Positions 1 through 64,000 of a stretch of DNA of 64,000 nucleotides are shown piece after piece. The DNA comes from Buchnera aphidicola (Brachycaudus tragopogonis) (GTDB lineage Bacteria > Pseudomonadota > Gammaproteobacteria > Enterobacterales > Enterobacteriaceae), in NCBI RefSeq assembly GCF_964059175.1, contig NZ_OZ060418.1:579004-643003 (forward strand), read 5' to 3'. The notes below the pieces were generated by a model. It did not search any database. It worked only from the letters and a program-made list of their open reading frames with translations, and had not been told where the DNA came from. The translations under genes were made by a program, and so were the position numbers. Position 1 is the first letter of the stretch. Each line of letters opens with the position of its first letter.

Positions 1-877
1 TTTTTGATGATTTTATTTCTCTAATAGTTGAATTGCAAAGTTCATTTAAACCGTTAGCTTTAATTTTTTTGCTAATTCCAACTCCAGCAAAAATATCAGA
101 AGTTTTACCAATAGCAATTACTTCTCCTTTTTTTTCATCTATAAGTTTTTCCATTACAGTTGTTGAAAAAGGTTTTACTGAAAAATCACGCCTATTAGCT
201 GTACGTTGAAAATTTAATGCATTTCCTATAAACGGTCTGGCAATTACTCGTGCCACTTTATATTGGTGCTTATCTAAAATAAAACGAATGCTTTCGCATA
301 ATTTATAAAGATCAGATAAATTAAAAAAATTCTCGTGACATGCTACTTGAAAAACAGAATCAGTCGAAGTATATATAATAGGTTTTCTTGTTTTAATATG
401 TTCTTCACCTAAATTATTGATAATATCAGTTCCTGACGCATGACAATTACCAATAAAACCAGATAATTTTGATTTTTTTATAACTTCTTTTAAAATTAAA
501 TCAGGGAAACTATCATATTTTTTTTTAAAATAATACCAATCATCTAAAACTGGTACTCCTGCAATCTCCCAATGCCCTGAAGTAGTATCTTTTCCAGAAG
601 ATATTTCGCTAGCAAAACCATAACTAGCAATAATCTTTGTGTTTTTACTAAATCCTAAAGGAAATTTTCCTGTTGATTTTTTAGCTGCTTCTATTAAACC
701 TAATTTTACTAGATTAGGGATATTTAAATTACCTTTTCTACCTACATTTGCTTGTCCTAAAAAACATTTCTCAGATATATGGCCAAATGTATCTGCACCA
801 ACATCATTAAATTGATTAGCATCAGAACTAAAACCTATACCAAAAGAATCTAGAACAATTAAAAAAACTCGTTTCAT
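1..877 (-). CDS. deoB: Phosphopentomutase DeoB (3' end cut by window edge)
   Basis: DeoB interconverts ribose 1-phosphate and ribose 5-phosphate (and the deoxy forms) in nucleoside salvage. The reverse strand reads from an ATG at 875-877 through about 292 codons to the window edge with no stop. The start MKRVFLIVLDSFGIG has the metal-binding Asp of the alkaline phosphatase-like fold. SSGKDTTSGHWEIAG and GNCHASGTDI follow in the order of E. coli DeoB (407 residues), so roughly the last 110 residues lie outside. It follows prfC in the same direction after about 54 bases. Identity is secure; the C-terminus cannot be judged. Confidence 0.95.
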   Translation of the reverse strand, partial: MKRVFLIVLDSFGIGFSSDANQFNDVGADTFGHISEKCFLGQANVGRKGNLNIPNLVKLGLIEAAKKSTGKFPLGFSKNTKIIASYGFASEISSGKDTTSGHWEIAGVPVLDDWYYFKKKYDSFPDLILKEVIKKSKLSGFIGNCHASGTDIINNLGEEHIKTRKPIIYTSTDSVFQVACHENFFNLSDLYKLCESIRFILDKHQYKVARVIARPFIGNALNFQRTANRRDFSVKPFSTTVMEKLIDEKKGEVIAIGKTSDIFAGVGISKKIKANGLNELCNSTIREIKSSK

Positions 878-892
878 TATGACATGCCCAGA

Positions 893-911
893 AGTTATTT
901 TTGAAATAACT
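893..911 (-). terminator. Small hairpin between prfC and deoB
   Basis: AGTTATTT (893-900) and AAATAACT (904-911) form a perfect 8-bp stem with a 3-base loop. It lies between the prfC stop and the deoB start, both read leftward. There is no U tract on the deoB side, so it could be a weak terminator, an attenuator or chance pairing in AT-rich DNA. Confidence 0.3.
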
Positions 912-931
912 ATTATTATATTTTTATAATA

Positions 932-2527
932 TTACTGATCTTTCATTTTATCAAAAAAAATATCAGAATATTTGTTAACAACAATTGTTAAATTGGCATT
1001 ATTTGGTGCTAAATATATTAAACTATTAGAAGCATCATATCCTAAATAAGCACTATTCTTTTTTATAAAATCACTGATACTTTTATTGTTATTGGATCTA
1101 ATCCAGCGAGCAAGAACAATATTAACTTTCTTATATACAGCATTAATACCATATTCTATTCTTAAACGTTCAATAACAACATCAAATTGCAATATTCCAA
1201 TAGCACCTAAAATTAAGTTATTACTGTTGATAGGACGAAATACTTGAATAGCTCCCTCTTCTGATAGCTGAATTAAACCTTTTATTAATTGTTTCTGTTG
1301 AAGAGGATTAGATAAACAAATAGAACGAAATATTTCTGGAGCAAAACTTGGAATACCAATAAATTTAAGATCTTCTCCCTGCGTAAAAGTGTCTCCAATT
1401 TTTATTGTGCCATGATTATGAATTCCTATAATATCACCCGGATAAGATTTTTTTATTGATAATCTATCTCCTGCTAAAAAAGAAAAAGCATCAGAAACAA
1501 TCATATTTTTTTTAGTACGTACATGTTTTAACTTCATACCTTTTGTATATTGTCCTGAAACAATTCTCATAAAGGCTATTCGATCACGGTGTTTCAAATC
1601 CATATTAGCTTGAATTTTAAATACAAAACCTGTAAAATTTTTTTCTTTAGGTTCTACAATACGTTTATTACTTTTACGATGCAAAGGAGATGGAGCCCAT
1701 TTTATTAAACTATTTAATAAATGATCAATCCCTAAATCGCCTAGTGCACTGCCAAAAAAAATAGGTGTTGAAATCCTTTTTAAAAAACTTTTATTGTTAA
1801 ATTTTGAATATATGTTAATAATCAATTCTAATTCTTCATATATCTGCTTAGACAAGTCTATTCCAATATAATCGTTTAAAAATGCATTAGATGAATTAGA
1901 AAATTCTTTTAAATCTAAAAAAAAATGTTTTTTTAAATCTTTATTTTTATATAAATACATTATTTTATCATGAATATGATAAACACCTTTAAAATTTTTT
2001 CCGCAACTAATAGGCCATGTAATAGGAACACAACTCAATTCTAATTTCTGTTCAATTTCGTCTAAAATTTCTATTGGTTCTCGACTATCACGATCTAACT
2101 TATTAATAAAAGTAATAATAGGAGTATTATGAATACGTGTGACATCTATTAATTTTTTTGTTCTCTCTTCTACACCCTTAGCAGCATCAATCACAACTAC
2201 ACAGCAATCTACAGCAGTAAGAATACGATATGTATCTTCTGAAAAATCTTGATGGCCAGGAGTATCTAACAAATTTATTAAAATATTTTTATATGTAAAT
2301 TGCATAACAGAAGTAGTAACAGAAATTCCTCGTTCTTTTTCAATATTCATCCAATCTGATTTGGCATATGTTCCGCCTCCTCTTCCTTTTATTGTTCCAG
2401 AAGCACGAATAGCATTTCCGAAAAACAACATTTTTTCAGTAATAGTAGTTTTTCCTGCATCAGGATGAGAAATGATAGCAAAAGTTCTTCTTTTTCTTAA
2501 TTCCTGTTCATGATTCATATTAAACAT
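932..2527 (-). CDS. prfC: Peptide chain release factor 3 (RF3)
   Basis: RF3 is a translational GTPase that removes RF1 or RF2 from the ribosome after peptide release. The 531 residues match the E. coli length (529). The G1 loop SHPDAGKTT is at residues 20-28, the switch II motif DTPGHQDFSEDTYR near 90-103 and NKLD near 145, followed by domain II and III sequence. The first ATG and one three codons later are both possible; E. coli alignment does not decide and neither has a strong Shine-Dalgarno. It is upstream of deoB on the same strand, as these genes also lie close together in E. coli. All catalytic motifs look intact. Confidence 0.97.
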   Translation of the reverse strand: MFNMNHEQELRKRRTFAIISHPDAGKTTITEKMLFFGNAIRASGTIKGRGGGTYAKSDWMNIEKERGISVTTSVMQFTYKNILINLLDTPGHQDFSEDTYRILTAVDCCVVVIDAAKGVEERTKKLIDVTRIHNTPIITFINKLDRDSREPIEILDEIEQKLELSCVPITWPISCGKNFKGVYHIHDKIMYLYKNKDLKKHFFLDLKEFSNSSNAFLNDYIGIDLSKQIYEELELIINIYSKFNNKSFLKRISTPIFFGSALGDLGIDHLLNSLIKWAPSPLHRKSNKRIVEPKEKNFTGFVFKIQANMDLKHRDRIAFMRIVSGQYTKGMKLKHVRTKKNMIVSDAFSFLAGDRLSIKKSYPGDIIGIHNHGTIKIGDTFTQGEDLKFIGIPSFAPEIFRSICLSNPLQQKQLIKGLIQLSEEGAIQVFRPINSNNLILGAIGILQFDVVIERLRIEYGINAVYKKVNIVLARWIRSNNNKSISDFIKKNSAYLGYDASNSLIYLAPNNANLTIVVNKYSDIFFDKMKDQ

Positions 2528-2893
2528 ATAGATACTCGTTAAAAATACTTTATATTTTAAATTTATAAAAAAAATTACTTGTATTAATGCGCAATAAATC
2601 TTAAAAATATATTTTAAACCATCTGATATAGATGACCTTGATTTATTTAAAAAAAATAGTAAAATTATAAAAACTTATAGCATAGATAATATCTATATTC
2701 TTCAAAACTTATCTTGAATATTTAATCAATAATTAGTTTTATTAACATCAAACTATTCATTTAAATATTTTTAAATATTAAAAAAATATATCAAATTTAT
2801 TAAAAAAATTTAAACACAAATAATATTTAAAATATTATTTTAATATAGTTATTTAAAATACTATATAAACAAAATGATAAAAAGAGTTTCTGA
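2528..2893. other. Intergenic region between divergent prfC and ansA
   Basis: This 366-base AT-rich stretch separates two divergent genes and must hold both promoters. I see no open reading frame of note, no RNA gene and no strong inverted repeat. TATATA-like hexamers are too common in this composition to call a promoter. It may be the eroded remains of lost genes. Confidence 0.4.
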
Positions 2894-3907
2894 ATGAAGA
2901 AAAAATGTATATATATTGCATATACTGGTGGAACTATAGGTATGAAAAGATCAAAATATGGATATATTCCAGTTTCTGGATATCTTCAAAAACAACTTGT
3001 AAAAATGTCTGAATTTCATAATCGAGACATACCATATTTTACTATAAATGAATATCAACCATTAATTGATTCCTCTAATATGACACCAATAGAATGGCAA
3101 GTGATTGCTAACGATATTCAACAAAATTATCATAAATATGATGGTTTTGTTATTCTTCACGGAACAGATACAATGGCATATACAGCTTCTGCTCTATCAT
3201 TTATATTAGAAAATTTAGAAAAGCCAGTAATTATAACAGGTTCTCAAATACCTTTATCAGAAATTCGTTCTGATGGCCGTCAAAATTTATTAAATTCTCT
3301 TTTAATGGCAGCAAATTATCCTATTAATGAGGTCACTTTATTTTTTAATAATAAATTATATAGAGGCAATAGAACGACTAAATCACATGCTGATGGTTTT
3401 GATGCTTTTTCCTCCCCTAATCTGGAACCATTATTAGAAGTAGGGGTAAATGTTCGCTATTTGTATAAAAAAAAAATAAAAAATCATGATAAAAAATTTA
3501 AAGTTTATCAAATCACACCACAACCTATTAGTATCATTACTATTTATCCAGGAATTTCTAGTAAAATTATTCAAAATTTTTTATCATATCCAGTAAAAGC
3601 ATTGATTTTATGTACATACGGAATAGGAAATGCACCTCAAAATAGAGATTTTTTAAAAGAGTTGTATCTAGCATACAAAAAAAATATTATTATGATTAAT
3701 TTAACTCAATGTATTTTTGGAAAAGTTAATATGCATGGATATGCAACAGGAAACTCACTTATAAAAGTTGGTGTCATTAGTGGTTTTGATTTGACAATTG
3801 AGGCAGCTTTAACTAAATTACATTTTTTATTAAGTCAAAATATTTCAAAAGAAAAAATTTGTCTTCAAATGCAAAATAATTTACGAGGCGAGCTTACACC
3901 TATTTAA
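2894..3907 (+). CDS. ansA: L-asparaginase I (cytoplasmic)
   Basis: AnsA hydrolyses asparagine to aspartate and ammonia in the cytoplasm. The 337 residues are one fewer than E. coli AnsA. The nucleophile motif YTGGTIGM places Thr at residue 14, HGTDTM gives Thr91 and Asp92, and Lys163 sits in RTTKSHADG, exactly the E. coli catalytic numbering. There is no signal peptide, which separates it from periplasmic AnsB. A GAG about 7 bases before the ATG is a modest ribosome site. It converges with nfuA, with 11 bases between the stops. In an aphid symbiont it could supply aspartate and nitrogen from asparagine-rich phloem (inference). Confidence 0.96.
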   Translation: MKKKCIYIAYTGGTIGMKRSKYGYIPVSGYLQKQLVKMSEFHNRDIPYFTINEYQPLIDSSNMTPIEWQVIANDIQQNYHKYDGFVILHGTDTMAYTASALSFILENLEKPVIITGSQIPLSEIRSDGRQNLLNSLLMAANYPINEVTLFFNNKLYRGNRTTKSHADGFDAFSSPNLEPLLEVGVNVRYLYKKKIKNHDKKFKVYQITPQPISIITIYPGISSKIIQNFLSYPVKALILCTYGIGNAPQNRDFLKELYLAYKKNIIMINLTQCIFGKVNMHGYATGNSLIKVGVISGFDLTIEAALTKLHFLLSQNISKEKICLQMQNNLRGELTPI

Positions 3908-3918
3908 TTTTTTTATAT

Positions 3919-4494
3919 CTAATAAAATGAATGTTTTCCATGTGAATGATCTGTATCATCCAATACTTTTTTTATTTCAGGAAACGTATTTAATATTTTT
4001 TTTTCTACTGTCTCTTTTAAAGTTAATCCAATCATTGAACATCCATTACAACCTCCACTAAATCGTATTTTAGCAACTTTTTTTTCGCTAACTTCGATTA
4101 ATTCAATTTGTCCTCCGTGCATAGATAATTGTGGATTAATTTCTTGATTTAAAAAACACTTAATTTTATCTTCCAATGAAGATGATTTTTTAAAATTATT
4201 ATTTTTAATATATGGTGCTTTTAATGTTAATTGAGAACTTATATTATCAATTAAAATGTCAATTTCTGCATTTTTTAAATATGGAATAATATCTTTATTA
4301 ACATAAATAAAAAATTGATCGTATGTTAATTGAACGTCTTCTTCTTCTACCTCATTTTTTGGACAATATGCTATACCACATTCTGCACTTATTGTACCGG
4401 GATTAATAACAAATACTCGAATATGAGTACCAGAAGGTTCTTTTAATAAAAGTGATTGAAAATGTTTTTGTGCATTTTTAGAAACAGTAATCAT
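3919..4494 (-). CDS. nfuA: Iron-sulfur carrier NfuA
   Basis: NfuA holds a [4Fe-4S] cluster between two subunits and passes it to target enzymes. Its 191 residues equal E. coli NfuA. The N-terminal half is the degenerate A-type domain ([15 protein letters not shown]), which in NfuA lacks the full set of A-type cysteines. The C-terminal NifU-like domain keeps the cluster ligands Cys149 and Cys152 in GGCNGCSM. The protein ends HSHGKHSFY, like the E. coli tail. With iscA absent from the isc operon at 57-62 kb, NfuA may be one of the main remaining cluster carriers (inference). Confidence 0.97.
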
Positions 4495-4624
4495 TAGAAT
4501 TATTTCAATAAAAAATATTTATTTAATAATATTACTAATTTATTTAAAATAAAACAAGATAATTTCAGAAAGATCTAAAATTAATTTTTATAAAAAAAGT
4601 TAAAAATAAAACTATCAAATATAT

Positions 4625-4644
4625 GGCCCCATAACATGGGGGCT
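4625..4644 (-). terminator. GC-rich hairpin downstream of ssb
   Basis: GGCCCC (4625-4630) pairs with GGGGCT (4639-4644) across an 8-base loop, with one G-U pair. A six-base G/C stem stands out sharply in this AT-rich DNA, and it lies about 32 bases past the ssb stop. No tight U tract follows on the ssb side, so it may act as a weak terminator or an mRNA 3' end stabiliser. Confidence 0.5.
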
Positions 4645-4675
4645 GTAATAAATAAAATGTTATAAAAAAAATATA

Positions 4676-5191
4676 TTAAAATGGAATTTCATCGTCAAAA
4701 TCTAATTCTGAAGAAACATCAACTGATTCTTTTCTAAAATTATTTTTTACTTTATTTTTTTCTAAATCTGTTTTATCTGTTTTTTTACTTTTAACGAAAT
4801 TAATATTATTATCATTTGTTGACGATGTCTGTAAATTAGAATTTCGACTACCTAACATTTGCATAGTACCACTAATATTAACAATAATTTCTGTTGTATA
4901 ACGCTCAAGACCATTTTGGTCTTGCCACTTTCTAGTCTGTAATGATCCTTCAATGTAAACTTGAGAACCTTTTCTAAGATATTCGCCTGCAATTTCAGCT
5001 AATTTACCAAATAAGACTATTCTATGCCATTCAGTTTTTTCTTTATTTTCTCCAGTATTTTTATCTTTCCAATTTTCTGAAGTTGCTAACGTCATGTTTA
5101 CTACTGCATTACCATTAGGCATATAACGAACTTCAGGATCTTGTCCTAAATGCCCAATCAGAATAACTTTATTAACGCCTCTACTAGCCAT
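4676..5191 (-). CDS. ssb: Single-stranded DNA-binding protein
   Basis: SSB coats single-stranded DNA during replication and repair. The 171 residues compare with 178 in E. coli. The OB fold begins [20 protein letters not shown] and runs to about residue 110. A hydrophilic linker follows, and the protein ends DFDDEIPF, the acidic tail by which SSB recruits partner proteins. GGAG lies about 7 bases before the ATG. It diverges from dnaB across a 451-base spacer. Retention of the tail suggests its partner contacts still matter, even though priB is missing from the rpsF operon in this window. Confidence 0.97.
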
Positions 5192-5642
5192 AGTAAAACT
5201 CCACTTCTAAAATATTATATGAAGAAATAATAATATGTTTTATAAGATATTATAATACGTTGTAAATATTTTATTTAGTATGATCTAAACTATAAAAAAT
5301 GCTATATTATTTTAAAAAAACGTCATGGTTCAAACCATTAAAAACTCTTGTTCAAAATTTATACTTACTATCAAAATATATAAAATACAATTATATTTAA
5401 AAAAATATAAAAAAACAGATAAAAAATAAACAATTAAAAAAATTATATCCTATTAAATACGATAAAAATAAATTCGAATAATCTATATATGAAATTTAAT
5501 CATTAAATACATATGATAATTTTTACTTTCATGTTACAGATAGAAAAAGATAAAAACAATTAAAAAGAACTTAAATAGATTAATCCGTAGATAGTGTGTT
5601 ATTGCAATATTACGATATAATTTTATAGAAATTAACTAAATA
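5192..5642. other. Divergent ssb / dnaB promoter region
   Basis: This 451-base spacer is the longest non-coding stretch in the window and should hold the promoters of both genes. A perfect -10 hexamer TATAAT lies at 5616-5621 before dnaB, but no good -35 is at the right distance. A small inverted repeat, ATGGTT-CA-AACCAT, is at 5325-5338. I see no gene remnant and no tRNA. Everything else is A/T-rich sequence without recognisable structure. Confidence 0.35.
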
Positions 5643-5660
5643 ATGGTATATGCAATAAAT

Positions 5661-7040
5661 ATGGCTAAAAATAAATTATATTTAAATCAAATTAACAGAT
5701 TAAAGATTCCACCGCATTCTTTAGAAGCAGAACAATCTGTATTAGGCGGTTTAATGCTAGATAATGAACAATGGGATACTGTTTCAGAACATGTTGTCGC
5801 AGACGATTTTTTCAGCAAACCACATCGTTTAATATTTCAAGAAATGCAAAAACTTCTTGACTTGGGATATCCAATCGATTTAATTACTTTATCTGAATCT
5901 TTAGAACAAAAAGGAAAATTAGAAAGTGTAGGTAGATTTTCTTATTTAGCTGAACTTTCAAAAAACACTCCTAGTACAGCAAATATTACTGCATATGCCG
6001 ATATAGTTCGAGAACGCGCAATAGTAAGAGAAATGATATTAGTAGCAAATAAAATAGCAAATGCTGGATATGATACACAAGGTCGAAAAAGTGAAGAATT
6101 ATTAGATTATGCAGAATCAAGCGTATTTAAAATCGCAGAAAAACGCTTTAAAAAAGATTCAGGACCAAAAAATGTTGAACAAATTCTTGATGAAACTGTG
6201 TCTAGTATTGAAAAATTATTTTTATCACCTCACGATGGAGTTACAGGAATTAATACAGGATATCAAGATTTAAATAAAAAAACATCAGGTTTACAACCTT
6301 CTGAACTAATTATCATTGCTGCAAGACCATCTATGGGAAAAACAACATTTGCAATGAATTTATGTGAAAATGCTGCTATGCTATATGATAAACCAGTTCT
6401 TATTTTTAGTTTAGAAATGCCTGGAGAACAAATTATGATGCGCATGTTAGCATCTTTATCTAGAGTTAATCAAGCACGAATTCGAACTGGACAGTTAAAC
6501 GATGAAGATTGGTCACGTATGTCTGGAACAATTAACGTACTTCTTAAAAAAAAGAATATCTATATTGATGATTCTTCAGCATTAACTCCTAACGAAGTTC
6601 GTTCTAGAGCCCGTCGTATTTATCGTGAAAATAATGGATTAACTTTAATTATGGTAGATTATTTACAACTAATGCGAGTACCATCTCTTTCTGATAACAG
6701 AACTCTAGAAATTGCAGAAATATCCAGAACACTAAAAGCCTTAGCAAAAGAACTACAAGTTCCAGTTATAGCACTTTCGCAACTTAATCGATCTTTAGAA
6801 CAAAGATCTGATAAAAGACCAGTAAATTCAGATTTACGTGAATCAGGCTCTTTAGAACAAGATGCAGATTTAATAATGTTCATATACCGTGACGAAATTT
6901 ACCATGAAAATAGCGATTTTAAAGGAATAGCAGAAATTATAATAGGAAAACAAAGAAATGGTCCTATTGGAACTGTATGCTTAACTTTTAATGGACACTG
7001 GTCTAGATTTGATAATTATTCTGGTCATAAATATGATTAA
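5661..7040 (+). CDS. dnaB: Replicative DNA helicase DnaB
   Basis: DnaB is the hexameric helicase that unwinds DNA at the replication fork. I place the start at the ATG at 5661 (MAKNKLY), because E. coli DnaB begins MAGNKPF; an in-frame ATG at 5643 would add six residues. From 5661 the protein has 459 residues. The N-terminal domain begins near IPPHSLEAEQSVLGG. The RecA-like motor has its Walker A ARPSMGKT at about residues 221-228, with IMVDYLQLMRVP and QLNRSLEQR further on. All motifs agree with E. coli. No clear Shine-Dalgarno favours either start. Confidence 0.97.
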   Translation: MAKNKLYLNQINRLKIPPHSLEAEQSVLGGLMLDNEQWDTVSEHVVADDFFSKPHRLIFQEMQKLLDLGYPIDLITLSESLEQKGKLESVGRFSYLAELSKNTPSTANITAYADIVRERAIVREMILVANKIANAGYDTQGRKSEELLDYAESSVFKIAEKRFKKDSGPKNVEQILDETVSSIEKLFLSPHDGVTGINTGYQDLNKKTSGLQPSELIIIAARPSMGKTTFAMNLCENAAMLYDKPVLIFSLEMPGEQIMMRMLASLSRVNQARIRTGQLNDEDWSRMSGTINVLLKKKNIYIDDSSALTPNEVRSRARRIYRENNGLTLIMVDYLQLMRVPSLSDNRTLEIAEISRTLKALAKELQVPVIALSQLNRSLEQRSDKRPVNSDLRESGSLEQDADLIMFIYRDEIYHENSDFKGIAEIIIGKQRNGPIGTVCLTFNGHWSRFDNYSGHKYD

Positions 7041-7352
7041 ATATTAAAAACATCTGTAGTGTTTTTAATCAACATTTTTATATTTCAGTTATTTAAAAAA
7101 AAATATAAATTATAATGATTAAAAAATATTTTTTTAATTATTTAATAATAAAAAAAATTGATTTTTTTTAAATAAATCCTTTAAATTTTATAAAACTACT
7201 GTTTATTAAAATAAGTTCATTAATATATTTTTAAAAAAATAAAAAAGTAATTAAAATAATATTATTTTAATATTAAATATATGACTACTTTAAATAAAAT
7301 AAGAAACATCATCGCGTTATAAAAAAATTGTTCAATTAACAAGACTAAATAT
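7041..7352. other. Intergenic region dnaB - gshB
   Basis: This 312-base stretch begins with the dnaB terminator hairpin and otherwise holds only very AT-rich sequence. In E. coli alr follows dnaB; I see no trace of it here. No promoter for gshB can be called with confidence. Confidence 0.4.
7043..7069 (+). terminator. Terminator hairpin after dnaB
   Basis: ATTAAAAACA (7043-7052) and TGTTTTTAAT (7060-7069) form a perfect 10-bp stem with a 7-base loop, starting two bases after the dnaB stop. A T-rich stretch follows (7075-7085). Position and symmetry support a rho-independent terminator despite the low GC content. Confidence 0.55.
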
Positions 7353-8312
7353 ATGCATAATAAAAAAAGAATAAAAATTGGAATATTAATGGATTCTATT
7401 GAATCTATTAATATTAATAAAGATTCAAGCTTTGCAATTTTGTTAGAAGCACAAAAAAGAAATCATATAATTTATTATATGGAAATGAATGATCTTTATT
7501 TAAAGAAAGGAGATGCATATGCACGAACTCGTTTAATTAAATTAAAAAAAAATATAAAAGAATGGTATAACATTATTGAGGAAAAAAATGTTTTATTAAG
7601 TCAATTAGATGTAATTTTAATGCGCAAAGATCCTCCGTTTAATATCGAATTTATTTATGCAACATATATTTTAGAGCGAGCAGAAAACACCGGAGTATTG
7701 GTTATCAATAAACCTCAAAGCTTAAGAGACTGTAATGAAAAAATGTTTATATCATGGTTTCCTGAGCTAACTGTAAATACTTTAGTAACAAGAAATTTTT
7801 TAAAAATACGCAAATTTTGGGAAACATATCAAGACATTATAATAAAACCATTAGATGGAATGGGGGGTACTAGTGTTTTTCGTATTAAAAGAAACGATCC
7901 TAATTTTTCAGTAATTATCGAAACAATAACAGATTATGAAAAAAAATATTGCATGGTTCAGACTTATTTACCTGATATTAAAAATGGTGACAAAAGAATT
8001 TTAGTTGTAAATGGTAAAGCTATACCTTGGTGTTTAGCTAGAATTCCAGCAATTGGAGAAACAAGAGCTAACTTAGCTGCTGGAGGAAAAGGTAAAGTAC
8101 AACCGCTTAGTCCAACAGATTGGAAAATCGTAAATCATTTATCTCCTATTTTAAAGAAAAAAGGATTGATTTTTGTCGGATTAGATATAATAGGAGATAA
8201 ATTAACAGAAATAAATGTTACAAGTCCAACATGTATTTGTGAAATTGAAGCACAAAAAAAAATTTCTATTACAAGTTTATTATTGGATTATATTGAGAGA
8301 AAAATATTATAG
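7353..8312 (+). CDS. gshB: Glutathione synthetase
   Basis: GshB joins gamma-glutamylcysteine and glycine with ATP to make glutathione. The 319 residues compare with 315 in E. coli. The N-terminal domain carries LMRKDPPFNIEFIYATYILE. The ATP-grasp domain shows NKPQSLRDCNEK, the glycine-rich loop IIKPLDGMGG and the C-terminal ligands LDIIGDKLTEINVTSPT. It is first in a rightward run gshB-ruvX-yggS-hemW, which keeps the E. coli order gshB-yqgF-yggS-yggW with genes in between lost. The stop is only 10 bases from the ruvX start, so the two are probably co-transcribed. Confidence 0.97.
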   Translation: MHNKKRIKIGILMDSIESININKDSSFAILLEAQKRNHIIYYMEMNDLYLKKGDAYARTRLIKLKKNIKEWYNIIEEKNVLLSQLDVILMRKDPPFNIEFIYATYILERAENTGVLVINKPQSLRDCNEKMFISWFPELTVNTLVTRNFLKIRKFWETYQDIIIKPLDGMGGTSVFRIKRNDPNFSVIIETITDYEKKYCMVQTYLPDIKNGDKRILVVNGKAIPWCLARIPAIGETRANLAAGGKGKVQPLSPTDWKIVNHLSPILKKKGLIFVGLDIIGDKLTEINVTSPTCICEIEAQKKISITSLLLDYIERKIL

Positions 8313-8322
8313 AGATGATACA

Positions 8323-8748
8323 ATGATAGTTATAGCATTTGATTATGGAATAAAAAATATTGGAGTAGCTGTTGGAGAAAACATAACAAGAAAGGGAAGA
8401 CCTCTCAATATTTTAAAAACAAATGGTGGAAAACCAAATTGGAATGGCGTCAAAAATTTATTAAAATGTTGGGAACCTAAAATTATAATTGTTGGACTTC
8501 CATTGAATATAGATGGTACAAAACAAAACACAACAAAACAATCAGAAAAATTTGCTTACTTATTAAAATGTAAATTTAATATTTTAGTAACAATGCATGA
8601 TGAACGTTTAACTACTGTGGAAGCTAAATCAATAATGTTTAATCAAGGTGGTTTCAAAGCACTATTAAAAAAAGAAAAAATTCATTCATTAGCTGCGGTA
8701 ATTATACTAGAAAGTTGGTTAAGTCAAAATCTACTTAATATTCATTAA
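8323..8748 (+). CDS. ruvX: Holliday junction resolvase-like YqgF/RuvX (16S rRNA processing)
   Basis: YqgF/RuvX has a RNase H-like fold and in E. coli is needed for maturing the 5' end of 16S rRNA. The ATG at 8323 gives 141 residues against 138 in E. coli. A longer frame opens at 8215, but it runs through the gshB coding end and adds 36 unrelated residues, so it is rejected. The first catalytic Asp is in AFDYGIKNIGVAVG (residue 7). The conserved GLPLNIDGT and DERLTTVEA motifs follow. It sits 10 bases after gshB. All motifs are intact. Confidence 0.95.
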   Translation: MIVIAFDYGIKNIGVAVGENITRKGRPLNILKTNGGKPNWNGVKNLLKCWEPKIIIVGLPLNIDGTKQNTTKQSEKFAYLLKCKFNILVTMHDERLTTVEAKSIMFNQGGFKALLKKEKIHSLAAVIILESWLSQNLLNIH

Positions 8749-8774
8749 AATTAATAAAATAAAAAAGAAAAAAA

Positions 8775-9466
8775 ATGAAAGATATTTATTTAAAATTTAT
8801 TTTAATAAAAAAAAAATACAAAATATTATTGAAGAAAACAATCTTCCTTTAAAAAATATTAGAATCATAGCAGTAACTAAAAATCAAAATATTAATGTGA
8901 TTAAAGAAGCAATATCAATAGGAATTAAAGAATTTGGAGAAAATTACATACAAGAAAGCATTATAAAAATACAAAAATTAAAAAATTATAAGAATATTAC
9001 TTGGCATTTTATTGGTAAAATACAATCTAAAAAAACTAAATTAATTGCCCAAAACTTTCATTGGTGTCAAACAATTGATCGCAAAAAAATAGCAATTTTA
9101 TTAAATAAACATAGACCTAAAAATTTACCTCGACTGAATGTATTAATACAAATTAATAGTTCTCAAGAAAAAAATAAAAATGGAGTATGTATAAAAGATT
9201 ATAAACAATTAGCAGAAGAAATTTATTTAATGCCTCATCTTAATTTAAGAGGAATTATGGCAATGCCTTCAATTAATAATGATCCTATCATAAATAAAGT
9301 AGAATATAAGAAAATAAAAATTGCTTTTCAAGAACTAAAAAAACAATATATATCAGTAGATACTTTATCATTAGGAACTAGTTTTGATATAAAACAATCG
9401 TTACTTTCTACTAGTAATATGATAAGAATTGGACGCTGTATTTTTAATAAAGAAAAATCATTCTAA
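8775..9466 (+). pseudogene. yggS: PLP-homeostasis protein YggS, one frameshift in poly(A)
   Basis: YggS (PLPBP family) binds pyridoxal phosphate and keeps B6 and amino acid pools in balance. An ATG at 8775 reads MKDIYLKFILIKKK and reaches a run of ten A (8807-8816). Beyond it the frame ends in TAA at 8850. The family sequence continues in the frame gained by one extra A: IQNIIEENNLPLKNIRIIAV, then TKN with the PLP lysine at repaired residue 36, as in E. coli, then FGENYIQES. The repaired protein has 230 residues (E. coli 234). The downstream part is open to the stop and keeps its motifs, so the break is recent, a sequencing error, or bypassed by slippage. A GTG at 8897 opens the second part but would drop the PLP lysine. 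Confidence 0.85.
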
Positions 9467-9495
9467 TCTATATTAACTTTTAAAAAAATATTATT

Positions 9496-10626
9496 ATGTG
9501 TAAATTGCCGCCTATTAGTCTATATATCCATATTCCTTGGTGCTCAAAAAAATGTGGATACTGTGATTTTAATTCATATGTAAGCAAAGAAATTATTCCT
9601 GAAAAAAAATATATTGAACATTTATTAAAAGATTTTGAAAAAGATTTACTTTTAATTTCAAAAAGAGAAATTAATACTATTTTTATTGGTGGTGGGACAC
9701 CTAGTTTATTAAAAAGTTCATCTATAAACAAATTAATTATTGGAATTAAAGAAAGAGCATCAATTTCTCATACTGCAGAAATCAGCATCGAAGCCAATCC
9801 TAAAACAATGGAATATAAACGTTTTATCGATTATAAAAATTCTGGTATTAATCGTTTCTCTTTAGGTATTCAAACATTTAATTCACATTTATTAAAAAAA
9901 ATAGAACGAACATATGATTCAAAAGAAGCAATAGATGCAATCAAAGAAACTAAAAAAATTATTGATAATATTAATTTAGATCTAATGTATGGTTTACCTG
10001 GTCAACGACTAGAAGATGCATTATTAGATTTAAAAAATACCATTCAACATAATCCATCGCATATATCATGGTATCAACTTGGCATCGAACCTAATACCGT
10101 ATTTTATTCTAAAAAAATTCAACTTCCTCATGAAGATTTAATCTTTAAAATGTTAGTACAAGGAGAAAAATTATTAAAACAATCAGGATATCAAAGATAC
10201 GAAATATCTTCATATTCAAAACCAAATTATCAATGTCAGCATAATTTGAATTATTGGAATTTTGGCGATTATATAGGAATAGGTTGCGGTGCTCACGGTA
10301 AAATTACTCAAAAAAATGGAAAAATGTTCAGAACAGTTAAAAACAAAAATATTAATGATTTTTTAGATGGAAATTATCTTAATTCTATAAATCAAGTTCT
10401 TAAAAAAGATCAAATTTTTGAATATTTTATGAATGTTTTTAGATTATATCAACCAGTTTTTAAAAAACATTTTAGAGAAAAAATAAATATAAATGAAATG
10501 ATTATTGAAAAAAAAATTGCAATAGCCATAAAAAAAGGATTTTTAATTAACAAAATGAATTACTGGAATACAACAAAAAAAGGAAAATTTTTTTTAAATT
10601 ATTTATTAGAAATTTTCTTAGACTAA
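9496..10626 (+). CDS. hemW: Heme chaperone HemW (radical SAM)
   Basis: HemW, formerly yggW, is related to the coproporphyrinogen oxidase HemN but acts in heme delivery. The 376 residues compare with 378 in E. coli. The radical SAM motif CSKKCGYC puts the [4Fe-4S] ligands at Cys16, Cys20 and Cys23. IFIGGGTPSLL and the SAM-binding IEANPKTME follow, then LDLMYGLPGQ and RYEISSYSKP. The pattern fits HemW and not HemN, which has a longer N-terminus. It is the last gene of the gshB run and converges on trmB with 10 bases between the stops. Confidence 0.95.
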   Translation: MCKLPPISLYIHIPWCSKKCGYCDFNSYVSKEIIPEKKYIEHLLKDFEKDLLLISKREINTIFIGGGTPSLLKSSSINKLIIGIKERASISHTAEISIEANPKTMEYKRFIDYKNSGINRFSLGIQTFNSHLLKKIERTYDSKEAIDAIKETKKIIDNINLDLMYGLPGQRLEDALLDLKNTIQHNPSHISWYQLGIEPNTVFYSKKIQLPHEDLIFKMLVQGEKLLKQSGYQRYEISSYSKPNYQCQHNLNYWNFGDYIGIGCGAHGKITQKNGKMFRTVKNKNINDFLDGNYLNSINQVLKKDQIFEYFMNVFRLYQPVFKKHFREKININEMIIEKKIAIAIKKGFLINKMNYWNTTKKGKFFLNYLLEIFLD

Positions 10627-10636
10627 AGACAATCTC

Positions 10637-11356
10637 TTAGTATTGTAACTGAAACATTAAATCAAAAATCTTATTACCTTGATCGCATCCTCTTCTTTCA
10701 AACTTAGTTATTATACGTGAAACAGGTCGTACGATAAAATTGTTTTGTTTTGATAAATTAATATAATTTGTAATATTTTTTATTTTTTCTAATATGTAAA
10801 AAGCATAATCTTCTGAATCAGTAGCAATATGTAATCTACCGCCAATAATCAATTTTTTAGATAAAGACCTTAAAAAATTGCTTTGTAATAGTCTTCTTTT
10901 ATGATGACGTTTTTTTTTCCAAGGATCTGGAAAAAAAATTTGGACTGTTGATAAAGTTCGATTCATAATCATATTATCGATAACTTCAACCACATCATAA
11001 TAAATAATTCTTAAATTTTTAATTTTAGAAATATAAGCAAAATTTAAACAAGATCCTATTCCTGATTTATATACTTCTATCCCCAAAAAATTTTTATTAG
11101 GAAAATTTTTTGCAGTTTGAACTAAAGACTCTCCTGAACCAAAACCAATCTCCAATACAATCGGAGCTGAACAATTGAAAATAGACAAAAAATTTAATTC
11201 CTTTAATTGAAAATCAATTCCAATAAAAGACCAATATTTTTCAATTGATTTCATTTGACATTTAGTAATACGACCTTTACGACAAACAAAACTACGAATT
11301 TGACGTAAAAAAGTACCATTTTGATCATATTGAGGTGTTATAATATTATTTTTCAT
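10637..11356 (-). CDS. trmB: tRNA (guanine-N7)-methyltransferase
   Basis: TrmB uses S-adenosylmethionine to methylate G46 in the variable loop of tRNAs. The 239 residues equal E. coli TrmB. The SAM-binding motif LEIGFGSGESLVQTA is near residues 70-84, and the diagnostic FFPDPWKKKRHHKRR and HIATDSEDYA carry substrate-binding residues. It is next to mutY in divergent orientation, as trmB and mutY are in E. coli. The start is the only ATG that fits the family. Confidence 0.96.
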   Translation of the reverse strand: MKNNIITPQYDQNGTFLRQIRSFVCRKGRITKCQMKSIEKYWSFIGIDFQLKELNFLSIFNCSAPIVLEIGFGSGESLVQTAKNFPNKNFLGIEVYKSGIGSCLNFAYISKIKNLRIIYYDVVEVIDNMIMNRTLSTVQIFFPDPWKKKRHHKRRLLQSNFLRSLSKKLIIGGRLHIATDSEDYAFYILEKIKNITNYINLSKQNNFIVRPVSRIITKFERRGCDQGNKIFDLMFQLQY

Positions 11357-11476
11357 ATCTAATTACTGTTTTTATTTTAATTAAATTAATTTTTATTTAA
11401 TTATACTAGAAAAGTATTAATATTTTATTTTTTTTAAGCTTAACTGTAAATTTTTACAAAAAATGGTTTTATTATA

Positions 11477-12523
11477 ATGACAATATACTCTTTTTCACAA
11501 TTAGTTATAAACTGGTACCATGAAAACGGTAGAAAAAATTTACCATGGCAAAAAAATAAAACATTATATATTGTCTGGATATCTGAAATCATGTTACAAC
11601 AAACTACAGTAAAATCTGTTATTCCATATTTTAAAAAATTTATATCAACTTTTCCAAATATAAAATCTCTCAATAATAGCACATTAGATGAAGTTTTATA
11701 TTTATGGAGTGGTCTTGGATATTATAGTAGAGCTAGAAATATTTACAAATCAGCTCAAATTATTACTAATAAATATGAAGGAATTTTTCCTAGTAATTTT
11801 TCAGATGTTATCAAACTACCAGGAATAGGGAGATCTACAGCAGGAGCAATTTTATCATTATCATTAAATTTTTTTTACCCTATCTTAGATGGTAATGTAA
11901 AAAGAGTTTTAATTCGATATTATGGCATAACAGGATCTGTAAAAGATAAAAAAATAGAAAAAAAGTTATGGTCTATAATAGAAACGATCGCACCAGTACA
12001 TAATACCGGAACATTTAATCAGGCGATGATGGATATAGGTGCATTAATTTGTCTTCATAAAAATCCAAAATGTGGTATTTGTCCATTAAGTAAAAGATGT
12101 ATTGCAAAAATAAAAGAACAATGGGAACATTATCCTTTAAAAAATACTAAAAAAATATTTACTATAAAAACATCTTGGTTTATTTTAATAAAATTTAACG
12201 ATACATTTTGGATGGAAAAAAACACAAAAAAAGAAATTTGGAAAAATTTATTTTGTTTTCCAAATTTTGATACTAAAGAAATTGCACTAAATTGGTTAAA
12301 AGAAAATAAAATTAATACAAATAAATATGAAAAAATGACACCTTTTTTTCATAAATTCAGTCATTTTATTTTATATATTTATCCTATTTTAATTCAATTA
12401 TCTTCTTTAAAATTTTATAAAAAAAATAAGATTGGCCTTTGGTATAATGTAAAAAAACCTCAACGTATAGGTTTACCGAAACCTGTGCAAACAATACTAC
12501 ACAATCTTATGAAAAATATTTAA
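11477..12523 (+). CDS. mutY: Adenine DNA glycosylase MutY
   Basis: MutY removes adenine mispaired with 8-oxoguanine. The 348 residues compare with 350 in E. coli. Catalytic Glu37 lies in ISEIMLQQTT and Asp138 in ILDGNVKRVL. The helix-hairpin-helix is LPGIGRSTAGAI. The [4Fe-4S] cluster ligands are Cys192, Cys199, Cys202 and Cys208, all at the same numbers as in E. coli. The C-terminal NUDT1-like domain is present but divergent. yggX follows after about 20 bases, as in E. coli. The gene is fully open, unlike mutL. Confidence 0.97.
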   Translation: MTIYSFSQLVINWYHENGRKNLPWQKNKTLYIVWISEIMLQQTTVKSVIPYFKKFISTFPNIKSLNNSTLDEVLYLWSGLGYYSRARNIYKSAQIITNKYEGIFPSNFSDVIKLPGIGRSTAGAILSLSLNFFYPILDGNVKRVLIRYYGITGSVKDKKIEKKLWSIIETIAPVHNTGTFNQAMMDIGALICLHKNPKCGICPLSKRCIAKIKEQWEHYPLKNTKKIFTIKTSWFILIKFNDTFWMEKNTKKEIWKNLFCFPNFDTKEIALNWLKENKINTNKYEKMTPFFHKFSHFILYIYPILIQLSSLKFYKKNKIGLWYNVKKPQRIGLPKPVQTILHNLMKNI

Positions 12524-12544
12524 AAAAAGGAATATAAAAAAATC

Positions 12545-12778
12545 ATGTGTCGTATAATTTTTTGTACATTTCTAAAAGAAAAATCTGAAGGTCAAGATTT
12601 TCAAGTTTACCCAGGAACATTAGGAAAAAAAATATATAATGAAATTTCTAAAAAAGCATGGGAAAAATGGATAGTTCAACAAACAATTTTAATAAATGAA
12701 AACAAACTGAATATGTTTAACTTAGAAGATCGTAAAAAAATAGAAAAACATATGACGCTGTTTTTATTTAAGAAATAA
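12545..12778 (+). CDS. yggX: YggX, iron trafficking / oxidative protection protein
   Basis: YggX is a small protein linked to protecting iron-sulfur clusters from oxidation. The 77 residues are shorter than the 91 of E. coli. The alignment is close through [19 protein letters not shown], the [18 protein letters not shown] helix and [10 protein letters not shown], and the protein then stops at FLFKK. About 14 residues of the C-terminal tail are missing. AAAAAAGGAA lies a few bases before the ATG. It is co-directional with mutY and murI. Confidence 0.95.
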
Positions 12779-12852
12779 ATTTATACTGTATAAAATGATT
12801 ATTTTTTTATATTTTATATAAAACTCTTCATCTATTAAAAAAATAAAAAAAA

Positions 12853-13632
12853 GTGCTTATATTTGATTCTGGTATAGGTGGTTTATCTATATTAAACCAT
12901 ATAAAAAAAATATTACCAAATATGAATTATATTTACATGTTAGATAATCAAGCTTTTCCTTATGGAAATAAAAAAAAATCTTTCATCATTGAAAGAAGTA
13001 TAACAATTATTCAGACAATAAAAAAAAAATATCCTATTAAAATGGTCATAATTGCATGTAACACAGCAAGTACTATAGGATTATCTATTTTAAGGAAAAA
13101 ATTTACTTTTCCTATTATCGGAATATTTCCTGATATTAAATCTGCCAAACAACTAACTAAAAATAAAATTATTGGTTTAATAGCAACAAGAGCAACTATT
13201 CATTCTTATTATACTAAGAACATAGTCTATCATAATGATGATAATTTTATTAAAATAATAGCTACAAATAAATTAGCTTTAATAGCAGAAAAAAAAATAA
13301 GAGGTGTCGTTGCTAAAAAAAAAGAATTACAAAAAATATTTAAAATATGGACTACTCTTTCGGTACAACCTGATACAATTATATTAGGTTGCACCCATTT
13401 TTTATTTTTAAAAAAAGAAATTAAAGAAATTTTATATAAATCTATCTATTTTATCGATTCAACAGAAAAAATGGTATGTGAAATTAAAAAATGTTTAAAA
13501 CAATTAAATATAAAACAAAATATAAAAGAAAATATCATTTTTTATTCAAAAAAAAATGATAATTTTAAACAATTATTGTCTTGTTTAAAAAAATATTGCT
13601 TTCAAAAAATAAAATATATTAATTTAAATTAG
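12853..13632 (+). CDS. murI: Glutamate racemase
   Basis: MurI makes D-glutamate for peptidoglycan. The two catalytic cysteines are in ACNTAS (Cys69) and LGCTH (Cys180), counting from the GTG at 12853, and the substrate loop is FDSGIGGLS. This gives 259 residues against 285 in E. coli, whose N-terminal extension is not conserved. The GTG is the first usable start: an in-frame TAA lies three codons upstream, and eight A residues precede it with no Shine-Dalgarno. The true start may lie in another frame before the A run, so the N-terminus is uncertain. The last 14 bases overlap the end of the convergent sbcB. Confidence 0.9.
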   Translation: MLIFDSGIGGLSILNHIKKILPNMNYIYMLDNQAFPYGNKKKSFIIERSITIIQTIKKKYPIKMVIIACNTASTIGLSILRKKFTFPIIGIFPDIKSAKQLTKNKIIGLIATRATIHSYYTKNIVYHNDDNFIKIIATNKLALIAEKKIRGVVAKKKELQKIFKIWTTLSVQPDTIILGCTHFLFLKKEIKEILYKSIYFIDSTEKMVCEIKKCLKQLNIKQNIKENIIFYSKKNDNFKQLLSCLKKYCFQKIKYINLN

Positions 13633-15064
13633 AATATTTATCCAATAAATCCTTATACTTATCTAGACTATATTTCAATAAACAATTAAGCAAAATAATT
13701 TTTTCTGAATTAAAACAATATTTTTTTAATAAATCTTCAATTTTATTTTGATAGTTTTTTAATGAAACCGGTTGTATAATTTCAAAACAATGTTTTAACC
13801 ATATCTTTTTTTCATCATTATTTAATAATTCAAAAAAATTACGAGCACGATAACGAAAAAACAAAATTTTTAAACGAGAATCATGAAAATCAAAATTAAT
13901 ATTTTTTAAAAAAATCGGTTCAGTCTCTCTAACAATTTTTATATTTTTTTTATCAGATAAATTAAAAAAAGAATCATAGATTTGCAAATCTACGTTTAAA
14001 GATTGTTTATTATTAATTTCTTGCGAAAAAATAATTTGTATCTTTTTAATAAAACCTTTATTTTCTTTTAAATATTTAATTTTTCTATGATATAAATCGA
14101 TATTTATTTTTAATCTATTACAATCTTCTTTACGAAGAACTGTCATAGGTGCTAAAACAGGACAACGATTAAGATATAGTAATACTATACCTAAATTAAA
14201 TAAATGTTTAATATTATTGTATTTGTAAGTTATTTTTTTACAGAATAATATTATTTTCTCTATATCTTTGAATAAATCAATAGAAATTAATATATTTCTA
14301 TTATTTTTATGCCAAATTATAGGAATAATACAAGTCATATTATGACGCACAGAACCGAAATAACTAGAAACATACACTATTGGTTGATTATTTTTTAAAT
14401 TAATTAATTTATATAATTCATTTTTTTTTCTATTTTTGAAAAAAAAATCGAATAATTTCGGTTGATTTTTTTTTATAAGTTTTGCTATTTTAATAGTAGC
14501 ATGTACATCTGATAGGGCATCATGTGCATTTATATGTCTAATATTATTAATCTGTGTTAAATTAGAAAGTTTGAAGTTAGGTAGTCCTAATTCATTTTTA
14601 GGCCATTTTATACCATTTGGTCTTAAAGCATAACATGCTCGTATTAGGTTTAATAGATCCCAACGAGAATTACCATTCTTCCAACTCCATTCATAGGGAT
14701 CAAAAAAATTTCTATAAAATATATTTCTTGTAATTTCATCATCAAAATTAATATTATTATAACCGATAACACAAGTATTCGGAACTGTTAAAATATCGTA
14801 TATTTTTTTAGAAAAATAATATTCATTAGTCCCATATTTTTGTGTATATTGAGGAGTAATTTTAGTAATTAAAACAGAAATAGGATCGGGTAAATAATCA
14901 TCTGACGGAAAACAATAAAAACACTCTGGATAATCAATTACATTTAAATTAATATCTGTTCTAATACATGCAAATTGAGCTGGTTTATCTAGTGATGTAT
15001 CTATTCCAAAAGTCTCATAATCGTAAAACAAAAAAGTAGGTTCTTTTTCTTTAAAAAGTATCAT
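13619..15064 (-). CDS. sbcB: Exodeoxyribonuclease I
   Basis: Exonuclease I degrades single-stranded DNA from the 3' end during repair and recombination. The 481 residues compare with 475 in E. coli. The DnaQ-like domain begins FLFYDYETFG with Asp15 and Glu17 as metal ligands. INAHDALSDVHATI and GYNNINFDDE carry other active-site residues. The C-terminal SH3-like and helical domains align weakly but run full length, ending in ...CLLKYSLDKYKDLLDK. It is divergent from tmaR over 70 bases; in E. coli sbcB and yeeX are also close. Confidence 0.95.
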   Translation of the reverse strand: MILFKEKEPTFLFYDYETFGIDTSLDKPAQFACIRTDINLNVIDYPECFYCFPSDDYLPDPISVLITKITPQYTQKYGTNEYYFSKKIYDILTVPNTCVIGYNNINFDDEITRNIFYRNFFDPYEWSWKNGNSRWDLLNLIRACYALRPNGIKWPKNELGLPNFKLSNLTQINNIRHINAHDALSDVHATIKIAKLIKKNQPKLFDFFFKNRKKNELYKLINLKNNQPIVYVSSYFGSVRHNMTCIIPIIWHKNNRNILISIDLFKDIEKIILFCKKITYKYNNIKHLFNLGIVLLYLNRCPVLAPMTVLRKEDCNRLKINIDLYHRKIKYLKENKGFIKKIQIIFSQEINNKQSLNVDLQIYDSFFNLSDKKNIKIVRETEPIFLKNINFDFHDSRLKILFFRYRARNFFELLNNDEKKIWLKHCFEIIQPVSLKNYQNKIEDLLKKYCFNSEKIILLNCLLKYSLDKYKDLLDKYSNLN

Positions 15065-15134
15065 TAGTTTTTTATTTTATTAAGTATAAATATCAAAATT
15101 TTAAAATTTAAAATAAACATAAAAGGTTTATAAA

Positions 15135-15443
15135 ATGGCAGATACAAAAAAATCGTTTAAAAATGTGTTAGAATTTGTTCATAAATTTAGAAGAAAAAAT
15201 AAAATTAAAAGAGAAATATGTGATATCGAAAAAAAAATTAGAGATAATCAAAAAAGAATATTACTTTTAGATAATCTTAGTCAATACATTACATCAGAAA
15301 TGAATTATGATGAAATTAAAAAAATAATTTTTATGATGAAAAACGATTATGAAGATAGAGTAGATGACTATATTGTTAAAAGCGCAGAATTGTCAAAAGA
15401 AAAAAGAAATCTATCAAAAGATTTAAAAATGATTATTGATTAA
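15135..15443 (+). CDS. tmaR: TmaR (YeeX), polar regulator of PTS enzyme I
   Basis: This 102-residue protein is the ortholog of E. coli YeeX, renamed TmaR, which clusters PTS enzyme I at the cell poles and limits its activity. The sequence is highly conserved: [17 protein letters not shown], then the coiled-coil [20 protein letters not shown] and [19 protein letters not shown]. Tyr72, the residue whose phosphorylation is required in E. coli, is kept at the same position. Only the end differs. Finding a sugar-uptake regulator in so reduced a genome is unusual. The mannitol permease gene mtlA is 14 kb away. Confidence 0.93.
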
Positions 15444-15476
15444 AAATATATACAAATTTTAAAAAAATATTTTTTT

Positions 15477-15549
15477 CTCCCCTGACTGGACTCGAACCAG
15501 TGACATACGGATTAACAGTCCGCCGTTCTACCAACTGAACTACAGAGGA
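15477..15549 (-). tRNA. tRNA-Asn (GTT)
   Basis: The reverse strand folds as a full cloverleaf starting TCCTCTG and ending CAGGGGA plus discriminator G. The anticodon loop CTGTTAATC gives GTT. It matches E. coli tRNA-Asn along nearly its whole length. The acceptor stem has one G-U pair. The 3' CCA is not encoded. Confidence 0.97.
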
Positions 15550-15558
15550 ATATAAATA

Positions 15559-15587
15559 TATATATCAAAATTTTATATACCTGTCAA
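15559..15587 (-). promoter_or_regulatory. Sigma-70 promoter of tRNA-Asn
   Basis: On the reverse strand a perfect -35 TTGACA (15587-15582) is followed by a 17-base spacer and a -10 TATATA (15564-15559). Transcription would start near 15552, only a few bases before the mature tRNA end. This is the best promoter match seen in the window. Confidence 0.65.
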
Positions 15588-15689
15588 ACATATATATGAA
15601 AAATATTTTTTTTTAAAAAAAGTATAAAATTTTAAAAAGAACTGTAGATTATTAGAAAAAATTGATTTATAGTAAAGATAATAAAAAAT

Positions 15690-15762
15690 GGCCCTTTAGC
15701 TCAGTGGTAAGAGCAGGCGACTCATAATCGCTTGGTCGCTGGTTCAAATCCAGCAAGGGCCA
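15690..15762 (+). tRNA. tRNA-Ile2 (CAT anticodon, lysidine type)
   Basis: The gene starts GGCCCTT, ends AAGGGCC plus discriminator A, and has anticodon CAT in GACTCATAATC. A CAT anticodon normally suggests methionine, but the acceptor, D and anticodon stems match E. coli ileX, the minor isoleucine tRNA whose C34 is changed to lysidine by TilS so that it reads AUA. AUA is a frequent codon in this AT-rich genome, so this tRNA should be essential. The 3' CCA is not encoded. It is divergent from tRNA-Asn. Confidence 0.9.
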
Positions 15763-15903
15763 TAATAATAAAATAAATAAAATAAAACTTAATTTCTACA
15801 TGATATTATCTAATAAATATCATGGTATTTTAAATATCAATTAAAATATTAATATTTAGAATAACATTCTAAATTTTTTATGATGAATTAGGACTTAATT
15901 TTT

Positions 15904-16548
15904 ATGGACTGGAAAAAAGAATTTATTGATTTTTCTTTTAAAAAACAAGCATTAAAATTTGGAGCATTTACATTAAAGTCTGGACGAAAAAGCCCTTATT
16001 TTTTTAATTCAGGATTACTTTCTACAGGTAAAGATATTATTAAAATTGGTGTATTTTATGCTCATTCAATTATAGAATCAAAAATAAAATTTGATATGCT
16101 GTTTGGAGCAGCATATAAAGGCATTCCAATTGTCGTAGCAACTTCTATAGCATTAAAAAATTACTATAATTTAAATATTTCATATTCTTTTAATAGAAAA
16201 GAACAAAAAAATTATGGAGAAAAAGGAGATTTGATTGGAAAAAATATTCAAAATAAAAAGATTATTATTTTAGATGATGTGATAACATCAGGTACAGCAA
16301 TACGTCATTCGATTGATATAATTGAAAGAAAAGGAGCACATATATCTTCTATATTTGTACTTTTAGATCGCAAAGAAAAAGGAAAAAGAAATTTACATAC
16401 TATCAATCATCTTACAAACAAAACAAGTTATAAAATTACTTCAATAATTACTATTGAAGATCTAATCTCTTATTTATTAGAAGATAAAAAATTAAAAAAA
16501 CATATACCTGGATTAATAAAATATCGTGAAAAGTATGGTATTTATTAA
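15904..16548 (+). CDS. pyrE: Orotate phosphoribosyltransferase
   Basis: PyrE joins orotate to PRPP to make orotidine monophosphate in pyrimidine synthesis. The 214 residues compare with 213 in E. coli. The PRPP-binding loop [18 protein letters not shown] is at about residues 120-137. [17 protein letters not shown] near the start and [13 protein letters not shown], the flexible catalytic loop, are all present. The stop overlaps the convergent dut stop by four bases. E. coli pyrE and dut are also close neighbours. Confidence 0.97.
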
Positions 16549-17000
16549 GTAAGACCAGAATGACCAAAACCTTTTTTCGCACGCGATGTTTTATTAAATT
16601 TTTCTACTAAAGAAAAAGATGGCTTGATAATTGGAACAAATACTATTTGTGCCACTCTATCGTCCGGGTTAATATAAAAATCTTTTTTACTACGATTCCA
16701 TAGAGATATCATTAATTGCCCCTGGTAGTCAGAATCAATTAAACCAATTAAATTTCCTAATACAATACCTTTTTCATGACCTAATCCAGAACGCGGTAAA
16801 ATAAAAGCTGTAATATTAGGATTTTCAATATATATTGCTATTCCAGTTGGAACTAAAATAGTTTTGTACGCTCGTAATCTAGTCTTTTTTTCTAAACACG
16901 CCCTAAGATCTAAACCAGAAGATCCTGAAGTTGCATAAGTAGGAAACGAAAAATTTTTTTTTGTACGTAAATTTAAAATCTGTATTTGAATTTTATTCAT
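16545..17000 (-). CDS. dut: Deoxyuridine triphosphate nucleotidohydrolase
   Basis: dUTPase converts dUTP to dUMP, which keeps uracil out of DNA. The 151 residues equal the family length. The trimeric dUTPase motifs are all visible: [11 protein letters not shown] near residue 24, [34 protein letters not shown] with the catalytic Asp, and the glycine-rich C-terminal GFGHSG. It converges with pyrE and is followed upstream by cysQ on the same strand. Confidence 0.97.
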
Positions 17001-17044
17001 AAAAAATTATATATTTCTTATTAAAAAAAGTTTCATAATAGTAA

Positions 17045-17791
17045 TTATGCAGACGCATAAAAACCGGGATTCAGAAAAGAAGAACGAGAAGACAAACAAT
17101 AATTTAAATCTGAACCTTTCCATGTCTTTACTATTCCACCAGATGCAACAACAAGAGCATGACCAGCAGCAGTATCCCAAATATAAGTTTCTCCAAATCG
17201 TGGATAAATTTGTGCTGTTCCTTCTGCAACTAAACAAAATTTCAATGAAGAACCTAAACGTTTGATTTTATAACTTTCAACACCATCTAAATAATTTTTT
17301 AATTCTTTATCAGGATGTGAACGACTAGTAATGAACGTCGAAATCTTAGATTTAGACACCTTAATATTTTCTTTAAAACCTAACTTTTTTTCCTTCCAAG
17401 ACTCTTTATGATAAGAAGAATACAAAACGTCAAAAAAAGGAGCATATATTACTCCTAATACAGGCATCCCATCTTTAATCAAGCTAATATTAACGGTAAA
17501 TTCACCATTTTTTTTTAGAAACTCTTTTGTTCCATCTAATGGATCAATCAACCAATAATCATTCCAATGACGACAGATATCAAAATTATATATTTCTTCT
17601 TCAGAAATAATAGGAATTTGAGGAGTAATTGAAAGAAGTTCTTTTTTAATAATGTTATTGGCTTCACAATCAACATTGGTTATAGGAGTGTTATCGGATT
17701 TATAAGAAACATCTATTAATTTTTCAGCATGATAAAATTTCATAATCACACTACCAGCAAGACGTGCTATTTGACAAATTTGATTTAACAT
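17045..17791 (-). CDS. cysQ: 3'(2'),5'-bisphosphate nucleotidase CysQ
   Basis: CysQ hydrolyses 3'-phosphoadenosine 5'-phosphate, the by-product of sulfate assimilation. The 248 residues compare with 246 in E. coli. The inositol monophosphatase signature is clear: SEEE near residues 63-66, DPLDGTKEF at 83-91 and WDTAAGHALV with the last metal-binding Asp. In the E. coli chromosome cysQ is near rpsF-rplI, and the same association is kept here. It is consistent with sulfate assimilation elsewhere in the genome (inference). Confidence 0.96.
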   Translation of the reverse strand: MLNQICQIARLAGSVIMKFYHAEKLIDVSYKSDNTPITNVDCEANNIIKKELLSITPQIPIISEEEIYNFDICRHWNDYWLIDPLDGTKEFLKKNGEFTVNISLIKDGMPVLGVIYAPFFDVLYSSYHKESWKEKKLGFKENIKVSKSKISTFITSRSHPDKELKNYLDGVESYKIKRLGSSLKFCLVAEGTAQIYPRFGETYIWDTAAGHALVVASGGIVKTWKGSDLNYCLSSRSSFLNPGFYASA

Positions 17792-17834
17792 TTTAAATTA
17801 TACTTTAATGAATAACAACAGATTTTTTAAACAA

Positions 17835-18287
17835 TTAATTTTTTGAAATTATGTTAACTATAAATTCTATTTGCACCTCATTATGTGGTTGAAATATTAC
17901 TTTATGCTCTCCAATTTGACGTAATAAACCATTGGGTAAACGAATTTCTTTTTTATTTATTTTAACACCTAATGACGTCATTTCTTTTATAATATTTCTC
18001 ACACCTATTGAACCAAATATTTTACCTTCTTTCCCTACTTTAGATGATATTATTATTGATCTGATTTTTTGAATTTTTTCAGCACGTGATTTTGCTATCA
18101 GCAATTTACTAATATTTTCTTTTTCTATTTTAATACGCTGTGCTTGAAAAGATTCAACGTTTTCTTTATTAGCTAAAATAGCTTTTCCTTTTGGAATTAA
18201 AAAATTTCTTGCATAACCCGATTTTACATTAATAATTGAGCCAGAATCACCTAGTTTATGAATTTTAGATAGAAGAATGATTTGCAT
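17835..18287 (-). CDS. rplI: Ribosomal protein bL9
   Basis: bL9 binds 23S rRNA and spans the two lobes of the large subunit. The 150 residues match E. coli (149). The N-terminal RNA-binding domain MQIILLSKIHKLGD and VKSGYARNFLIPKGKA is followed by the long charged helix and the C-terminal domain with GSIGVRNI. It is the last gene of the rpsF-rpsR-rplI operon, read leftward, about 47 bases after rpsR. Confidence 0.97.
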   Translation of the reverse strand: MQIILLSKIHKLGDSGSIINVKSGYARNFLIPKGKAILANKENVESFQAQRIKIEKENISKLLIAKSRAEKIQKIRSIIISSKVGKEGKIFGSIGVRNIIKEMTSLGVKINKKEIRLPNGLLRQIGEHKVIFQPHNEVQIEFIVNIISKN

Positions 18288-18334
18288 TATTTTTTAATCT
18301 CTCTTGTGTGATAACATATAATATATAAAATATA

Positions 18335-18562
18335 TTAACGATGTTGATCAGTATATGGTAATAAAGCAAGATAACGTGCTCTTTTAATCGCTTTAGATAA
18401 TTGGCGTTGATATTTCGCTCTAGTACCAGTAATACGGCTAGGAACAATTTTACCACTTTCTGTGATATAATTTTTTAAAACAGTAATATCTTTATAATCT
18501 ATTTCTTGTACTTTTTCTGCAGTAAAACGACAAAATTTGCGACGACGAAAATAACGTACCAT
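18335..18562 (-). CDS. rpsR: Ribosomal protein bS18
   Basis: bS18 forms a dimer with bS6 on the platform of the 30S subunit. Its 75 residues equal E. coli S18, beginning [13 protein letters not shown] and ending YTDQHR, with [15 protein letters not shown] in the middle. In E. coli priB lies between rpsF and rpsR; here only 119 non-coding bases remain. A GAGGTGT Shine-Dalgarno precedes the ATG. Confidence 0.97.
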
Positions 18563-18681
18563 TATATTACACCTCTAAAAATGGCAAATGTTATATTAAA
18601 TTTATGTAATAGAAAAAATTAAAAATATATAGTTTCTGAATAAGAGTCTTTAAATATAAACACATTATCTATAAACAGATG

Positions 18682-19023
18682 TTATTTTTTTTCTTTTTTA
18701 TCATCCTTTAGCTTCATGATAGGAGATAATTCAGTTATTTCTTTTTTCGTACTCATAATCATATTTCTAAGAATCATATTATTAAAACGAAACTCTGTTT
18801 CTAAAATATTAATAATTTTAGGATCAACTTCTATATTCATTAATACATAATGTGCTTTATGTAATTTATTAATTGAATAAGATAATTGACGTCTACCCCA
18901 ATCTTCTAATCGATGTATTGTACCAGAATTTTCGTGAATAATTTTTTTACATTTTTCTATTATTAATGACACTTTATCACTTTGATCAGGATGAATCATC
19001 AATATTATTTCATAATGACGCAT
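18682..19023 (-). CDS. rpsF: Ribosomal protein bS6
   Basis: bS6 pairs with bS18 on 16S rRNA helices 22 and 23. The 113 residues cover the whole fold: [16 protein letters not shown], the [16 protein letters not shown] strand and the [10 protein letters not shown] segment. E. coli S6 is longer because of an acidic tail that receives extra glutamates from RimK; here the tail is replaced by a short lysine-rich end. AAGGAG lies about 8 bases before the ATG. It is first in the operon, downstream of rnr. Confidence 0.96.
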
Positions 19024-19049
19024 TTATAGTGCTCCTTTTGGATTTTTTA

Positions 19050-19088
19050 GCTTCCTTATCAAATAATATAGCTATTTCCCAAGGAAGC
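19050..19088 (-). promoter_or_regulatory. Leader hairpin before rpsF
   Basis: Read leftward, GCTTCCTT (19088-19081) and AAGGAAGC (19057-19050) form a perfect 8-bp stem enclosing 23 bases. The stem ends about 26 bases before the rpsF ATG, and a perfect TATAAT lies just upstream at 19110-19105. In many bacteria the S6:S18 complex represses its own mRNA through a stem in the rpsF leader. I cannot confirm the conserved internal motif of that element here, and the stem could instead terminate rnr transcripts. Confidence 0.4.
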
Positions 19089-19190
19089 AAGGAACTTTTT
19101 TTAAATTATAGCTAATTTTTTATATATTATTTTACTTTTTAATAAAAATCAATATAATTTGATTATTTAATGATAAAAAAATACAAGTTT

Positions 19191-21365
19191 CTACATCAAA
19201 GATAATTCTATTTTTCTTTCATTTAAATTAACAGCACTAACTTTAACTTGTAAAGTATCACCAAGACAATAAGTATTTTTACTAGACTTACCTATTAGTT
19301 TAAGCCCTAAAGAATCAAAATAATAATCATCTTCTAAAGAAGCTATATGAACTAATCCTTCAATGAAAAATTTATTTAAACGAACAAAAAATCCAAATGA
19401 AGTTACATTAGAAATAACACCAGTTAATATATGACCAATTTTTTTATACATAAAATCACATTTTAACCAATCAACAACATTCCTAGTTGCCTGATCTGCA
19501 CGTCTTTCAGTCATAGAGCAATGCATTCCTATTTTTTTCATTTCATTTGTATTGTAGAAAAAAGAATTAGAATTTTTTAAAGTAATTATTTTTTGTTTTG
19601 ATAATAAATGTTTAATAACTCTATGTAGAACAAGATCAGGATAACGTCTAATAGGAGAAGTAAAATGAACATAACTAGGTAAAGACAAGCCAAAATGACC
19701 ACAATTGTCTGGTGAATATACTGCTTGCTGCATAGAACGTAACAATATTGTTTGAATCATTTCATATTCAGGACGATTATAAATTCTTTTTAATAGATCC
19801 GAATAATGAATAGATTCTGGGTTTTCCCCTCCTGGTAATGTTAAACCTAATTTTTTTAAAAATGAACGAAAAGCAACAACATGATCTTTTTTAGGACGGC
19901 TATGATTACGAAACAAGACAGAATATTTATGTCGTTCTACAAAAGAAGCTGAAGCTATATTTGCTAATATCATGCATGATTCAATAAACTTATGAGCATC
20001 ATTTCTAATGTTTGGATAAATATTTTTAATTCTTAAATTAGAGTCTAAAACAAATTTAGGAGCTATATTTTCAAAATAAATACCCTTTTTAGAAATATTA
20101 TCTTTATCAAATATTTTTTGTAAACATGATAAATTTTTAATATCTTTTAAAAACTTTTTATATTTAGAGCATAAAAAAATATCATTGTTCCAAATTTTAA
20201 AAATTTCATTATATGTAAATCGTCCATGAGAACATATAATTGCTTCATAATGTTTATAACTAATTAATTCTCCTTTATTTGACAAACTCATTTCACATAT
20301 TAAGCATAAACGCTCTTCATTAGGATTTAAAGAACACAAATCTGTAGAAATTTTTTCTGGTAACATAGGGATTACTAATGAAGGAAAATATATAGACGTA
20401 CCTCTTTCTAATGCAGCTTTATCTAATGCAGTATTGGGTTGAATATAGTAACTTACATCTGAAATCGCGACCCATAAATTCCAACCTTCTTCGAAGTTTA
20501 TTTTTTTTTTACAAAAAATCGCATCGTCAAAATCACAAGCATCTTCATCATCAATAGTAAAAAAAGGAAGATGCCTTAAATCAATGCGATTATTTCGATC
20601 ACATAGATGTATTTTATTATTTATCATACATAATTGTTTTTCTACTTCTTTAGGCCATGAAAATGGAATAGAATATGTACGTAATGCTATATCTATGGCT
20701 AAATTAGTGCCCATTTCTTTTCCAAGAACTTCTACTATTAATCCTTTTATCTTATTGCTTCTTATAGGATGTTTTTTTAACTTTACAACTACAATAGATC
20801 CTATTGCAATACTTTCTTTAATAGATGAAGTGATAAGAATTTTAAAATTAAAACGAGTATCGTCTGGAATAACAAATTGTTTTTTATCATCAACATGATA
20901 TCTACCAACAATTAAAGAAGCATTAGGTTTTAATATTTTTAAAAATCTTGCTGCACTGCGTCCTTTTCTATCTGAATTTATAACATGAGCTAAAATAACA
21001 TCACCATGGATACAAGATTTCATTTGTTCTGATGATAACCAAAGATCATCCTGTAATGTTTCTGATCTAAGAAAACCATAACCATCTCTATGACCTATTA
21101 CTTTTCCTTGAACTACTTGTAAATTTTCAGGAGTAATATAACAACGATTTCGAGTATATATAATTTGACCATCTCGTTCCATTGCTCTTAACCTTCGACG
21201 CAATGCTTTTTTTTCTTCCTGATTAATAATACCAAATTTTTTTTCTAAATTTTTCTGACTAATTAAATCTGTACATTTTTTTAACCAAGATATGATATAT
21301 TCTCTACTAGGAATAGGATTTTTATATTTTTTAGATTCTCTTTTGTGGTAGGGATCTACTACCAT
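19191..21365 (-). CDS. rnr: Ribonuclease R, lacking the lysine-rich tail
   Basis: RNase R is a 3'-5' exonuclease that degrades structured RNA and defective rRNA. The 724 residues include the N-terminal helix-turn-helix (PIPSREYIISWL), cold-shock domains (GHRDGYGFLR), the RNB catalytic core with the Asp cluster DDEDACDFDDAIF, the HFTSPIRRYPDL motif and the S1 domain (GVISNVTSFGFFVRL). It stops right after the S1 domain at RKIELSLM. E. coli RNase R (813 residues) continues with about 85 basic residues, lost here. That tail helps regulate stability and bind ribosomes in E. coli. Confidence 0.96.
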   Translation of the reverse strand: MVVDPYHKRESKKYKNPIPSREYIISWLKKCTDLISQKNLEKKFGIINQEEKKALRRRLRAMERDGQIIYTRNRCYITPENLQVVQGKVIGHRDGYGFLRSETLQDDLWLSSEQMKSCIHGDVILAHVINSDRKGRSAARFLKILKPNASLIVGRYHVDDKKQFVIPDDTRFNFKILITSSIKESIAIGSIVVVKLKKHPIRSNKIKGLIVEVLGKEMGTNLAIDIALRTYSIPFSWPKEVEKQLCMINNKIHLCDRNNRIDLRHLPFFTIDDEDACDFDDAIFCKKKINFEEGWNLWVAISDVSYYIQPNTALDKAALERGTSIYFPSLVIPMLPEKISTDLCSLNPNEERLCLICEMSLSNKGELISYKHYEAIICSHGRFTYNEIFKIWNNDIFLCSKYKKFLKDIKNLSCLQKIFDKDNISKKGIYFENIAPKFVLDSNLRIKNIYPNIRNDAHKFIESCMILANIASASFVERHKYSVLFRNHSRPKKDHVVAFRSFLKKLGLTLPGGENPESIHYSDLLKRIYNRPEYEMIQTILLRSMQQAVYSPDNCGHFGLSLPSYVHFTSPIRRYPDLVLHRVIKHLLSKQKIITLKNSNSFFYNTNEMKKIGMHCSMTERRADQATRNVVDWLKCDFMYKKIGHILTGVISNVTSFGFFVRLNKFFIEGLVHIASLEDDYYFDSLGLKLIGKSSKNTYCLGDTLQVKVSAVNLNERKIELSLM

Positions 21366-21422
21366 ATTTACTTCTCCATTTATATTATTTCATATTAATT
21401 AAATTATTTTAATTTATAATAT

Positions 21423-22718
<1,296 letters not shown>

Positions 22719-22760
22719 TCATACCTATTATATATCTTTGTATCTTAATATTAAGAAATC

Positions 22761-23708
22761 TTATTTTTCAATAGAAATTACTTTATTTATATATTTAAAA
22801 AATTCATTATCTGAACTAATCAACATAATATTTCCATTATTTTTAAAACTATTTTCGTAAGCACGTAAACTACGAATAAAATAATAAAAATCAGGTTCAT
22901 TACTAAAATTTTCTGCAAATAATTTTGTTACTGCCGCTTCCCCTTGACCTTTAATAACTAAAGCTTCTTTTTGCGCTTTTGATAGTATTATAGATGATTT
23001 ATAATCTGCTACTGCACGTAATTTCTCAGCTTTTTCTTGTCCTTGAGAACGTTGGCTTCTAGCAACAGCTTCTCTTTCTGCTCTCATGCGATTATATATT
23101 GCATCAGAAACCTCAAAAGGCAAATTAATTTGCTTAATACGAACATCTACAACCTGAATCCCTAACGCATTCATACTATTAACATTAATTAAAGATGCTT
23201 TCTCTGAATTAATAGTACCTTTATTTAAAGAATTTAACACATCTGTCGTTAATCTACCTCGAGAATCTGTAACAATTTCTTTTACATTAAGACAACCTAT
23301 TTCAGAGCGTAATCGATCACTAAATTTTCTTTTTAATAAAACTTCAGCTTGAAAAATGTCCCCACCTCCAGTTGCAAGATAATAACGACTAAAATCATTA
23401 ATACGCCATTTTATATAAGAGTCAACAATAAGGTCTTTTTTTTCTTTTGTAACAAATCGATCAGCCTGATTATCCATAGTGTGAATTCGTCCATCTAACA
23501 TTTTAACCGTCTCTAAAAATGGAATTTTAAAATGTAATCCAGGATTATATACTAAAGTTTTTTGTTCATGATTCCGTAAAACTCGACCAAATTGAAGAAC
23601 AATTCCACGCTCTCCTTCTTTAACAACAAAAAAAGAAGAAGAAAATAAAAGAATTAAAATACTTGATAGACAAATAAAAGCTTTATTCATATTCATTTTC
23701 TCTCTCAA
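22761..23708 (-). CDS. hflC: HflC, regulator of FtsH protease
   Basis: HflC and HflK form a large membrane complex of SPFH proteins that surrounds and controls the FtsH protease. The 315 residues compare with 334 in E. coli. A membrane segment covers roughly residues 8-28 (FICLSSILILLFSSSFFVV), followed by EGERGIVLQFGRV and the SPFH domain, with DVRIKQINLPFEVSDAIYNR and a coiled coil near EREAVARSQRSQG. Its ATG overlaps the hflK stop by four bases, which indicates translational coupling. Confidence 0.96.
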   Translation of the reverse strand: MREKMNMNKAFICLSSILILLFSSSFFVVKEGERGIVLQFGRVLRNHEQKTLVYNPGLHFKIPFLETVKMLDGRIHTMDNQADRFVTKEKKDLIVDSYIKWRINDFSRYYLATGGGDIFQAEVLLKRKFSDRLRSEIGCLNVKEIVTDSRGRLTTDVLNSLNKGTINSEKASLINVNSMNALGIQVVDVRIKQINLPFEVSDAIYNRMRAEREAVARSQRSQGQEKAEKLRAVADYKSSIILSKAQKEALVIKGQGEAAVTKLFAENFSNEPDFYYFIRSLRAYENSFKNNGNIMLISSDNEFFKYINKVISIEK

Positions 23709-24925
23709 TTTTTAACAATACTTCGTATTGAATCAATACGACGTTGTTCTAAAATGCCGTTAGGAGATAATGAAGAAAAGTAATCAACATGTTTACCTTC
23801 TTTGGAAGCATAAGGATTATTTTTAATAAAATTAATGTTTCTTGAAACATTTTTATCTATTGATTTTATATTAGAAAAAAAATTATCTAAAGATAGAAAA
23901 AACATTGGATGATGTTGTCTATCAATTAATATTTTTTTATTTTTAGCCAATAATCTTTCCATTGATTCTATGTAAAGACGTTTTAAAGTTATTTTTTTAG
24001 CTTTTCTATATTCAGGTAAAATTTGACAAAAACGAGCTACTTCTCCTTGTGCTTCTAAAATTATACGTGATGAATATGCTCGGGCCTCTTCTAAAATTCT
24101 TTGTGCTTTACCATTAGCTTTAGGCTGAACTTCATTTGAATATGCTTCAGCTTCACGTACATATTGCTCACGATTTTCACGAGCTGCAATTGCATCATCA
24201 AAAGCAGCTTTAACTTCTTCCGGAGGTCTTGCTGTTTGAAAATTTACATCTAATATAGTTATACCCATTTTATATGGCTTAATTGTTTCTTCAATTTCTT
24301 TTTGAGTATCACTGCGTACTAAAGTCCTCCCTTCTGTTAATACTCGATCCATAGTTGAATGACCAATAACTCCTCGTAATGCACTATCCGTTGCTTGACG
24401 TAAACTATCATCAGGATAAATAACCGAAAAAAGATAATCAGCAGGATTAGTTATTTTATATTGTACATTCATTTCTACATGCACTACATTTTCATCTGAA
24501 GTAAGCATTACTCCTGAAGTTGCTAATTCACGTACACTTTCAACATTCACAGCTTTTACTTCATTGATAAAAACTGGTCTCCAATTTAATCCCGGCTGAA
24601 CTAAATGACTAAATCTACCGAAACTAGTAATAACACCACGTTCAGCTTCTTTAATAGTATAAAAACCACTAATAGACCAAATGAAAAAACTTATAAATAT
24701 TATTATTACACAAGAATGAATTGTTTTTTTAGATTGATTCGAAGAACTAGTTTGTTTAATAAAAACATTTTTTATACTGTATAAAAAATTTTTGATATCT
24801 AATAAAATTTTCTTTTTTTTATTCTTACTGTCTGGACAGTTTTTTTTATCACTGTTTTTATCCCCCCATGGATCAAGTTCAGGTTTATTATCATCGGGTT
24901 TGTTCCAGACCATCTTATACCTCAT
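23705..24925 (-). CDS. hflK: HflK, regulator of FtsH protease
   Basis: HflK partners HflC around FtsH in the inner membrane. The 406 residues compare with 419 in E. coli. The N-terminus keeps the typical MVWNKPDDNKPELDPWG segment; since E. coli starts close to this point, the true start may be M5 instead of M1. A membrane segment is near residues 72-92, followed by the SPFH domain (GVITSFGRFSHLVQPGLNW) and FQTARPPEEVKAAFDDAIAA. In E. coli hfq and hflX lie between miaA and hflK; here 129 bases remain and neither gene is visible. Confidence 0.95.
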   Translation of the reverse strand: MRYKMVWNKPDDNKPELDPWGDKNSDKKNCPDSKNKKKKILLDIKNFLYSIKNVFIKQTSSSNQSKKTIHSCVIIIFISFFIWSISGFYTIKEAERGVITSFGRFSHLVQPGLNWRPVFINEVKAVNVESVRELATSGVMLTSDENVVHVEMNVQYKITNPADYLFSVIYPDDSLRQATDSALRGVIGHSTMDRVLTEGRTLVRSDTQKEIEETIKPYKMGITILDVNFQTARPPEEVKAAFDDAIAARENREQYVREAEAYSNEVQPKANGKAQRILEEARAYSSRIILEAQGEVARFCQILPEYRKAKKITLKRLYIESMERLLAKNKKILIDRQHHPMFFLSLDNFFSNIKSIDKNVSRNINFIKNNPYASKEGKHVDYFSSLSPNGILEQRRIDSIRSIVKN

Positions 24926-25054
24926 TTATTAGTTTTTTATATAATTATCTATTAAAAACATTGTTTTAAAAAATTACTTTTTTTTAAAAAAAAAAGTTAA
25001 AAAAAATAAATTCAAATAATATTTTTTCTATTCATTTTACTACATTTAAATACA

Positions 25055-26017
25055 TTATTGATTTTTTTCTTGAAGTAAATTCAATACTTTTTGAACTAAA
25101 ACATCAATAGGAGAGTCAGATAGCATTCTATTAACATTTTTCCATTTTTTTAACCATGTCAATTGATTTTTAGCAAGTTTTCTTGTTGCATAAATTATCT
25201 TATCAAACATTTCTTTGTAACTAGTTTTGTATTCAAGATATTCCCACATTTGACGATATCCTATGCATCGCATGGCAGGTAAGTTTATATGTAAATCTCC
25301 TCTAAAAAAAAGATTTTCTACTTCTTCTTGAAAACCTAAAGTCAACATTTTTTTGACACGACATTCGATTTTATTATTTAACCATTCTTTATTCGGGGGT
25401 ATAATAGCAAACTGTAAAATATTATATGGTAATTTATAGTTATTGTTTTTTTTTAATTCTGTTACATTCTTTCCAGAAAGATAAAATATTTCTAAAGCTC
25501 TTAATAATCTTTGAAAATCATTTTTATGAATTCGTATGGCAGAGGCAGGATCTATCAACTCTAATTTTTTATATAAGAAATTTTTTCTATGATTGTTTTG
25601 GAGCAAATATTCACGAATTTTTATACTAGCTGGTGGCAAAATAGATAGTCCATTTAATAATACATTGTAATAAAACATTGTTCCACCTACAAGACAAGGT
25701 ATTTTACCCAAATTAATAATTTTATCAATTTCTTTAAGAGCATCTTTTTGAAATTCTACAGCTGAATAATTTTCACTAGGATCTCTAATATTTAACAAAC
25801 GATGGGGATGACGATATAAATCAAAAAGACTTGGTTTGGCTGTGCCAATATTCATTTCACGATAAATTAAAGCAGAATCTACACTAATCAACTCTATTGG
25901 TAAGTATTTTCTAAGATGAATAGCAAATTGACTTTTTCCACATGCAGTTGGTCCCATTAAAAATAAAACTAGAGGGATTTTTTTTCGGTTTTTAAAATTC
26001 ATACTTTTAACATACAT
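25055..26017 (-). CDS. miaA: tRNA dimethylallyltransferase MiaA
   Basis: MiaA adds the isopentenyl group to A37 of tRNAs reading UNN codons. The 320 residues compare with 316 in E. coli. The P-loop FLMGPTACGKS (residues 19-29), VDSALIYREMNIGTAKP, LVGGTMFYYNVLL and MRCIGYRQMWEYL match the family. The first ATG and one five codons later are both plausible. The gene start overlaps the end of mutL by about 19 bases, so expression is probably coupled. The mutL-miaA order is as in E. coli. Confidence 0.96.
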   Translation of the reverse strand: MYVKSMNFKNRKKIPLVLFLMGPTACGKSQFAIHLRKYLPIELISVDSALIYREMNIGTAKPSLFDLYRHPHRLLNIRDPSENYSAVEFQKDALKEIDKIINLGKIPCLVGGTMFYYNVLLNGLSILPPASIKIREYLLQNNHRKNFLYKKLELIDPASAIRIHKNDFQRLLRALEIFYLSGKNVTELKKNNNYKLPYNILQFAIIPPNKEWLNNKIECRVKKMLTLGFQEEVENLFFRGDLHINLPAMRCIGYRQMWEYLEYKTSYKEMFDKIIYATRKLAKNQLTWLKKWKNVNRMLSDSPIDVLVQKVLNLLQEKNQ

Positions 26018-27746
26018 AACGCTGTATTAATATTAATTTTTTGTAACAATTTAGGTGGAGGATTTTTTAAAAATAAAGGAAAAAAATATTCAAGATCTAA
26101 TAAAACTGACATGCCATCTGCATAATTCCAGTTTTTTAATTCCATAAAAATATGCTTATAAAACCAATTTATGATATCTGAAATTAACACTGTTTCTTTA
26201 AACAATAAGAATACAAAAAATTTTGATATCAATATATTAATATTATTTTTTTTAAAAAAACAAGGGATTGAACTTAAAATAATATATTTTTTTTTAAAAA
26301 TTAAATTAAATCCAAATTTCCACAATACTACTTTGTTTTTAAAAAATATGCTGTATTCTTTAGAGGTAAGATTAATTTTAATATTAGTCAAGATATATTT
26401 AGGTATTATTTTTTCATTGATATTTATTTCTAATTGATGCTTTTTCACAATTCCTTGAGCAAAAGGAAATGAAATTAATGAAAAGTTATCATCATGAACA
26501 ATTAAACCATAATACTTATGAACAACTATTAATAAGTTTCCAAAAGAAAAACAATCTTTTTGTTTATATTTTTTAGATATAAAACTATTATCTTTTTTTT
26601 TATTCCATTATTATTTTGAGATAAAACATATTTTTTAGAAAAATGTAAAGACATTAATGTAAGAAATTTCAAATAAAACGATTCTAAACATTTTTTTTTA
26701 TTTTTTTCTAAATTATTCGTTTCAAATAAAAAATAACTTAAAAAATATTTTTCTTTAGATTGTTTTAGATGAAACAAAATAGCTTCATAAATAAAAATGT
26801 AAATCTTATTAGACTCATGAAAGTTAATTTCGTTTTTAGTAGGATGGATGTTAATATCAATTTTATTAGGAGGTATTTTTAAATACAATACAAATGATAT
26901 ATTTTTATATTCTTTTATTTTTTGATAAGCAGAACGAATAGAATTTATAATATTATTGTTACGAATATATCTTTTATTAACATAAAAATATCTAATATTA
27001 TTTAAATTTTGAAGAGATTGAGGATGTGATATCCATCCAAATAATGAAATATCATCTATTTTTGATTCTACCTGTATCAGATTACTGATATTAAAAGTAC
27101 TGAATACGTCTTTTAATCTATTTTTTTTATACTTTACAGCATTATATTGTAAAACTACATTCTTATTATGTTTTAATGAAAAATTTATGTCACAATAAGA
27201 CAAAGCTATTTTTTTAATTATTTCAAAAATCTTTAAAAGTTCTAATTTTTCATTTTGTATAAATTTAAGACGAACTGGAATATTATAAAACAAGTTTTCC
27301 ACTATAATAGTAGTGCCTTTAGGATGCGCTATTGGTTCTAATATAACATCTTTATCATACATAAAACCTTCTGAATATATCTTCCAACCGATGTTATTTG
27401 AAGAATTACAGGATATTAAAGTTAATCTTGAAATAGCTCTAATACTAGCTAAAGCTTCTCCTCGAAATCCAAAAGTACTGATTACCTCTAAATCTGATAA
27501 TGCATTAATTTTACTAGTAGCATGTCTAGTAATTGCAAGCAATAATTCTTTTTTATTAATACCACAACCGTCATCTTTTAAAAGAATAGACTGAAATCCA
27601 CTTTTATTAATTTCAATATTAATATTTTTTGAACCAGCATCTATGCTATTTTCTATGATTTCTTTAATAACTGAAGCTGGCCGTTCAATAATTTCTCCAG
27701 AAGAAATTTGATTTGATAAATCAAGTGGTAATACATGAATAGTCAT
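25999..27746 (-). pseudogene. mutL: DNA mismatch repair protein MutL, one frameshift in poly(A)
   Basis: MutL links mismatch recognition by MutS to downstream repair. The first frame (27746 to 26529) has the GHKL ATPase with Glu29 and Asn33 (VIKEIIENSIDAGS), Asp58 in DDGCGIN, and GFRGEALASI. It ends 405 codons in. The second frame, from the linker to 25999, reads FGNLLIVVHKYYGLIVHDD and ends LKNPPPKLLQKININTALC, the MutL C-terminal dimerisation domain. The frames meet at nine A (complement of 26593-26601); one more A joins them into about 582 residues (E. coli 615). The frame between 26529 and 26448 is open and conserved, so the C-terminal part starts well above the ATG at 26448. Broken, or rescued by slippage. 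Confidence 0.87.
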
Positions 27747-27801
27747 TACCTAGCTCTCTAAATTAATATAATGATATAAAATATATTTATAAATAGTCCG
27801 T

Positions 27802-28962
27802 CTACATAATTGTTTTTAAAATTGATGTGTATTCTAAAAAAATAGAATACAATTCTTTACTATCTATAGATAAATTGCAAATTTCTACTAGACTATTCTT
27901 AATCCCTTGTTTTTTTATTAATGATGAAATTTTCATTGATTCAAAATCATTTTTATTTTTATAATGAAATGCCGCTGCAATACCTTTTGCTAAATTAGTG
28001 TAAGGAAGTCCATATTCAATGCTACCTAAAAGAGGTTTGATTAAACGTTCATTTTTTCCTAATTTTTGTAAAGGATTTCGCCCTATACGCTCAAGAGTAT
28101 CGGATATAAATGGATTCTCAAAGCGAATTAAAATATTATCGATATAAGATAAATGATCTTTTTTATTAAAATTATAACGTTTAACTAATACTTCCCCACT
28201 TTCTATCATGGCACACCGCACAATGTGACTTATTTTTTTATCTAACATAGCATCTTTTATAGTTTTATATTTTTTTATTAAACCTAAATATGCAGCTATA
28301 GCATGACCGGTATTTAACGTGAATAATTTCCTTTCTATAAAAGCATTTAAATTATTACTTAATTGCATATCAATAATTTTAGGTATTATTCCTTTAAATT
28401 GATTCATGTTAACAATCCATTCTTTAAAATCTTCAACAATTAAGGATGAAAAATTTTTATTATCATGAATTATGGGGATAATAGTATCGATACTGCAATC
28501 TACAAAACCAACATATTGATTTAAATAATCATAATACTTTGAAGGTAATTGTTCAAGAACAGCTTTTCTTAAGAAAGAACTTGCTTTAATTTTATTTTCA
28601 CAAGCAATAATATTTAATGGTTGAGTAGATTTTATTTTAATTTTTAATATAATTCCATGTGTAATAATTAAAGCAATTTTATCTAACGCAAAGGGACCAA
28701 CTGCGGTTGTAATTAGATTAACTGAAGTAATCATTTCTATAATTTTTGGATTATTAGCATGAATAGCGCTAACGTTTTCAATTCTTACAGTCTTGTCTTT
28801 ATTTTTTCCAATTATTCTAACGAAATATCCTTGATCTTTATTGATAAAATCTATCAGAGATTGATCTATATCAGAAAAAACCACATTAAAACCTGATTCT
28901 AACAATGTTTTTCCAATAAAACCACGTCCAATATTTCCTGCTCCAAAATGGAGTGCTTTCAT
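27802..28962 (-). CDS. mtlD: Mannitol-1-phosphate 5-dehydrogenase
   Basis: MtlD oxidises mannitol 1-phosphate to fructose 6-phosphate with NAD. The start is set at the ATG at 28962 (MKALHFGAGNIGRGFIGK), identical to the family start and preceded by GGAA 8 bases upstream; a longer frame from a TTG four codons earlier would begin inside that ribosome site. This gives 386 residues against 382 in E. coli. DTIIPI and the C-terminal helical domain (KLFTLNTGHAIAAYLG) follow. It is 48 bases after mtlA in the same direction and forms the mtlAD operon; mtlR is absent. Confidence 0.96.
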   Translation of the reverse strand: MKALHFGAGNIGRGFIGKTLLESGFNVVFSDIDQSLIDFINKDQGYFVRIIGKNKDKTVRIENVSAIHANNPKIIEMITSVNLITTAVGPFALDKIALIITHGIILKIKIKSTQPLNIIACENKIKASSFLRKAVLEQLPSKYYDYLNQYVGFVDCSIDTIIPIIHDNKNFSSLIVEDFKEWIVNMNQFKGIIPKIIDMQLSNNLNAFIERKLFTLNTGHAIAAYLGLIKKYKTIKDAMLDKKISHIVRCAMIESGEVLVKRYNFNKKDHLSYIDNILIRFENPFISDTLERIGRNPLQKLGKNERLIKPLLGSIEYGLPYTNLAKGIAAAFHYKNKNDFESMKISSLIKKQGIKNSLVEICNLSIDSKELYSIFLEYTSILKTIM

Positions 28963-29010
28963 AATTAGTTCCAAAAAAATATATTCAGAGTTAATAGAAA
29001 ATTAAAATTT

Positions 29011-30921
29011 TTAAACACTTAAAATAGATAAAACTTCTTCTACATTACTTGTTTTAGATAGTTTTTTAATTGTATCTTTGTTATCTAGCGCGTTAGTAAT
29101 ACTACTTACCACCATAATATGCTCATTGTTCTTAGCTGCAATTCCAATTACAAGATAAGCAATATCATCAATTTCTTCTCCAAAATGAACACCCTGCGGA
29201 AATTGACAAAAAATTATTCCTGTTTTTAAAACAGAATTTTTTCCTTCGATAGTACCATGAGGTAATGCTATTGATTCTCCTAACCAAGTGGAAGATATTT
29301 TTTCTCTTTCTATCATCGAATAAATATAATCATATTTAACATATCCTTGTTTGAACAAATGATTTCCAACAATATTAATAGCTTCTTCTTTATTTTTTGC
29401 ATGCTGATTTAAAAAAATATTTTTTTTAGTTAACTGAAACAAATTCTCTGATACATTTTTGTTATTAATATTATTGTTATCCTGAAAAGAACTAGTATGG
29501 TTACTATCTAAAGAAACTATATTATTCTTTAATTTTTTTATTAAATTATCATAAAAGTTATTATTAAGAAAGTTCTTTAAAGATATATGTTGAGCATAAG
29601 GAGCATATTTTTTTGCACGATGAGTTAAATTTTGATGTGTAATTACTAAATCGGCATTTTTTGGCAACAAATTAATTGCCATATTCAATACAGAAATATC
29701 ATTTAAATTAGCATTTTTTATTTTTTTACGTAAAATACTTGCACCCATTGCGCTTGAACCCATTCCTGCATCACAAGCAACAATAATAGTTTTAATTCGA
29801 CCACACGAAGAAAATGTACAGATATTATGATCATCTTGTAATATTTTTGAATCTAAAATATTTTTTTTTATTTTGATGTTTTTATAATTTTTTATTTCAT
29901 TTGTGTAAAAATTAAATTTTAATAATAAAGAAGCACTAATAAAAGAAACTACAAAAGAACAAAAAATAGCAATAATATTAGACAAATAAAAACCTTTAGG
30001 TGTCATAGTTAAAATAGATAAAATAGAACCAGGTGATACTGCAGAAATTAAACCACCTTTTAATAATACAAGCATAAAAATACCGGACATACCACCTAAA
30101 ATTAAAGCAACAATTAATTTTGGTTTTATCAATACATAGGGAAAATAAATTTCATGAATCCCTCCTAAGAATTCAATTATTGCAGCCCCTCCTGAAGACT
30201 TGCATAATTCTCCTTTTCCAAAAAAAAACCATGCTATTAATACACCTAATCCTGGACCTGGATTAGACTCGATTAAAAAAAAGATAGATCGATGATTTTC
30301 TGATACATCTTGAATACCTAATGGAGAAAAAATACCATGGTTAATCGCATTATTTAAAAAAAATATTTTAGCTGGCTCGATTATAATAGAAATAAAAGGC
30401 AATAAATTATAAGATACTATTATTTTTATCAAACTTCCTAAAAAATAAGATATCCATTCAATAAATGGACCAATAGTAAAAAATGAAATTATTGCTAATA
30501 ACATTCCAAATATAGCAACAGAAAAGTTATTAACTAACATTTCAAAACCGTTTTTTATTCTATTTTCTATTATTTTATCAAAACGTTTTATAATCCAACC
30601 ACCTAATGGACCTGAAATCATTGCACCTAGAAACATAGGCATATTCGTACTAGTAATTACTCCTATCGTAGTTATGCTTCCTACTAATCCTCCTCTATCA
30701 CCAGAAACTAAACGACCTCCAGTGTATCCAATTAAAATAGGCAAAAGATAAAAAATAATTGGTGATATTAACTGCTCTAAAATTTTATTAGGATACCATC
30801 CGAATGGTATAAACAAAGCAGTCATGATTCCCCATGTAATAAAAATACTTATATTAGGCATTATCATATTACTTAAAAATTGACCAAAATTTTGTATTTT
30901 TAATTTAATAAATAAAAGCAT
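29011..30921 (-). CDS. mtlA: Mannitol PTS permease EIICBA
   Basis: MtlA imports and phosphorylates mannitol at the inner membrane. From the ATG at 30921, with AGGTG 7 bases upstream, it has 636 residues (E. coli 637). The IIC domain (1-340) has the GGIHE motif at Glu257. The IIB domain has the phosphocysteine Cys383 in [14 protein letters not shown]. The IIA domain has His555 in LPHGTIEGK. All three phosphotransfer residues are present, so this is a complete permease. A GTG three codons earlier is less likely because it overlaps the ribosome site. It is transcribed with mtlD. Confidence 0.97.
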
Positions 30922-31070
30922 AATAATCACCTATATTCTATAAAATTAGAATCATAAAATAATTGTGTAATAACATATTTATAGTTTTCTAATTTAATTT
31001 TATAAAAAATTAATTTTTTGATTGACTTTTTTATTTTATACATGTTTCTATTTTTAAAATATTAACATTT

Positions 31071-32720
31071 TTATCTTATAAAAGATTGATAAAAATGAAT
31101 TAACCCTTCAGTAGAAGAATCATAACGTTTATCTTGAATATTATTTTTTAAATAATTATAAATATTTTGTGATAATTTTTTTCCTATTTCTACCCCCCAT
31201 TGATCAAAACTAAAAATATTTAATATATAACCCTGAACAAAAATTTTATGCTCATATAAAGAAATTAACGCCCCTAATGTATAAGGAGTAATTTTTCGAA
31301 TGAAAAATGAATTTGTAGGTTGGTTTCCTTTACATACATGAAAAGGCAAAATTTTATTAATACTACTTCTATCTTTTGAGGATAATATTAATTCTTTTAA
31401 AACATCATCTTCAGATTTGCCAAATGCCAGTGCTTGAGTTTGAGCTAAAAAATTAGATACTAATTTTGTATGATGATGACCTATATTATTATGTGACAAT
31501 ACTGGAGCAATAAAATCACAAGGAATTAATTTAGTTCCCTGATGTATTAATTGATAAAATGCATGTTGACCATTAGTGCCAGGTTCACCCCAAATAATAG
31601 GACCTGTTTGATAAGATATTTTTTCTCCGTTTCTACTAATTGATTTTCCATTAGATTCCATATTAGACTGTTGAAAATATGCAGAAAAACGATGCATATA
31701 CTGATCATATGGCAATATAGCTTCTGTTTCTGAACCAAAAAAATTAGCATACCAAATGCTAATTAGAGCTAACAATATCGGAATGTTTTTACTATAATCA
31801 GTATCACGAAAATGATTATCCATATCATGAGCACCATCTAAGAATCTCTCAAAGTTATTAAATCCGATTGATAATATAATAGATAAACCTGCTGCAGACC
31901 ATAAAGAAAAACGACCACCAACCCAATCCCAAAATTTAAAAATATTATTAATATGAATTCCAAAATTCAAAGCATTTTTTACATTAGCTGATAAAGCAAA
32001 AAAATGTTTTTCCAAAGTACTAATATCTTTTGTATAACGCAAAAACCATGTTTTTGCGCTATGAGCATTAGTTATGGTTTCATCTGTTGTAAATGTTTTA
32101 GACGCTATCAAGAATAGTGTTTTTTCCGGATCAATTTTTTTTAAAACCTCAGTAATATGAGTACCATCCATATTTGATATATAATGTATATTTAAATGAT
32201 TTTTATATATTCGCAATGCTTCAGTTACCATATAAGGCCCTAAATCCGATCCACCAATACCAATATTAACGATATCAGAAATGGTTTTTCCAGTATAACC
32301 CTTCCATTTTCCATCAATGACACAATTTGAAAAATGTCTCATTTTTTCAAGTTCATTGTTAATTTCGAGCATAATATTAGAATTATTTACTATAATAGGA
32401 GAATTACTTCTATTACGTAGTGCAATATGTAATACAGAACGATCTTCTGTCTTATTGATTTTAAATCCAGAAAACATTTCTTTTATAATAGATTTTACAT
32501 CAGTTTCTCTAGCCAAATTTAATAAATACATTAAAGTATCATCATTAATACGATTTTTTGAAAAATCAATTAATATTTCTTTTTTAAATAAAATAGAAAA
32601 TTTTTTAAATCGATTTATGTCAGATGAAAAAAGATCTTTTAAATGAATATTTTTCATTGTTCTAAAATGATTTTTTAGATCTTGGTAAGCTTTAGTATGA
32701 TCAAAATTAATGTTTTTCAT
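31071..32720 (-). CDS. pgi: Glucose-6-phosphate isomerase
   Basis: Pgi interconverts glucose 6-phosphate and fructose 6-phosphate. The 549 residues equal E. coli Pgi. Conserved blocks include [77 protein letters not shown] and [12 protein letters not shown]. It is upstream of mtlA on the same strand but 150 bases apart, so co-transcription is uncertain. Together with mtlD it feeds sugars into glycolysis. Confidence 0.98.
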
Positions 32721-32991
32721 AAAAAATTTATCTCTCTTGAATATATAATAAATATAGTGCTATATTACAAATAAGAATTTTATATTAAGAAATAATTTAA
32801 AAAAATATTGTCTAGCAATTTGTAATTATTTTATTCAAATTTGTATAAATAAAAACATTCTTAATAGCAATATTTTTTCTATAAATATATGTAATAAAAA
32901 TAAAACCCATATTAAAAAATTATTAACTAATAGTAAAAAAACAAGTTAGACACGTAAAAAATAAAAACATTTAGGTTACATAAAAAATAAC

Positions 32992-33546
32992 ATGAATTTT
33001 AGTAAAAAAAATCTTATTTGGATCGACTTAGAAATGACTGGACTAAATCCAAAAATACATCGTATTATTGAAATTGCAACATTAATTACAGATTGTGACT
33101 TAAATATAATTTCAGAAGGTCCAGTAATTCCTATAAAACAAAAAAAAGAAGATATTTTAAAAATGGATAAATGGAACACTGTTATTCATACAAATAGTGG
33201 ATTAATTAAAAAAGTTGAAAATAGTTTATATAATGAACATCAAGCAGAAATAGAAACCATTCTCTTTTTAAAAAAATGGGTACCCATTCAATCATCTCCA
33301 ATATGTGGAAATAGTGTTGGTCAAGATCGAAGATTTTTATTTCAATATATGCCTAAACTAGAAAATTATTTTCATTATCGATGTATAGATGTTAGTACTC
33401 TCAAAGAATTAGCTATTCGTTGGAATCCCACCATTTTTAATAAATTTAAAAAAAAGAACAATCATAGAGCGTTACAAGATATTCATGAATCTATAATGGA
33501 ATTAGATTTTTATAGAAAAAATTTTATAAAATCTCTAAAAAAATAA
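32992..33546 (+). CDS. orn: Oligoribonuclease
   Basis: Orn degrades RNA fragments of two to a few bases and is essential in E. coli. The 184 residues compare with 181. The DEDDh active site is visible: [10 protein letters not shown] with Asp12 and Glu14, [17 protein letters not shown] with the third Asp, and [12 protein letters not shown] with the His and last Asp. As in E. coli, a tRNA-Gly gene follows. The 271-base upstream region shows no clear promoter. Confidence 0.97.
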
Positions 33547-33572
33547 CTTTTTTTATAAAAGAAAGCTTGAAA

Positions 33573-33600
33573 AATATATTTTATATATATAAAATATATT
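33573..33600. repeat. 28-bp perfect A/T palindrome after orn
   Basis: Bases 33573-33600 equal their own reverse complement and contain only A and T. TTGAAA at 33567-33572 overlaps its left edge, and with a 17-base spacer TAAAAT at 33590-33595 gives a plausible promoter for tRNA-Gly. The palindrome may also act as the orn terminator. A/T palindromes arise easily by chance in this composition. Confidence 0.4.
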
Positions 33601-33635
33601 CACATTAAAACTATTAATTATCACTTATAAAATTT

Positions 33636-33711
33636 GCGGGAATAGCTCAGTTGGTAGAGTACAACCTTGCCAAGGTTGGGGTCGCGAGTTCGAATCTCGT
33701 TTCCCGCTCCA
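33636..33711 (+). tRNA. tRNA-Gly (GCC)
   Basis: The gene runs from GCGGGAA to TTCCCGC-T-CCA with anticodon GCC in CTTGCCAAG. It is nearly identical to E. coli glyV. The 3' CCA is encoded. E. coli has three tandem copies after orn; only one remains here. Confidence 0.98.
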
Positions 33712-33820
33712 ATCACATCATTAAATAATTGCATTTTAATAAAAAAATTTATTTTATAAAATTAAAAAAAAAATAATTTTCAAGAGAAATATATAAAAAT
33801 AAAAAATAAAAGGAAAAAAT

Positions 33821-34682
33821 ATGAATTGTTATAATTCCTACAAGTGGATAATATTTTTTATTTTTTTAGTCGCATTGCCAATTCAAGCTAATAATAAAAA
33901 AAATATTTTATTAAAAAACAATTCAAAAAAACTGTTTATTTTTAAAAAAAAATAAATTTAATAAAATACATAAGAATAATTTATTAAAAAAAATTATTAT
34001 AGCAATAGATGCAGGACATGGAGGACAAGATCCAGGCGCTATTGGTCATAAAGGATTACAAGAAAAAAAAGTTAATATTGAAATCGCACTTCAAATTAAG
34101 AAATTGCTAAACAATAATAAAATGTTTCATGCAATTCTAACACGTAATAATGACTATTATCTTTCACTTAAAAAAAGAAGACAATTTCTTACAAATAATC
34201 AAATAAATTTATTAATTTCTATTCACGCAGACTCTTCTAAAAAACAATATATATCAGGAGCATCTGTATGGATAATTTCCAATGCTAGAATGAATCGTGA
34301 AATTAATAATTATTTAAAAAATAACAAATCCATAGTATCTTTTTCTAAAAATATTCAAAATATATTTAACCAAAATAAATACGATATATTTTTAAAAAAA
34401 ACTATTCTTGATTTACAGTTTAATAATTTTCGAAAAATAGAGTTAGATTTATCTAAACATATACTTGAACAACTAAAAAAAAATATAAAACTACACAAAA
34501 TACATCCAAATTATGCTAGTTTAGGAATATTAAGTTGTATTAATATACCTTCTATATTAATTGAAACTGGTTTTATTACAAATTTTGTAGAAGAAAAAAA
34601 ACTAAGAACAACAGATTACCAAAACAAAATTGCTCAATCTATTTACTTAGCTTTAAGAAATTATTTTTCAAATTCGACTTAA
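33821..34682 (+). pseudogene. amiB: N-acetylmuramoyl-L-alanine amidase AmiB, one frameshift in poly(A)
   Basis: AmiB cuts the peptide from peptidoglycan during daughter cell separation. The ATG at 33821, after AAAGGAAAAAAT, starts a clear signal peptide (MNCYNSYKWIIFFIF, cleavage near IQA). The frame ends at TAA just after nine A at 33944-33952. With one A fewer the frame continues to the amidase_3 domain: IAIDAGHGGQDPGAIGHKGL with the zinc His and Glu, SIHADSS with the second His, and ILIETGFITN with the catalytic Glu, ending at 34682. The repaired protein has 286 residues against 445 in E. coli and lacks the LysM repeats. An in-frame TTG at 34104 leaves only part of the domain, without the first zinc ligands. 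Confidence 0.85.
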
Positions 34683-34730
34683 CTGTTAAGTATAAAACTG
34701 TTTTTTTTGAAAAAAAAAATATTTATCATT

Positions 34731-34767
34731 TTTAAGCATCTAAAAATATGTATATTAGATGCTTAAA
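34731..34767. terminator. Bidirectional terminator between amiB and rpmE
   Basis: TTTAAGCATCTAA (34731-34743) and TTAGATGCTTAAA (34755-34767) form a perfect 13-bp stem with an 11-base loop. A-rich DNA on one side and T-rich DNA on the other give U tracts in both directions. It lies between convergent genes and probably ends both transcripts. Confidence 0.7.
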
Positions 34768-34776
34768 TAAAAAAAT

Positions 34777-34995
34777 TTATATTATTTTTTTTTTAGTAAG
34801 TTTAAAACGTTTTTTAAATCTTTCAACACGACCTCCAGTATCAATAACTCTTTGCTTTCCTGTATAGAATGGATGACATTTTGCGCATATATCTAAATTT
34901 AAATTATGACTGATAGTAGAAAAAACTTCAACTATGTTTCCACAAGAACAAGTAGCTGTTATCTTAGAATAATGAGGATGGATTTTTTTTTTCAT
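34777..34995 (-). CDS. rpmE: Ribosomal protein bL31 (zinc-binding form)
   Basis: bL31 bridges the two ribosomal subunits. The 72 residues compare with 70 in E. coli. The zinc ligands Cys16 and Cys18 (TCSCGN) and Cys37 and Cys40 ([14 protein letters not shown]) are all kept, so this is the zinc form. [15 protein letters not shown] follows. In E. coli rpmE is also near ftsN and hslVU. It converges with amiB at the terminator described here. Confidence 0.97.
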
Positions 34996-35110
34996 AAAAA
35001 ATTTTTCCTAAATTGATTATAATGTCTACTCTATTATACAATTATTAGTATATTAATAGTAAAAAATTAGTAATATATATTCTTATAGACCAATAATATA
35101 TATAAAATAT

Positions 35111-35365
35111 ATGTATGATGATAAAAATAAAATTAATTCCATGTATTTTAAAAAATACAAAAAAAATAAAAAAAATATAAAATTAAACACATATATACTT
35201 TGCATATTAATATCAATATTTATTTCTTTAATTCATTTAAATGTAAATGTTAAACGTTTATCTAAAAAAGATCATCATTTAACGCAACATAGTAAAAATG
35301 AAAATTTATTACCTCCTAAGCCAAAAGAAAAATGGAAATATATTAAAAAATTAGAAAATTTATAA
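35111..35365 (+). CDS. ftsN: Cell division protein FtsN, reduced to its essential segment
   Basis: FtsN activates septal peptidoglycan synthesis. Only 84 residues remain of about 319. They comprise a basic cytoplasmic tail (about residues 1-27), a membrane helix (about 28-44, YILCILISIFISLIH), a short linker and the end LPPKPKEKWKYIKKLENL. That end aligns with E. coli residues 75-92, the essential E domain, and keeps the counterparts of Trp83, Tyr85 and Leu89. The Gln-rich linker and C-terminal SPOR domain are gone, and no later frame continues them. It lies directly upstream of hslVU, as in E. coli. The motif and synteny make the identity convincing; function of the short form is inferred. 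Confidence 0.85.
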   Translation: MYDDKNKINSMYFKKYKKNKKNIKLNTYILCILISIFISLIHLNVNVKRLSKKDHHLTQHSKNENLLPPKPKEKWKYIKKLENL

Positions 35366-35561
35366 AGCATGATCTTTAAAAAATAAATTTAATTAAATAA
35401 TTAAAAAATATTTCTTTTACATGATTTATTTGAAAAGTAAAAATTAACAATAATTTACTATGTAAAATAAAAATAGCAAATTATATTTTATATAATATAT
35501 TTTTTATGCAAAATTAGAAATGTGTAAAAAATAAAAACGTTATGTTAAAGAGGCTTCTCTT

Positions 35562-36092
35562 GTGACCACAATATTAAGTGTAAGATTAAAAAATAAAGTA
35601 GTAATTGGAGGTGATGGGCAAGCAACTTTAGGCAACACCATTATGAAAAGTAATGTTAAAAAAATTAGATCTCTTTATCGTGGGAAAGTTATTGCTGGTT
35701 TTGCAGGAGGAACTGCAGATGCATTTACTTTATTTGAAATGTTTGAAAAAAAATTGTCGTTATATCAAGGTCAATTACAACGCGCAGCTATTGAATTAGC
35801 AAAAGATTGGCGATCTGATAGAATGCTGCGAAAACTTGAAGCATTATTAGCAGTAGCAGATAAAGAAACATCATTAATTATTACAGGTAATGGAGATGTC
35901 ATACAACCAGAAGATGACTTAATAGCTATAGGATCAGGTGGTTCTTATGCTCAATCTTCTGCTCGAGCATTAATAGACAATACAGATTTAAATGCAAACG
36001 AAATTGTAGAAAAATCATTGAATATTGCAGCAAATATTTGCATTTATACAAATCATACTTTTACTATAAAAGAACTATTTTCAGAAAAATAA
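35562..36092 (+). CDS. hslV: HslV, protease subunit of HslUV
   Basis: HslV is the threonine protease ring of the HslUV heat shock protease. The 176 residues equal E. coli. The start is a GTG with AAAGAGG 10 bases upstream. After Met removal the N-terminal Thr of TTILSVR is the nucleophile. [34 protein letters not shown] and [15 protein letters not shown] match closely. hslU starts 12 bases after the stop; the two form an operon. A heat shock promoter is expected upstream but I cannot identify one with confidence. Confidence 0.97.
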
Positions 36093-36103
36093 GGAATATC
36101 TCT

Positions 36104-37435
36104 ATGTCTGAAATGACTCCTCCTCAAATTGTTTCTGAACTTGATAAGTTTATTATTGGTCAAGAAAAAGCAAAAAGAGCTGTGTCTATCGCATTAAGAA
36201 ATCGTTGGCGTCGAATGCAATTAAATAGTGAGCTACGACATGAAATTACACCTAAAAATATTTTAATGATTGGTCCTACAGGAGTAGGAAAAACAGAAAT
36301 CGCAAGACGTTTAGCTAAGTTAGCTAATTCTCCTTTTATTAAAGTAGAGGCAACTAAATTTACTGAAGTAGGATATGTAGGAAAAGAAGTAGATTCAATC
36401 ATTCGCGATTTAACTGATGCTGCAATAAAAATGATACGCATAAAAAATATTGAAAAAAATAAAATACGCGTTGAAGAAATTGTAGAAGAAAGAATATTAG
36501 ATGTATTAGTTCCTAGACCTAATAAAAATTGGACAGAAAATGAAAAAAATGAAAGTTTATTAAATACTATTCAAACATTTCGAAAAAAATTAAGAGAAGG
36601 AGTGTTAGATGAAAAAGAAATAGAAATTAACGTATTAACAACAACTATGGGCGTTGAAATCATGGCTCCGCCAGGAATGGAAGAATTAACCAGTCAATTG
36701 CAATCTTTATTTCAAAATTTAGGAGGACACAAAAAGAATAATCGACGTCTTAAAATTAAAGATGCTATTAAATTATTAACAGAAGAAGAAGCTGCTAAAT
36801 TAATTAATCAAGAAGAGATAAAAAAAGAAGCAATTAATGCAGTAGAACAAAATGGTATAGTTTTTATTGATGAAATCGATAAAATATGCAAAAGAGGTGA
36901 TTCTTCTGGCCCAGACATTTCACGAGAAGGTGTTCAAAGAGATTTACTTCCATTAGTTGAAGGTTGTACTGTGTCTACTAAACATGGAATGGTTAAAACA
37001 GATCATATTTTATTTATCGCATCTGGTGCTTTTCAAACATCTACTCCTTCTGATTTAATTCCTGAATTACAAGGACGGCTTCCAATAAAAGTAGAATTAC
37101 AAGCATTGACTATTGATGATTTTGAAAAAATTTTAACTGAACCTAAAGCATCTATTACCGTACAATATCAAGCACTTATGAAAACAGAAGGTGTTCATAT
37201 AAAATTTACAAAAGAAGGAATACGTAATATTGCAGAAGCTGCTTGGAAAGTTAATGAATCTATGGAAAATATTGGTGCTCGTCGATTACATACTGTATTA
37301 GAAAAGTTAATGGAAGACATATCTTTTAATGCAACTGAAAATCAAGGTAATACTATTACAGTTGATTCAAAATATGTAGGACAGCATTTAGATCAATTGA
37401 TATCTAATGAAGATCTTAGTCGTTTTATTTTATAA
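36104..37435 (+). CDS. hslU: HslU, ATPase subunit of HslUV
   Basis: HslU is the AAA+ unfoldase that feeds proteins to HslV. The ATG at 36104, after AAGGAAT, gives [15 protein letters not shown], which matches the E. coli start, and 443 residues, exactly the E. coli length. An earlier in-frame start at 36038 lies inside hslV and is rejected. The Walker A GPTGVGKT is at residues 57-64, Walker [12 protein letters not shown] follows, then the I domain and the C-terminal DLSRFIL that docks into HslV. Confidence 0.98.
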
Positions 37436-37449
37436 TTAATTTTTTTAAA

Positions 37450-37490
37450 ATATTTATCCATTATAACATCAATCTAAAATGGATGAATAT
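37450..37490 (+). terminator. Hairpin downstream of hslU
   Basis: Bases 37450-37462 (ATATTTATCCATT) pair with 37478-37490 (AATGGATGAATAT) in a 13-bp stem with one G-U pair and a 15-base loop. It starts 15 bases after the hslU stop. A T-rich tract is weak, so it could be a terminator or an RNA end stabiliser. Confidence 0.45.
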
Positions 37491-37540
37491 TTTGATAAAA
37501 AATGAATTTAATATATCAATAAATAATTAAAAAAATAGTA

Positions 37541-37567
37541 TTGAAAAAAAAAAATAAGACCTTATAT
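37541..37567 (+). promoter_or_regulatory. Candidate heat shock (sigma-32) promoter of ibpA
   Basis: TTGAAA (37541-37546), a 13-base spacer and CCTTATAT (37560-37567) resemble the sigma-32 pattern CTTGAAA and CCCCATNT, with two mismatches in the -10. It is about 88 bases before the ibpA ATG. The gene is a heat shock gene in E. coli, so the position makes sense, but the -35 lies in A-rich DNA. Confidence 0.4.
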
Positions 37568-37654
37568 GAAATAAGACAATGTTTTTATCTTTAGAACAAG
37601 TTACTTAAAAATTCAATCTTTTTATAATTAAATATAATTAAGAGGAGTATTTTT

Positions 37655-38146
37655 ATGTCTTATCGCTCTCTTTCATTCATTCCAAATTTTAATGATCATG
37701 ATATTTTTTCAAATAGATTCAATCAAATAGACAAAATGTTTAGTACGTTAACAGGAGAAAAACCTATATCTGATACACCAGCATATAATCTTTATCAAAT
37801 AAATGAAGTAGAATATGAATTAACACTCAATATTCCTGGATATGAAGAAAAAGAATTAGATATATCTGTACATAATAATCAATTATCTATTCAAGGAAGA
37901 AAAGAAAACCAAAAAGAAAATATTAACAATGACAAAAAAGAAATTAGTAAATGGTTGCATAAAGGAATAATATTTAATAATTTTTCTCTAAACTTTAATT
38001 TAGATCATAAAATTAAGGTAAAAAAAGCAGAGTTAAATTTAGGCTTGTTAAAACTACATTTTGAATGCAATATTCCAGAAGAAGAAAAACCTAAAAAAAT
38101 CTCTATTAATATACCAAACGATACTAAAAAAATTGATAAAAAATAA
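37655..38146 (+). CDS. ibpA: Small heat shock protein IbpA
   Basis: IbpA is an alpha-crystallin type chaperone that holds denatured proteins in a refoldable state. The 163 residues exceed E. coli IbpA (137). The N-terminal arm SYRSLSFIPNFNDHDIFSNR is followed by the crystallin domain from TPAYNLYQINEVEYELTL to about residue 140. The C-terminal INIPN corresponds to the I-x-I anchor motif. The extra length is a lysine-rich insertion near KENQKENINNDKKEISK. AGAGGAG lies 7 bases before the ATG. There is only one ibp copy, whereas E. coli has ibpA and ibpB. Confidence 0.94.
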   Translation: MSYRSLSFIPNFNDHDIFSNRFNQIDKMFSTLTGEKPISDTPAYNLYQINEVEYELTLNIPGYEEKELDISVHNNQLSIQGRKENQKENINNDKKEISKWLHKGIIFNNFSLNFNLDHKIKVKKAELNLGLLKLHFECNIPEEEKPKKISINIPNDTKKIDKK

Positions 38147-38192
38147 AATAAAAAATAATGTTACAAACATATCACCATTCTTATTAAAAAAA

Positions 38193-38226
38193 ATCATTGT
38201 ACTTATTTTTATATGAGTACAATGAT
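38193..38226 (+). terminator. Strong hairpin after ibpA
   Basis: ATCATTGTACT (38193-38203) pairs perfectly with AGTACAATGAT (38216-38226), and three further inner pairs are possible with one G-U. It lies 47 bases after the ibpA stop and before fpr. No U tract follows directly. It most likely ends or stabilises ibpA mRNA. Confidence 0.55.
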
Positions 38227-38260
38227 CTGAAAATATTACTATTATTGAGAATAATAAAAA

Positions 38261-39025
38261 ATGAATTCTTGGATTAATGCAGATGTTATAAAAATAAAGA
38301 AATGGACGAATAAAAACTTATTTAGTCTTATTTTAAGAGCCCCTATTGAACCGTTTCATGCAGGACAGTTTACTAAATTAGCTCTATATGATAATAATAC
38401 TGATATTTTTCGAAAAAAAATTCAAAGAGCATACTCATATGTTAATGCTCCTAGCGATAAAAATTTAGAAATTTATATTGTTCGTGTTTTAGATGGAAAA
38501 TTAAGTAATTTATTATACCATCTTCAAGATGGTGACAATGTTTTTATTAAAAAAAAATCATTTGGTTTTTTTACTATAGATGAAATACCTGATTCTGAAA
38601 CTTTATGGATGTTTGCTACAGGAACTGCTATAGGTCCATATTGTTCTATTTTAAAAGAAGGTAAAAATCTTGATAGATTTAATAATATTGTACTAATACA
38701 TGCAGTACGATATCAAAATGAATTAAATTATCTTCCTCTTATGAAAAGCCTTTCTCAAAAGTACAATGGAAAATTAAAAATACAAACTGTTATTAGTCGA
38801 GAGGAAAATAAAAATTCTTTAACTGGTAGAATTCCTTTTTTGATAAATAGTAAAATACTAGAAAAAAAAATTGGTTTATCAATAAATCCTGAAACTTCGC
38901 ATGTCATGTTATGTGGAAATCCTTTTATGGTAAAAGATACATATTTATATCTTAAAAATAATAGAAATATGAAAAAACATTTACGTTGTAAAAAAGGTAA
39001 TATAACAATGGAAAGTTATTGGTAA
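38261..39025 (+). CDS. fpr: Ferredoxin/flavodoxin-NADP reductase
   Basis: Fpr moves electrons between NADPH and flavodoxin or ferredoxin. The 254 residues compare with 248 in E. coli. The FAD-binding motif [11 protein letters not shown] lies near residue 51. The NADPH site [14 protein letters not shown] is near residue 117, and [14 protein letters not shown] follows. The C-terminal ends ITMESYW, as in subclass I bacterial reductases. It can reduce the Fdx encoded at 61.5 kb and support radical SAM enzymes such as HemW (inference). It converges with epmA. Confidence 0.96.
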
Positions 39026-39040
39026 ATTATTTCATCAAAT

Positions 39041-40018
39041 TCAACAACGATCTAGCGGAAAAGATATTACTTCGTTAATGTTGTTTTGATCTAAAGCAAG
39101 CATGATCAGTCGATCTAAACCTATTGCCACACCGGAACACGGAGGTAATCCATAAGATAAAGCCTTCAAAAAATAATCATCTATTTTCCGAACAGGTAGA
39201 TTCATAGCGATTCGATTTTTATTATCTTTTAAAAAACGATTCTTCTGTTCATTAACATCTGTTAGTTCATAAAAACCATTTCCTAATTCTATTCCTTTAA
39301 AAAATAATTCAAATCTTTCTGAAATACGAGAATCTTTTACATTAATTGCAGCAAGAGATGCTTGTTCTGCAGGAAAATGATAGACAAATAAAGGTTTTTT
39401 TTTACCAAGATTAGGTTCTATATGTAATGTAAATAATAATTGTATTAATTTGTTTAAATCCTGTTCTAAATGGGTTAAATGATCTAATTTTAATTTTTTA
39501 GATAATTTTTTTAATTCTATCAAGCTAGTATCTAAAGGATCTATTTTAAAAAATTTTATAAATACATTTTGATATGAAATTTTATCTGATTTTGGATATT
39601 TTAAAACTTTTTGAAGCAAATCATTGATCTCTCTCATTAATTTAGTTATAGAATAAAATGGTTGATACCATTCTAAAATAGTAAATTCTGGATTATGATA
39701 TTTACCTAATTCTTCGTTCCTAAAACTATGACAAATTTGATATATAGGTCCACTTTCTGCTGCTAATAAACGTTTCATATGATATTCTGGACTAGTCATT
39801 AACCATAATGTCAACTTATCAACATGATTTAATGAAAAATAATCTGTTTTAAAAGGTACTAAATTCACATCAGTAACTGTTGAACGAGATAAAACAGGTG
39901 TTTCTACTTCTAGAATATTACGTTCTAAAAAAAATAAACGAATATTAGAAATTATTTTTGATCTTTTTATTAAGTTTTTAATTGAAGCACTAGGTTTCCA
40001 AATATTTTTTAAGTTCAT
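39041..40018 (-). CDS. epmA: EF-P-(R)-beta-lysine ligase EpmA
   Basis: EpmA (PoxA/GenX) attaches beta-lysine to elongation factor P, which helps ribosomes through proline runs. The 325 residues equal E. coli. It is a class II lysyl-tRNA synthetase catalytic core without the anticodon-binding domain: motif 2 around RNEELGKYHNPEFTILEWY and motif 3 SGVAIGLDRLIMLAL are clear. PVLSRSTVTDVNL near residue 41 fits EpmA. It diverges from coaD over 116 bases. A partner efp gene is expected elsewhere. Confidence 0.95.
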   Translation of the reverse strand: MNLKNIWKPSASIKNLIKRSKIISNIRLFFLERNILEVETPVLSRSTVTDVNLVPFKTDYFSLNHVDKLTLWLMTSPEYHMKRLLAAESGPIYQICHSFRNEELGKYHNPEFTILEWYQPFYSITKLMREINDLLQKVLKYPKSDKISYQNVFIKFFKIDPLDTSLIELKKLSKKLKLDHLTHLEQDLNKLIQLLFTLHIEPNLGKKKPLFVYHFPAEQASLAAINVKDSRISERFELFFKGIELGNGFYELTDVNEQKNRFLKDNKNRIAMNLPVRKIDDYFLKALSYGLPPCSGVAIGLDRLIMLALDQNNINEVISFPLDRC

Positions 40019-40134
40019 ATCAATTTTCTTTAAAAAATTTATTATTAAACAATGAAAAACATAAGATTTTATCTAATAAAAAAGTTATATATTTAAAAAT
40101 AAGATTTAAATAAACTAGTGAAAAAATAGAATAA

Positions 40135-40635
40135 ATGATGAATAAAACTGCAATATATCCCGGTACATTTGATCCTATTACATATGGACATTTAGATATT
40201 ATAACACGTGCAACAAAAATATTTGATAGTATAACTATTGCAATTTCTAATAATTTGAAAAAAAAACCTATTTTTAATTTAAAAGAACGAATCGAATTAA
40301 CTCGAATAGCTACATTACATCTTAAAAACGTAAAAAAAATACTTGGATTTAATGATTTATTAGCTAATCTAGCAAAAAAAGAAAAGACTAATGTTTTAAT
40401 TAGAGGAGTACGCACAATATTTGATTTTGATTATGAAATAAAATTAGCAGCTATCAATAAACAAATTTATCCAGATTTAGATAGTATTTTCTTACTATCT
40501 TCTAAAGAAGTCTCTTTTATATCTTCTTCTTTTGTTAAAGAAATAGCAAAATATAAAGGTAATACAAAACCATATCTTCCAAAAGAAGTACATTTTGCAT
40601 TATTAAAAAAACTTAAAAATGTTTCTATAAAGTAA
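40135..40635 (+). CDS. coaD: Phosphopantetheine adenylyltransferase
   Basis: CoaD converts 4'-phosphopantetheine and ATP to dephospho-CoA. The 166 residues compare with 159 in E. coli. The nucleotidyltransferase motif AIYPGTFDPITYGH is at the start and SFISSSFVKEIA near residue 130. IRGVRTIFDFDYE is also typical. Two ATG codons stand in tandem at 40135 and 40138; either may be used. A very strong hairpin follows at 40652. Confidence 0.97.
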   Translation: MMNKTAIYPGTFDPITYGHLDIITRATKIFDSITIAISNNLKKKPIFNLKERIELTRIATLHLKNVKKILGFNDLLANLAKKEKTNVLIRGVRTIFDFDYEIKLAAINKQIYPDLDSIFLLSSKEVSFISSSFVKEIAKYKGNTKPYLPKEVHFALLKKLKNVSIK

Positions 40636-40651
40636 TATGTTTTTATATAAG

Positions 40652-40681
40652 ACAATAGAGTGTAATCATACACTCTATTGT
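40652..40681. terminator. Bidirectional terminator between coaD and unknown gene
   Basis: ACAATAGAGTGTA (40652-40664) and TACACTCTATTGT (40669-40681) form a perfect 13-bp stem with the 4-base loop ATCA. It sits 17 bases past the coaD stop, and A-rich DNA follows on the right. It is the strongest hairpin in the window and separates two convergent genes. Confidence 0.75.
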
Positions 40682-40736
40682 ATAGATAAAAAAAATTATA
40701 TATTTACTTATTTATTTTATATAAAAAATATAACAT

Positions 40737-42160
40737 TTATTTTTTCAAAAAATGCGAATATTTCATGACTGGTGCATCTTTTAGAGGGATAACAACAGTT
40801 GCACGTATTCCAAAAGATTTATATTTTGCAATATTATTATTATTTTTTATATCTAAATCAGATAAATTAGTGGCAACTAATTTAATCGAACCATCATCTA
40901 GTTGATCTATTTTATAAATATTTCTAGAGTTTTTGATTTGATATTCATTAATTTCTGGATTTTCAGAAACTAATTGAAGATAAGATTGATATAAAAATTT
41001 TTGATTCGCATATGTAGAAATTAATTTTTGAAAATTAGATTCTGGTATGATTTTTTGAAAATCTTGAATCATTTGTGTTCTATTATTTAAATTAATAAAA
41101 TTGTCATTTATAATAAAAAGAAATGGATGAGAATCATTCATAAACTGATTATCTAATTCATTAGATAATTTTAAATTTTCATAATGTTTTTGAAAATTTT
41201 TAATTGTAAATGAAATATTTTCTAAAGAATTCAATTGATCTGAAACTTGCCATAAATCATGATTAACAAAGTTATTATAATAAGATTCTTGAACACTTTT
41301 ATTCATTCTTTCTTTAAAAGTTTTATCTATCTTTAAAATATTTTTTCTTCCTTCTAAATCAAAATTCTCATCGAATCTTGTCGTAGAATAGAAATTATTT
41401 TTATTATCGTGAGTTTTAGCTGGAGCATTGAGAAGATCAGGAAATGAACTTTGATATTCAGGATGTGTTGGATTATTATTTAATTGATTAATAATTTTTA
41501 TTTTGCCTTGAGAACGAATTTTATCAATGATGGCTTTTATAAAAATTTTTGATGATTCGATAGTTTTTTTAAGGTCTTCAATATTTTTTTTTAAAGATTC
41601 AATTGACTCTTGATTAGAGTCTGATTTTACATCTTGAAAAAATAGTTTTTTAATAGTTTTTCCATTAAATAAATCTATAGTTTCTGTTTTTACAGTTTCA
41701 TAAGTTGTGACAACAGTGTTTTTTATTGTCTCAAGAATATCTTCAGTAATCTTTAAAATATCAAAATCAAAGAATTTTTTATTAAAAAAATATGGAGAGA
41801 AATTATTTAGAATTTTTTTTTCATCAACATATCTTGAACGATATAACTTTTTTTATTATCATTAATTATTTTTTGTGAATCTTTTTCTAAAAAAAAATTA
41901 TCTTTTATATTATATTTCTTAAGTATGTTGTCTTGAGCATTTTGTTCTAAAATTTTTAATAAAATTAAAGAATCTTCATAATATGTTTTTTCTAAATTTG
42001 TTGAATGTTTTTTATCTTGGAATACTTCAAAATTTTTATTTTTTTTAATTTCTTGCTGTTTGTTGAATATTTTTTCAAGAATTTTAGGATCAAAATCTAT
42101 TTTATTTCTAGATTTTTTATTTGTCGGATCTATTGAAGTAATTAAGAAATTAGATGACAT
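40737..42160 (-). pseudogene. Unrecognised hydrophilic protein, one frameshift in poly(A)
   Basis: I do not recognise this gene. Frame one starts at 42160 (MSSNFLITSIDPTNKKSR) and ends after 117 codons with MLMKKKF, at nine A (complement of 41813-41821). With one more A it joins a second frame (ILNNFSPYFFNKKFFDFD...) that is open for about 357 codons to 40737, ending VIPLKDAPVMKYSHFLKK. The repaired protein has 474 residues. It is very rich in Lys, Asn, Ile and Asp, has no signal peptide or clear membrane helix, and likely coiled coil near repaired residues 160-215 (SLKKNIEDLKKTIESSKIF). The second frame has no ATG before MNKSVQESYY at 41306. No domain or motif is known to me. A strong terminator closes its 3' end, which suggests real transcription. 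Confidence 0.7.
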
Positions 42161-42384
42161 AATTTTTGTCCTTTTTTAATTTACTATTTTTAATTGAATA
42201 AATTTTTATATAAATGTAAATTGAATCTATATAAAAAAATTAATAATGTGAATTTTTTATATGAAACTTCAAAAAATTATTTTTAATACATTATTTACAT
42301 TAAATATATAAAAAATTACCAAATTATATTTTAATTAAATTTCTTCAAAAGTCAATTATTAATTTAAAAAAAAAAGAAAAAAAT

Positions 42385-43125
42385 ATGAAAGTATACTTGT
42401 CATTTAAATACTATAATCAAAGAATATGTAATTTAATTAATGTACTTGATTTAAAACATGATGAACATTGTTCAATAGGTTTAATAATTAATTCTAATTC
42501 TTTGGAATTATATGATCGAAACAATATTGAACAAAAATCTATAAAAGTTGATTTCACTTCAAAAAAAAATAATTATAGATGTAATTTTTTTAGAAAAAAA
42601 AATGAAATTTTATATAAAGCTGTAGGAATAAAAAAATCTTATTTTCCTATTGTTTTAGATGCAACTGCAGGATTAGGAAACGATGCTTTTATACTTGCTT
42701 TTCTTGGATGTCAAGTAATTATGATAGAACGTCATCCAATAATTGCTGCTTTATTACAAGACGGTTTACAAAGAGGTTATCAAGATAAAAAAATAGGGAA
42801 CTGGTTAAAAAAAAGATTACATTTAATTTTAAATGATAGTTTTAATATATTGAACACACCTTTTATACAACCAGATGTCATTTATTTAGACCCTATGTAT
42901 CCTTTAAATAAAAAAAAATCTTTGCCAAAAAAAAATATGCAAATTTTTAGAAATTTAATAGGACAAGACGAAGATGCTGAAGAATTATTAAATCTTGCTC
43001 AAAAAAAAGCGAAAAAAAGAGTAGTTGTAAAACGTCCTTGTTATGCAAAATCTTTATCTCAAGACAAACTAAGTTTTATTGTATTAGGGAAAAAGCATCG
43101 TTTCGATATCTATAATACTTTTTAA
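42385..43125 (+). CDS. rsmJ: 16S rRNA m2G1516 methyltransferase RsmJ
   Basis: RsmJ (YhiQ) methylates G1516 in 16S rRNA using S-adenosylmethionine. The 246 residues compare with 250 in E. coli. The SAM motif VLDATAGLGNDAFILA is near residue 92, MIERHPIIAALLQDGLQR next, and the catalytic VIYLDPMYP near 171. The N-terminal part is diverged. The start ATG lies in an A-rich context (AAAGAAAAAAAT). It converges with pitA; E. coli yhiQ is also close to pitA. Confidence 0.95.
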   Translation: MKVYLSFKYYNQRICNLINVLDLKHDEHCSIGLIINSNSLELYDRNNIEQKSIKVDFTSKKNNYRCNFFRKKNEILYKAVGIKKSYFPIVLDATAGLGNDAFILAFLGCQVIMIERHPIIAALLQDGLQRGYQDKKIGNWLKKRLHLILNDSFNILNTPFIQPDVIYLDPMYPLNKKKSLPKKNMQIFRNLIGQDEDAEELLNLAQKKAKKRVVVKRPCYAKSLSQDKLSFIVLGKKHRFDIYNTF

Positions 43126-43136
43126 ATAAAAAAAAC

Positions 43137-43165
43137 AGGAGTACATATTTTTTACACGTACCCCT
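43137..43165. terminator. Hairpin between rsmJ and pitA
   Basis: AGGAGTAC (43137-43144) pairs with GTACCCCT (43158-43165) with one A-C mismatch and a 13-base T-rich loop. It lies between convergent genes, 11 bases after the rsmJ stop and about 41 bases from the pitA stop. It probably ends transcription from at least one side. Confidence 0.45.
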
Positions 43166-43206
43166 ATTGAAAAAAATATTATTAATAATTTTACTAAAAT
43201 TAATAC

Positions 43207-44679
43207 TTATATTAAAAATAATGCAATCCAATATAAAAAACTAGATAAAAAAATTGACACTGGTAAAGTTAATATCCATGCTAAAGCAATATTTTTAATA
43301 GTCTTAATTTGAATTCCATCACCATCTATTAGCATTGTACCTGCTACAGAAGATGAAAGAATATGAGTAGTGGAAACTGGTATACCTGTATAACTTGCTA
43401 TTCCAATAGATAAAGAAGCTGTTATTTGAGCAGACATAGCTTGAGCATATGTCATTCTTTTTTTACCTATTTTTTCACCAATAGTAATAACAATTCTCTT
43501 CCATCCTATCATTGTCCCTATTGATAAAGATAAAGCAACAATTAATATAATCCACATTGGTGCATACTCAATAGTTTGTAGTATATCTTTTTTACTTTTA
43601 ATCAAAAAATATTTATCTTCAGAATTAATTTCAGAAGTATTGATAGTTTGCTCAATTATCTCAGAAATACATAACAAAAAGTGACGTAATTCAAATCTTT
43701 TCTTAATATTTAATGTATTGTAATCTGAAGTATTTTCTAGTAACAATTTAGATTGTTGAATGTTTTTTATAATATTAGAATAGGAATAATGAATATTTAA
43801 ATCATTAACAATATTTTTATTGTCTATTTTTTTCAAAGTATTTTTATCATATTTTAAATAGTATTTTTCTAAATTATTAATTGTGTTTTTTGTACAAATA
43901 ATTTCATATTTATTAGCATTTAAATTAACTAAAAAAGAAGACGGTATAATTCCTATTAAGACTAACATTATTAATCCAATCCCTTTTTGACCATCGTTTG
44001 CACCATGGGCATAACTCACTCCAATAGACGATAAAATTAATGCTGTTCGTATTAATAATGGCGGATTTTTTTTTCCATCTATTTTTTCACGTTCTAATGG
44101 TGTCATATGAATACGAAAAAACATTTTATTATTTTTCAAATAAAATCGTAATAAAAAAATTAAAGTTCCAGCTACTATTAATCCAACAATAGGAGAAAAA
44201 ATAAGAGATAAAAACACGTTTGTCATTTTTGGAACATTTAATGCATTTACTAAAGATGCACCAGTAACCATTGCGTTAGTTAGACCTATTCCAATAATTG
44301 CTCCGATAAGGGAATGTGAACTAGATGCAGGCAAACAGAAATACCAAGTAAATAAATTCCATAGTATTGCTGCTAATAGCATGGAAAAAACCATAGCTAG
44401 AGCGTTTTTTGAAGTTGTATTTAATAATAAATCATTTGGTAATAAATGCACAATAGCATAAGCAACAGTTAAACCTCCAAGTAAAACACCTAAAAAATTA
44501 AATACACCAGACATTATAACTGCAATATTTGCAGACATTGCTCGCGTATAAATTAAAGTAGATACTGCATTGGCTGTATCATGAAAACCATTAATAGCTT
44601 CATAAAATAAAACAAAAAATAAAGCTAAAAAAATAAATAAACTATGATTCAAATCAGAATAAGAAAATAAATATAGCAT
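43207..44679 (-). CDS. pitA: Low-affinity inorganic phosphate transporter PitA
   Basis: PitA imports metal phosphate with protons through the inner membrane. The 490 residues compare with 499 in E. coli. The signature repeats are [18 protein letters not shown] near residue 31 and [18 protein letters not shown] near 220, with [18 protein letters not shown] near 432. About ten hydrophobic segments are seen, and the central hydrophilic loop (about 255-370) is Asn and Lys rich. The start may be the first ATG. In an intracellular symbiont it is probably the main phosphate importer (inference). Confidence 0.96.
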
Positions 44680-44818
44680 AATCTTTAAGCCATTTTGATG
44701 AATTGAATTAAGCTTATTATCTGTGAGAAACTATGTTTGAGGAAAGTAAAATATGAATATTATTTATATCAAATTATTTATAATAATATTTTTATGTAAA
44801 AACATAAAAAATTTATTA

Positions 44819-46039
44819 TCAAATGTTATTTTTTTTTAATTTATAAGATAGAAAAATACCTAAAAATAACATGATTAAAATAAAAATTGAAATTCCAGAC
44901 CATTTAAAATGGTACCAAAAAAATCCACCAAATGTGCCAAATACACTAGAACCTAAATAATAAAAAAATAAATATAAAGATGTAGCTTGAACTTTAGCAA
45001 TTTTTGTATAAGAACCAACCCAACTACTGGCAATAGAATGCGATGCAAAAAAACCACCAGAAAATATGATTAAACCTAAAATTATTATTAATAATTGATC
45101 AAATTGTGTAATAAAGATACCTGTTACCATCAAAAGTAATGATATAAAAAGAATATCATTACGATGATATTTATTAATTAATATACCAGCTTTAGGAGAA
45201 CTATATACTCCTGTCAAATAGATAATAGATAACAATCCTATACTAGATTGGCATAAAAAAAATGGTTTTAATATTAATCGATAACCAATATAATTAAAAA
45301 TAGTAACAAAGCTTCCCATTAATATAAAACCTATTACAAAAAGTACAAATAATGCTGGATTCTTTAATTGTAGATAAAAACGATTTAAAAATTGAGAAAA
45401 ATTAATAGAAACAGAATAAAAATTTTTAGATTGAGGTAAGAAATATAAAAAAAAACAAGAGGATATTAAAGAAATTATTCCAATTATCATTAACGCAATA
45501 TTCCATGAAAATTTTTCAGATAAAATACTACTCATTAATCTTCCAGAACATCCACCTATAGTATTTCCACTAATATATAGCCCCATACAAAAAGATAAAG
45601 AATTAGGATGTATTTCTTCGCTAATATATGTCATAGCAACAGCAACAACACCGCTTAATGCCAAACCAGTTAACGCTCGTAATAAAACAATAGCAGTCCA
45701 GCTGGTCATCGTTGAACATATTATTGTTAATATTGCAGCTATAAATAAAGAGACGGACATGATAGACTTTCTGCCAATAACATCAGATAACGGTCCAGTA
45801 AAAATCATTCCTACAGCCATCATGCCAGTTGCAGCAGAAAGAGAAAAACTACTTTCTGCGGGAGTTAAATAAAATTGTTTAGAAAATATCGGTAAAATTG
45901 ATTGTACACAATACAAGATAGAAAAAGTAGAAAAACCACCTGAAAAAAGAGCTATAAAAACTTGATTAAATTTTTTTGTATTTTTTTTTATGTATTCTTT
46001 TTTTTCTAATTTCTTTTTTGTTTTTTTTAAAAATGTCAA
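44819..46039 (-). CDS. ynfM: MFS transporter YnfM (TTG start)
   Basis: This major facilitator protein aligns with E. coli YnfM along its length: LYCVQSILPIFSKQFYLTPA, FTGPLSDVIGRKS, SEEIHPNSLSFCMGLYISGN and FFASHSIASSWVG. Twelve hydrophobic segments are seen. I set the start at the TTG at 46037-46039, because AGGAG lies exactly 7 bases upstream and homology begins soon after; this gives 406 residues. The longest frame starts at ATG 46096 inside dapF with no ribosome site. YnfM substrates are poorly known (arabinose export has been suggested), so its cargo here is open. It is probably co-transcribed with dapF. Confidence 0.9.
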   Translation of the reverse strand: MTFLKKTKKKLEKKEYIKKNTKKFNQVFIALFSGGFSTFSILYCVQSILPIFSKQFYLTPAESSFSLSAATGMMAVGMIFTGPLSDVIGRKSIMSVSLFIAAILTIICSTMTSWTAIVLLRALTGLALSGVVAVAMTYISEEIHPNSLSFCMGLYISGNTIGGCSGRLMSSILSEKFSWNIALMIIGIISLISSCFFLYFLPQSKNFYSVSINFSQFLNRFYLQLKNPALFVLFVIGFILMGSFVTIFNYIGYRLILKPFFLCQSSIGLLSIIYLTGVYSSPKAGILINKYHRNDILFISLLLMVTGIFITQFDQLLIIILGLIIFSGGFFASHSIASSWVGSYTKIAKVQATSLYLFFYYLGSSVFGTFGGFFWYHFKWSGISIFILIMLFLGIFLSYKLKKNNI

Positions 46040-46067
46040 AATATAACTCCTTTTTGAATAAAAAATT

Positions 46068-46922
46068 TTAGATATATATATATCCATCATAAACATGTTG
46101 TGCAGGTCCTATCATATAAAGAGGATTTCCAAAACCTTTCCATTCTATAAATAATTTTCCACCTGGTAAATCTACTTCAACATTGTTGAAAAGTAAATTT
46201 TTTACAATGCCAACTGCAACTGCAGCGCAGGCACCAGTTCCACATGACTGTGTTTCACCTACATCACGTTCATAAACCCTTAATTTAATATGATTTTTAT
46301 TAACGATTTCCATAAAACCTATATTTACGCCCTGTAAAAAAATTGAGTTGTTTTCTATAGCTTGACTAATAAGGTTTACAGGAGCTGTTTTAATGTTTTG
46401 TACTTGAATAACACAATGCGGATTTCCAGTAGATACTATACTGCATTTTAAACTATCATTTAAAATATTCACTGAAAAATTTTTACATAAAATATTTTTT
46501 GACAACTCTATATTATCTAGTTTAAAATCTGGTTCTTCCATATTAACTTTAATCATGTTTTTTTCTATAAAATGAATAAATAAATGTCGTTTTTTAGTAC
46601 TAACGGAAATAGTTTTTTTATTAGTTAATTTTTTTAATAAAAGAAAAAGGCCAAAACATCGAGCACCATTTCCACATTGTTCAACTTCATTTCCATTAGA
46701 ATTAAAAATTCGATAATTAAAGTCAAACAAAGAATCATATGACTTATCTACAAGTAATAACTGATCAAAACCAATGCCAGTATATCGATTAGATAATTCT
46801 TTTATCATTTCAGATGATGGATTAAATGTCTGATTAAGACAATCTACAATCATAAAATCATTACTTAAACCATGCATTTTAGAAAAATAAATTTTTTTTT
46901 TGTAATTACCATATGAAAACAT
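46068..46922 (-). CDS. dapF: Diaminopimelate epimerase
   Basis: DapF converts LL- to meso-diaminopimelate, used for lysine and for peptidoglycan. The catalytic cysteines are in CGNGARC (Cys83) and [13 protein letters not shown] (Cys227). The protein has 284 residues against 274 in E. coli, because of a nine-residue extension before [18 protein letters not shown] 5 bases before the ATG supports this start. NPHCVIQV and [12 protein letters not shown] are also conserved. ynfM follows on the same strand. Confidence 0.97.
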
Positions 46923-47028
46923 ATTATCACCTATAAATAATTTAATATTTTTTGTAAAAATAAAATGATTTTTTAATGATACAAAAAGTTTTTTTATATT
47001 TTAAACTTATTTCAAAAAAATTAAAAAA

Positions 47029-47391
47029 ATGGTTATCCTTATGAAACGAAAAATAATTCTAAAAAAAAATGTCAACAATTTTTATATATTAATAGACGAG
47101 TTATTTTTAAAAATTGAAGATAATTTAAATTTCTATTCTAATAATATTGATATTGATTACGAAATCCAAGATTATGTTATGACTATTACTTTTGCAAATA
47201 AAAGTGTTATTATTATTAATAAACAGGAATCATTGCAACAAATATGGTTAGCTACAACAGTAAATGGATATCATTTTAATTATAAAGAAAATAAATGGAT
47301 TTGTAATCGTAGTAATAAAGATTTTTGGGAAATATTAGAATATTCGTGTTCTATTCAATCAAATAAAAATATTATTTTTTATAAAAAATAA
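47029..47391 (+). CDS. cyaY: Frataxin-like protein CyaY
   Basis: CyaY binds iron and modulates iron-sulfur assembly by IscS. The 120 residues compare with 106 in E. coli. The acidic helix carries [13 protein letters not shown], and the beta sheet has [39 protein letters not shown] and [15 protein letters not shown] second ATG four codons in is possible; the first ten or so residues have no E. coli counterpart. It is followed by hemC. Regulated partners IscS and IscU are at 57-59 kb. Confidence 0.95.
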
Positions 47392-47506
47392 TTTTAATAA
47401 AATACAAAAAAATTTTATATAAAAATAAAAAAATATGATAAGGTTTTGTATCTTTTTTAAAATTAAAATATATAAAAAATATATCTATATTAAAATAAAT
47501 AGTAAT

Positions 47507-48451
47507 ATGCAAAATAAAACATTAAGAATTGCTACTAGAAAAAGTCCTTTAGCATTGCAACAAACAGAATATGTTCAAAAAAAAATACTGTCTTTATATC
47601 CAGATTTAAATATAAAATTAGTACCTATCGTTACTCATGGAGATAATATTTTAAAAAAATCTCTTTCAAAAATTGGAGGAAAGGGATTATTTATAAAAGA
47701 ATTAGAACTTGCACTTCTTGAAAATAAAGCAGATATTGCCATTCATTCTATGAAAGATCTTCCAGTTAATATTACAAAAGAACTATGTTTAGTTAGTATA
47801 TGTAAAAGAGGAAATGCTTTAGATACACTAGTATCTAATCATTATCAATCTATTAATCAATTACCTCCAGGTGCAATAGTTGGAACATCTAGTTTAAGAA
47901 GACAATGTCAATTAATTACTTATAGACCAGATTTAATTATTTCCCCTGTAAGGGGCAATGTAGAAACAAGAATAGCTAAGTTAGATGAAGGCAAGTATGA
48001 TGCGATCATTCTTGCTACTGAAGGGTTAAATAGATTAAGCTTAAAACATCGTATAACTCAAATTATACCAGCTGAACTGTCTCTTCCTTCTTGTGGTCAA
48101 GGTGCAATTGGAATTCAATCTAGATTACATGATAAAAAAGTATTATTTTTTTTATCTCGTCTTAATCATATAAATACTTTTATTGAAATTAATGCAGAAC
48201 GTGCTTTTTGTAGAAAGTTAGAATCGGGATGTCAAATTCCTATTGGAAGCTATGCTATTCTAAAAAAAAACAAAATTTGGTTAAGAGGACTGATAGGCTC
48301 ACCTAATGGAAAAATAATATTAAAAGGGGAAAGGATAGGTTATTATAATACAGGAGAAAAAATGGGATATTCACTTGCTGATGAATTACTTAGCAATGGT
48401 GCGCAAAAAATTTTAAATGACCTTCATATAAAACAATCTTATTGTATATGA
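47507..48451 (+). CDS. hemC: Porphobilinogen deaminase (hydroxymethylbilane synthase)
   Basis: HemC links four porphobilinogens into hydroxymethylbilane in heme synthesis. I place the start at the ATG at 47507 ([19 protein letters not shown]), giving 314 residues against 313 in E. coli; an earlier ATG at 47435 adds a lysine/isoleucine-rich leader without homology. Catalytic Asp84 is in HSMKDLP and the cofactor-binding Cys242 in ESGCQIPIG, at the E. coli positions. The stop overlaps the hemD ATG (ATGA), so translation is coupled. Confidence 0.97.
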
Positions 48452-49238
48452 AAATACTAGTCATGCGTCCTTCACCTACAGGAGAAGAATTAGTAAAAAA
48501 TCTTAATGAAATAGGAATATCTTCTTTTCATTTTTCTTTATTTGATTTTTTTCCTAGTACGAGCTTAATAAGCTTATCACAAAAAATTAATACACTATAT
48601 CAATCTAATGTAATCCTTGTTTTTTCAAAAAAATCTATTTTTTATACAAATTTATATTTAAAAAAATATAATTTGCAATGGCCATTACATGCAAAATATT
48701 ATGCTATTGGAGAAAGTACTGCTGCTTTTCTTTACAAATATGTTAAAAAAAAATTATTTTTCCTAAAAAGGAAAACAGTGAAAATTTGTTAAAAATTTTA
48801 TATAGGGATATTTTAAAAAATGATCAAATAGTTTTATTAAAAGGAGAAAATGGACGAGAATTTATAGAAAATAATTTAAAAAAAGAGGGATTTAAAATTT
48901 GTGTTATAGAATGTTATAAAAGAGTTTTAAAAAATTTAGATGGTATGACAGAAGGAAAAAAATGGCGTTTATATAAAATAGATACTTTAGTAGCAACAAG
49001 TGGTGAAATTTTATATCAATTAAAAAATATTATTTCTGATATAGATCAGAAAAAGTGGTTATTTCAATGTCAAGTTTTTGTAGTAAGTAAAAGATTGTCA
49101 AATATAGCAAAAGATTTAGGATGGAAAAATATTATAATATCTAAACGTGCTGATAATAAATCTTTATTAAAAACAATTAAATTTGAATATTTAAAAAAAA
49201 ATATTTTTTTTTCTTTTGGTCGGCGAAAGAGGATTTGA
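48448..49238 (+). pseudogene. hemD: Uroporphyrinogen-III synthase HemD, one frameshift in poly(A)
   Basis: HemD closes hydroxymethylbilane into uroporphyrinogen III. The ATG at 48448 overlaps the hemC stop. Frame one ([19 protein letters not shown] ... KYYAIGESTAAFLYKYVKKK) meets nine A at 48745-48753 and soon stops. With one extra A the reading goes on as IIFPKKENSENLLKILYRD, then LLKGENGREFI, VATSGEIL and WLFQCQVFVVSKRLSNIAKD, in line with E. coli HemD. The repaired length is 263 residues (E. coli 246). The last 22 bases run into tRNA-Pro on the other strand. As heme synthesis has no bypass for this step, either the product is rescued by slippage or the pathway is failing. Confidence 0.86.
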
Positions 49239-49293
49239 ACCTCTGACCTACTGGTCCCAAACCAGTTGCGCTACCAAGCTGCGCTATTCGCCG
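49217..49293 (-). tRNA. tRNA-Pro (TGG)
   Basis: Read leftward it starts CGGCGAATAGCGCAGCTTGG and has anticodon TGG in GTTTGGGAC. The acceptor stem closes with TTTCGCCG-A-CCA, so CCA is encoded. It matches E. coli proM. It is the last gene of an Arg-His-Pro operon that corresponds to E. coli argX-hisR-leuT-proM without leuT. Its 3' end overlaps the hemD end on the other strand. Confidence 0.97.
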
Positions 49294-49309
49294 AATTTTT
49301 AATTTTTTT

Positions 49310-49386
49310 TGGGGTGGCTAATGGGATTTGAACCCATGACCGCTGGAATCACAATCCAGAGCTCTACCAACTGAGCTATAGCCACC
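49310..49386 (-). tRNA. tRNA-His (GTG)
   Basis: Read leftward it starts GGTGGCTATAGCTC, where the first G is the extra G-1 paired with C73. The anticodon is GTG in GATTGTGATT. The 3' end TAGCCAC-C-CCA encodes CCA. It is almost identical to E. coli hisR. Confidence 0.97.
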
Positions 49387-49411
49387 AGTTAAAAATGTTT
49401 TATAAAAAAAA

Positions 49412-49485
49412 TGCGCTCGACAGGATTTGAACCTGACACCTCTACCTTCGGAAGGTAGTGCTCTATCCAAATGAGCTACGAGCGC
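49412..49485 (-). tRNA. tRNA-Arg (CCG)
   Basis: Read leftward it starts GCGCTCGTAGCTC and has anticodon CCG in CTTCCGAAG. It matches E. coli argX. The acceptor stem ends CGAGCGC with discriminator A, and CCA is not encoded, unlike the two tRNAs that follow. It is first in the operon. Confidence 0.97.
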
Positions 49486-49508
49486 TCATCTATATAAAAT
49501 AAAATTAG

Positions 49509-49537
49509 ATTTTAAAGTGAATAATCTTTATTGTCCA
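49509..49537 (-). promoter_or_regulatory. Candidate promoter of the Arg-His-Pro tRNA operon
   Basis: On the reverse strand TGGACA (49537-49532), a 17-base spacer and TAAAAT (49514-49509) lie about 23 bases before tRNA-Arg. Each hexamer has one mismatch to consensus, and the spacing is ideal. Confidence 0.45.
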
Positions 49538-49646
49538 GCTTTTTTTACAAAAAAAAATTAGATAAAAAATAAGGGAATGCATATAACAATATTTTATGTA
49601 TATAAAATAAGTTTTATTTATATATAAATTTATAGCTCTTTAATAT

Positions 49647-50906
49647 TTATGAACGTTTCATCATATCAAAAAACTCATCATTAGTTTTGGTCATAGACAA
49701 TTTGTTTAATAAAAATTCCATTGCATCTATTTCACTCATAGGATGAATAATTTTTCTTAAAATCCACATTTTTTGAAGCTCTTCTGGCAAAGTCAATAAC
49801 TCTTCTTTTCTAGTTCCGGAACGATTATAATCAATTGCTGGAAATACACGTTTTTCTGCTATTTTTCTAGATAATGGAAGTTCCATGTTACCTGTTCCTT
49901 TAAATTCTTCATAAATAACTTCATCCATTTTTGAACCGGTATCAACTAATGCAGTAGCAATAATAGTTAAACTACCTCCTTCTTCTACATTTCGTGCAGC
50001 ACCAAAAAATCGTTTAGGTCTATGTAAAGCATTAGCATCAACACCTCCAGTTAAAACTTTTCCAGATGCTGGTACTACTGTGTTATAAGCTCGAGCTAAA
50101 CGGGTAATTGAATCAAGCAAAATAATAACATCTTTTTTATGTTCTACAAGTCTTTTTGCTTTTTCAATAACCATTTCAGCTACTTGAACATGTCTTGATG
50201 CAGGTTCATCAAAAGTAGAAGCAACAACCTCGCCTTTAACTAATCTTTGCATTTCCGTGACTTCTTCTGGTCGTTCATCAATTAACAAAACCATTAACAC
50301 ACAGTCTGGATGATTATAAGCAATACTTTGTGCAATATTTTGAAGTAATATTGTTTTTCCAGCTTTTGGAGGAGCTACAATTAAACCACGTTGACCTCGT
50401 CCAATAGGAGATGCTAAATCTAATACTCTTGCTGTTAGATCCTCAGTGGATCCGTTTCCACGTTCCATTCTTAATCTCGAATTGGCATGTAATGGTGTTA
50501 AATTTTCAAATAATATTTTACTTCTTGCATTTTCAGGTTTATCGTAGTTTACCTCATTTACTTTTAGTAAAGCGAAATATCTTTCACCTTCTTTTGGCGG
50601 TCTTATTTTTCCAGAAATAGTATCACCAGTACGTAAATTGAACCTACGTATTTGACTCGGTGAAACATAAATGTCATCAGGACCAGCTAAATAAGAACTA
50701 TCAGCAGAACGTAGAAAACCAAATCCATCTTGTAGTATTTCTAAAACTCCGTCTCCAAATATATCTTCTCCGCTTTTTGCATGTTGTTTTAGGATGGCAA
50801 AAATAATATCTTGTTTACGCATACGCGCTAAATTTTCCAACCCCATTTTTTCACCAAGAGTAATTAATTCAGAAACTGGCATATTTTTAAGTGCGGTAAG
50901 ATTCAT
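49647..50906 (-). CDS. rho: Transcription termination factor Rho
   Basis: Rho is a hexameric RNA helicase that stops transcription. The 419 residues equal E. coli Rho. The RNA-binding cold-shock domain has [19 protein letters not shown]. The motor has Walker [10 protein letters not shown] near residue 176 and [26 protein letters not shown] and [16 protein letters not shown]. It is one of the best conserved proteins in the window. As in E. coli it is near trxA and rep. Confidence 0.98.
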
Positions 50907-51046
50907 AATGGTGGGTTCTTAGTAAAATCGGGGTAAATCTCGAAATAAAAATTATGACATAATATTAAAATTTACTGATATTTATTAATAAATTTTAAAT
51001 GAAATTGAATTTTTAACATTTTTTTGATTAACTATTTTAAATAATA

Positions 51047-51373
51047 TTAGTTAATGTGTTCATCTAAAAATTCTTTAAGTTGTAATTTAGAAAGTGCACC
51101 AACTTTAGTCGAAAGCACTTGTCCATTCTTAAATAATAATAATGTAGGAATGCTTCTAATAGAATATATGGGAGCAGTATTGGGATTTTCTTCAATATTT
51201 AATTTTCCAAAAATAATACTATTGTGATATTCTTTTGAAATTTCTTCTAAAATAGGCGCTAAAATTTTACAAGGATTACACCATGGAGCCCAAAAATCAA
51301 CTAGCATAAAACCTGTTTTATTTAAGACTATTTCTTGAAAATTTTTATCTGTTAGTTCGATTATTTTATTCAT
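51047..51373 (-). CDS. trxA: Thioredoxin with a CNPC active site
   Basis: Thioredoxin reduces disulfides in ribonucleotide reductase, PAPS reductase and other proteins. The 108 residues match E. coli (109). The active site reads WAPWCNPCK with Cys32 and Cys35; E. coli and most relatives have [19 protein letters not shown] keeps the cis-proline loop. Otherwise the fold is unchanged. The Gly to Asn change next to the reactive Cys could alter redox potential. It lies between rep and rho as in E. coli. Confidence 0.96.
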
Positions 51374-51502
51374 TTTTTATACATTTACTCAATATTAAGG
51401 AAGTTTGAAATAAATAAAATTTAAATTTTTATAATTTAAAAGTATATAGAATAATAGTATCATTTTAAAGACTTTTTTAAAACTAAAATTGAAAAAAATA
51501 TT

Positions 51503-53530
51503 TTAATTTTTTACATTTTTATATTTTTTCAAAATTTTTTGTAAACGATATATTGTTAGTGTGTTTTTTTGTGTATTTTGTAAGAACTTTTCTGAAGAAA
51601 TATTTCTATTCCATAGTAAATCTTCCTCTGGTAATTCAAATAAAAATCTACTAGGTGACATATATAAAATTTGACCATATTGAATACGCTTAGAACAATA
51701 AGTTAAAAACAACTGTTTTTTTGCTCGAGTTATTCCGACATAAGTTAATCTTCTTTCCTCTTCTATATTATCATTATTAATACTTTTATGATTAGGCAAA
51801 ATACCTTCAGCCATACCGATCATGAATACTGATGGAAATTCTAGTCCTTTAGAAGCATGTAATGTCATCAGTTGTACTCGATCTTGTTGATTTTCTTTAA
51901 CATGTTTATTAGATATATCACGTAGTGTCATTTGTGCAACAATTTCTGACAAAGCCATAGGTTTTTCAAATGCATTTCCTTCAAGCATAGTTTTAATCCA
52001 TTGTGATAAAGTATGGATATTATTGACACTTTTTTTAATTTGATTAGGCTCTTTTAAAATTTTTGACAACCATACTTCATATTCAATATCGTTAATAATC
52101 TTATCTAAAATATTAGATGGTTCTAAATAAGATAACTGAATAATTTTCTTTATCCAAAAAATAAATTTATGTATTTTATTTTTTGTGTTTTCTGTTAAAA
52201 AATTTTTGTTTTTTATATTACTACTTACTTGAAAAAGACTTTTTTTTTCTTTACTTGCAAACTTTTCTAATTTATTTAATGTAATTAACCCTATTTTTCG
52301 AGAAGGAACATTTATTATTCTCATAAAAGCATAATCATCATCTGGATTAATTATAATACGTAAATAACTTAATAAATCTTTAATTTCAGGGCGAGAAAAA
52401 AATGATGAATTTTCTGAAATATTATATGGTATATTCTTTTTTATTAAAACTTTTTCAAGAATTCTAGATTGATAATTTCCTCGATATAAAATAGCATAAT
52501 CTTGATATTTTGATTTTTTTGTAGAATATTGATGTATAATTTTTTGAGCTATTTTTTCTGCTTCATTTTCTTCATCTTCACCTATTATAACTCTTACCAA
52601 GTCTCCATATTCTAAATTAGAAAATAATTTTTTTTTTAAAAGATGTATGTTATTAGCAATGAGGCTATTTGCAACTTTTAATATTCTTCCTGAAGAGCGA
52701 TAATTATGCTCCATTTTTATCACTTTTAAATTCGGAAAATCTTTTTTTAATAAAAAAATATTCTGAGGATTTGCTCCTCGCCAAGAATAAATAGATTGGT
52801 CATCATCTCCAACCAATGTAAAATTAGAATCATTTTTAGTAAGCATTTTTATAAATTCATATTGACTATTATTTGTATCTTGATATTCATCTACTAATAG
52901 ATAAGAAATTTTTTTTTGCCAATAATTTTTTATTTTTTGATTTTTTTTTAATAATAAAGTAGGTATACAAATTAAATCATCAAAATCTAATATATTAGAT
53001 TCGTGAAGATAATCATTGTATATTTTATAAACATATGCGATTTTTTTTTCAAACTCCGACTGTGCTGATGATTCAGCTTGCAAGGGAGTGTAAAATTTAT
53101 TTTTCCAATTAGAAATCATAAAATTTATTTTTTTCAATGATCTAATATCATTTTTTGTATCTTTTTTGCATATTTTTTTTAATAACATTATTTGATCTTT
53201 TTCATCAAAAAGAGTAAAATTTTTATTAAATTGCAATGAATTAATTTCTTTTTTAATAATTTCCAATCCTAATGAATGAAAGGTTGAAATAATCATTTTT
53301 TTTATTTCTAAAACATTTAAATATTTTGAAAGACGCATTTTCATTTCGCAAGCTGATTTATTAGTAAAAGTTACAGCTGTAATATTATCTGCTTTATATT
53401 TACAATGATTAATCAAATAAATTATTTTATTAATAATAACTTTTGTTTTACCAGAACCAGCCCCTGCTAATATTAAACAGGGACCATTAATAAATTCAAT
53501 AGCTTTTTTTTGAGCATAGTTAAGAGACAT
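51503..53530 (-). CDS. rep: ATP-dependent DNA helicase Rep
   Basis: Rep is a 3'-5' superfamily 1A helicase that clears proteins ahead of replication forks. The 675 residues compare with 673 in E. coli. Walker A GAGSGKTKV is at residues 23-31, VDEYQDTNNSQYEF is motif II, VGDDDQSIYSWRGA motif III, and LMTLHASKGLEFPSVFMIG and RRLTYVGITRAKK are motifs V and VI. I call it Rep instead of UvrD from position next to trxA-rho and ilvC, the E. coli order. Confidence 0.96.
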   Translation of the reverse strand: MSLNYAQKKAIEFINGPCLILAGAGSGKTKVIINKIIYLINHCKYKADNITAVTFTNKSACEMKMRLSKYLNVLEIKKMIISTFHSLGLEIIKKEINSLQFNKNFTLFDEKDQIMLLKKICKKDTKNDIRSLKKINFMISNWKNKFYTPLQAESSAQSEFEKKIAYVYKIYNDYLHESNILDFDDLICIPTLLLKKNQKIKNYWQKKISYLLVDEYQDTNNSQYEFIKMLTKNDSNFTLVGDDDQSIYSWRGANPQNIFLLKKDFPNLKVIKMEHNYRSSGRILKVANSLIANNIHLLKKKLFSNLEYGDLVRVIIGEDEENEAEKIAQKIIHQYSTKKSKYQDYAILYRGNYQSRILEKVLIKKNIPYNISENSSFFSRPEIKDLLSYLRIIINPDDDYAFMRIINVPSRKIGLITLNKLEKFASKEKKSLFQVSSNIKNKNFLTENTKNKIHKFIFWIKKIIQLSYLEPSNILDKIINDIEYEVWLSKILKEPNQIKKSVNNIHTLSQWIKTMLEGNAFEKPMALSEIVAQMTLRDISNKHVKENQQDRVQLMTLHASKGLEFPSVFMIGMAEGILPNHKSINNDNIEEERRLTYVGITRAKKQLFLTYCSKRIQYGQILYMSPSRFLFELPEEDLLWNRNISSEKFLQNTQKNTLTIYRLQKILKKYKNVKN

Positions 53531-53593
53531 AAAAATATCAACAATGTTTAATGAATGAAATGTATGATTTATTTTTTTAAATAATCAGTATTT

Positions 53594-55066
53594 TTACTGT
53601 GCTACTGTTATTGTTTTCATTTTTGTCATGTAGGATCTTAGTTTACGCCCAATAATTTCTATTGGATGATTACGAATACTTTCATTTGTTTTATGTAGTT
53701 CTAGATTGTCTACTACATTTCTGGCAAGCGAACAACCCAGATCACTTTTCTCAAGATTTTTAATAAAATCTTTTAAAATAGGATATGCAGATTCAGAAAA
53801 AAGATAACTGCCATATTCAGCTGTATCTGAAATCACCATATTCATTTCATATAATTTTTTTCTTGCAATTGTATTAGCGATTAGTGGTAATTCATGTAAT
53901 GATTCATAGTAAGCAGATTCTTCTATAATACCTGTGTCTACCATTTTCTCAAAAGCTAATTCGATACCAGCTTTTAATATTGCTATCATTAATATACCAT
54001 GATCATAATATTCTTGTTCTGATATTTTACCTTTATAAAAAGGTGCTTGTTCAAACGCGGTATTTTTATTTTGATTTCTCCAATTTAACAAATTTTTATC
54101 TTTATTTTTCCAATCTTGAATCATGTCTGCAGAAAATTTACCTGATATAATATCATCCATATGTTTTTGAAATAATGATGATAATATTTTTTTGATAACT
54201 TTAGATAAATAATGAGCTCTTATTTTTGATGAATTTGATAGTCGATCCATCATTAAAGTAATTCCACCATGTTTAAGAGATTCTGTGATAGTTTCCCATC
54301 CGCATTGTATTAATTTTCCAGCGTAATCTGGATTATATTTTTCTTGAATTAATTTTTCATAACATATTATTGAAGCTGTTTGAAGCATACCACATAAAAT
54401 TGTTTGTTCACCCATTAAATCAGATTTTACTTCAGCTACAAATGATGATTCTAAAACACCTGCACGATGTCCTCCAGTAGAAAAAGCCCATGCTTTTGCT
54501 ATTTCTATACCTATTTTTTTAGGGTCGTTTTCATAATGTACTGCAATTAATGTAGGAACACCAAATCCTCTTTTATATTCTTCGCGTACTTCTGTTCCTG
54601 GACATTTTGGAGCAACCATAATTACAGTAATATCTTTTCTAATTTTTTCTCCAATTTCTACAATGTTAAAACCATGTGAATAACCTAAACAAGAATTCTT
54701 TTTCATTAAGGTTTGTAATTCTTTTACAACATTACTATGTTGTTTATCAGGAGTTAAATTAATCACCAAGTCAGCATTTGGTATAAGTTTTTCATAAGTA
54801 TCTACTATAAAGTTATTTTTAGTTGCATTGATCCAAGATTGATTTTTATTTAAAATACTATTTTTTTTAAGTGCATAAGAAATATTTAATCCCGAATCTC
54901 TCATATTCAAACCTTGGTTCAAACCTTGAGCTCCACAACCAACAATAACTATGTTTTTATTTTTTAAAATTTCATTTTTTTTATTAAACTCTTCTTTTTG
55001 CATAAAACGACATTTTTTTATTTGATTAATTTTTTGATTAAAATTTAATGTGTTAAAATAATTCAT
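53594..55066 (-). CDS. ilvC: Ketol-acid reductoisomerase (class II)
   Basis: IlvC makes the dihydroxy acids leading to valine and isoleucine. The 490 residues match the long E. coli type (491), with a duplicated C-terminal domain. The NADPH fold has [18 protein letters not shown], and [11 protein letters not shown] and [18 protein letters not shown] are active-site blocks; [17 protein letters not shown] carries metal ligands. It starts 20 bases after ilvD and is probably transcribed with it, unlike E. coli, where ilvC has its own IlvY-controlled promoter. Branched-chain amino acids are a key symbiont product (inference from the host association). Confidence 0.97.
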
Positions 55067-55086
55067 AATAAAACATCCTTATAGTT

Positions 55087-56940
55087 TTAAAAATTAGACA
55101 ATTTATTTTTATCTCTTACTGCACCTTGATCAGCACTTGTTGCAAAAAATGCATATGTTTTTAATGCAGAAGAGATATGTCTTTTTCGATTGTAAGGTTT
55201 ATAAGATAAAGATTTTTTTGATTCTTCTTGTAAAATACGATTAGATAATTCTTGTTCTGTAATATTCAAATGAATACTTCTTTCAAAAATATTGATATTA
55301 ATTACATCACCATTTTTTACTAAAGCAATTACACCTTGATTCGCTGCTTCTGGCGAAATATGTCCTATAGAAAGCCCTGAAGTACCACCTGAAAATCTAC
55401 CATCAGTAATTAATGCGCATGTTTTATCTAAATTCATAGATTTCAAATATGTAGTAGGATATAACATTTCTTGCATGCCTGGCCCACCTTTAGGCCCTTC
55501 GTAACGAATTACAACAACATTTCCTGCAATTACTTGACCGTTTAGAATACCGTTTACAGCTTCTTCTTGACTATTATATACAACAGCAGTTCCAGAAAAA
55601 ATATAATTGTTTTTATTTACTCCAGCTGTTTTAATTATACATCCATGTTTTGCTATGTTTCCATATAAAACTGCCAATCCTCCATCTTTACTATAAGCAT
55701 ATTTAGAAGATCTAATACAACCATTTTCTCGATCTTTATCTAATTCTGTCCATCTAAAATTTTGAGAGTATGGTTGTGTTGTGCGTATTCCCCCAGGTCC
55801 TGCTTGAAACATTTTAATTATATCAGGATTTTTTGTAACTAAAATGTCATATTCATTTAATGTTTCTTCTAAATCAAGTTTTAATATGTTCCTAGTATTT
55901 TTATTTAATAAGTTAATACGATTTAATTCTCCTAAAATACCCATTACACCGCCAGCACGATGCACATCTTCTACATGATATAGCGAAGTACTAGGTGCAA
56001 CTTTACAAATATGTGGTACTTTTTTAGACAATTTGTTAATATCAGACATTTTAAAATCAACTTCAGCTTCTTGAGCTGCTGCTAATAAATGTAAAATAGT
56101 GTTAGTTGAACCTCCCATTGCAATATCTAGTATCATAGCATTTTCGAAAGCTTCTTTATTAACAATGCTTCTAGGTAAAATTTTTTTATTATTTTTTTTA
56201 TAATATTCTTTAGTAATATTTACTATAGTTTTAGCTGATTTTATAAATAATTCTTTACGATCTACATGAGTTGCCAATAATGTACCATTTCCAGGTAAAG
56301 ATAAACCCATAACTTCAGTTAAGCAATTCATAGAATTAGCAGTAAACATACCTGAACAGGATCCGCATGTAGGACAAGCAGAAAGTTCAATATCTTTAAT
56401 AAGATCTTCTGATTGTTTAGGATTTCCTCCTTGAATAATAGCATCGACTAAATCAATTTTTATGACTTTTTTATTTGTTTCTATTTTACCTGCTTCCATT
56501 GGCCCACCTGAAACAAAAACTGATGGTATATTTAAGCGTAATGATGCCATTAACATACCTGGAGTAATTTTATCACAATTAGAAATGCAAATCATCGCAT
56601 CAGCGCAATGTGCATTGATTACATATTCAATAGAATCTGCAATTAATTCACGTGAAGGCAGCGAATATAACATTCCGCTATGACCCATAGCTATTCCATC
56701 ATCAATTGCTATTGTGTTAAATTCTTTTGCAACAGCTCCTAATTTTTGAATTTTTTTAGCAATTAGTTTTCCGACTTCTTGCAAATGAATATGTCCTGGA
56801 ACAAATTGAGAAAAAGAATTTACTACTGCAATAATTGGTTTTTTAAAATCTTCATCAGTCATACCTGTAGCTCGCCACAAAGCTCTAGCTCCAGACATAT
56901 TTCTACCATGTGTGGTTGTAAAAGAACGGTATTTAGGCAT
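55087..56940 (-). CDS. ilvD: Dihydroxy-acid dehydratase
   Basis: IlvD dehydrates dihydroxy acids in the pathway to valine and isoleucine and uses an iron-sulfur cluster. The 617 residues compare with 616 in E. coli. The start is [20 protein letters not shown]. Cluster and metal sites are in [14 protein letters not shown] and [36 protein letters not shown] is near the C-terminus. It is first in an ilvD-ilvC pair. No leader peptide or attenuator is visible in the 217 bases upstream. Confidence 0.98.
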
Positions 56941-57157
56941 TTAAAATTACTCCGAAAAATAATGTTTTAAAAAAAATTATATTATGTATTAACCAAATTT
57001 TTTTATTAAAAAGTAAAAAAATTCATTAATATAAAATATATTTTTTTTTGAGAAATTTATTAAAATAAAGAAGGAATAATGATGTTTTGATATAATATTG
57101 ATATTGATTAATTTTTTTATTTTGATAAACATAAAAAAATGTCAATTAGTGAAATTT

Positions 57158-57234
57158 TGGCAGGGGTGGAAGGATTTGAACCTACAACTTTCGGTTTTGG
57201 AGACCGATGCTCTACCGGATTGAACTACACCCCT
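57158..57234 (-). tRNA. tRNA-Trp (CCA)
   Basis: Read leftward it starts AGGGGTGTAGTTCAATCC and has anticodon CCA in GTCTCCAAAAC. The acceptor ends CACCCCT-G-CCA, so CCA is encoded. It matches E. coli trpT, with a variant D loop. Confidence 0.97.
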
Positions 57235-57260
57235 AATGATATCTTCAATCTTTAAAGATT

Positions 57261-57289
57261 ATTATATTCTTAATAAGAATAAAAGTCTA
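57261..57289 (-). promoter_or_regulatory. Promoter of tRNA-Trp
   Basis: On the reverse strand a perfect -10 TATAAT (57266-57261) is 17 bases from TAGACT (57289-57284), a weaker -35. It lies about 27 bases before the tRNA. A palindrome ATTCTTAATAAGAAT lies in the spacer. Confidence 0.5.
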
Positions 57290-57391
57290 GCATGTATTTT
57301 ACATATTTTTATAATTTTTAGATATAAAACTTTTTAAAATGATAGAATATACGTTTTATGTATTAGAATATTTTTTAAGGTAAAATTTATT

Positions 57392-58606
57392 ATGAAAACT
57401 CCAATTTATTTAGATTATGCAGCAACAACACCTGTAGATTATAAAGTTGCAAAAAAAATGATGAATTATCTCACGATAGATGGAATATTTGGAAATTCAG
57501 CCTCTCGCTCTCATAAATTTGGATGGAATGCAGAAGAAGCTGTGGATATTGCACGTAATCAAATATCTGAATTAATTGGAGCAGATTCTCGTGAAATTAT
57601 TTTTACTTCTGGTGCAACTGAATCAAATAATTTAGCTATAAAGGGGATAGCTTTTTTTCATGAAAAAAAAGGCAAACATATTATTACTAGTAAAACTGAA
57701 CATAAATCTGTTTTAGATGCTTGTAGGTATCTTGAAAGTAAAGGTTTTCATTTAACTTATCTCACTCCTAAAAATAATGGTATTATTGATTTAAACGATT
57801 TAAAAAAAAATATTACAAAAGACACTGTACTTGTTTCTATAATGCATGTAAATAATGAAATCGGTATTATACAAGATATTGATAATATATCAAAAATTTG
57901 TCGAAATAATGGTATTTTTTTTCATGTAGATGCAACTCAAAGTGTGGGTAAAATTCCCATTAATTTAAAAATATTATCTGTAGATTTAATGTCTTTTTCT
58001 GCTCATAAAGTTTATGGTCCGAAGGGAATTGGAGGTTTGTATGTACGTCGAAAACCACGTATTCGTTTATTACCTTCAATCCATGGTGGCGGACATGAAA
58101 GAGGAATGAGATCAGGGACTTTACCCGTACACCAAATTGTAGGAATGGGGCAAGCATTTATATTAGCTAAAAATAAAATACATAATGATTTTCATCATAC
58201 TACAAAATTAAGAAATTTACTTTGGAATGGCATTAAAGATATTGAAGAAGTATACTTGAATAGTGATTTAAAACAAGGTGTACCTCATATTTTAAATGTT
58301 AGTTTTAACTATATTGAAGGTGAATCTTTAATTATGGCTCTTAAAGATTTAGCTATTTCTTCTGGTTCTGCTTGTACTTCAGCTAGTTTAGAACCTTCTT
58401 ATGTTTTAAAAGCTTTAGGAATAAAAGACGAATTAGCTCATAGTTCCATCCGTTTTTCAATTGGTCGTTTTACTACGGAAGAAGAAATTAAATATACAGT
58501 TAAATTAGTTCATCAAGCCATTGATAAATTACGTGATCTTTCACCGTTATGGGAAATGTTTAAGGCAGGAGTTGATTTAAATAGTATAGAATGGGATCAT
58601 AGTTAA
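57392..58606 (+). CDS. iscS: Cysteine desulfurase IscS
   Basis: IscS takes sulfur from cysteine for iron-sulfur clusters and tRNA thiolation. The 404 residues equal E. coli. The PLP lysine is Lys206 in [12 protein letters not shown], and the persulfide Cys328 lies in [14 protein letters not shown]. It starts the isc cluster; the regulator iscR, first in E. coli, is absent. AAGG lies rather far (about 11 bases) before the ATG. The protein ends [18 protein letters not shown], close to the E. coli end. Confidence 0.98.
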
Positions 58607-58640
58607 TAAATATATTAATTAATTTAAAGGTAATTAAAAT

Positions 58641-59021
58641 ATGGCTTATAGTAAAAAAGTAATGGATCATTATGAAAATCCTCGCAATGTTGGATCTTTT
58701 TCTAATTCTGATGTTAATGTAGGCAGCGGATTAGTTGGTGCGCCTGCTTGTGGTGATGTTATGAAATTACAAATTAAAGTAAACAATAAAGGCATTATTG
58801 AAGATGCTTGCTTTAAAACATACGGTTGTGGTTCTGCTATTGCATCTAGTTCGTTAGTGACTGAATGGGTAAAGGGTAAATCTATCAGTGAAGCTGAATC
58901 AATTAAAAACACCACTATAGTAGAAGAATTGGAGCTGCCACCAGTTAAAATTCATTGTTCTATTTTAGCAGAAGATGCTATTAAAGCAGCTATTGCTGAT
59001 TATAAAAATAAAAAAAAATAA
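58641..59021 (+). CDS. iscU: Iron-sulfur scaffold IscU
   Basis: IscU is the scaffold on which IscS builds the cluster. The 126 residues compare with 128 in E. coli. The three ligands Cys37 (GAPACGDVMK), Cys63 (YGCGSAIA) and Cys106 (KIHCSILA) are kept, as is the HscA-binding LPPVK at residues 99-103. It is 34 bases after iscS with an AAAGGTAAT ribosome site. iscA, next in E. coli, is missing. Confidence 0.98.
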   Translation: MAYSKKVMDHYENPRNVGSFSNSDVNVGSGLVGAPACGDVMKLQIKVNNKGIIEDACFKTYGCGSAIASSSLVTEWVKGKSISEAESIKNTTIVEELELPPVKIHCSILAEDAIKAAIADYKNKKK

Positions 59022-59033
59022 TTTAATTTGTAG

Positions 59034-59059
59034 TGTTGAAAGAAATTATTCTTTCAACA
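59034..59059 (+). terminator. Hairpin between iscU and hscB
   Basis: TGTTGAAAGAA (59034-59044) and TTCTTTCAACA (59049-59059) form a perfect 11-bp stem with loop ATTA. It is 12 bases after the iscU stop, in the 79-base gap where E. coli has iscA. No U tract follows, so it may protect the iscSU mRNA end or reduce read-through to hscB instead of ending transcription fully. Confidence 0.5.
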
Positions 59060-59100
59060 TTCAATAGAATTTTTGATATTTGATTTAGTACAGGTGATAA

Positions 59101-59595
59101 ATGAATTACTTTAAATTGTTTAACATACCTGAAAAATTTAACATTAATAAAAAAATACTTACTAAAAATTTTTATAAATTACAATTACAATTTCATCCTG
59201 ATTTATTTATAAATGACTCTCTTTCGAAAAAGAAAATAATTTTAAATAAATCAATAGAAATTAACAAAGGTTATAAAACTTTAAAAGATTCTTTAAGCAG
59301 AGCAATATATTTATTATTTTTAAACGGATTTAAAGTTAGCAAAGAAACTATTTTATTAAAGAATCATAATTTTTTAATAAAATATTTTTCTTTATATGAA
59401 GAATTAGAATATTTAAAGAATAATCGTAATGAAAAAAAAATAGATATTTTTTTAAAAAAAATAGAAAAAAAAATTGATAACTATGAAATTATTATTGATA
59501 TGGAATTTAAAAACAAGAATTATGAAAAAGTAATGCAAGTTATAGCAAAATTATTATTTTTTAAAAAAATAAAAATTCATTTAAAAAAAGAATAA
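59101..59595 (+). CDS. hscB: Co-chaperone HscB
   Basis: HscB is the J-domain partner that brings IscU to HscA. The 164 residues compare with 171 in E. coli. The HPD motif is at residues 32-34 in LQFHPDLF, inside the J domain (1-75), followed by the IscU-binding helical domain, here lysine rich. It keeps [10 protein letters not shown] and [13 protein letters not shown]. hscA follows after 38 bases. Confidence 0.95.
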
Positions 59596-59633
59596 AAATT
59601 TTATCAGAACATATATAAATTAAGGCATAGTAC

Positions 59634-61463
59634 ATGGTTTTTATAAATAAAAATGATAATGAAAAATTATTTTTAGGTATTGATCTCGGCACTACTTATT
59701 CTTTAGCCGCTACTGTAAAACAAAAAAAAAATATTTTATTGTTAGACGAAAAAAATCGTTATTTATTACCATCAATTGTATATTATAAAAAAAATACGGT
59801 ATTAGTGGGATGGAATGCTTTAGAATATATTACTAAAGATCCTACAAATACTATTACTTCTGTAAAACGTTTATTAGGTCGTTCTATAGATTTTATTAAA
59901 AAAAATTTTCCTATTTTACCAAATATTATAGAAAGAGAAAAAAATAATACTATTTTATTTCATACAAAATCTGGTCTTATAACTCCTGTTGAAGTTTGTA
60001 GTGAAATATTAAAATGTTTAAAAAAAAGAGCTCTTTTTTTATTTAATCGAGAAGTAAATGCAAGTATTATTACTGTTCCAGCATATTTCAATAATATTCA
60101 AAAACAAGCTACTAAAAAAGCAGCTCTTTTAGCAAAAATCAATTTAATAAGATTATTAAATGAACCTACGGCTGCAGCTATTGCATATGGATTAAAAACA
60201 AAAAAGAAAGGCATTATTATCGTTTATGATTTAGGAGGCGGAACTTTTGATGTATCTATATTAAAATTAAATAAAGAAATTTTTGAAGTTTTAGCTACTA
60301 GTGGAGATTCTAATTTAGGAGGTGATGATTTTGATTATGCTTTAGCTAGTTATATTTTTAAAAAATCCAATATAAAAGATAAATGCAATGATTTTTTTCA
60401 ATCTGTGTTACTTCAAATTGCAAAAGAAACTAAAATAAAATTAACTATATATGATAAAGTTGAAATTCAATTTTTTAACTGGAAGGGTTGTATTACTCGT
60501 AATGAATTTAATATAATTATATGTGATTTAGTTAAAAAAACTTTATTTATTTGCTCTCAACTTCTTAAAGAAACGGATTTATCAATAGAAGAGATTGAAG
60601 AAGTTATAATGGTTGGGGGTTCAACTCGTGTGCCATTAGTTTATCAAGAAGTTTCAACATTTTTCAAAAAATTGCCTTTAAATTCTATTAATCCGGATCA
60701 AGTTGTAGCAATTGGCGCTGCAATGCAAGCAAACATGTTAATAAACGATCACGTAAAAAATAAAACAATATTGTTGGATGTTATGCCTCTTTCGTTAGGC
60801 ATTGAAGTTATGGGTGGATTTGTTGAAAAAATTATATCAAGAAATACTGCAATTCCTATTTCAAAAACTAAGGAATTCACAACTTATAAAGATAATCAAA
60901 CTTCTATTGTTATACATGTCTTACAAGGTGAAAGAGAATTAGTAAAAGATTGTATTTCATTATCTCGTTTTGTTTTAAAAAATATTAAACCTCAAAAAGC
61001 AGGTGTAACTCGTATTTTAGTTACATTTGAAGTTGATGCTGATGGGTTAATTAACGTAAAAGTATTAGATAAGAATACTAATAAAGAAAAATTTATTCAA
61101 ATTGATAATAATATTATATTAAAAAATATAAACGTTTCTGAAATAATTGAAGAATCATTAGAATATGCTAAAAAAGATTATTTTTTTAGAGTAAAAACAG
61201 AAAAAAAAATGGAAGCAATCCGTATTTTAGATATTTTAAATTCTGCTTTAAAAAATGATAAGATGTTAGTTTCAGAAGAAGAATTAAAAAAAATAAAATC
61301 GCAAAAAAAGAAATTAGAAAAATCAATTCATGAAAATGATTTTTTTTCTATAAAAATGAATATGAAAAAGTTAGAAGATGTTACTAAAAATTTTTTTTCA
61401 TTACAACTTAAAGAAAATTTAAGTTTTCTTTTAAATAAAAATATTTTAAAGGAAATTAAATAA
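59634..61463 (+). CDS. hscA: Hsp70 chaperone HscA
   Basis: HscA uses ATP to release the cluster from IscU, which it binds at LPPVK. The 609 residues compare with 616 in E. coli. The ATPase domain has [57 protein letters not shown] and [11 protein letters not shown]. The substrate domain begins near [16 protein letters not shown], and the lid is shorter and lysine rich. The fdx ATG overlaps its stop by one base (TAATG), so the two are translationally coupled. Confidence 0.97.
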
Positions 61464-61798
61464 TGCCTAAAATTATATTTTTACCACATAAAATTATATT
61501 ACCTCAAGGTGCTCAATTTGAATCTAAAGAAGGAGAAACTATATTAAATGTAGCATTAAGAAACAATGTTAGATTAGAACATGCATGTGAAAAATCATGT
61601 GCTTGTAGTACATGTCATTGTATTATAAGAAAAGGTTTTTTTTCTCTTTCAGGTTGGACTGAAAAAGAAGAAGATATTTTAGATAAAGCTTGGGGTCTTG
61701 AGTCTGAAAGTCGTTTAAGTTGCCAAGCGATTATTGGAAATGTTGATATTGAAGTAGAAATACCCTTATATAATGTAAATTATATTACAGAAAGTTAA
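61463..61798 (+). CDS. fdx: [2Fe-2S] ferredoxin of the isc operon
   Basis: Fdx supplies electrons to cluster assembly. The 111 residues equal E. coli. The cluster ligands Cys42, Cys48, Cys51 and Cys87 lie in [15 protein letters not shown] and SRLSCQAI. It is last in the operon; iscX is absent. It converges with der with only three bases between the stops. Fpr at 38 kb could reduce it (inference). Confidence 0.98.
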
Positions 61799-61801
61799 TT
61801 T

Positions 61802-63163
61802 TTATTTTTTAATATAAGGATTTATATTATTTTTAAATTCTATTTTAATAGGTGTTCCTTTTATTTTTAATGTATTATAAAAAAAATTTATTAAATATCT
61901 TTTATAAGGTAAAGATAAGTACGTAACTTGATTACCATGTATAATAATTTTAGGAGGGCTAGAACTTCCTAAATGTGCATATTTTAATTTTATTCGACGT
62001 CCTTTAATTATTGGTGGTTGATGCTTTTTAATTGCCATATGCATGGTTTTTGTTAGTATTGAAGTACTAATTTTTATTTTAGAGTCTTTGTTTGCTTCGT
62101 GAATAGATTGAAATAATTCAAATATTCCTGTGCAATATAATGCTGATATAAAATGTATTCTAGAAAAAAAAAGAAATTTTAATTTATTTTTGATGATTTC
62201 TTTTAATTCTTTTTTTTCTAAATTATTTAACAGATCCCATTTATTTATAACTATAACAATTCCCTTTCCTGACTGTAGAATAAAATCAGATAACAACAAA
62301 TCTTGATTGCATATTTTATTACTTGCATCTATTATTAGTAAAATAACATTCGATTTTTCAATAGTTTGTAATGTTTTAATTATTGAAAATTTTTCAAAAT
62401 TATTTATATTTTTACTTTTTTTAGATGCTCCTGCAGTATCAATTAAAATATAATTTTTATTGTTGTATTGAATAGGTATTGAAATACTATCTAATGTTGT
62501 GCCTGGTATATTGCATGTAATCATTCTTTCTTCTTTTAAAATACTATTTATTAAAGTGGATTTTCCAACGTTAGGTCGACCTATAACAGCTATTTTTGTT
62601 TCTAATTTTTCTATTTCAGAATCTTCATGATTTAATTGCGTTTCGATTTCTTTTTTAAATTCTAAATTAATCCAGGGAATGAAATATTTTTTAATAAGAC
62701 TATTAATTCCTTGATTATGACTAGCAGAAATATTCTGTATTTTTTCAAATCCTAATGCATAAAATTCATTAATTTTAAAAATGTCTTTTATACCATCTAT
62801 TTTATTAATAACAAGAATTGTTTTTTTTTGAAATTCTCTTATTTTTTTAGATATTTCAAATTCTTGTAACATTAATCCATCACGAGCATCTACTACAAAT
62901 AAAATTAAATGTGATTCTTTTATAGCTATTAGTGTTTGTTTGTATGCTTTTTTTTCTATTTCATTTGAATTTATATCTAAACCTGCAGTATCAATTAAAA
63001 TTATTTTTTCTTTTAATGGTTCTATTTTACAGTATCCATACTGTCTATCTCTGGTAACGCCAGGATTATTAGCTACTAATGCATTTCTGCTTTTTGTTAA
63101 ACAATTAAATAAAGTAGATTTTCCTACATTAGTCCGGCCGATTAATACAATAATAGGTTTCAT
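61802..63163 (-). CDS. der: Ribosome assembly GTPase Der (EngA)
   Basis: Der has two tandem GTPase domains and is needed for 50S assembly. The 453 residues compare with 490 in E. coli. The first G domain has GRTNVGKSTLFN (residues 8-19) and DTAGLD, the second GRPNVGKSTLIN (near 193-204) and DTAGASKK, and a KH-like domain ends the protein. The acidic linker and the C-terminal tail are shorter. yfgM lies upstream on the same strand; in E. coli bamB is between them, and it is absent here. Confidence 0.97.
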   Translation of the reverse strand: MKPIIVLIGRTNVGKSTLFNCLTKSRNALVANNPGVTRDRQYGYCKIEPLKEKIILIDTAGLDINSNEIEKKAYKQTLIAIKESHLILFVVDARDGLMLQEFEISKKIREFQKKTILVINKIDGIKDIFKINEFYALGFEKIQNISASHNQGINSLIKKYFIPWINLEFKKEIETQLNHEDSEIEKLETKIAVIGRPNVGKSTLINSILKEERMITCNIPGTTLDSISIPIQYNNKNYILIDTAGASKKSKNINNFEKFSIIKTLQTIEKSNVILLIIDASNKICNQDLLLSDFILQSGKGIVIVINKWDLLNNLEKKELKEIIKNKLKFLFFSRIHFISALYCTGIFELFQSIHEANKDSKIKISTSILTKTMHMAIKKHQPPIIKGRRIKLKYAHLGSSSPPKIIIHGNQVTYLSLPYKRYLINFFYNTLKIKGTPIKIEFKNNINPYIKK

Positions 63164-63253
63164 TTTAAGTATATATACTCTTTTGTTAAATAAACTTGAC
63201 TTTCAATATGAGAGTTAAAGGAATAATGCTATATTTTATATTTTGCATTTATT

Positions 63254-63832
63254 TTATTTCAATTCGTTAATTTTCATATTAATAATTTCTTTAGATGCAT
63301 TAGAATTTTCAAGAAAAAAGCTTTTTTTCCAGTGCTTTAAAGCCATTTTTTTATCATTCTTTTCAAAAAAAATGTCACCTTTTAAATTTTCAATTATATT
63401 CGACCAGTTTTGGTTTTTTATGGTTTGAAGTATGTCAAGTGCTTGTGTGTATTCTTTTTTTTGTATTTTTATTTTAGCAATTCTTATTTTTAAAATATTT
63501 TTTAAATTTTCTTCTTTTGTATATTTTAAGCTATTGTTTAGTTGAATAATAGCTCTCTCAAAATTGTCTTTTAAAATATATTTTTTTGCTAAAATCATAG
63601 CGGTAAAAGTACCGTATGTATTTTGATTTTTAATAATAAAATTTTCAGCAGAATTAAGATTTTTGAGTGTATTTTTGTTTATTTCTTGTATGATTTCTTC
63701 ATATTTAAATGCATTTAAATTATTTGTATTTGTAGTAAAAGAATTCTTCCAGAAGAAGTACAATAGCAAAGAACTTAATACAATAAAAAATATAACAAAA
63801 ATCACGATTTTTTTTTTAAAAATTTTGAACAT
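63254..63832 (-). CDS. yfgM: YfgM, SecYEG-associated TPR protein
   Basis: YfgM is an inner membrane protein linked in E. coli to the SecYEG translocon and periplasmic chaperones. The 192 residues compare with 206. A membrane helix is at about residues 9-28 (IVIFVIFFIVLSSLLLYFFW), followed by tetratricopeptide-like helices (NTYGTFTAMILAKKYILKDN, KEYTQALDILQTIKNQNW). Identity rests on synteny with der and on the architecture, because the sequence is diverged. Loss of the bamB gene next to it suggests outer membrane assembly has been simplified. Confidence 0.85.
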   Translation of the reverse strand: MFKIFKKKIVIFVIFFIVLSSLLLYFFWKNSFTTNTNNLNAFKYEEIIQEINKNTLKNLNSAENFIIKNQNTYGTFTAMILAKKYILKDNFERAIIQLNNSLKYTKEENLKNILKIRIAKIKIQKKEYTQALDILQTIKNQNWSNIIENLKGDIFFEKNDKKMALKHWKKSFFLENSNASKEIINMKINELK

Positions 63833-64000
63833 TTTATTCTCTTTATATGTTGTATATGTATTAATTTTTTTAATTAAAATGCAAATCTTTTACAAATTTT
63901 CATATTGAATGCAATTAGAATTTTTATTATTAGCTATTTTTTGTTCAATTTACCTTAAAATTATAACATATAAAAAAGTTATCCGTATGAAAATCACTAA
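63833..64000. other. Right edge of the window
   Basis: These 168 bases follow the yfgM start and are AT rich. An ATG at 63987 reads MKIT to the edge and could begin a rightward gene, but five codons are not enough to identify it. Nothing else is seen. Confidence 0.3.

Follow-up and report, generated by a model that had tools for sequence, protein, structure and literature searches.

Frame breaks at poly(A) runs shared among Buchnera genomes and their possible rescue by transcript slippage

Described slippage systems and the breaks in the window

Programmed transcriptional slippage at a run of nine A is known from the dnaX-type genes of Thermus, which the breaks analyzed here resemble in the nine-A run and in the expectation of one short and one long product, although the gene is a different one and the two products in Buchnera are predicted from sequence. 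Slippage on runs of nine is also mentioned in the excerpts of PMC5009743 that we consulted. In insect symbionts, Tamas et al. (2008) have already described the rescue of genes by slippage on poly(A) tracts, in Buchnera as well as in Blochmannia, with 12-50% of the transcripts corrected, according to the same excerpts of PMC5009743. That system is similar to the present one in the group of organisms, the kind of A run and the conservation of both halves of the protein; as summarized in PMC5009743, it involved cell-wall and histidine genes, whereas the genes considered here are others, known from sequence alone, and, unlike in the 2008 study as far as it is described there, their sharing was tested over at least 30 genomes. 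The ancient Blochmannia frameshifts that selection is reported to preserve (Wernegreen et al. 2010) are likewise conserved breaks, and according to the sections consulted of PMC3017870 such frameshifts are retained from population to population and from one species to another with no decay; the case presented here comes from Buchnera and includes one gene broken in 32 of 34 genomes. Finally, in the Buchnera Mp genome, gene models were merged over poly(A) indels with conserved flanks, and the genes were judged functional by the authors (PMC3890641, in part). Our literature search, which covered papers other than the original reports of Tamas et al. (2008) and Wernegreen et al. (2010), found, in the portions of text it returned, no account of a shared break in hemD, nadD or the orphan gene.

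The window, that is, the whole 64-kb stretch of the Buchnera aphidicola (Brachycaudus tragopogonis) chromosome that was analyzed, had been credited in a preliminary description with frame breaks in yggS, mutL, amiB, an uncharacterized (orphan) gene and hemD, all inside runs of nine or ten A. Every run was found in its place and at its reported length, with the breaks at the runs or next to them, and three-frame translation confirmed that each of the five proteins exits one frame and resumes in another; the offset equals one extra base in yggS, mutL, the orphan gene and hemD, and one base fewer in amiB. The contention that no further lesion follows holds in this genome for hemD and the orphan gene, whose aligned halves show no stops and no second shifts. 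Coding-strand runs of at least nine A make up 0.67% of the coding bases (407 such runs, counted over the 558 reading frames that were kept), so that randomly placed breaks would all five fall on such runs with a probability of about 1.3e-11, a value that serves as a guide only because the five breaks were chosen for looking striking. Comparison with up to 35 other Buchnera genomes (the denominators differ from gene to gene) showed that three of the five breaks, in the orphan gene, hemD and yggS, are common to relatives. The runs at these three breaks stay at least nine A long in more relatives than do the 13 coding runs used for comparison.

Shared breaks in the orphan gene, hemD and yggS

The orphan Buchnera gene (40737..42160, minus strand) consists of an N-terminal half of about 113 codons and a C-terminal half of about 360 codons in another frame; neither half matched a Pfam family, and the C-terminal half matched no NCBIfam family. 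The break lies at a run of nine A on the coding strand (41813..41821, minus strand), which comprises exactly nine A in all 34 genomes, and the frame changes at this run in 32 of them (G030 was counted as the usual split arrangement). One added A would correct 29 of the 32 breaks, the other three having the opposite offset. A single conserved start is present, in the upstream frame only, preceded by AGG in 33 of 33 genomes and opening the protein with MSSN in 25 of 33. The N-terminal half is decayed in G017, where the C-terminal half alone stays open, and in G016 the gene is in one frame; these two observations count against rescue by slippage. Both the site and the out-of-frame state are conserved between species, as is characteristic of programmed slippage, in the orphan gene, and partly so in hemD and yggS. 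The out-of-frame state of the orphan gene looks fixed, as if slippage were the normal route of its expression.

In hemD (48448..49238, plus strand, downstream of hemC, identified by three-frame translation and profile match), the break is at a nine-A run (48745..48753, plus strand). Of 34 Buchnera genomes, 25 have the gene out of frame, 24 of them at the same run, including one case with an extra shift; the offset is opposite in two cases. We considered the possibility that the in-frame genes have an interrupted run and dismissed it: of the five in-frame cases, three retain nine A and one has ten, and the run is lost in one. As a separate observation that counts against rescue, 4 of 34 genomes have a degraded hemD or one with other lesions, in addition to the one case with an extra shift. 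The preliminary description had stressed that the set includes hemD, which has no obvious bypass, and this point has gained weight: HemD is given as very rare among Buchnera in the part of PMC3890641 consulted, whereas a match to its C-terminal half is present here in 34 of 36 genomes, mostly out of frame.

The ATG of yggS (Ala_racemase_N; 8775..9466, plus strand), at 8775, is out of frame with the body of the gene, the break falling at a run of ten A (8807..8816, plus strand) that retains at least nine A in 25 of 29 relatives. The gene is out of frame in 10 of 30 genomes; in G002, an in-frame ATG lies directly upstream of the run, which counts against rescue. Outside the window, of the nadD genes read in 18 genomes, 15 are out of frame, 4 of them with the opposite offset. 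Because the in-frame and the out-of-frame form occur interspersed among related genomes, the out-of-frame states of hemD, yggS and nadD look tolerated.

In comparison with another Buchnera genome (G009), dN/dS is below 1 in all ten gene halves, and the downstream halves are, as judged from these alignments, under purifying selection. Four of the ten halves exceed the 90th percentile of 150 sampled frames (0.35), namely, the N-terminal half of the orphan gene (0.64), the C-terminal half of hemD (0.45), the N-terminal half of mutL (0.45) and the C-terminal half of nadD (0.44), an observation that counts against rescue.

mutL, amiB and breaks outside the window

The case for mutL and amiB is different, since no run in common with relatives was established in the genomes compared. 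The two frames of mutL (25999..27746, minus strand) and amiB (Amidase_3; 33821..34682, plus strand) were recognized by three-frame translation and profile match. The nine-A run nearest the mutL break (26593..26601, on the minus strand) is not in register in the aligned relatives; in the alignment with G026, the shift falls about 20 bases past the run, in a poorly conserved linker, and the mutL of G009 also shifts within this linker. In amiB, the break site lies within a short stretch (33925..33952, plus strand) that holds, along with the nine-A run at 33944-33952, a seven-A run at 33925-33931, each of which fits the break. Rescue of mutL and amiB by slippage is plausible; these breaks could also be recent lesions. 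A single break at a homopolymer of at least nine, with both halves otherwise conserved, was found in hemD, the orphan gene and yggS. The earlier view that the breaks reflect rescue rather than decay has good support for these three genes, in which the same run is involved in many species and the halves are conserved, and is reduced to plausibility for mutL and amiB.

The rest of the chromosome contains 8 or 9 further genes with a comparable break, including nadD, murE, tsaB and a lolE-type gene, a list picked by hand after most of the 61 rows of the scan were dropped as short unproven frames, first residues with an uncertain reference start, or C-terminal tails. The concentration of the whole set within 64 kb, which the preliminary description had emphasized, accordingly carries less weight. 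The pairs hisA/hisF, tmk/holB, minD/minE and ptsG/hinT (names from translations only) were rejected, because in each the two neighboring genes overlap at an A run, which gives the appearance of a break.

Slippage and the alternatives

The recurrence of three of the breaks at the same run in many symbionts, together with the conservation of the proteins, suggests that the cell reads across the splits and that the genes are not lost. We consider it likely, with some reservation, that these genes are kept alive across out-of-frame A runs by slippage of the RNA polymerase on nine or more A. The Buchnera polymerase would slip while copying such a run, mostly adding one A; a share of the mRNA would then have both halves in one frame, and this share would yield enough full-length protein. 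The published data, as far as excerpted, point both ways: in PMC5574713, homopolymer runs are the site of 151 of 157 insertions in Buchnera transcripts, with an increase with run length up to 11, but no frame-restoring transcript error was found, which counts against rescue by slippage, as do the 42 of 69 pseudogenes in the four genomes of PMC3164680 that are private to one genome and come from homopolymer mutations.

Slippage as the route of rescue, as proposed initially, is inferred, and with a -1 shift of the ribosome on the A run the protein would be no different from that made after addition of one A. A runs are slippery for ribosomes, as also discussed in the excerpts of PMC5009743, and the commonest offset is compatible with such a shift; against it, the opposite offset occurs in three orphan-gene, two hemD and 4 of 15 nadD cases, and RNA folding over an 81-base stretch that begins with the run is not unusual in this genome (z of -0.29 for hemD, 0.80 for the orphan gene and -0.70 for yggS, pseudoknots not included). 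Some -1 ribosomal frameshift sites work without RNA structure. Plain ribosomal shifting on A runs is still compatible with the folding and offset results; overall, we regard ribosomal shifting as unlikely, if worth keeping in mind. A good deal less probable are early pseudogenes, in which the run has lost or gained one base and decay is yet to come: mutL and amiB, without an established common run and with the G009 mutL shift in the same linker, would fit, as would the degraded hemD of G021, but the breaks in hemD, yggS and the orphan gene recur across the genus with no stops in the aligned halves. Two separate proteins, with a start of its own for the second half, seem very improbable. In this genome a TTG does occur in the hemD C frame, 10 codons after the run, and the open C-terminal half of the orphan gene in G017 agrees with this possibility; against it, the first ATG, GTG or TTG lies 10-117 codons beyond the A run in 22 of the 25 out-of-frame hemD genomes (G021 omitted), with none within the stretch scanned in the other three, and 25-179 codons past it in 32 of 33 orphan genes, and the hemD halves match consecutive stretches of one Pfam profile. 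Sequencing or assembly error, conceivable for mutL and amiB and in keeping with the poor 454 data in Buchnera poly(A) regions noted in the consulted part of PMC3890641, can hardly explain the same out-of-frame runs in many separately assembled genomes.

Under polymerase slippage, hemD and the orphan gene look like new members of the slippage-rescued set. Tentatively, and with somewhat more doubt than belief, we propose further that the orphan gene is expressed solely via a fixed nine-A slippage site, with two products from one start, a short protein (roughly 90-150 residues) and, through slippage, a fusion product (about 475 residues), that nearly the whole genus keeps this arrangement, and that most Buchnera would in the same way have a working, though concealed, HemD enzyme.

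The genes nadD, murE, tsaB and the lolE-type gene are usually regarded as essential, and their breaks extend the tolerance to such genes. The hemD result bears on Buchnera's own synthesis of uroporphyrinogen III for siroheme, a step treated as missing from the A. pisum Buchnera in the part of PMC3890641 consulted. Genes scored as lost may be working, and the orphan gene with its fixed nine-A run would allow a clear distinction between slippage that a symbiont just tolerates and slippage that is built in.

Frame breaks in the window and along the chromosome

The window spans bases 579004–643003 of the main contig (643 kb); the genome totals 654 kb in three contigs, and its 7.8 kb plasmid matches 46 plasmid records at 60–90% identity, all from Buchnera, the best from that of Myzus persicae (85.9%). 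As the preliminary description had it, A runs lie in yggS (A10, 8807–8816), mutL (A9, complement of 26593–26601), amiB (A9, 33944–33952), an orphan Buchnera gene (40737–42160, minus strand; A9 at 41813–41821), and hemD (A9, 48745–48753), and run positions together with translation confirm that each protein switches frame there. The assignment of a single break to the named run is less exact for two genes. In amiB, a nearby A7 fits equally well, and the relative G009 has a single frame at this place. The mutL break falls in a poorly conserved linker, where one alignment places the shift about 20 bases from the A9; G009 switches frame in the same linker, not in register with this run. Among the 24 genomes with a mutL match, open frames span 481–595 codons in 19, 406 in the source genome, and 408 in G009; three have remnants. 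An Rfam RpsF leader match lies at 19021–19112, minus strand (40.4 bits; cut-off 37).

Five breaks within 64 kb, presented earlier as a notable set, are indeed there, in a tenth of the chromosome, but are only moderately dense because further A-run breaks were found elsewhere. Two surveys, a hand-filtered census against G009 and G026 (61 rows) and a search of A runs for accompanying frame changes (93 candidates), yielded breaks at A10–A13 in nadD, an EmtA/MltC-type transglycosylase, fliK (family search of these last two covered one half each), a lolE-type gene, an NlpD-type gene, murE, murF (the G009 reference of which is fragmentary too), and tsaB (near the gene start); murC, near its start, is possibly another. 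The picture is less clear for the FliO-FliP region, where two shifts have opposite signs, and for a frame of 150 residues at 183 kb; neither is a simple A-run break. The neighboring cell-wall genes murF and murE are broken at A13 and A11, respectively (main contig 244190 and 245092–245102), and an A13 at 83622–83634 marks a switch of frame immediately before the fliK C half; G009 and G026 also switch frame here. The nadD gene was read in 18 genomes, 15 of them picked for short or split frames (17 others look intact by frame length; G019 is weak): 15 are out of frame and 3 in frame, with no other lesion in these 18. The breaks fall at two separate runs, one in 6 genomes and the other in 9, with offsets divided 11 versus 4. 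In the source genome, the nadD break is at an A10 (main contig 490823–490832; locus L136:10823–10832), with A9–A12 runs in 14 other genomes.

Broken genes shared among Buchnera genomes

Neither half of the orphan gene belongs to a Pfam family, and the C half, the part after the run, produced no NCBIfam family. Protein search gave 28 matches, every organism-named one from Buchnera; one, encoded on a contig as long as one of this genome, is a fused form of 474 residues (the other 27 have 205 to 370), so some current annotation probably spans the run. The C half is present in 34 genomes. One added base is needed in 29 of these, the offset has the other sign in three (G011, G032, G035), and the gene is in a single frame in G016 (locus L251). 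There the run itself is intact, but an additional base, located farther downstream than in the sister genome G028, brings both halves together. In G017 (locus L242), the N half is decayed while the C half is still open, and the halves may be separable in this lineage. By protein-guided count, the run is exactly nine A in all 34 genomes; its surroundings are variable, with just 20 to 45 of 85 N-half residues shared with the source genome.

The two hemD halves align to positions 2–88 and 108–230 of a single Pfam profile, the first scoring slightly under the curated cut-off. The C half was detected in 34 of 36 genomes (G019 has no usable match, and the G029 stretch is all N), and frame state was scored by alignment allowing frame changes. 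In 24 of the 34, the frame is broken at this same A9, including two with the opposite offset (G017, G035) and one with an additional shift (G008); in G005, it is broken at the next A9, some codons further on. The gene is in frame and lesion-free in five (G004, G020, G023, G026, G028), carries other lesions in three (G001, G010, G030), and is degraded in G021. The hemD frame extends into an opposite-strand tRNA gene (49220–49293; region 49193–49293); a second A9 just before this overlap has nine or more A in 0 of 29 relatives.

In 10 of 30 genomes (G000, the source genome, and G002, G003, G007, G009, G011, G024, G026, G027, G029), the yggS ATG and the gene body lie in different frames, separated at an A10; the two share a frame in 19, and the gene is degraded in one; G002 has another, in-frame ATG immediately upstream of the run.

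A midpoint-rooted tree of 34 genomes was built from HemC together with the HemD and orphan-protein C parts, that is, from studied genes themselves; at three nodes, support does not exceed 0.4. Every larger group contains the out-of-frame orphan gene. Both of the large groups contain out-of-frame hemD, and the in-frame form turns up in five lineages scattered over the tree, from which the order of hemD frame events does not follow.

Retention of the runs and constraint on the halves

For 27 runs (mutL not included), a count was made, within the loci compared, of the relatives whose corresponding position has at least nine A. Such runs are kept in 26/29 relatives for hemD, 25/29 for yggS, and 10/29 for amiB; only 11 relatives were covered for the orphan gene, all with A9. 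The 13 runs inside other kept coding frames gave 21, 12, 0, 15, 19, 15, 9, 10, 4, 8, 2, and 0 of 29, and 10/28; the 10 outside kept frames gave 1/21, 0/29, 0/8, 3/29, 0/17, 1/25, 1/29, 2/29, 21/29, and 13/29. Across the whole genome, G009 retains 208 of 406 runs of at least nine A, and G026 retains 190 of 404. The runs of the shared broken genes are thus retained better than neighboring runs, as would be expected were the run necessary to a broken gene; given the relatedness of the genomes and the small sample, no P value is attached.

All ten halves tested have a Nei-Gojobori dN/dS of less than 1 relative to G009. Six of them fall inside the 90th percentile (0.35; median 0.19) of 150 sampled frames; hemD C (0.45), mutL N (0.45), nadD C (0.44), and orphan N (0.64) exceed it. 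By these ratios, the halves are under constraint, though it is relaxed in part.

Candidate mechanism and relation to known cases

The proposed rescue is RNA polymerase slippage on the A run. According to PMC5574713, 151 of 157 transcript insertions in Buchnera lie in homopolymer runs, increasing with run length up to 11, and frame-restoring transcript error was not seen; PMC5009743 summarizes earlier cases with 12–50% of transcripts corrected. The commonest offset is the one that a single added A corrects. Alternatively, ribosomes could shift by -1 on the A run: no unusual RNA folding was found past the three runs examined, which lends no support to structure-stimulated shifting but is compatible with plain shifting on A. 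Production of the C halves by re-initiation at their own starts is unlikely because start codons beyond the run are not conserved; in 32 of the 33 genomes scored for the orphan gene (all but G017), the C frame offers its first ATG, GTG, or TTG no sooner than 25–179 codons beyond it. The N half has an ATG start with AGG upstream in 33/33 and begins with MSSN in 25/33. Together, the conserved N start and start-poor C frame indicate that ribosomes have one obvious entry into the orphan gene, in the N frame.

Frame breaks of this kind at A runs are reportedly known already from Tamas 2008 and Wernegreen 2010. PMC3164680 lists between 8 and 18 homopolymer frameshifts for each of six Aphidinae genomes, and 1 and 3 for two further genomes. 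The sharing of the orphan-gene and hemD breaks was not found in print in an incomplete literature search, and other papers may have it. Judged from the genomes compared, the new members would be the orphan gene, with its frame broken in 32 of 34 Buchnera genomes, and hemD, broken in the majority.
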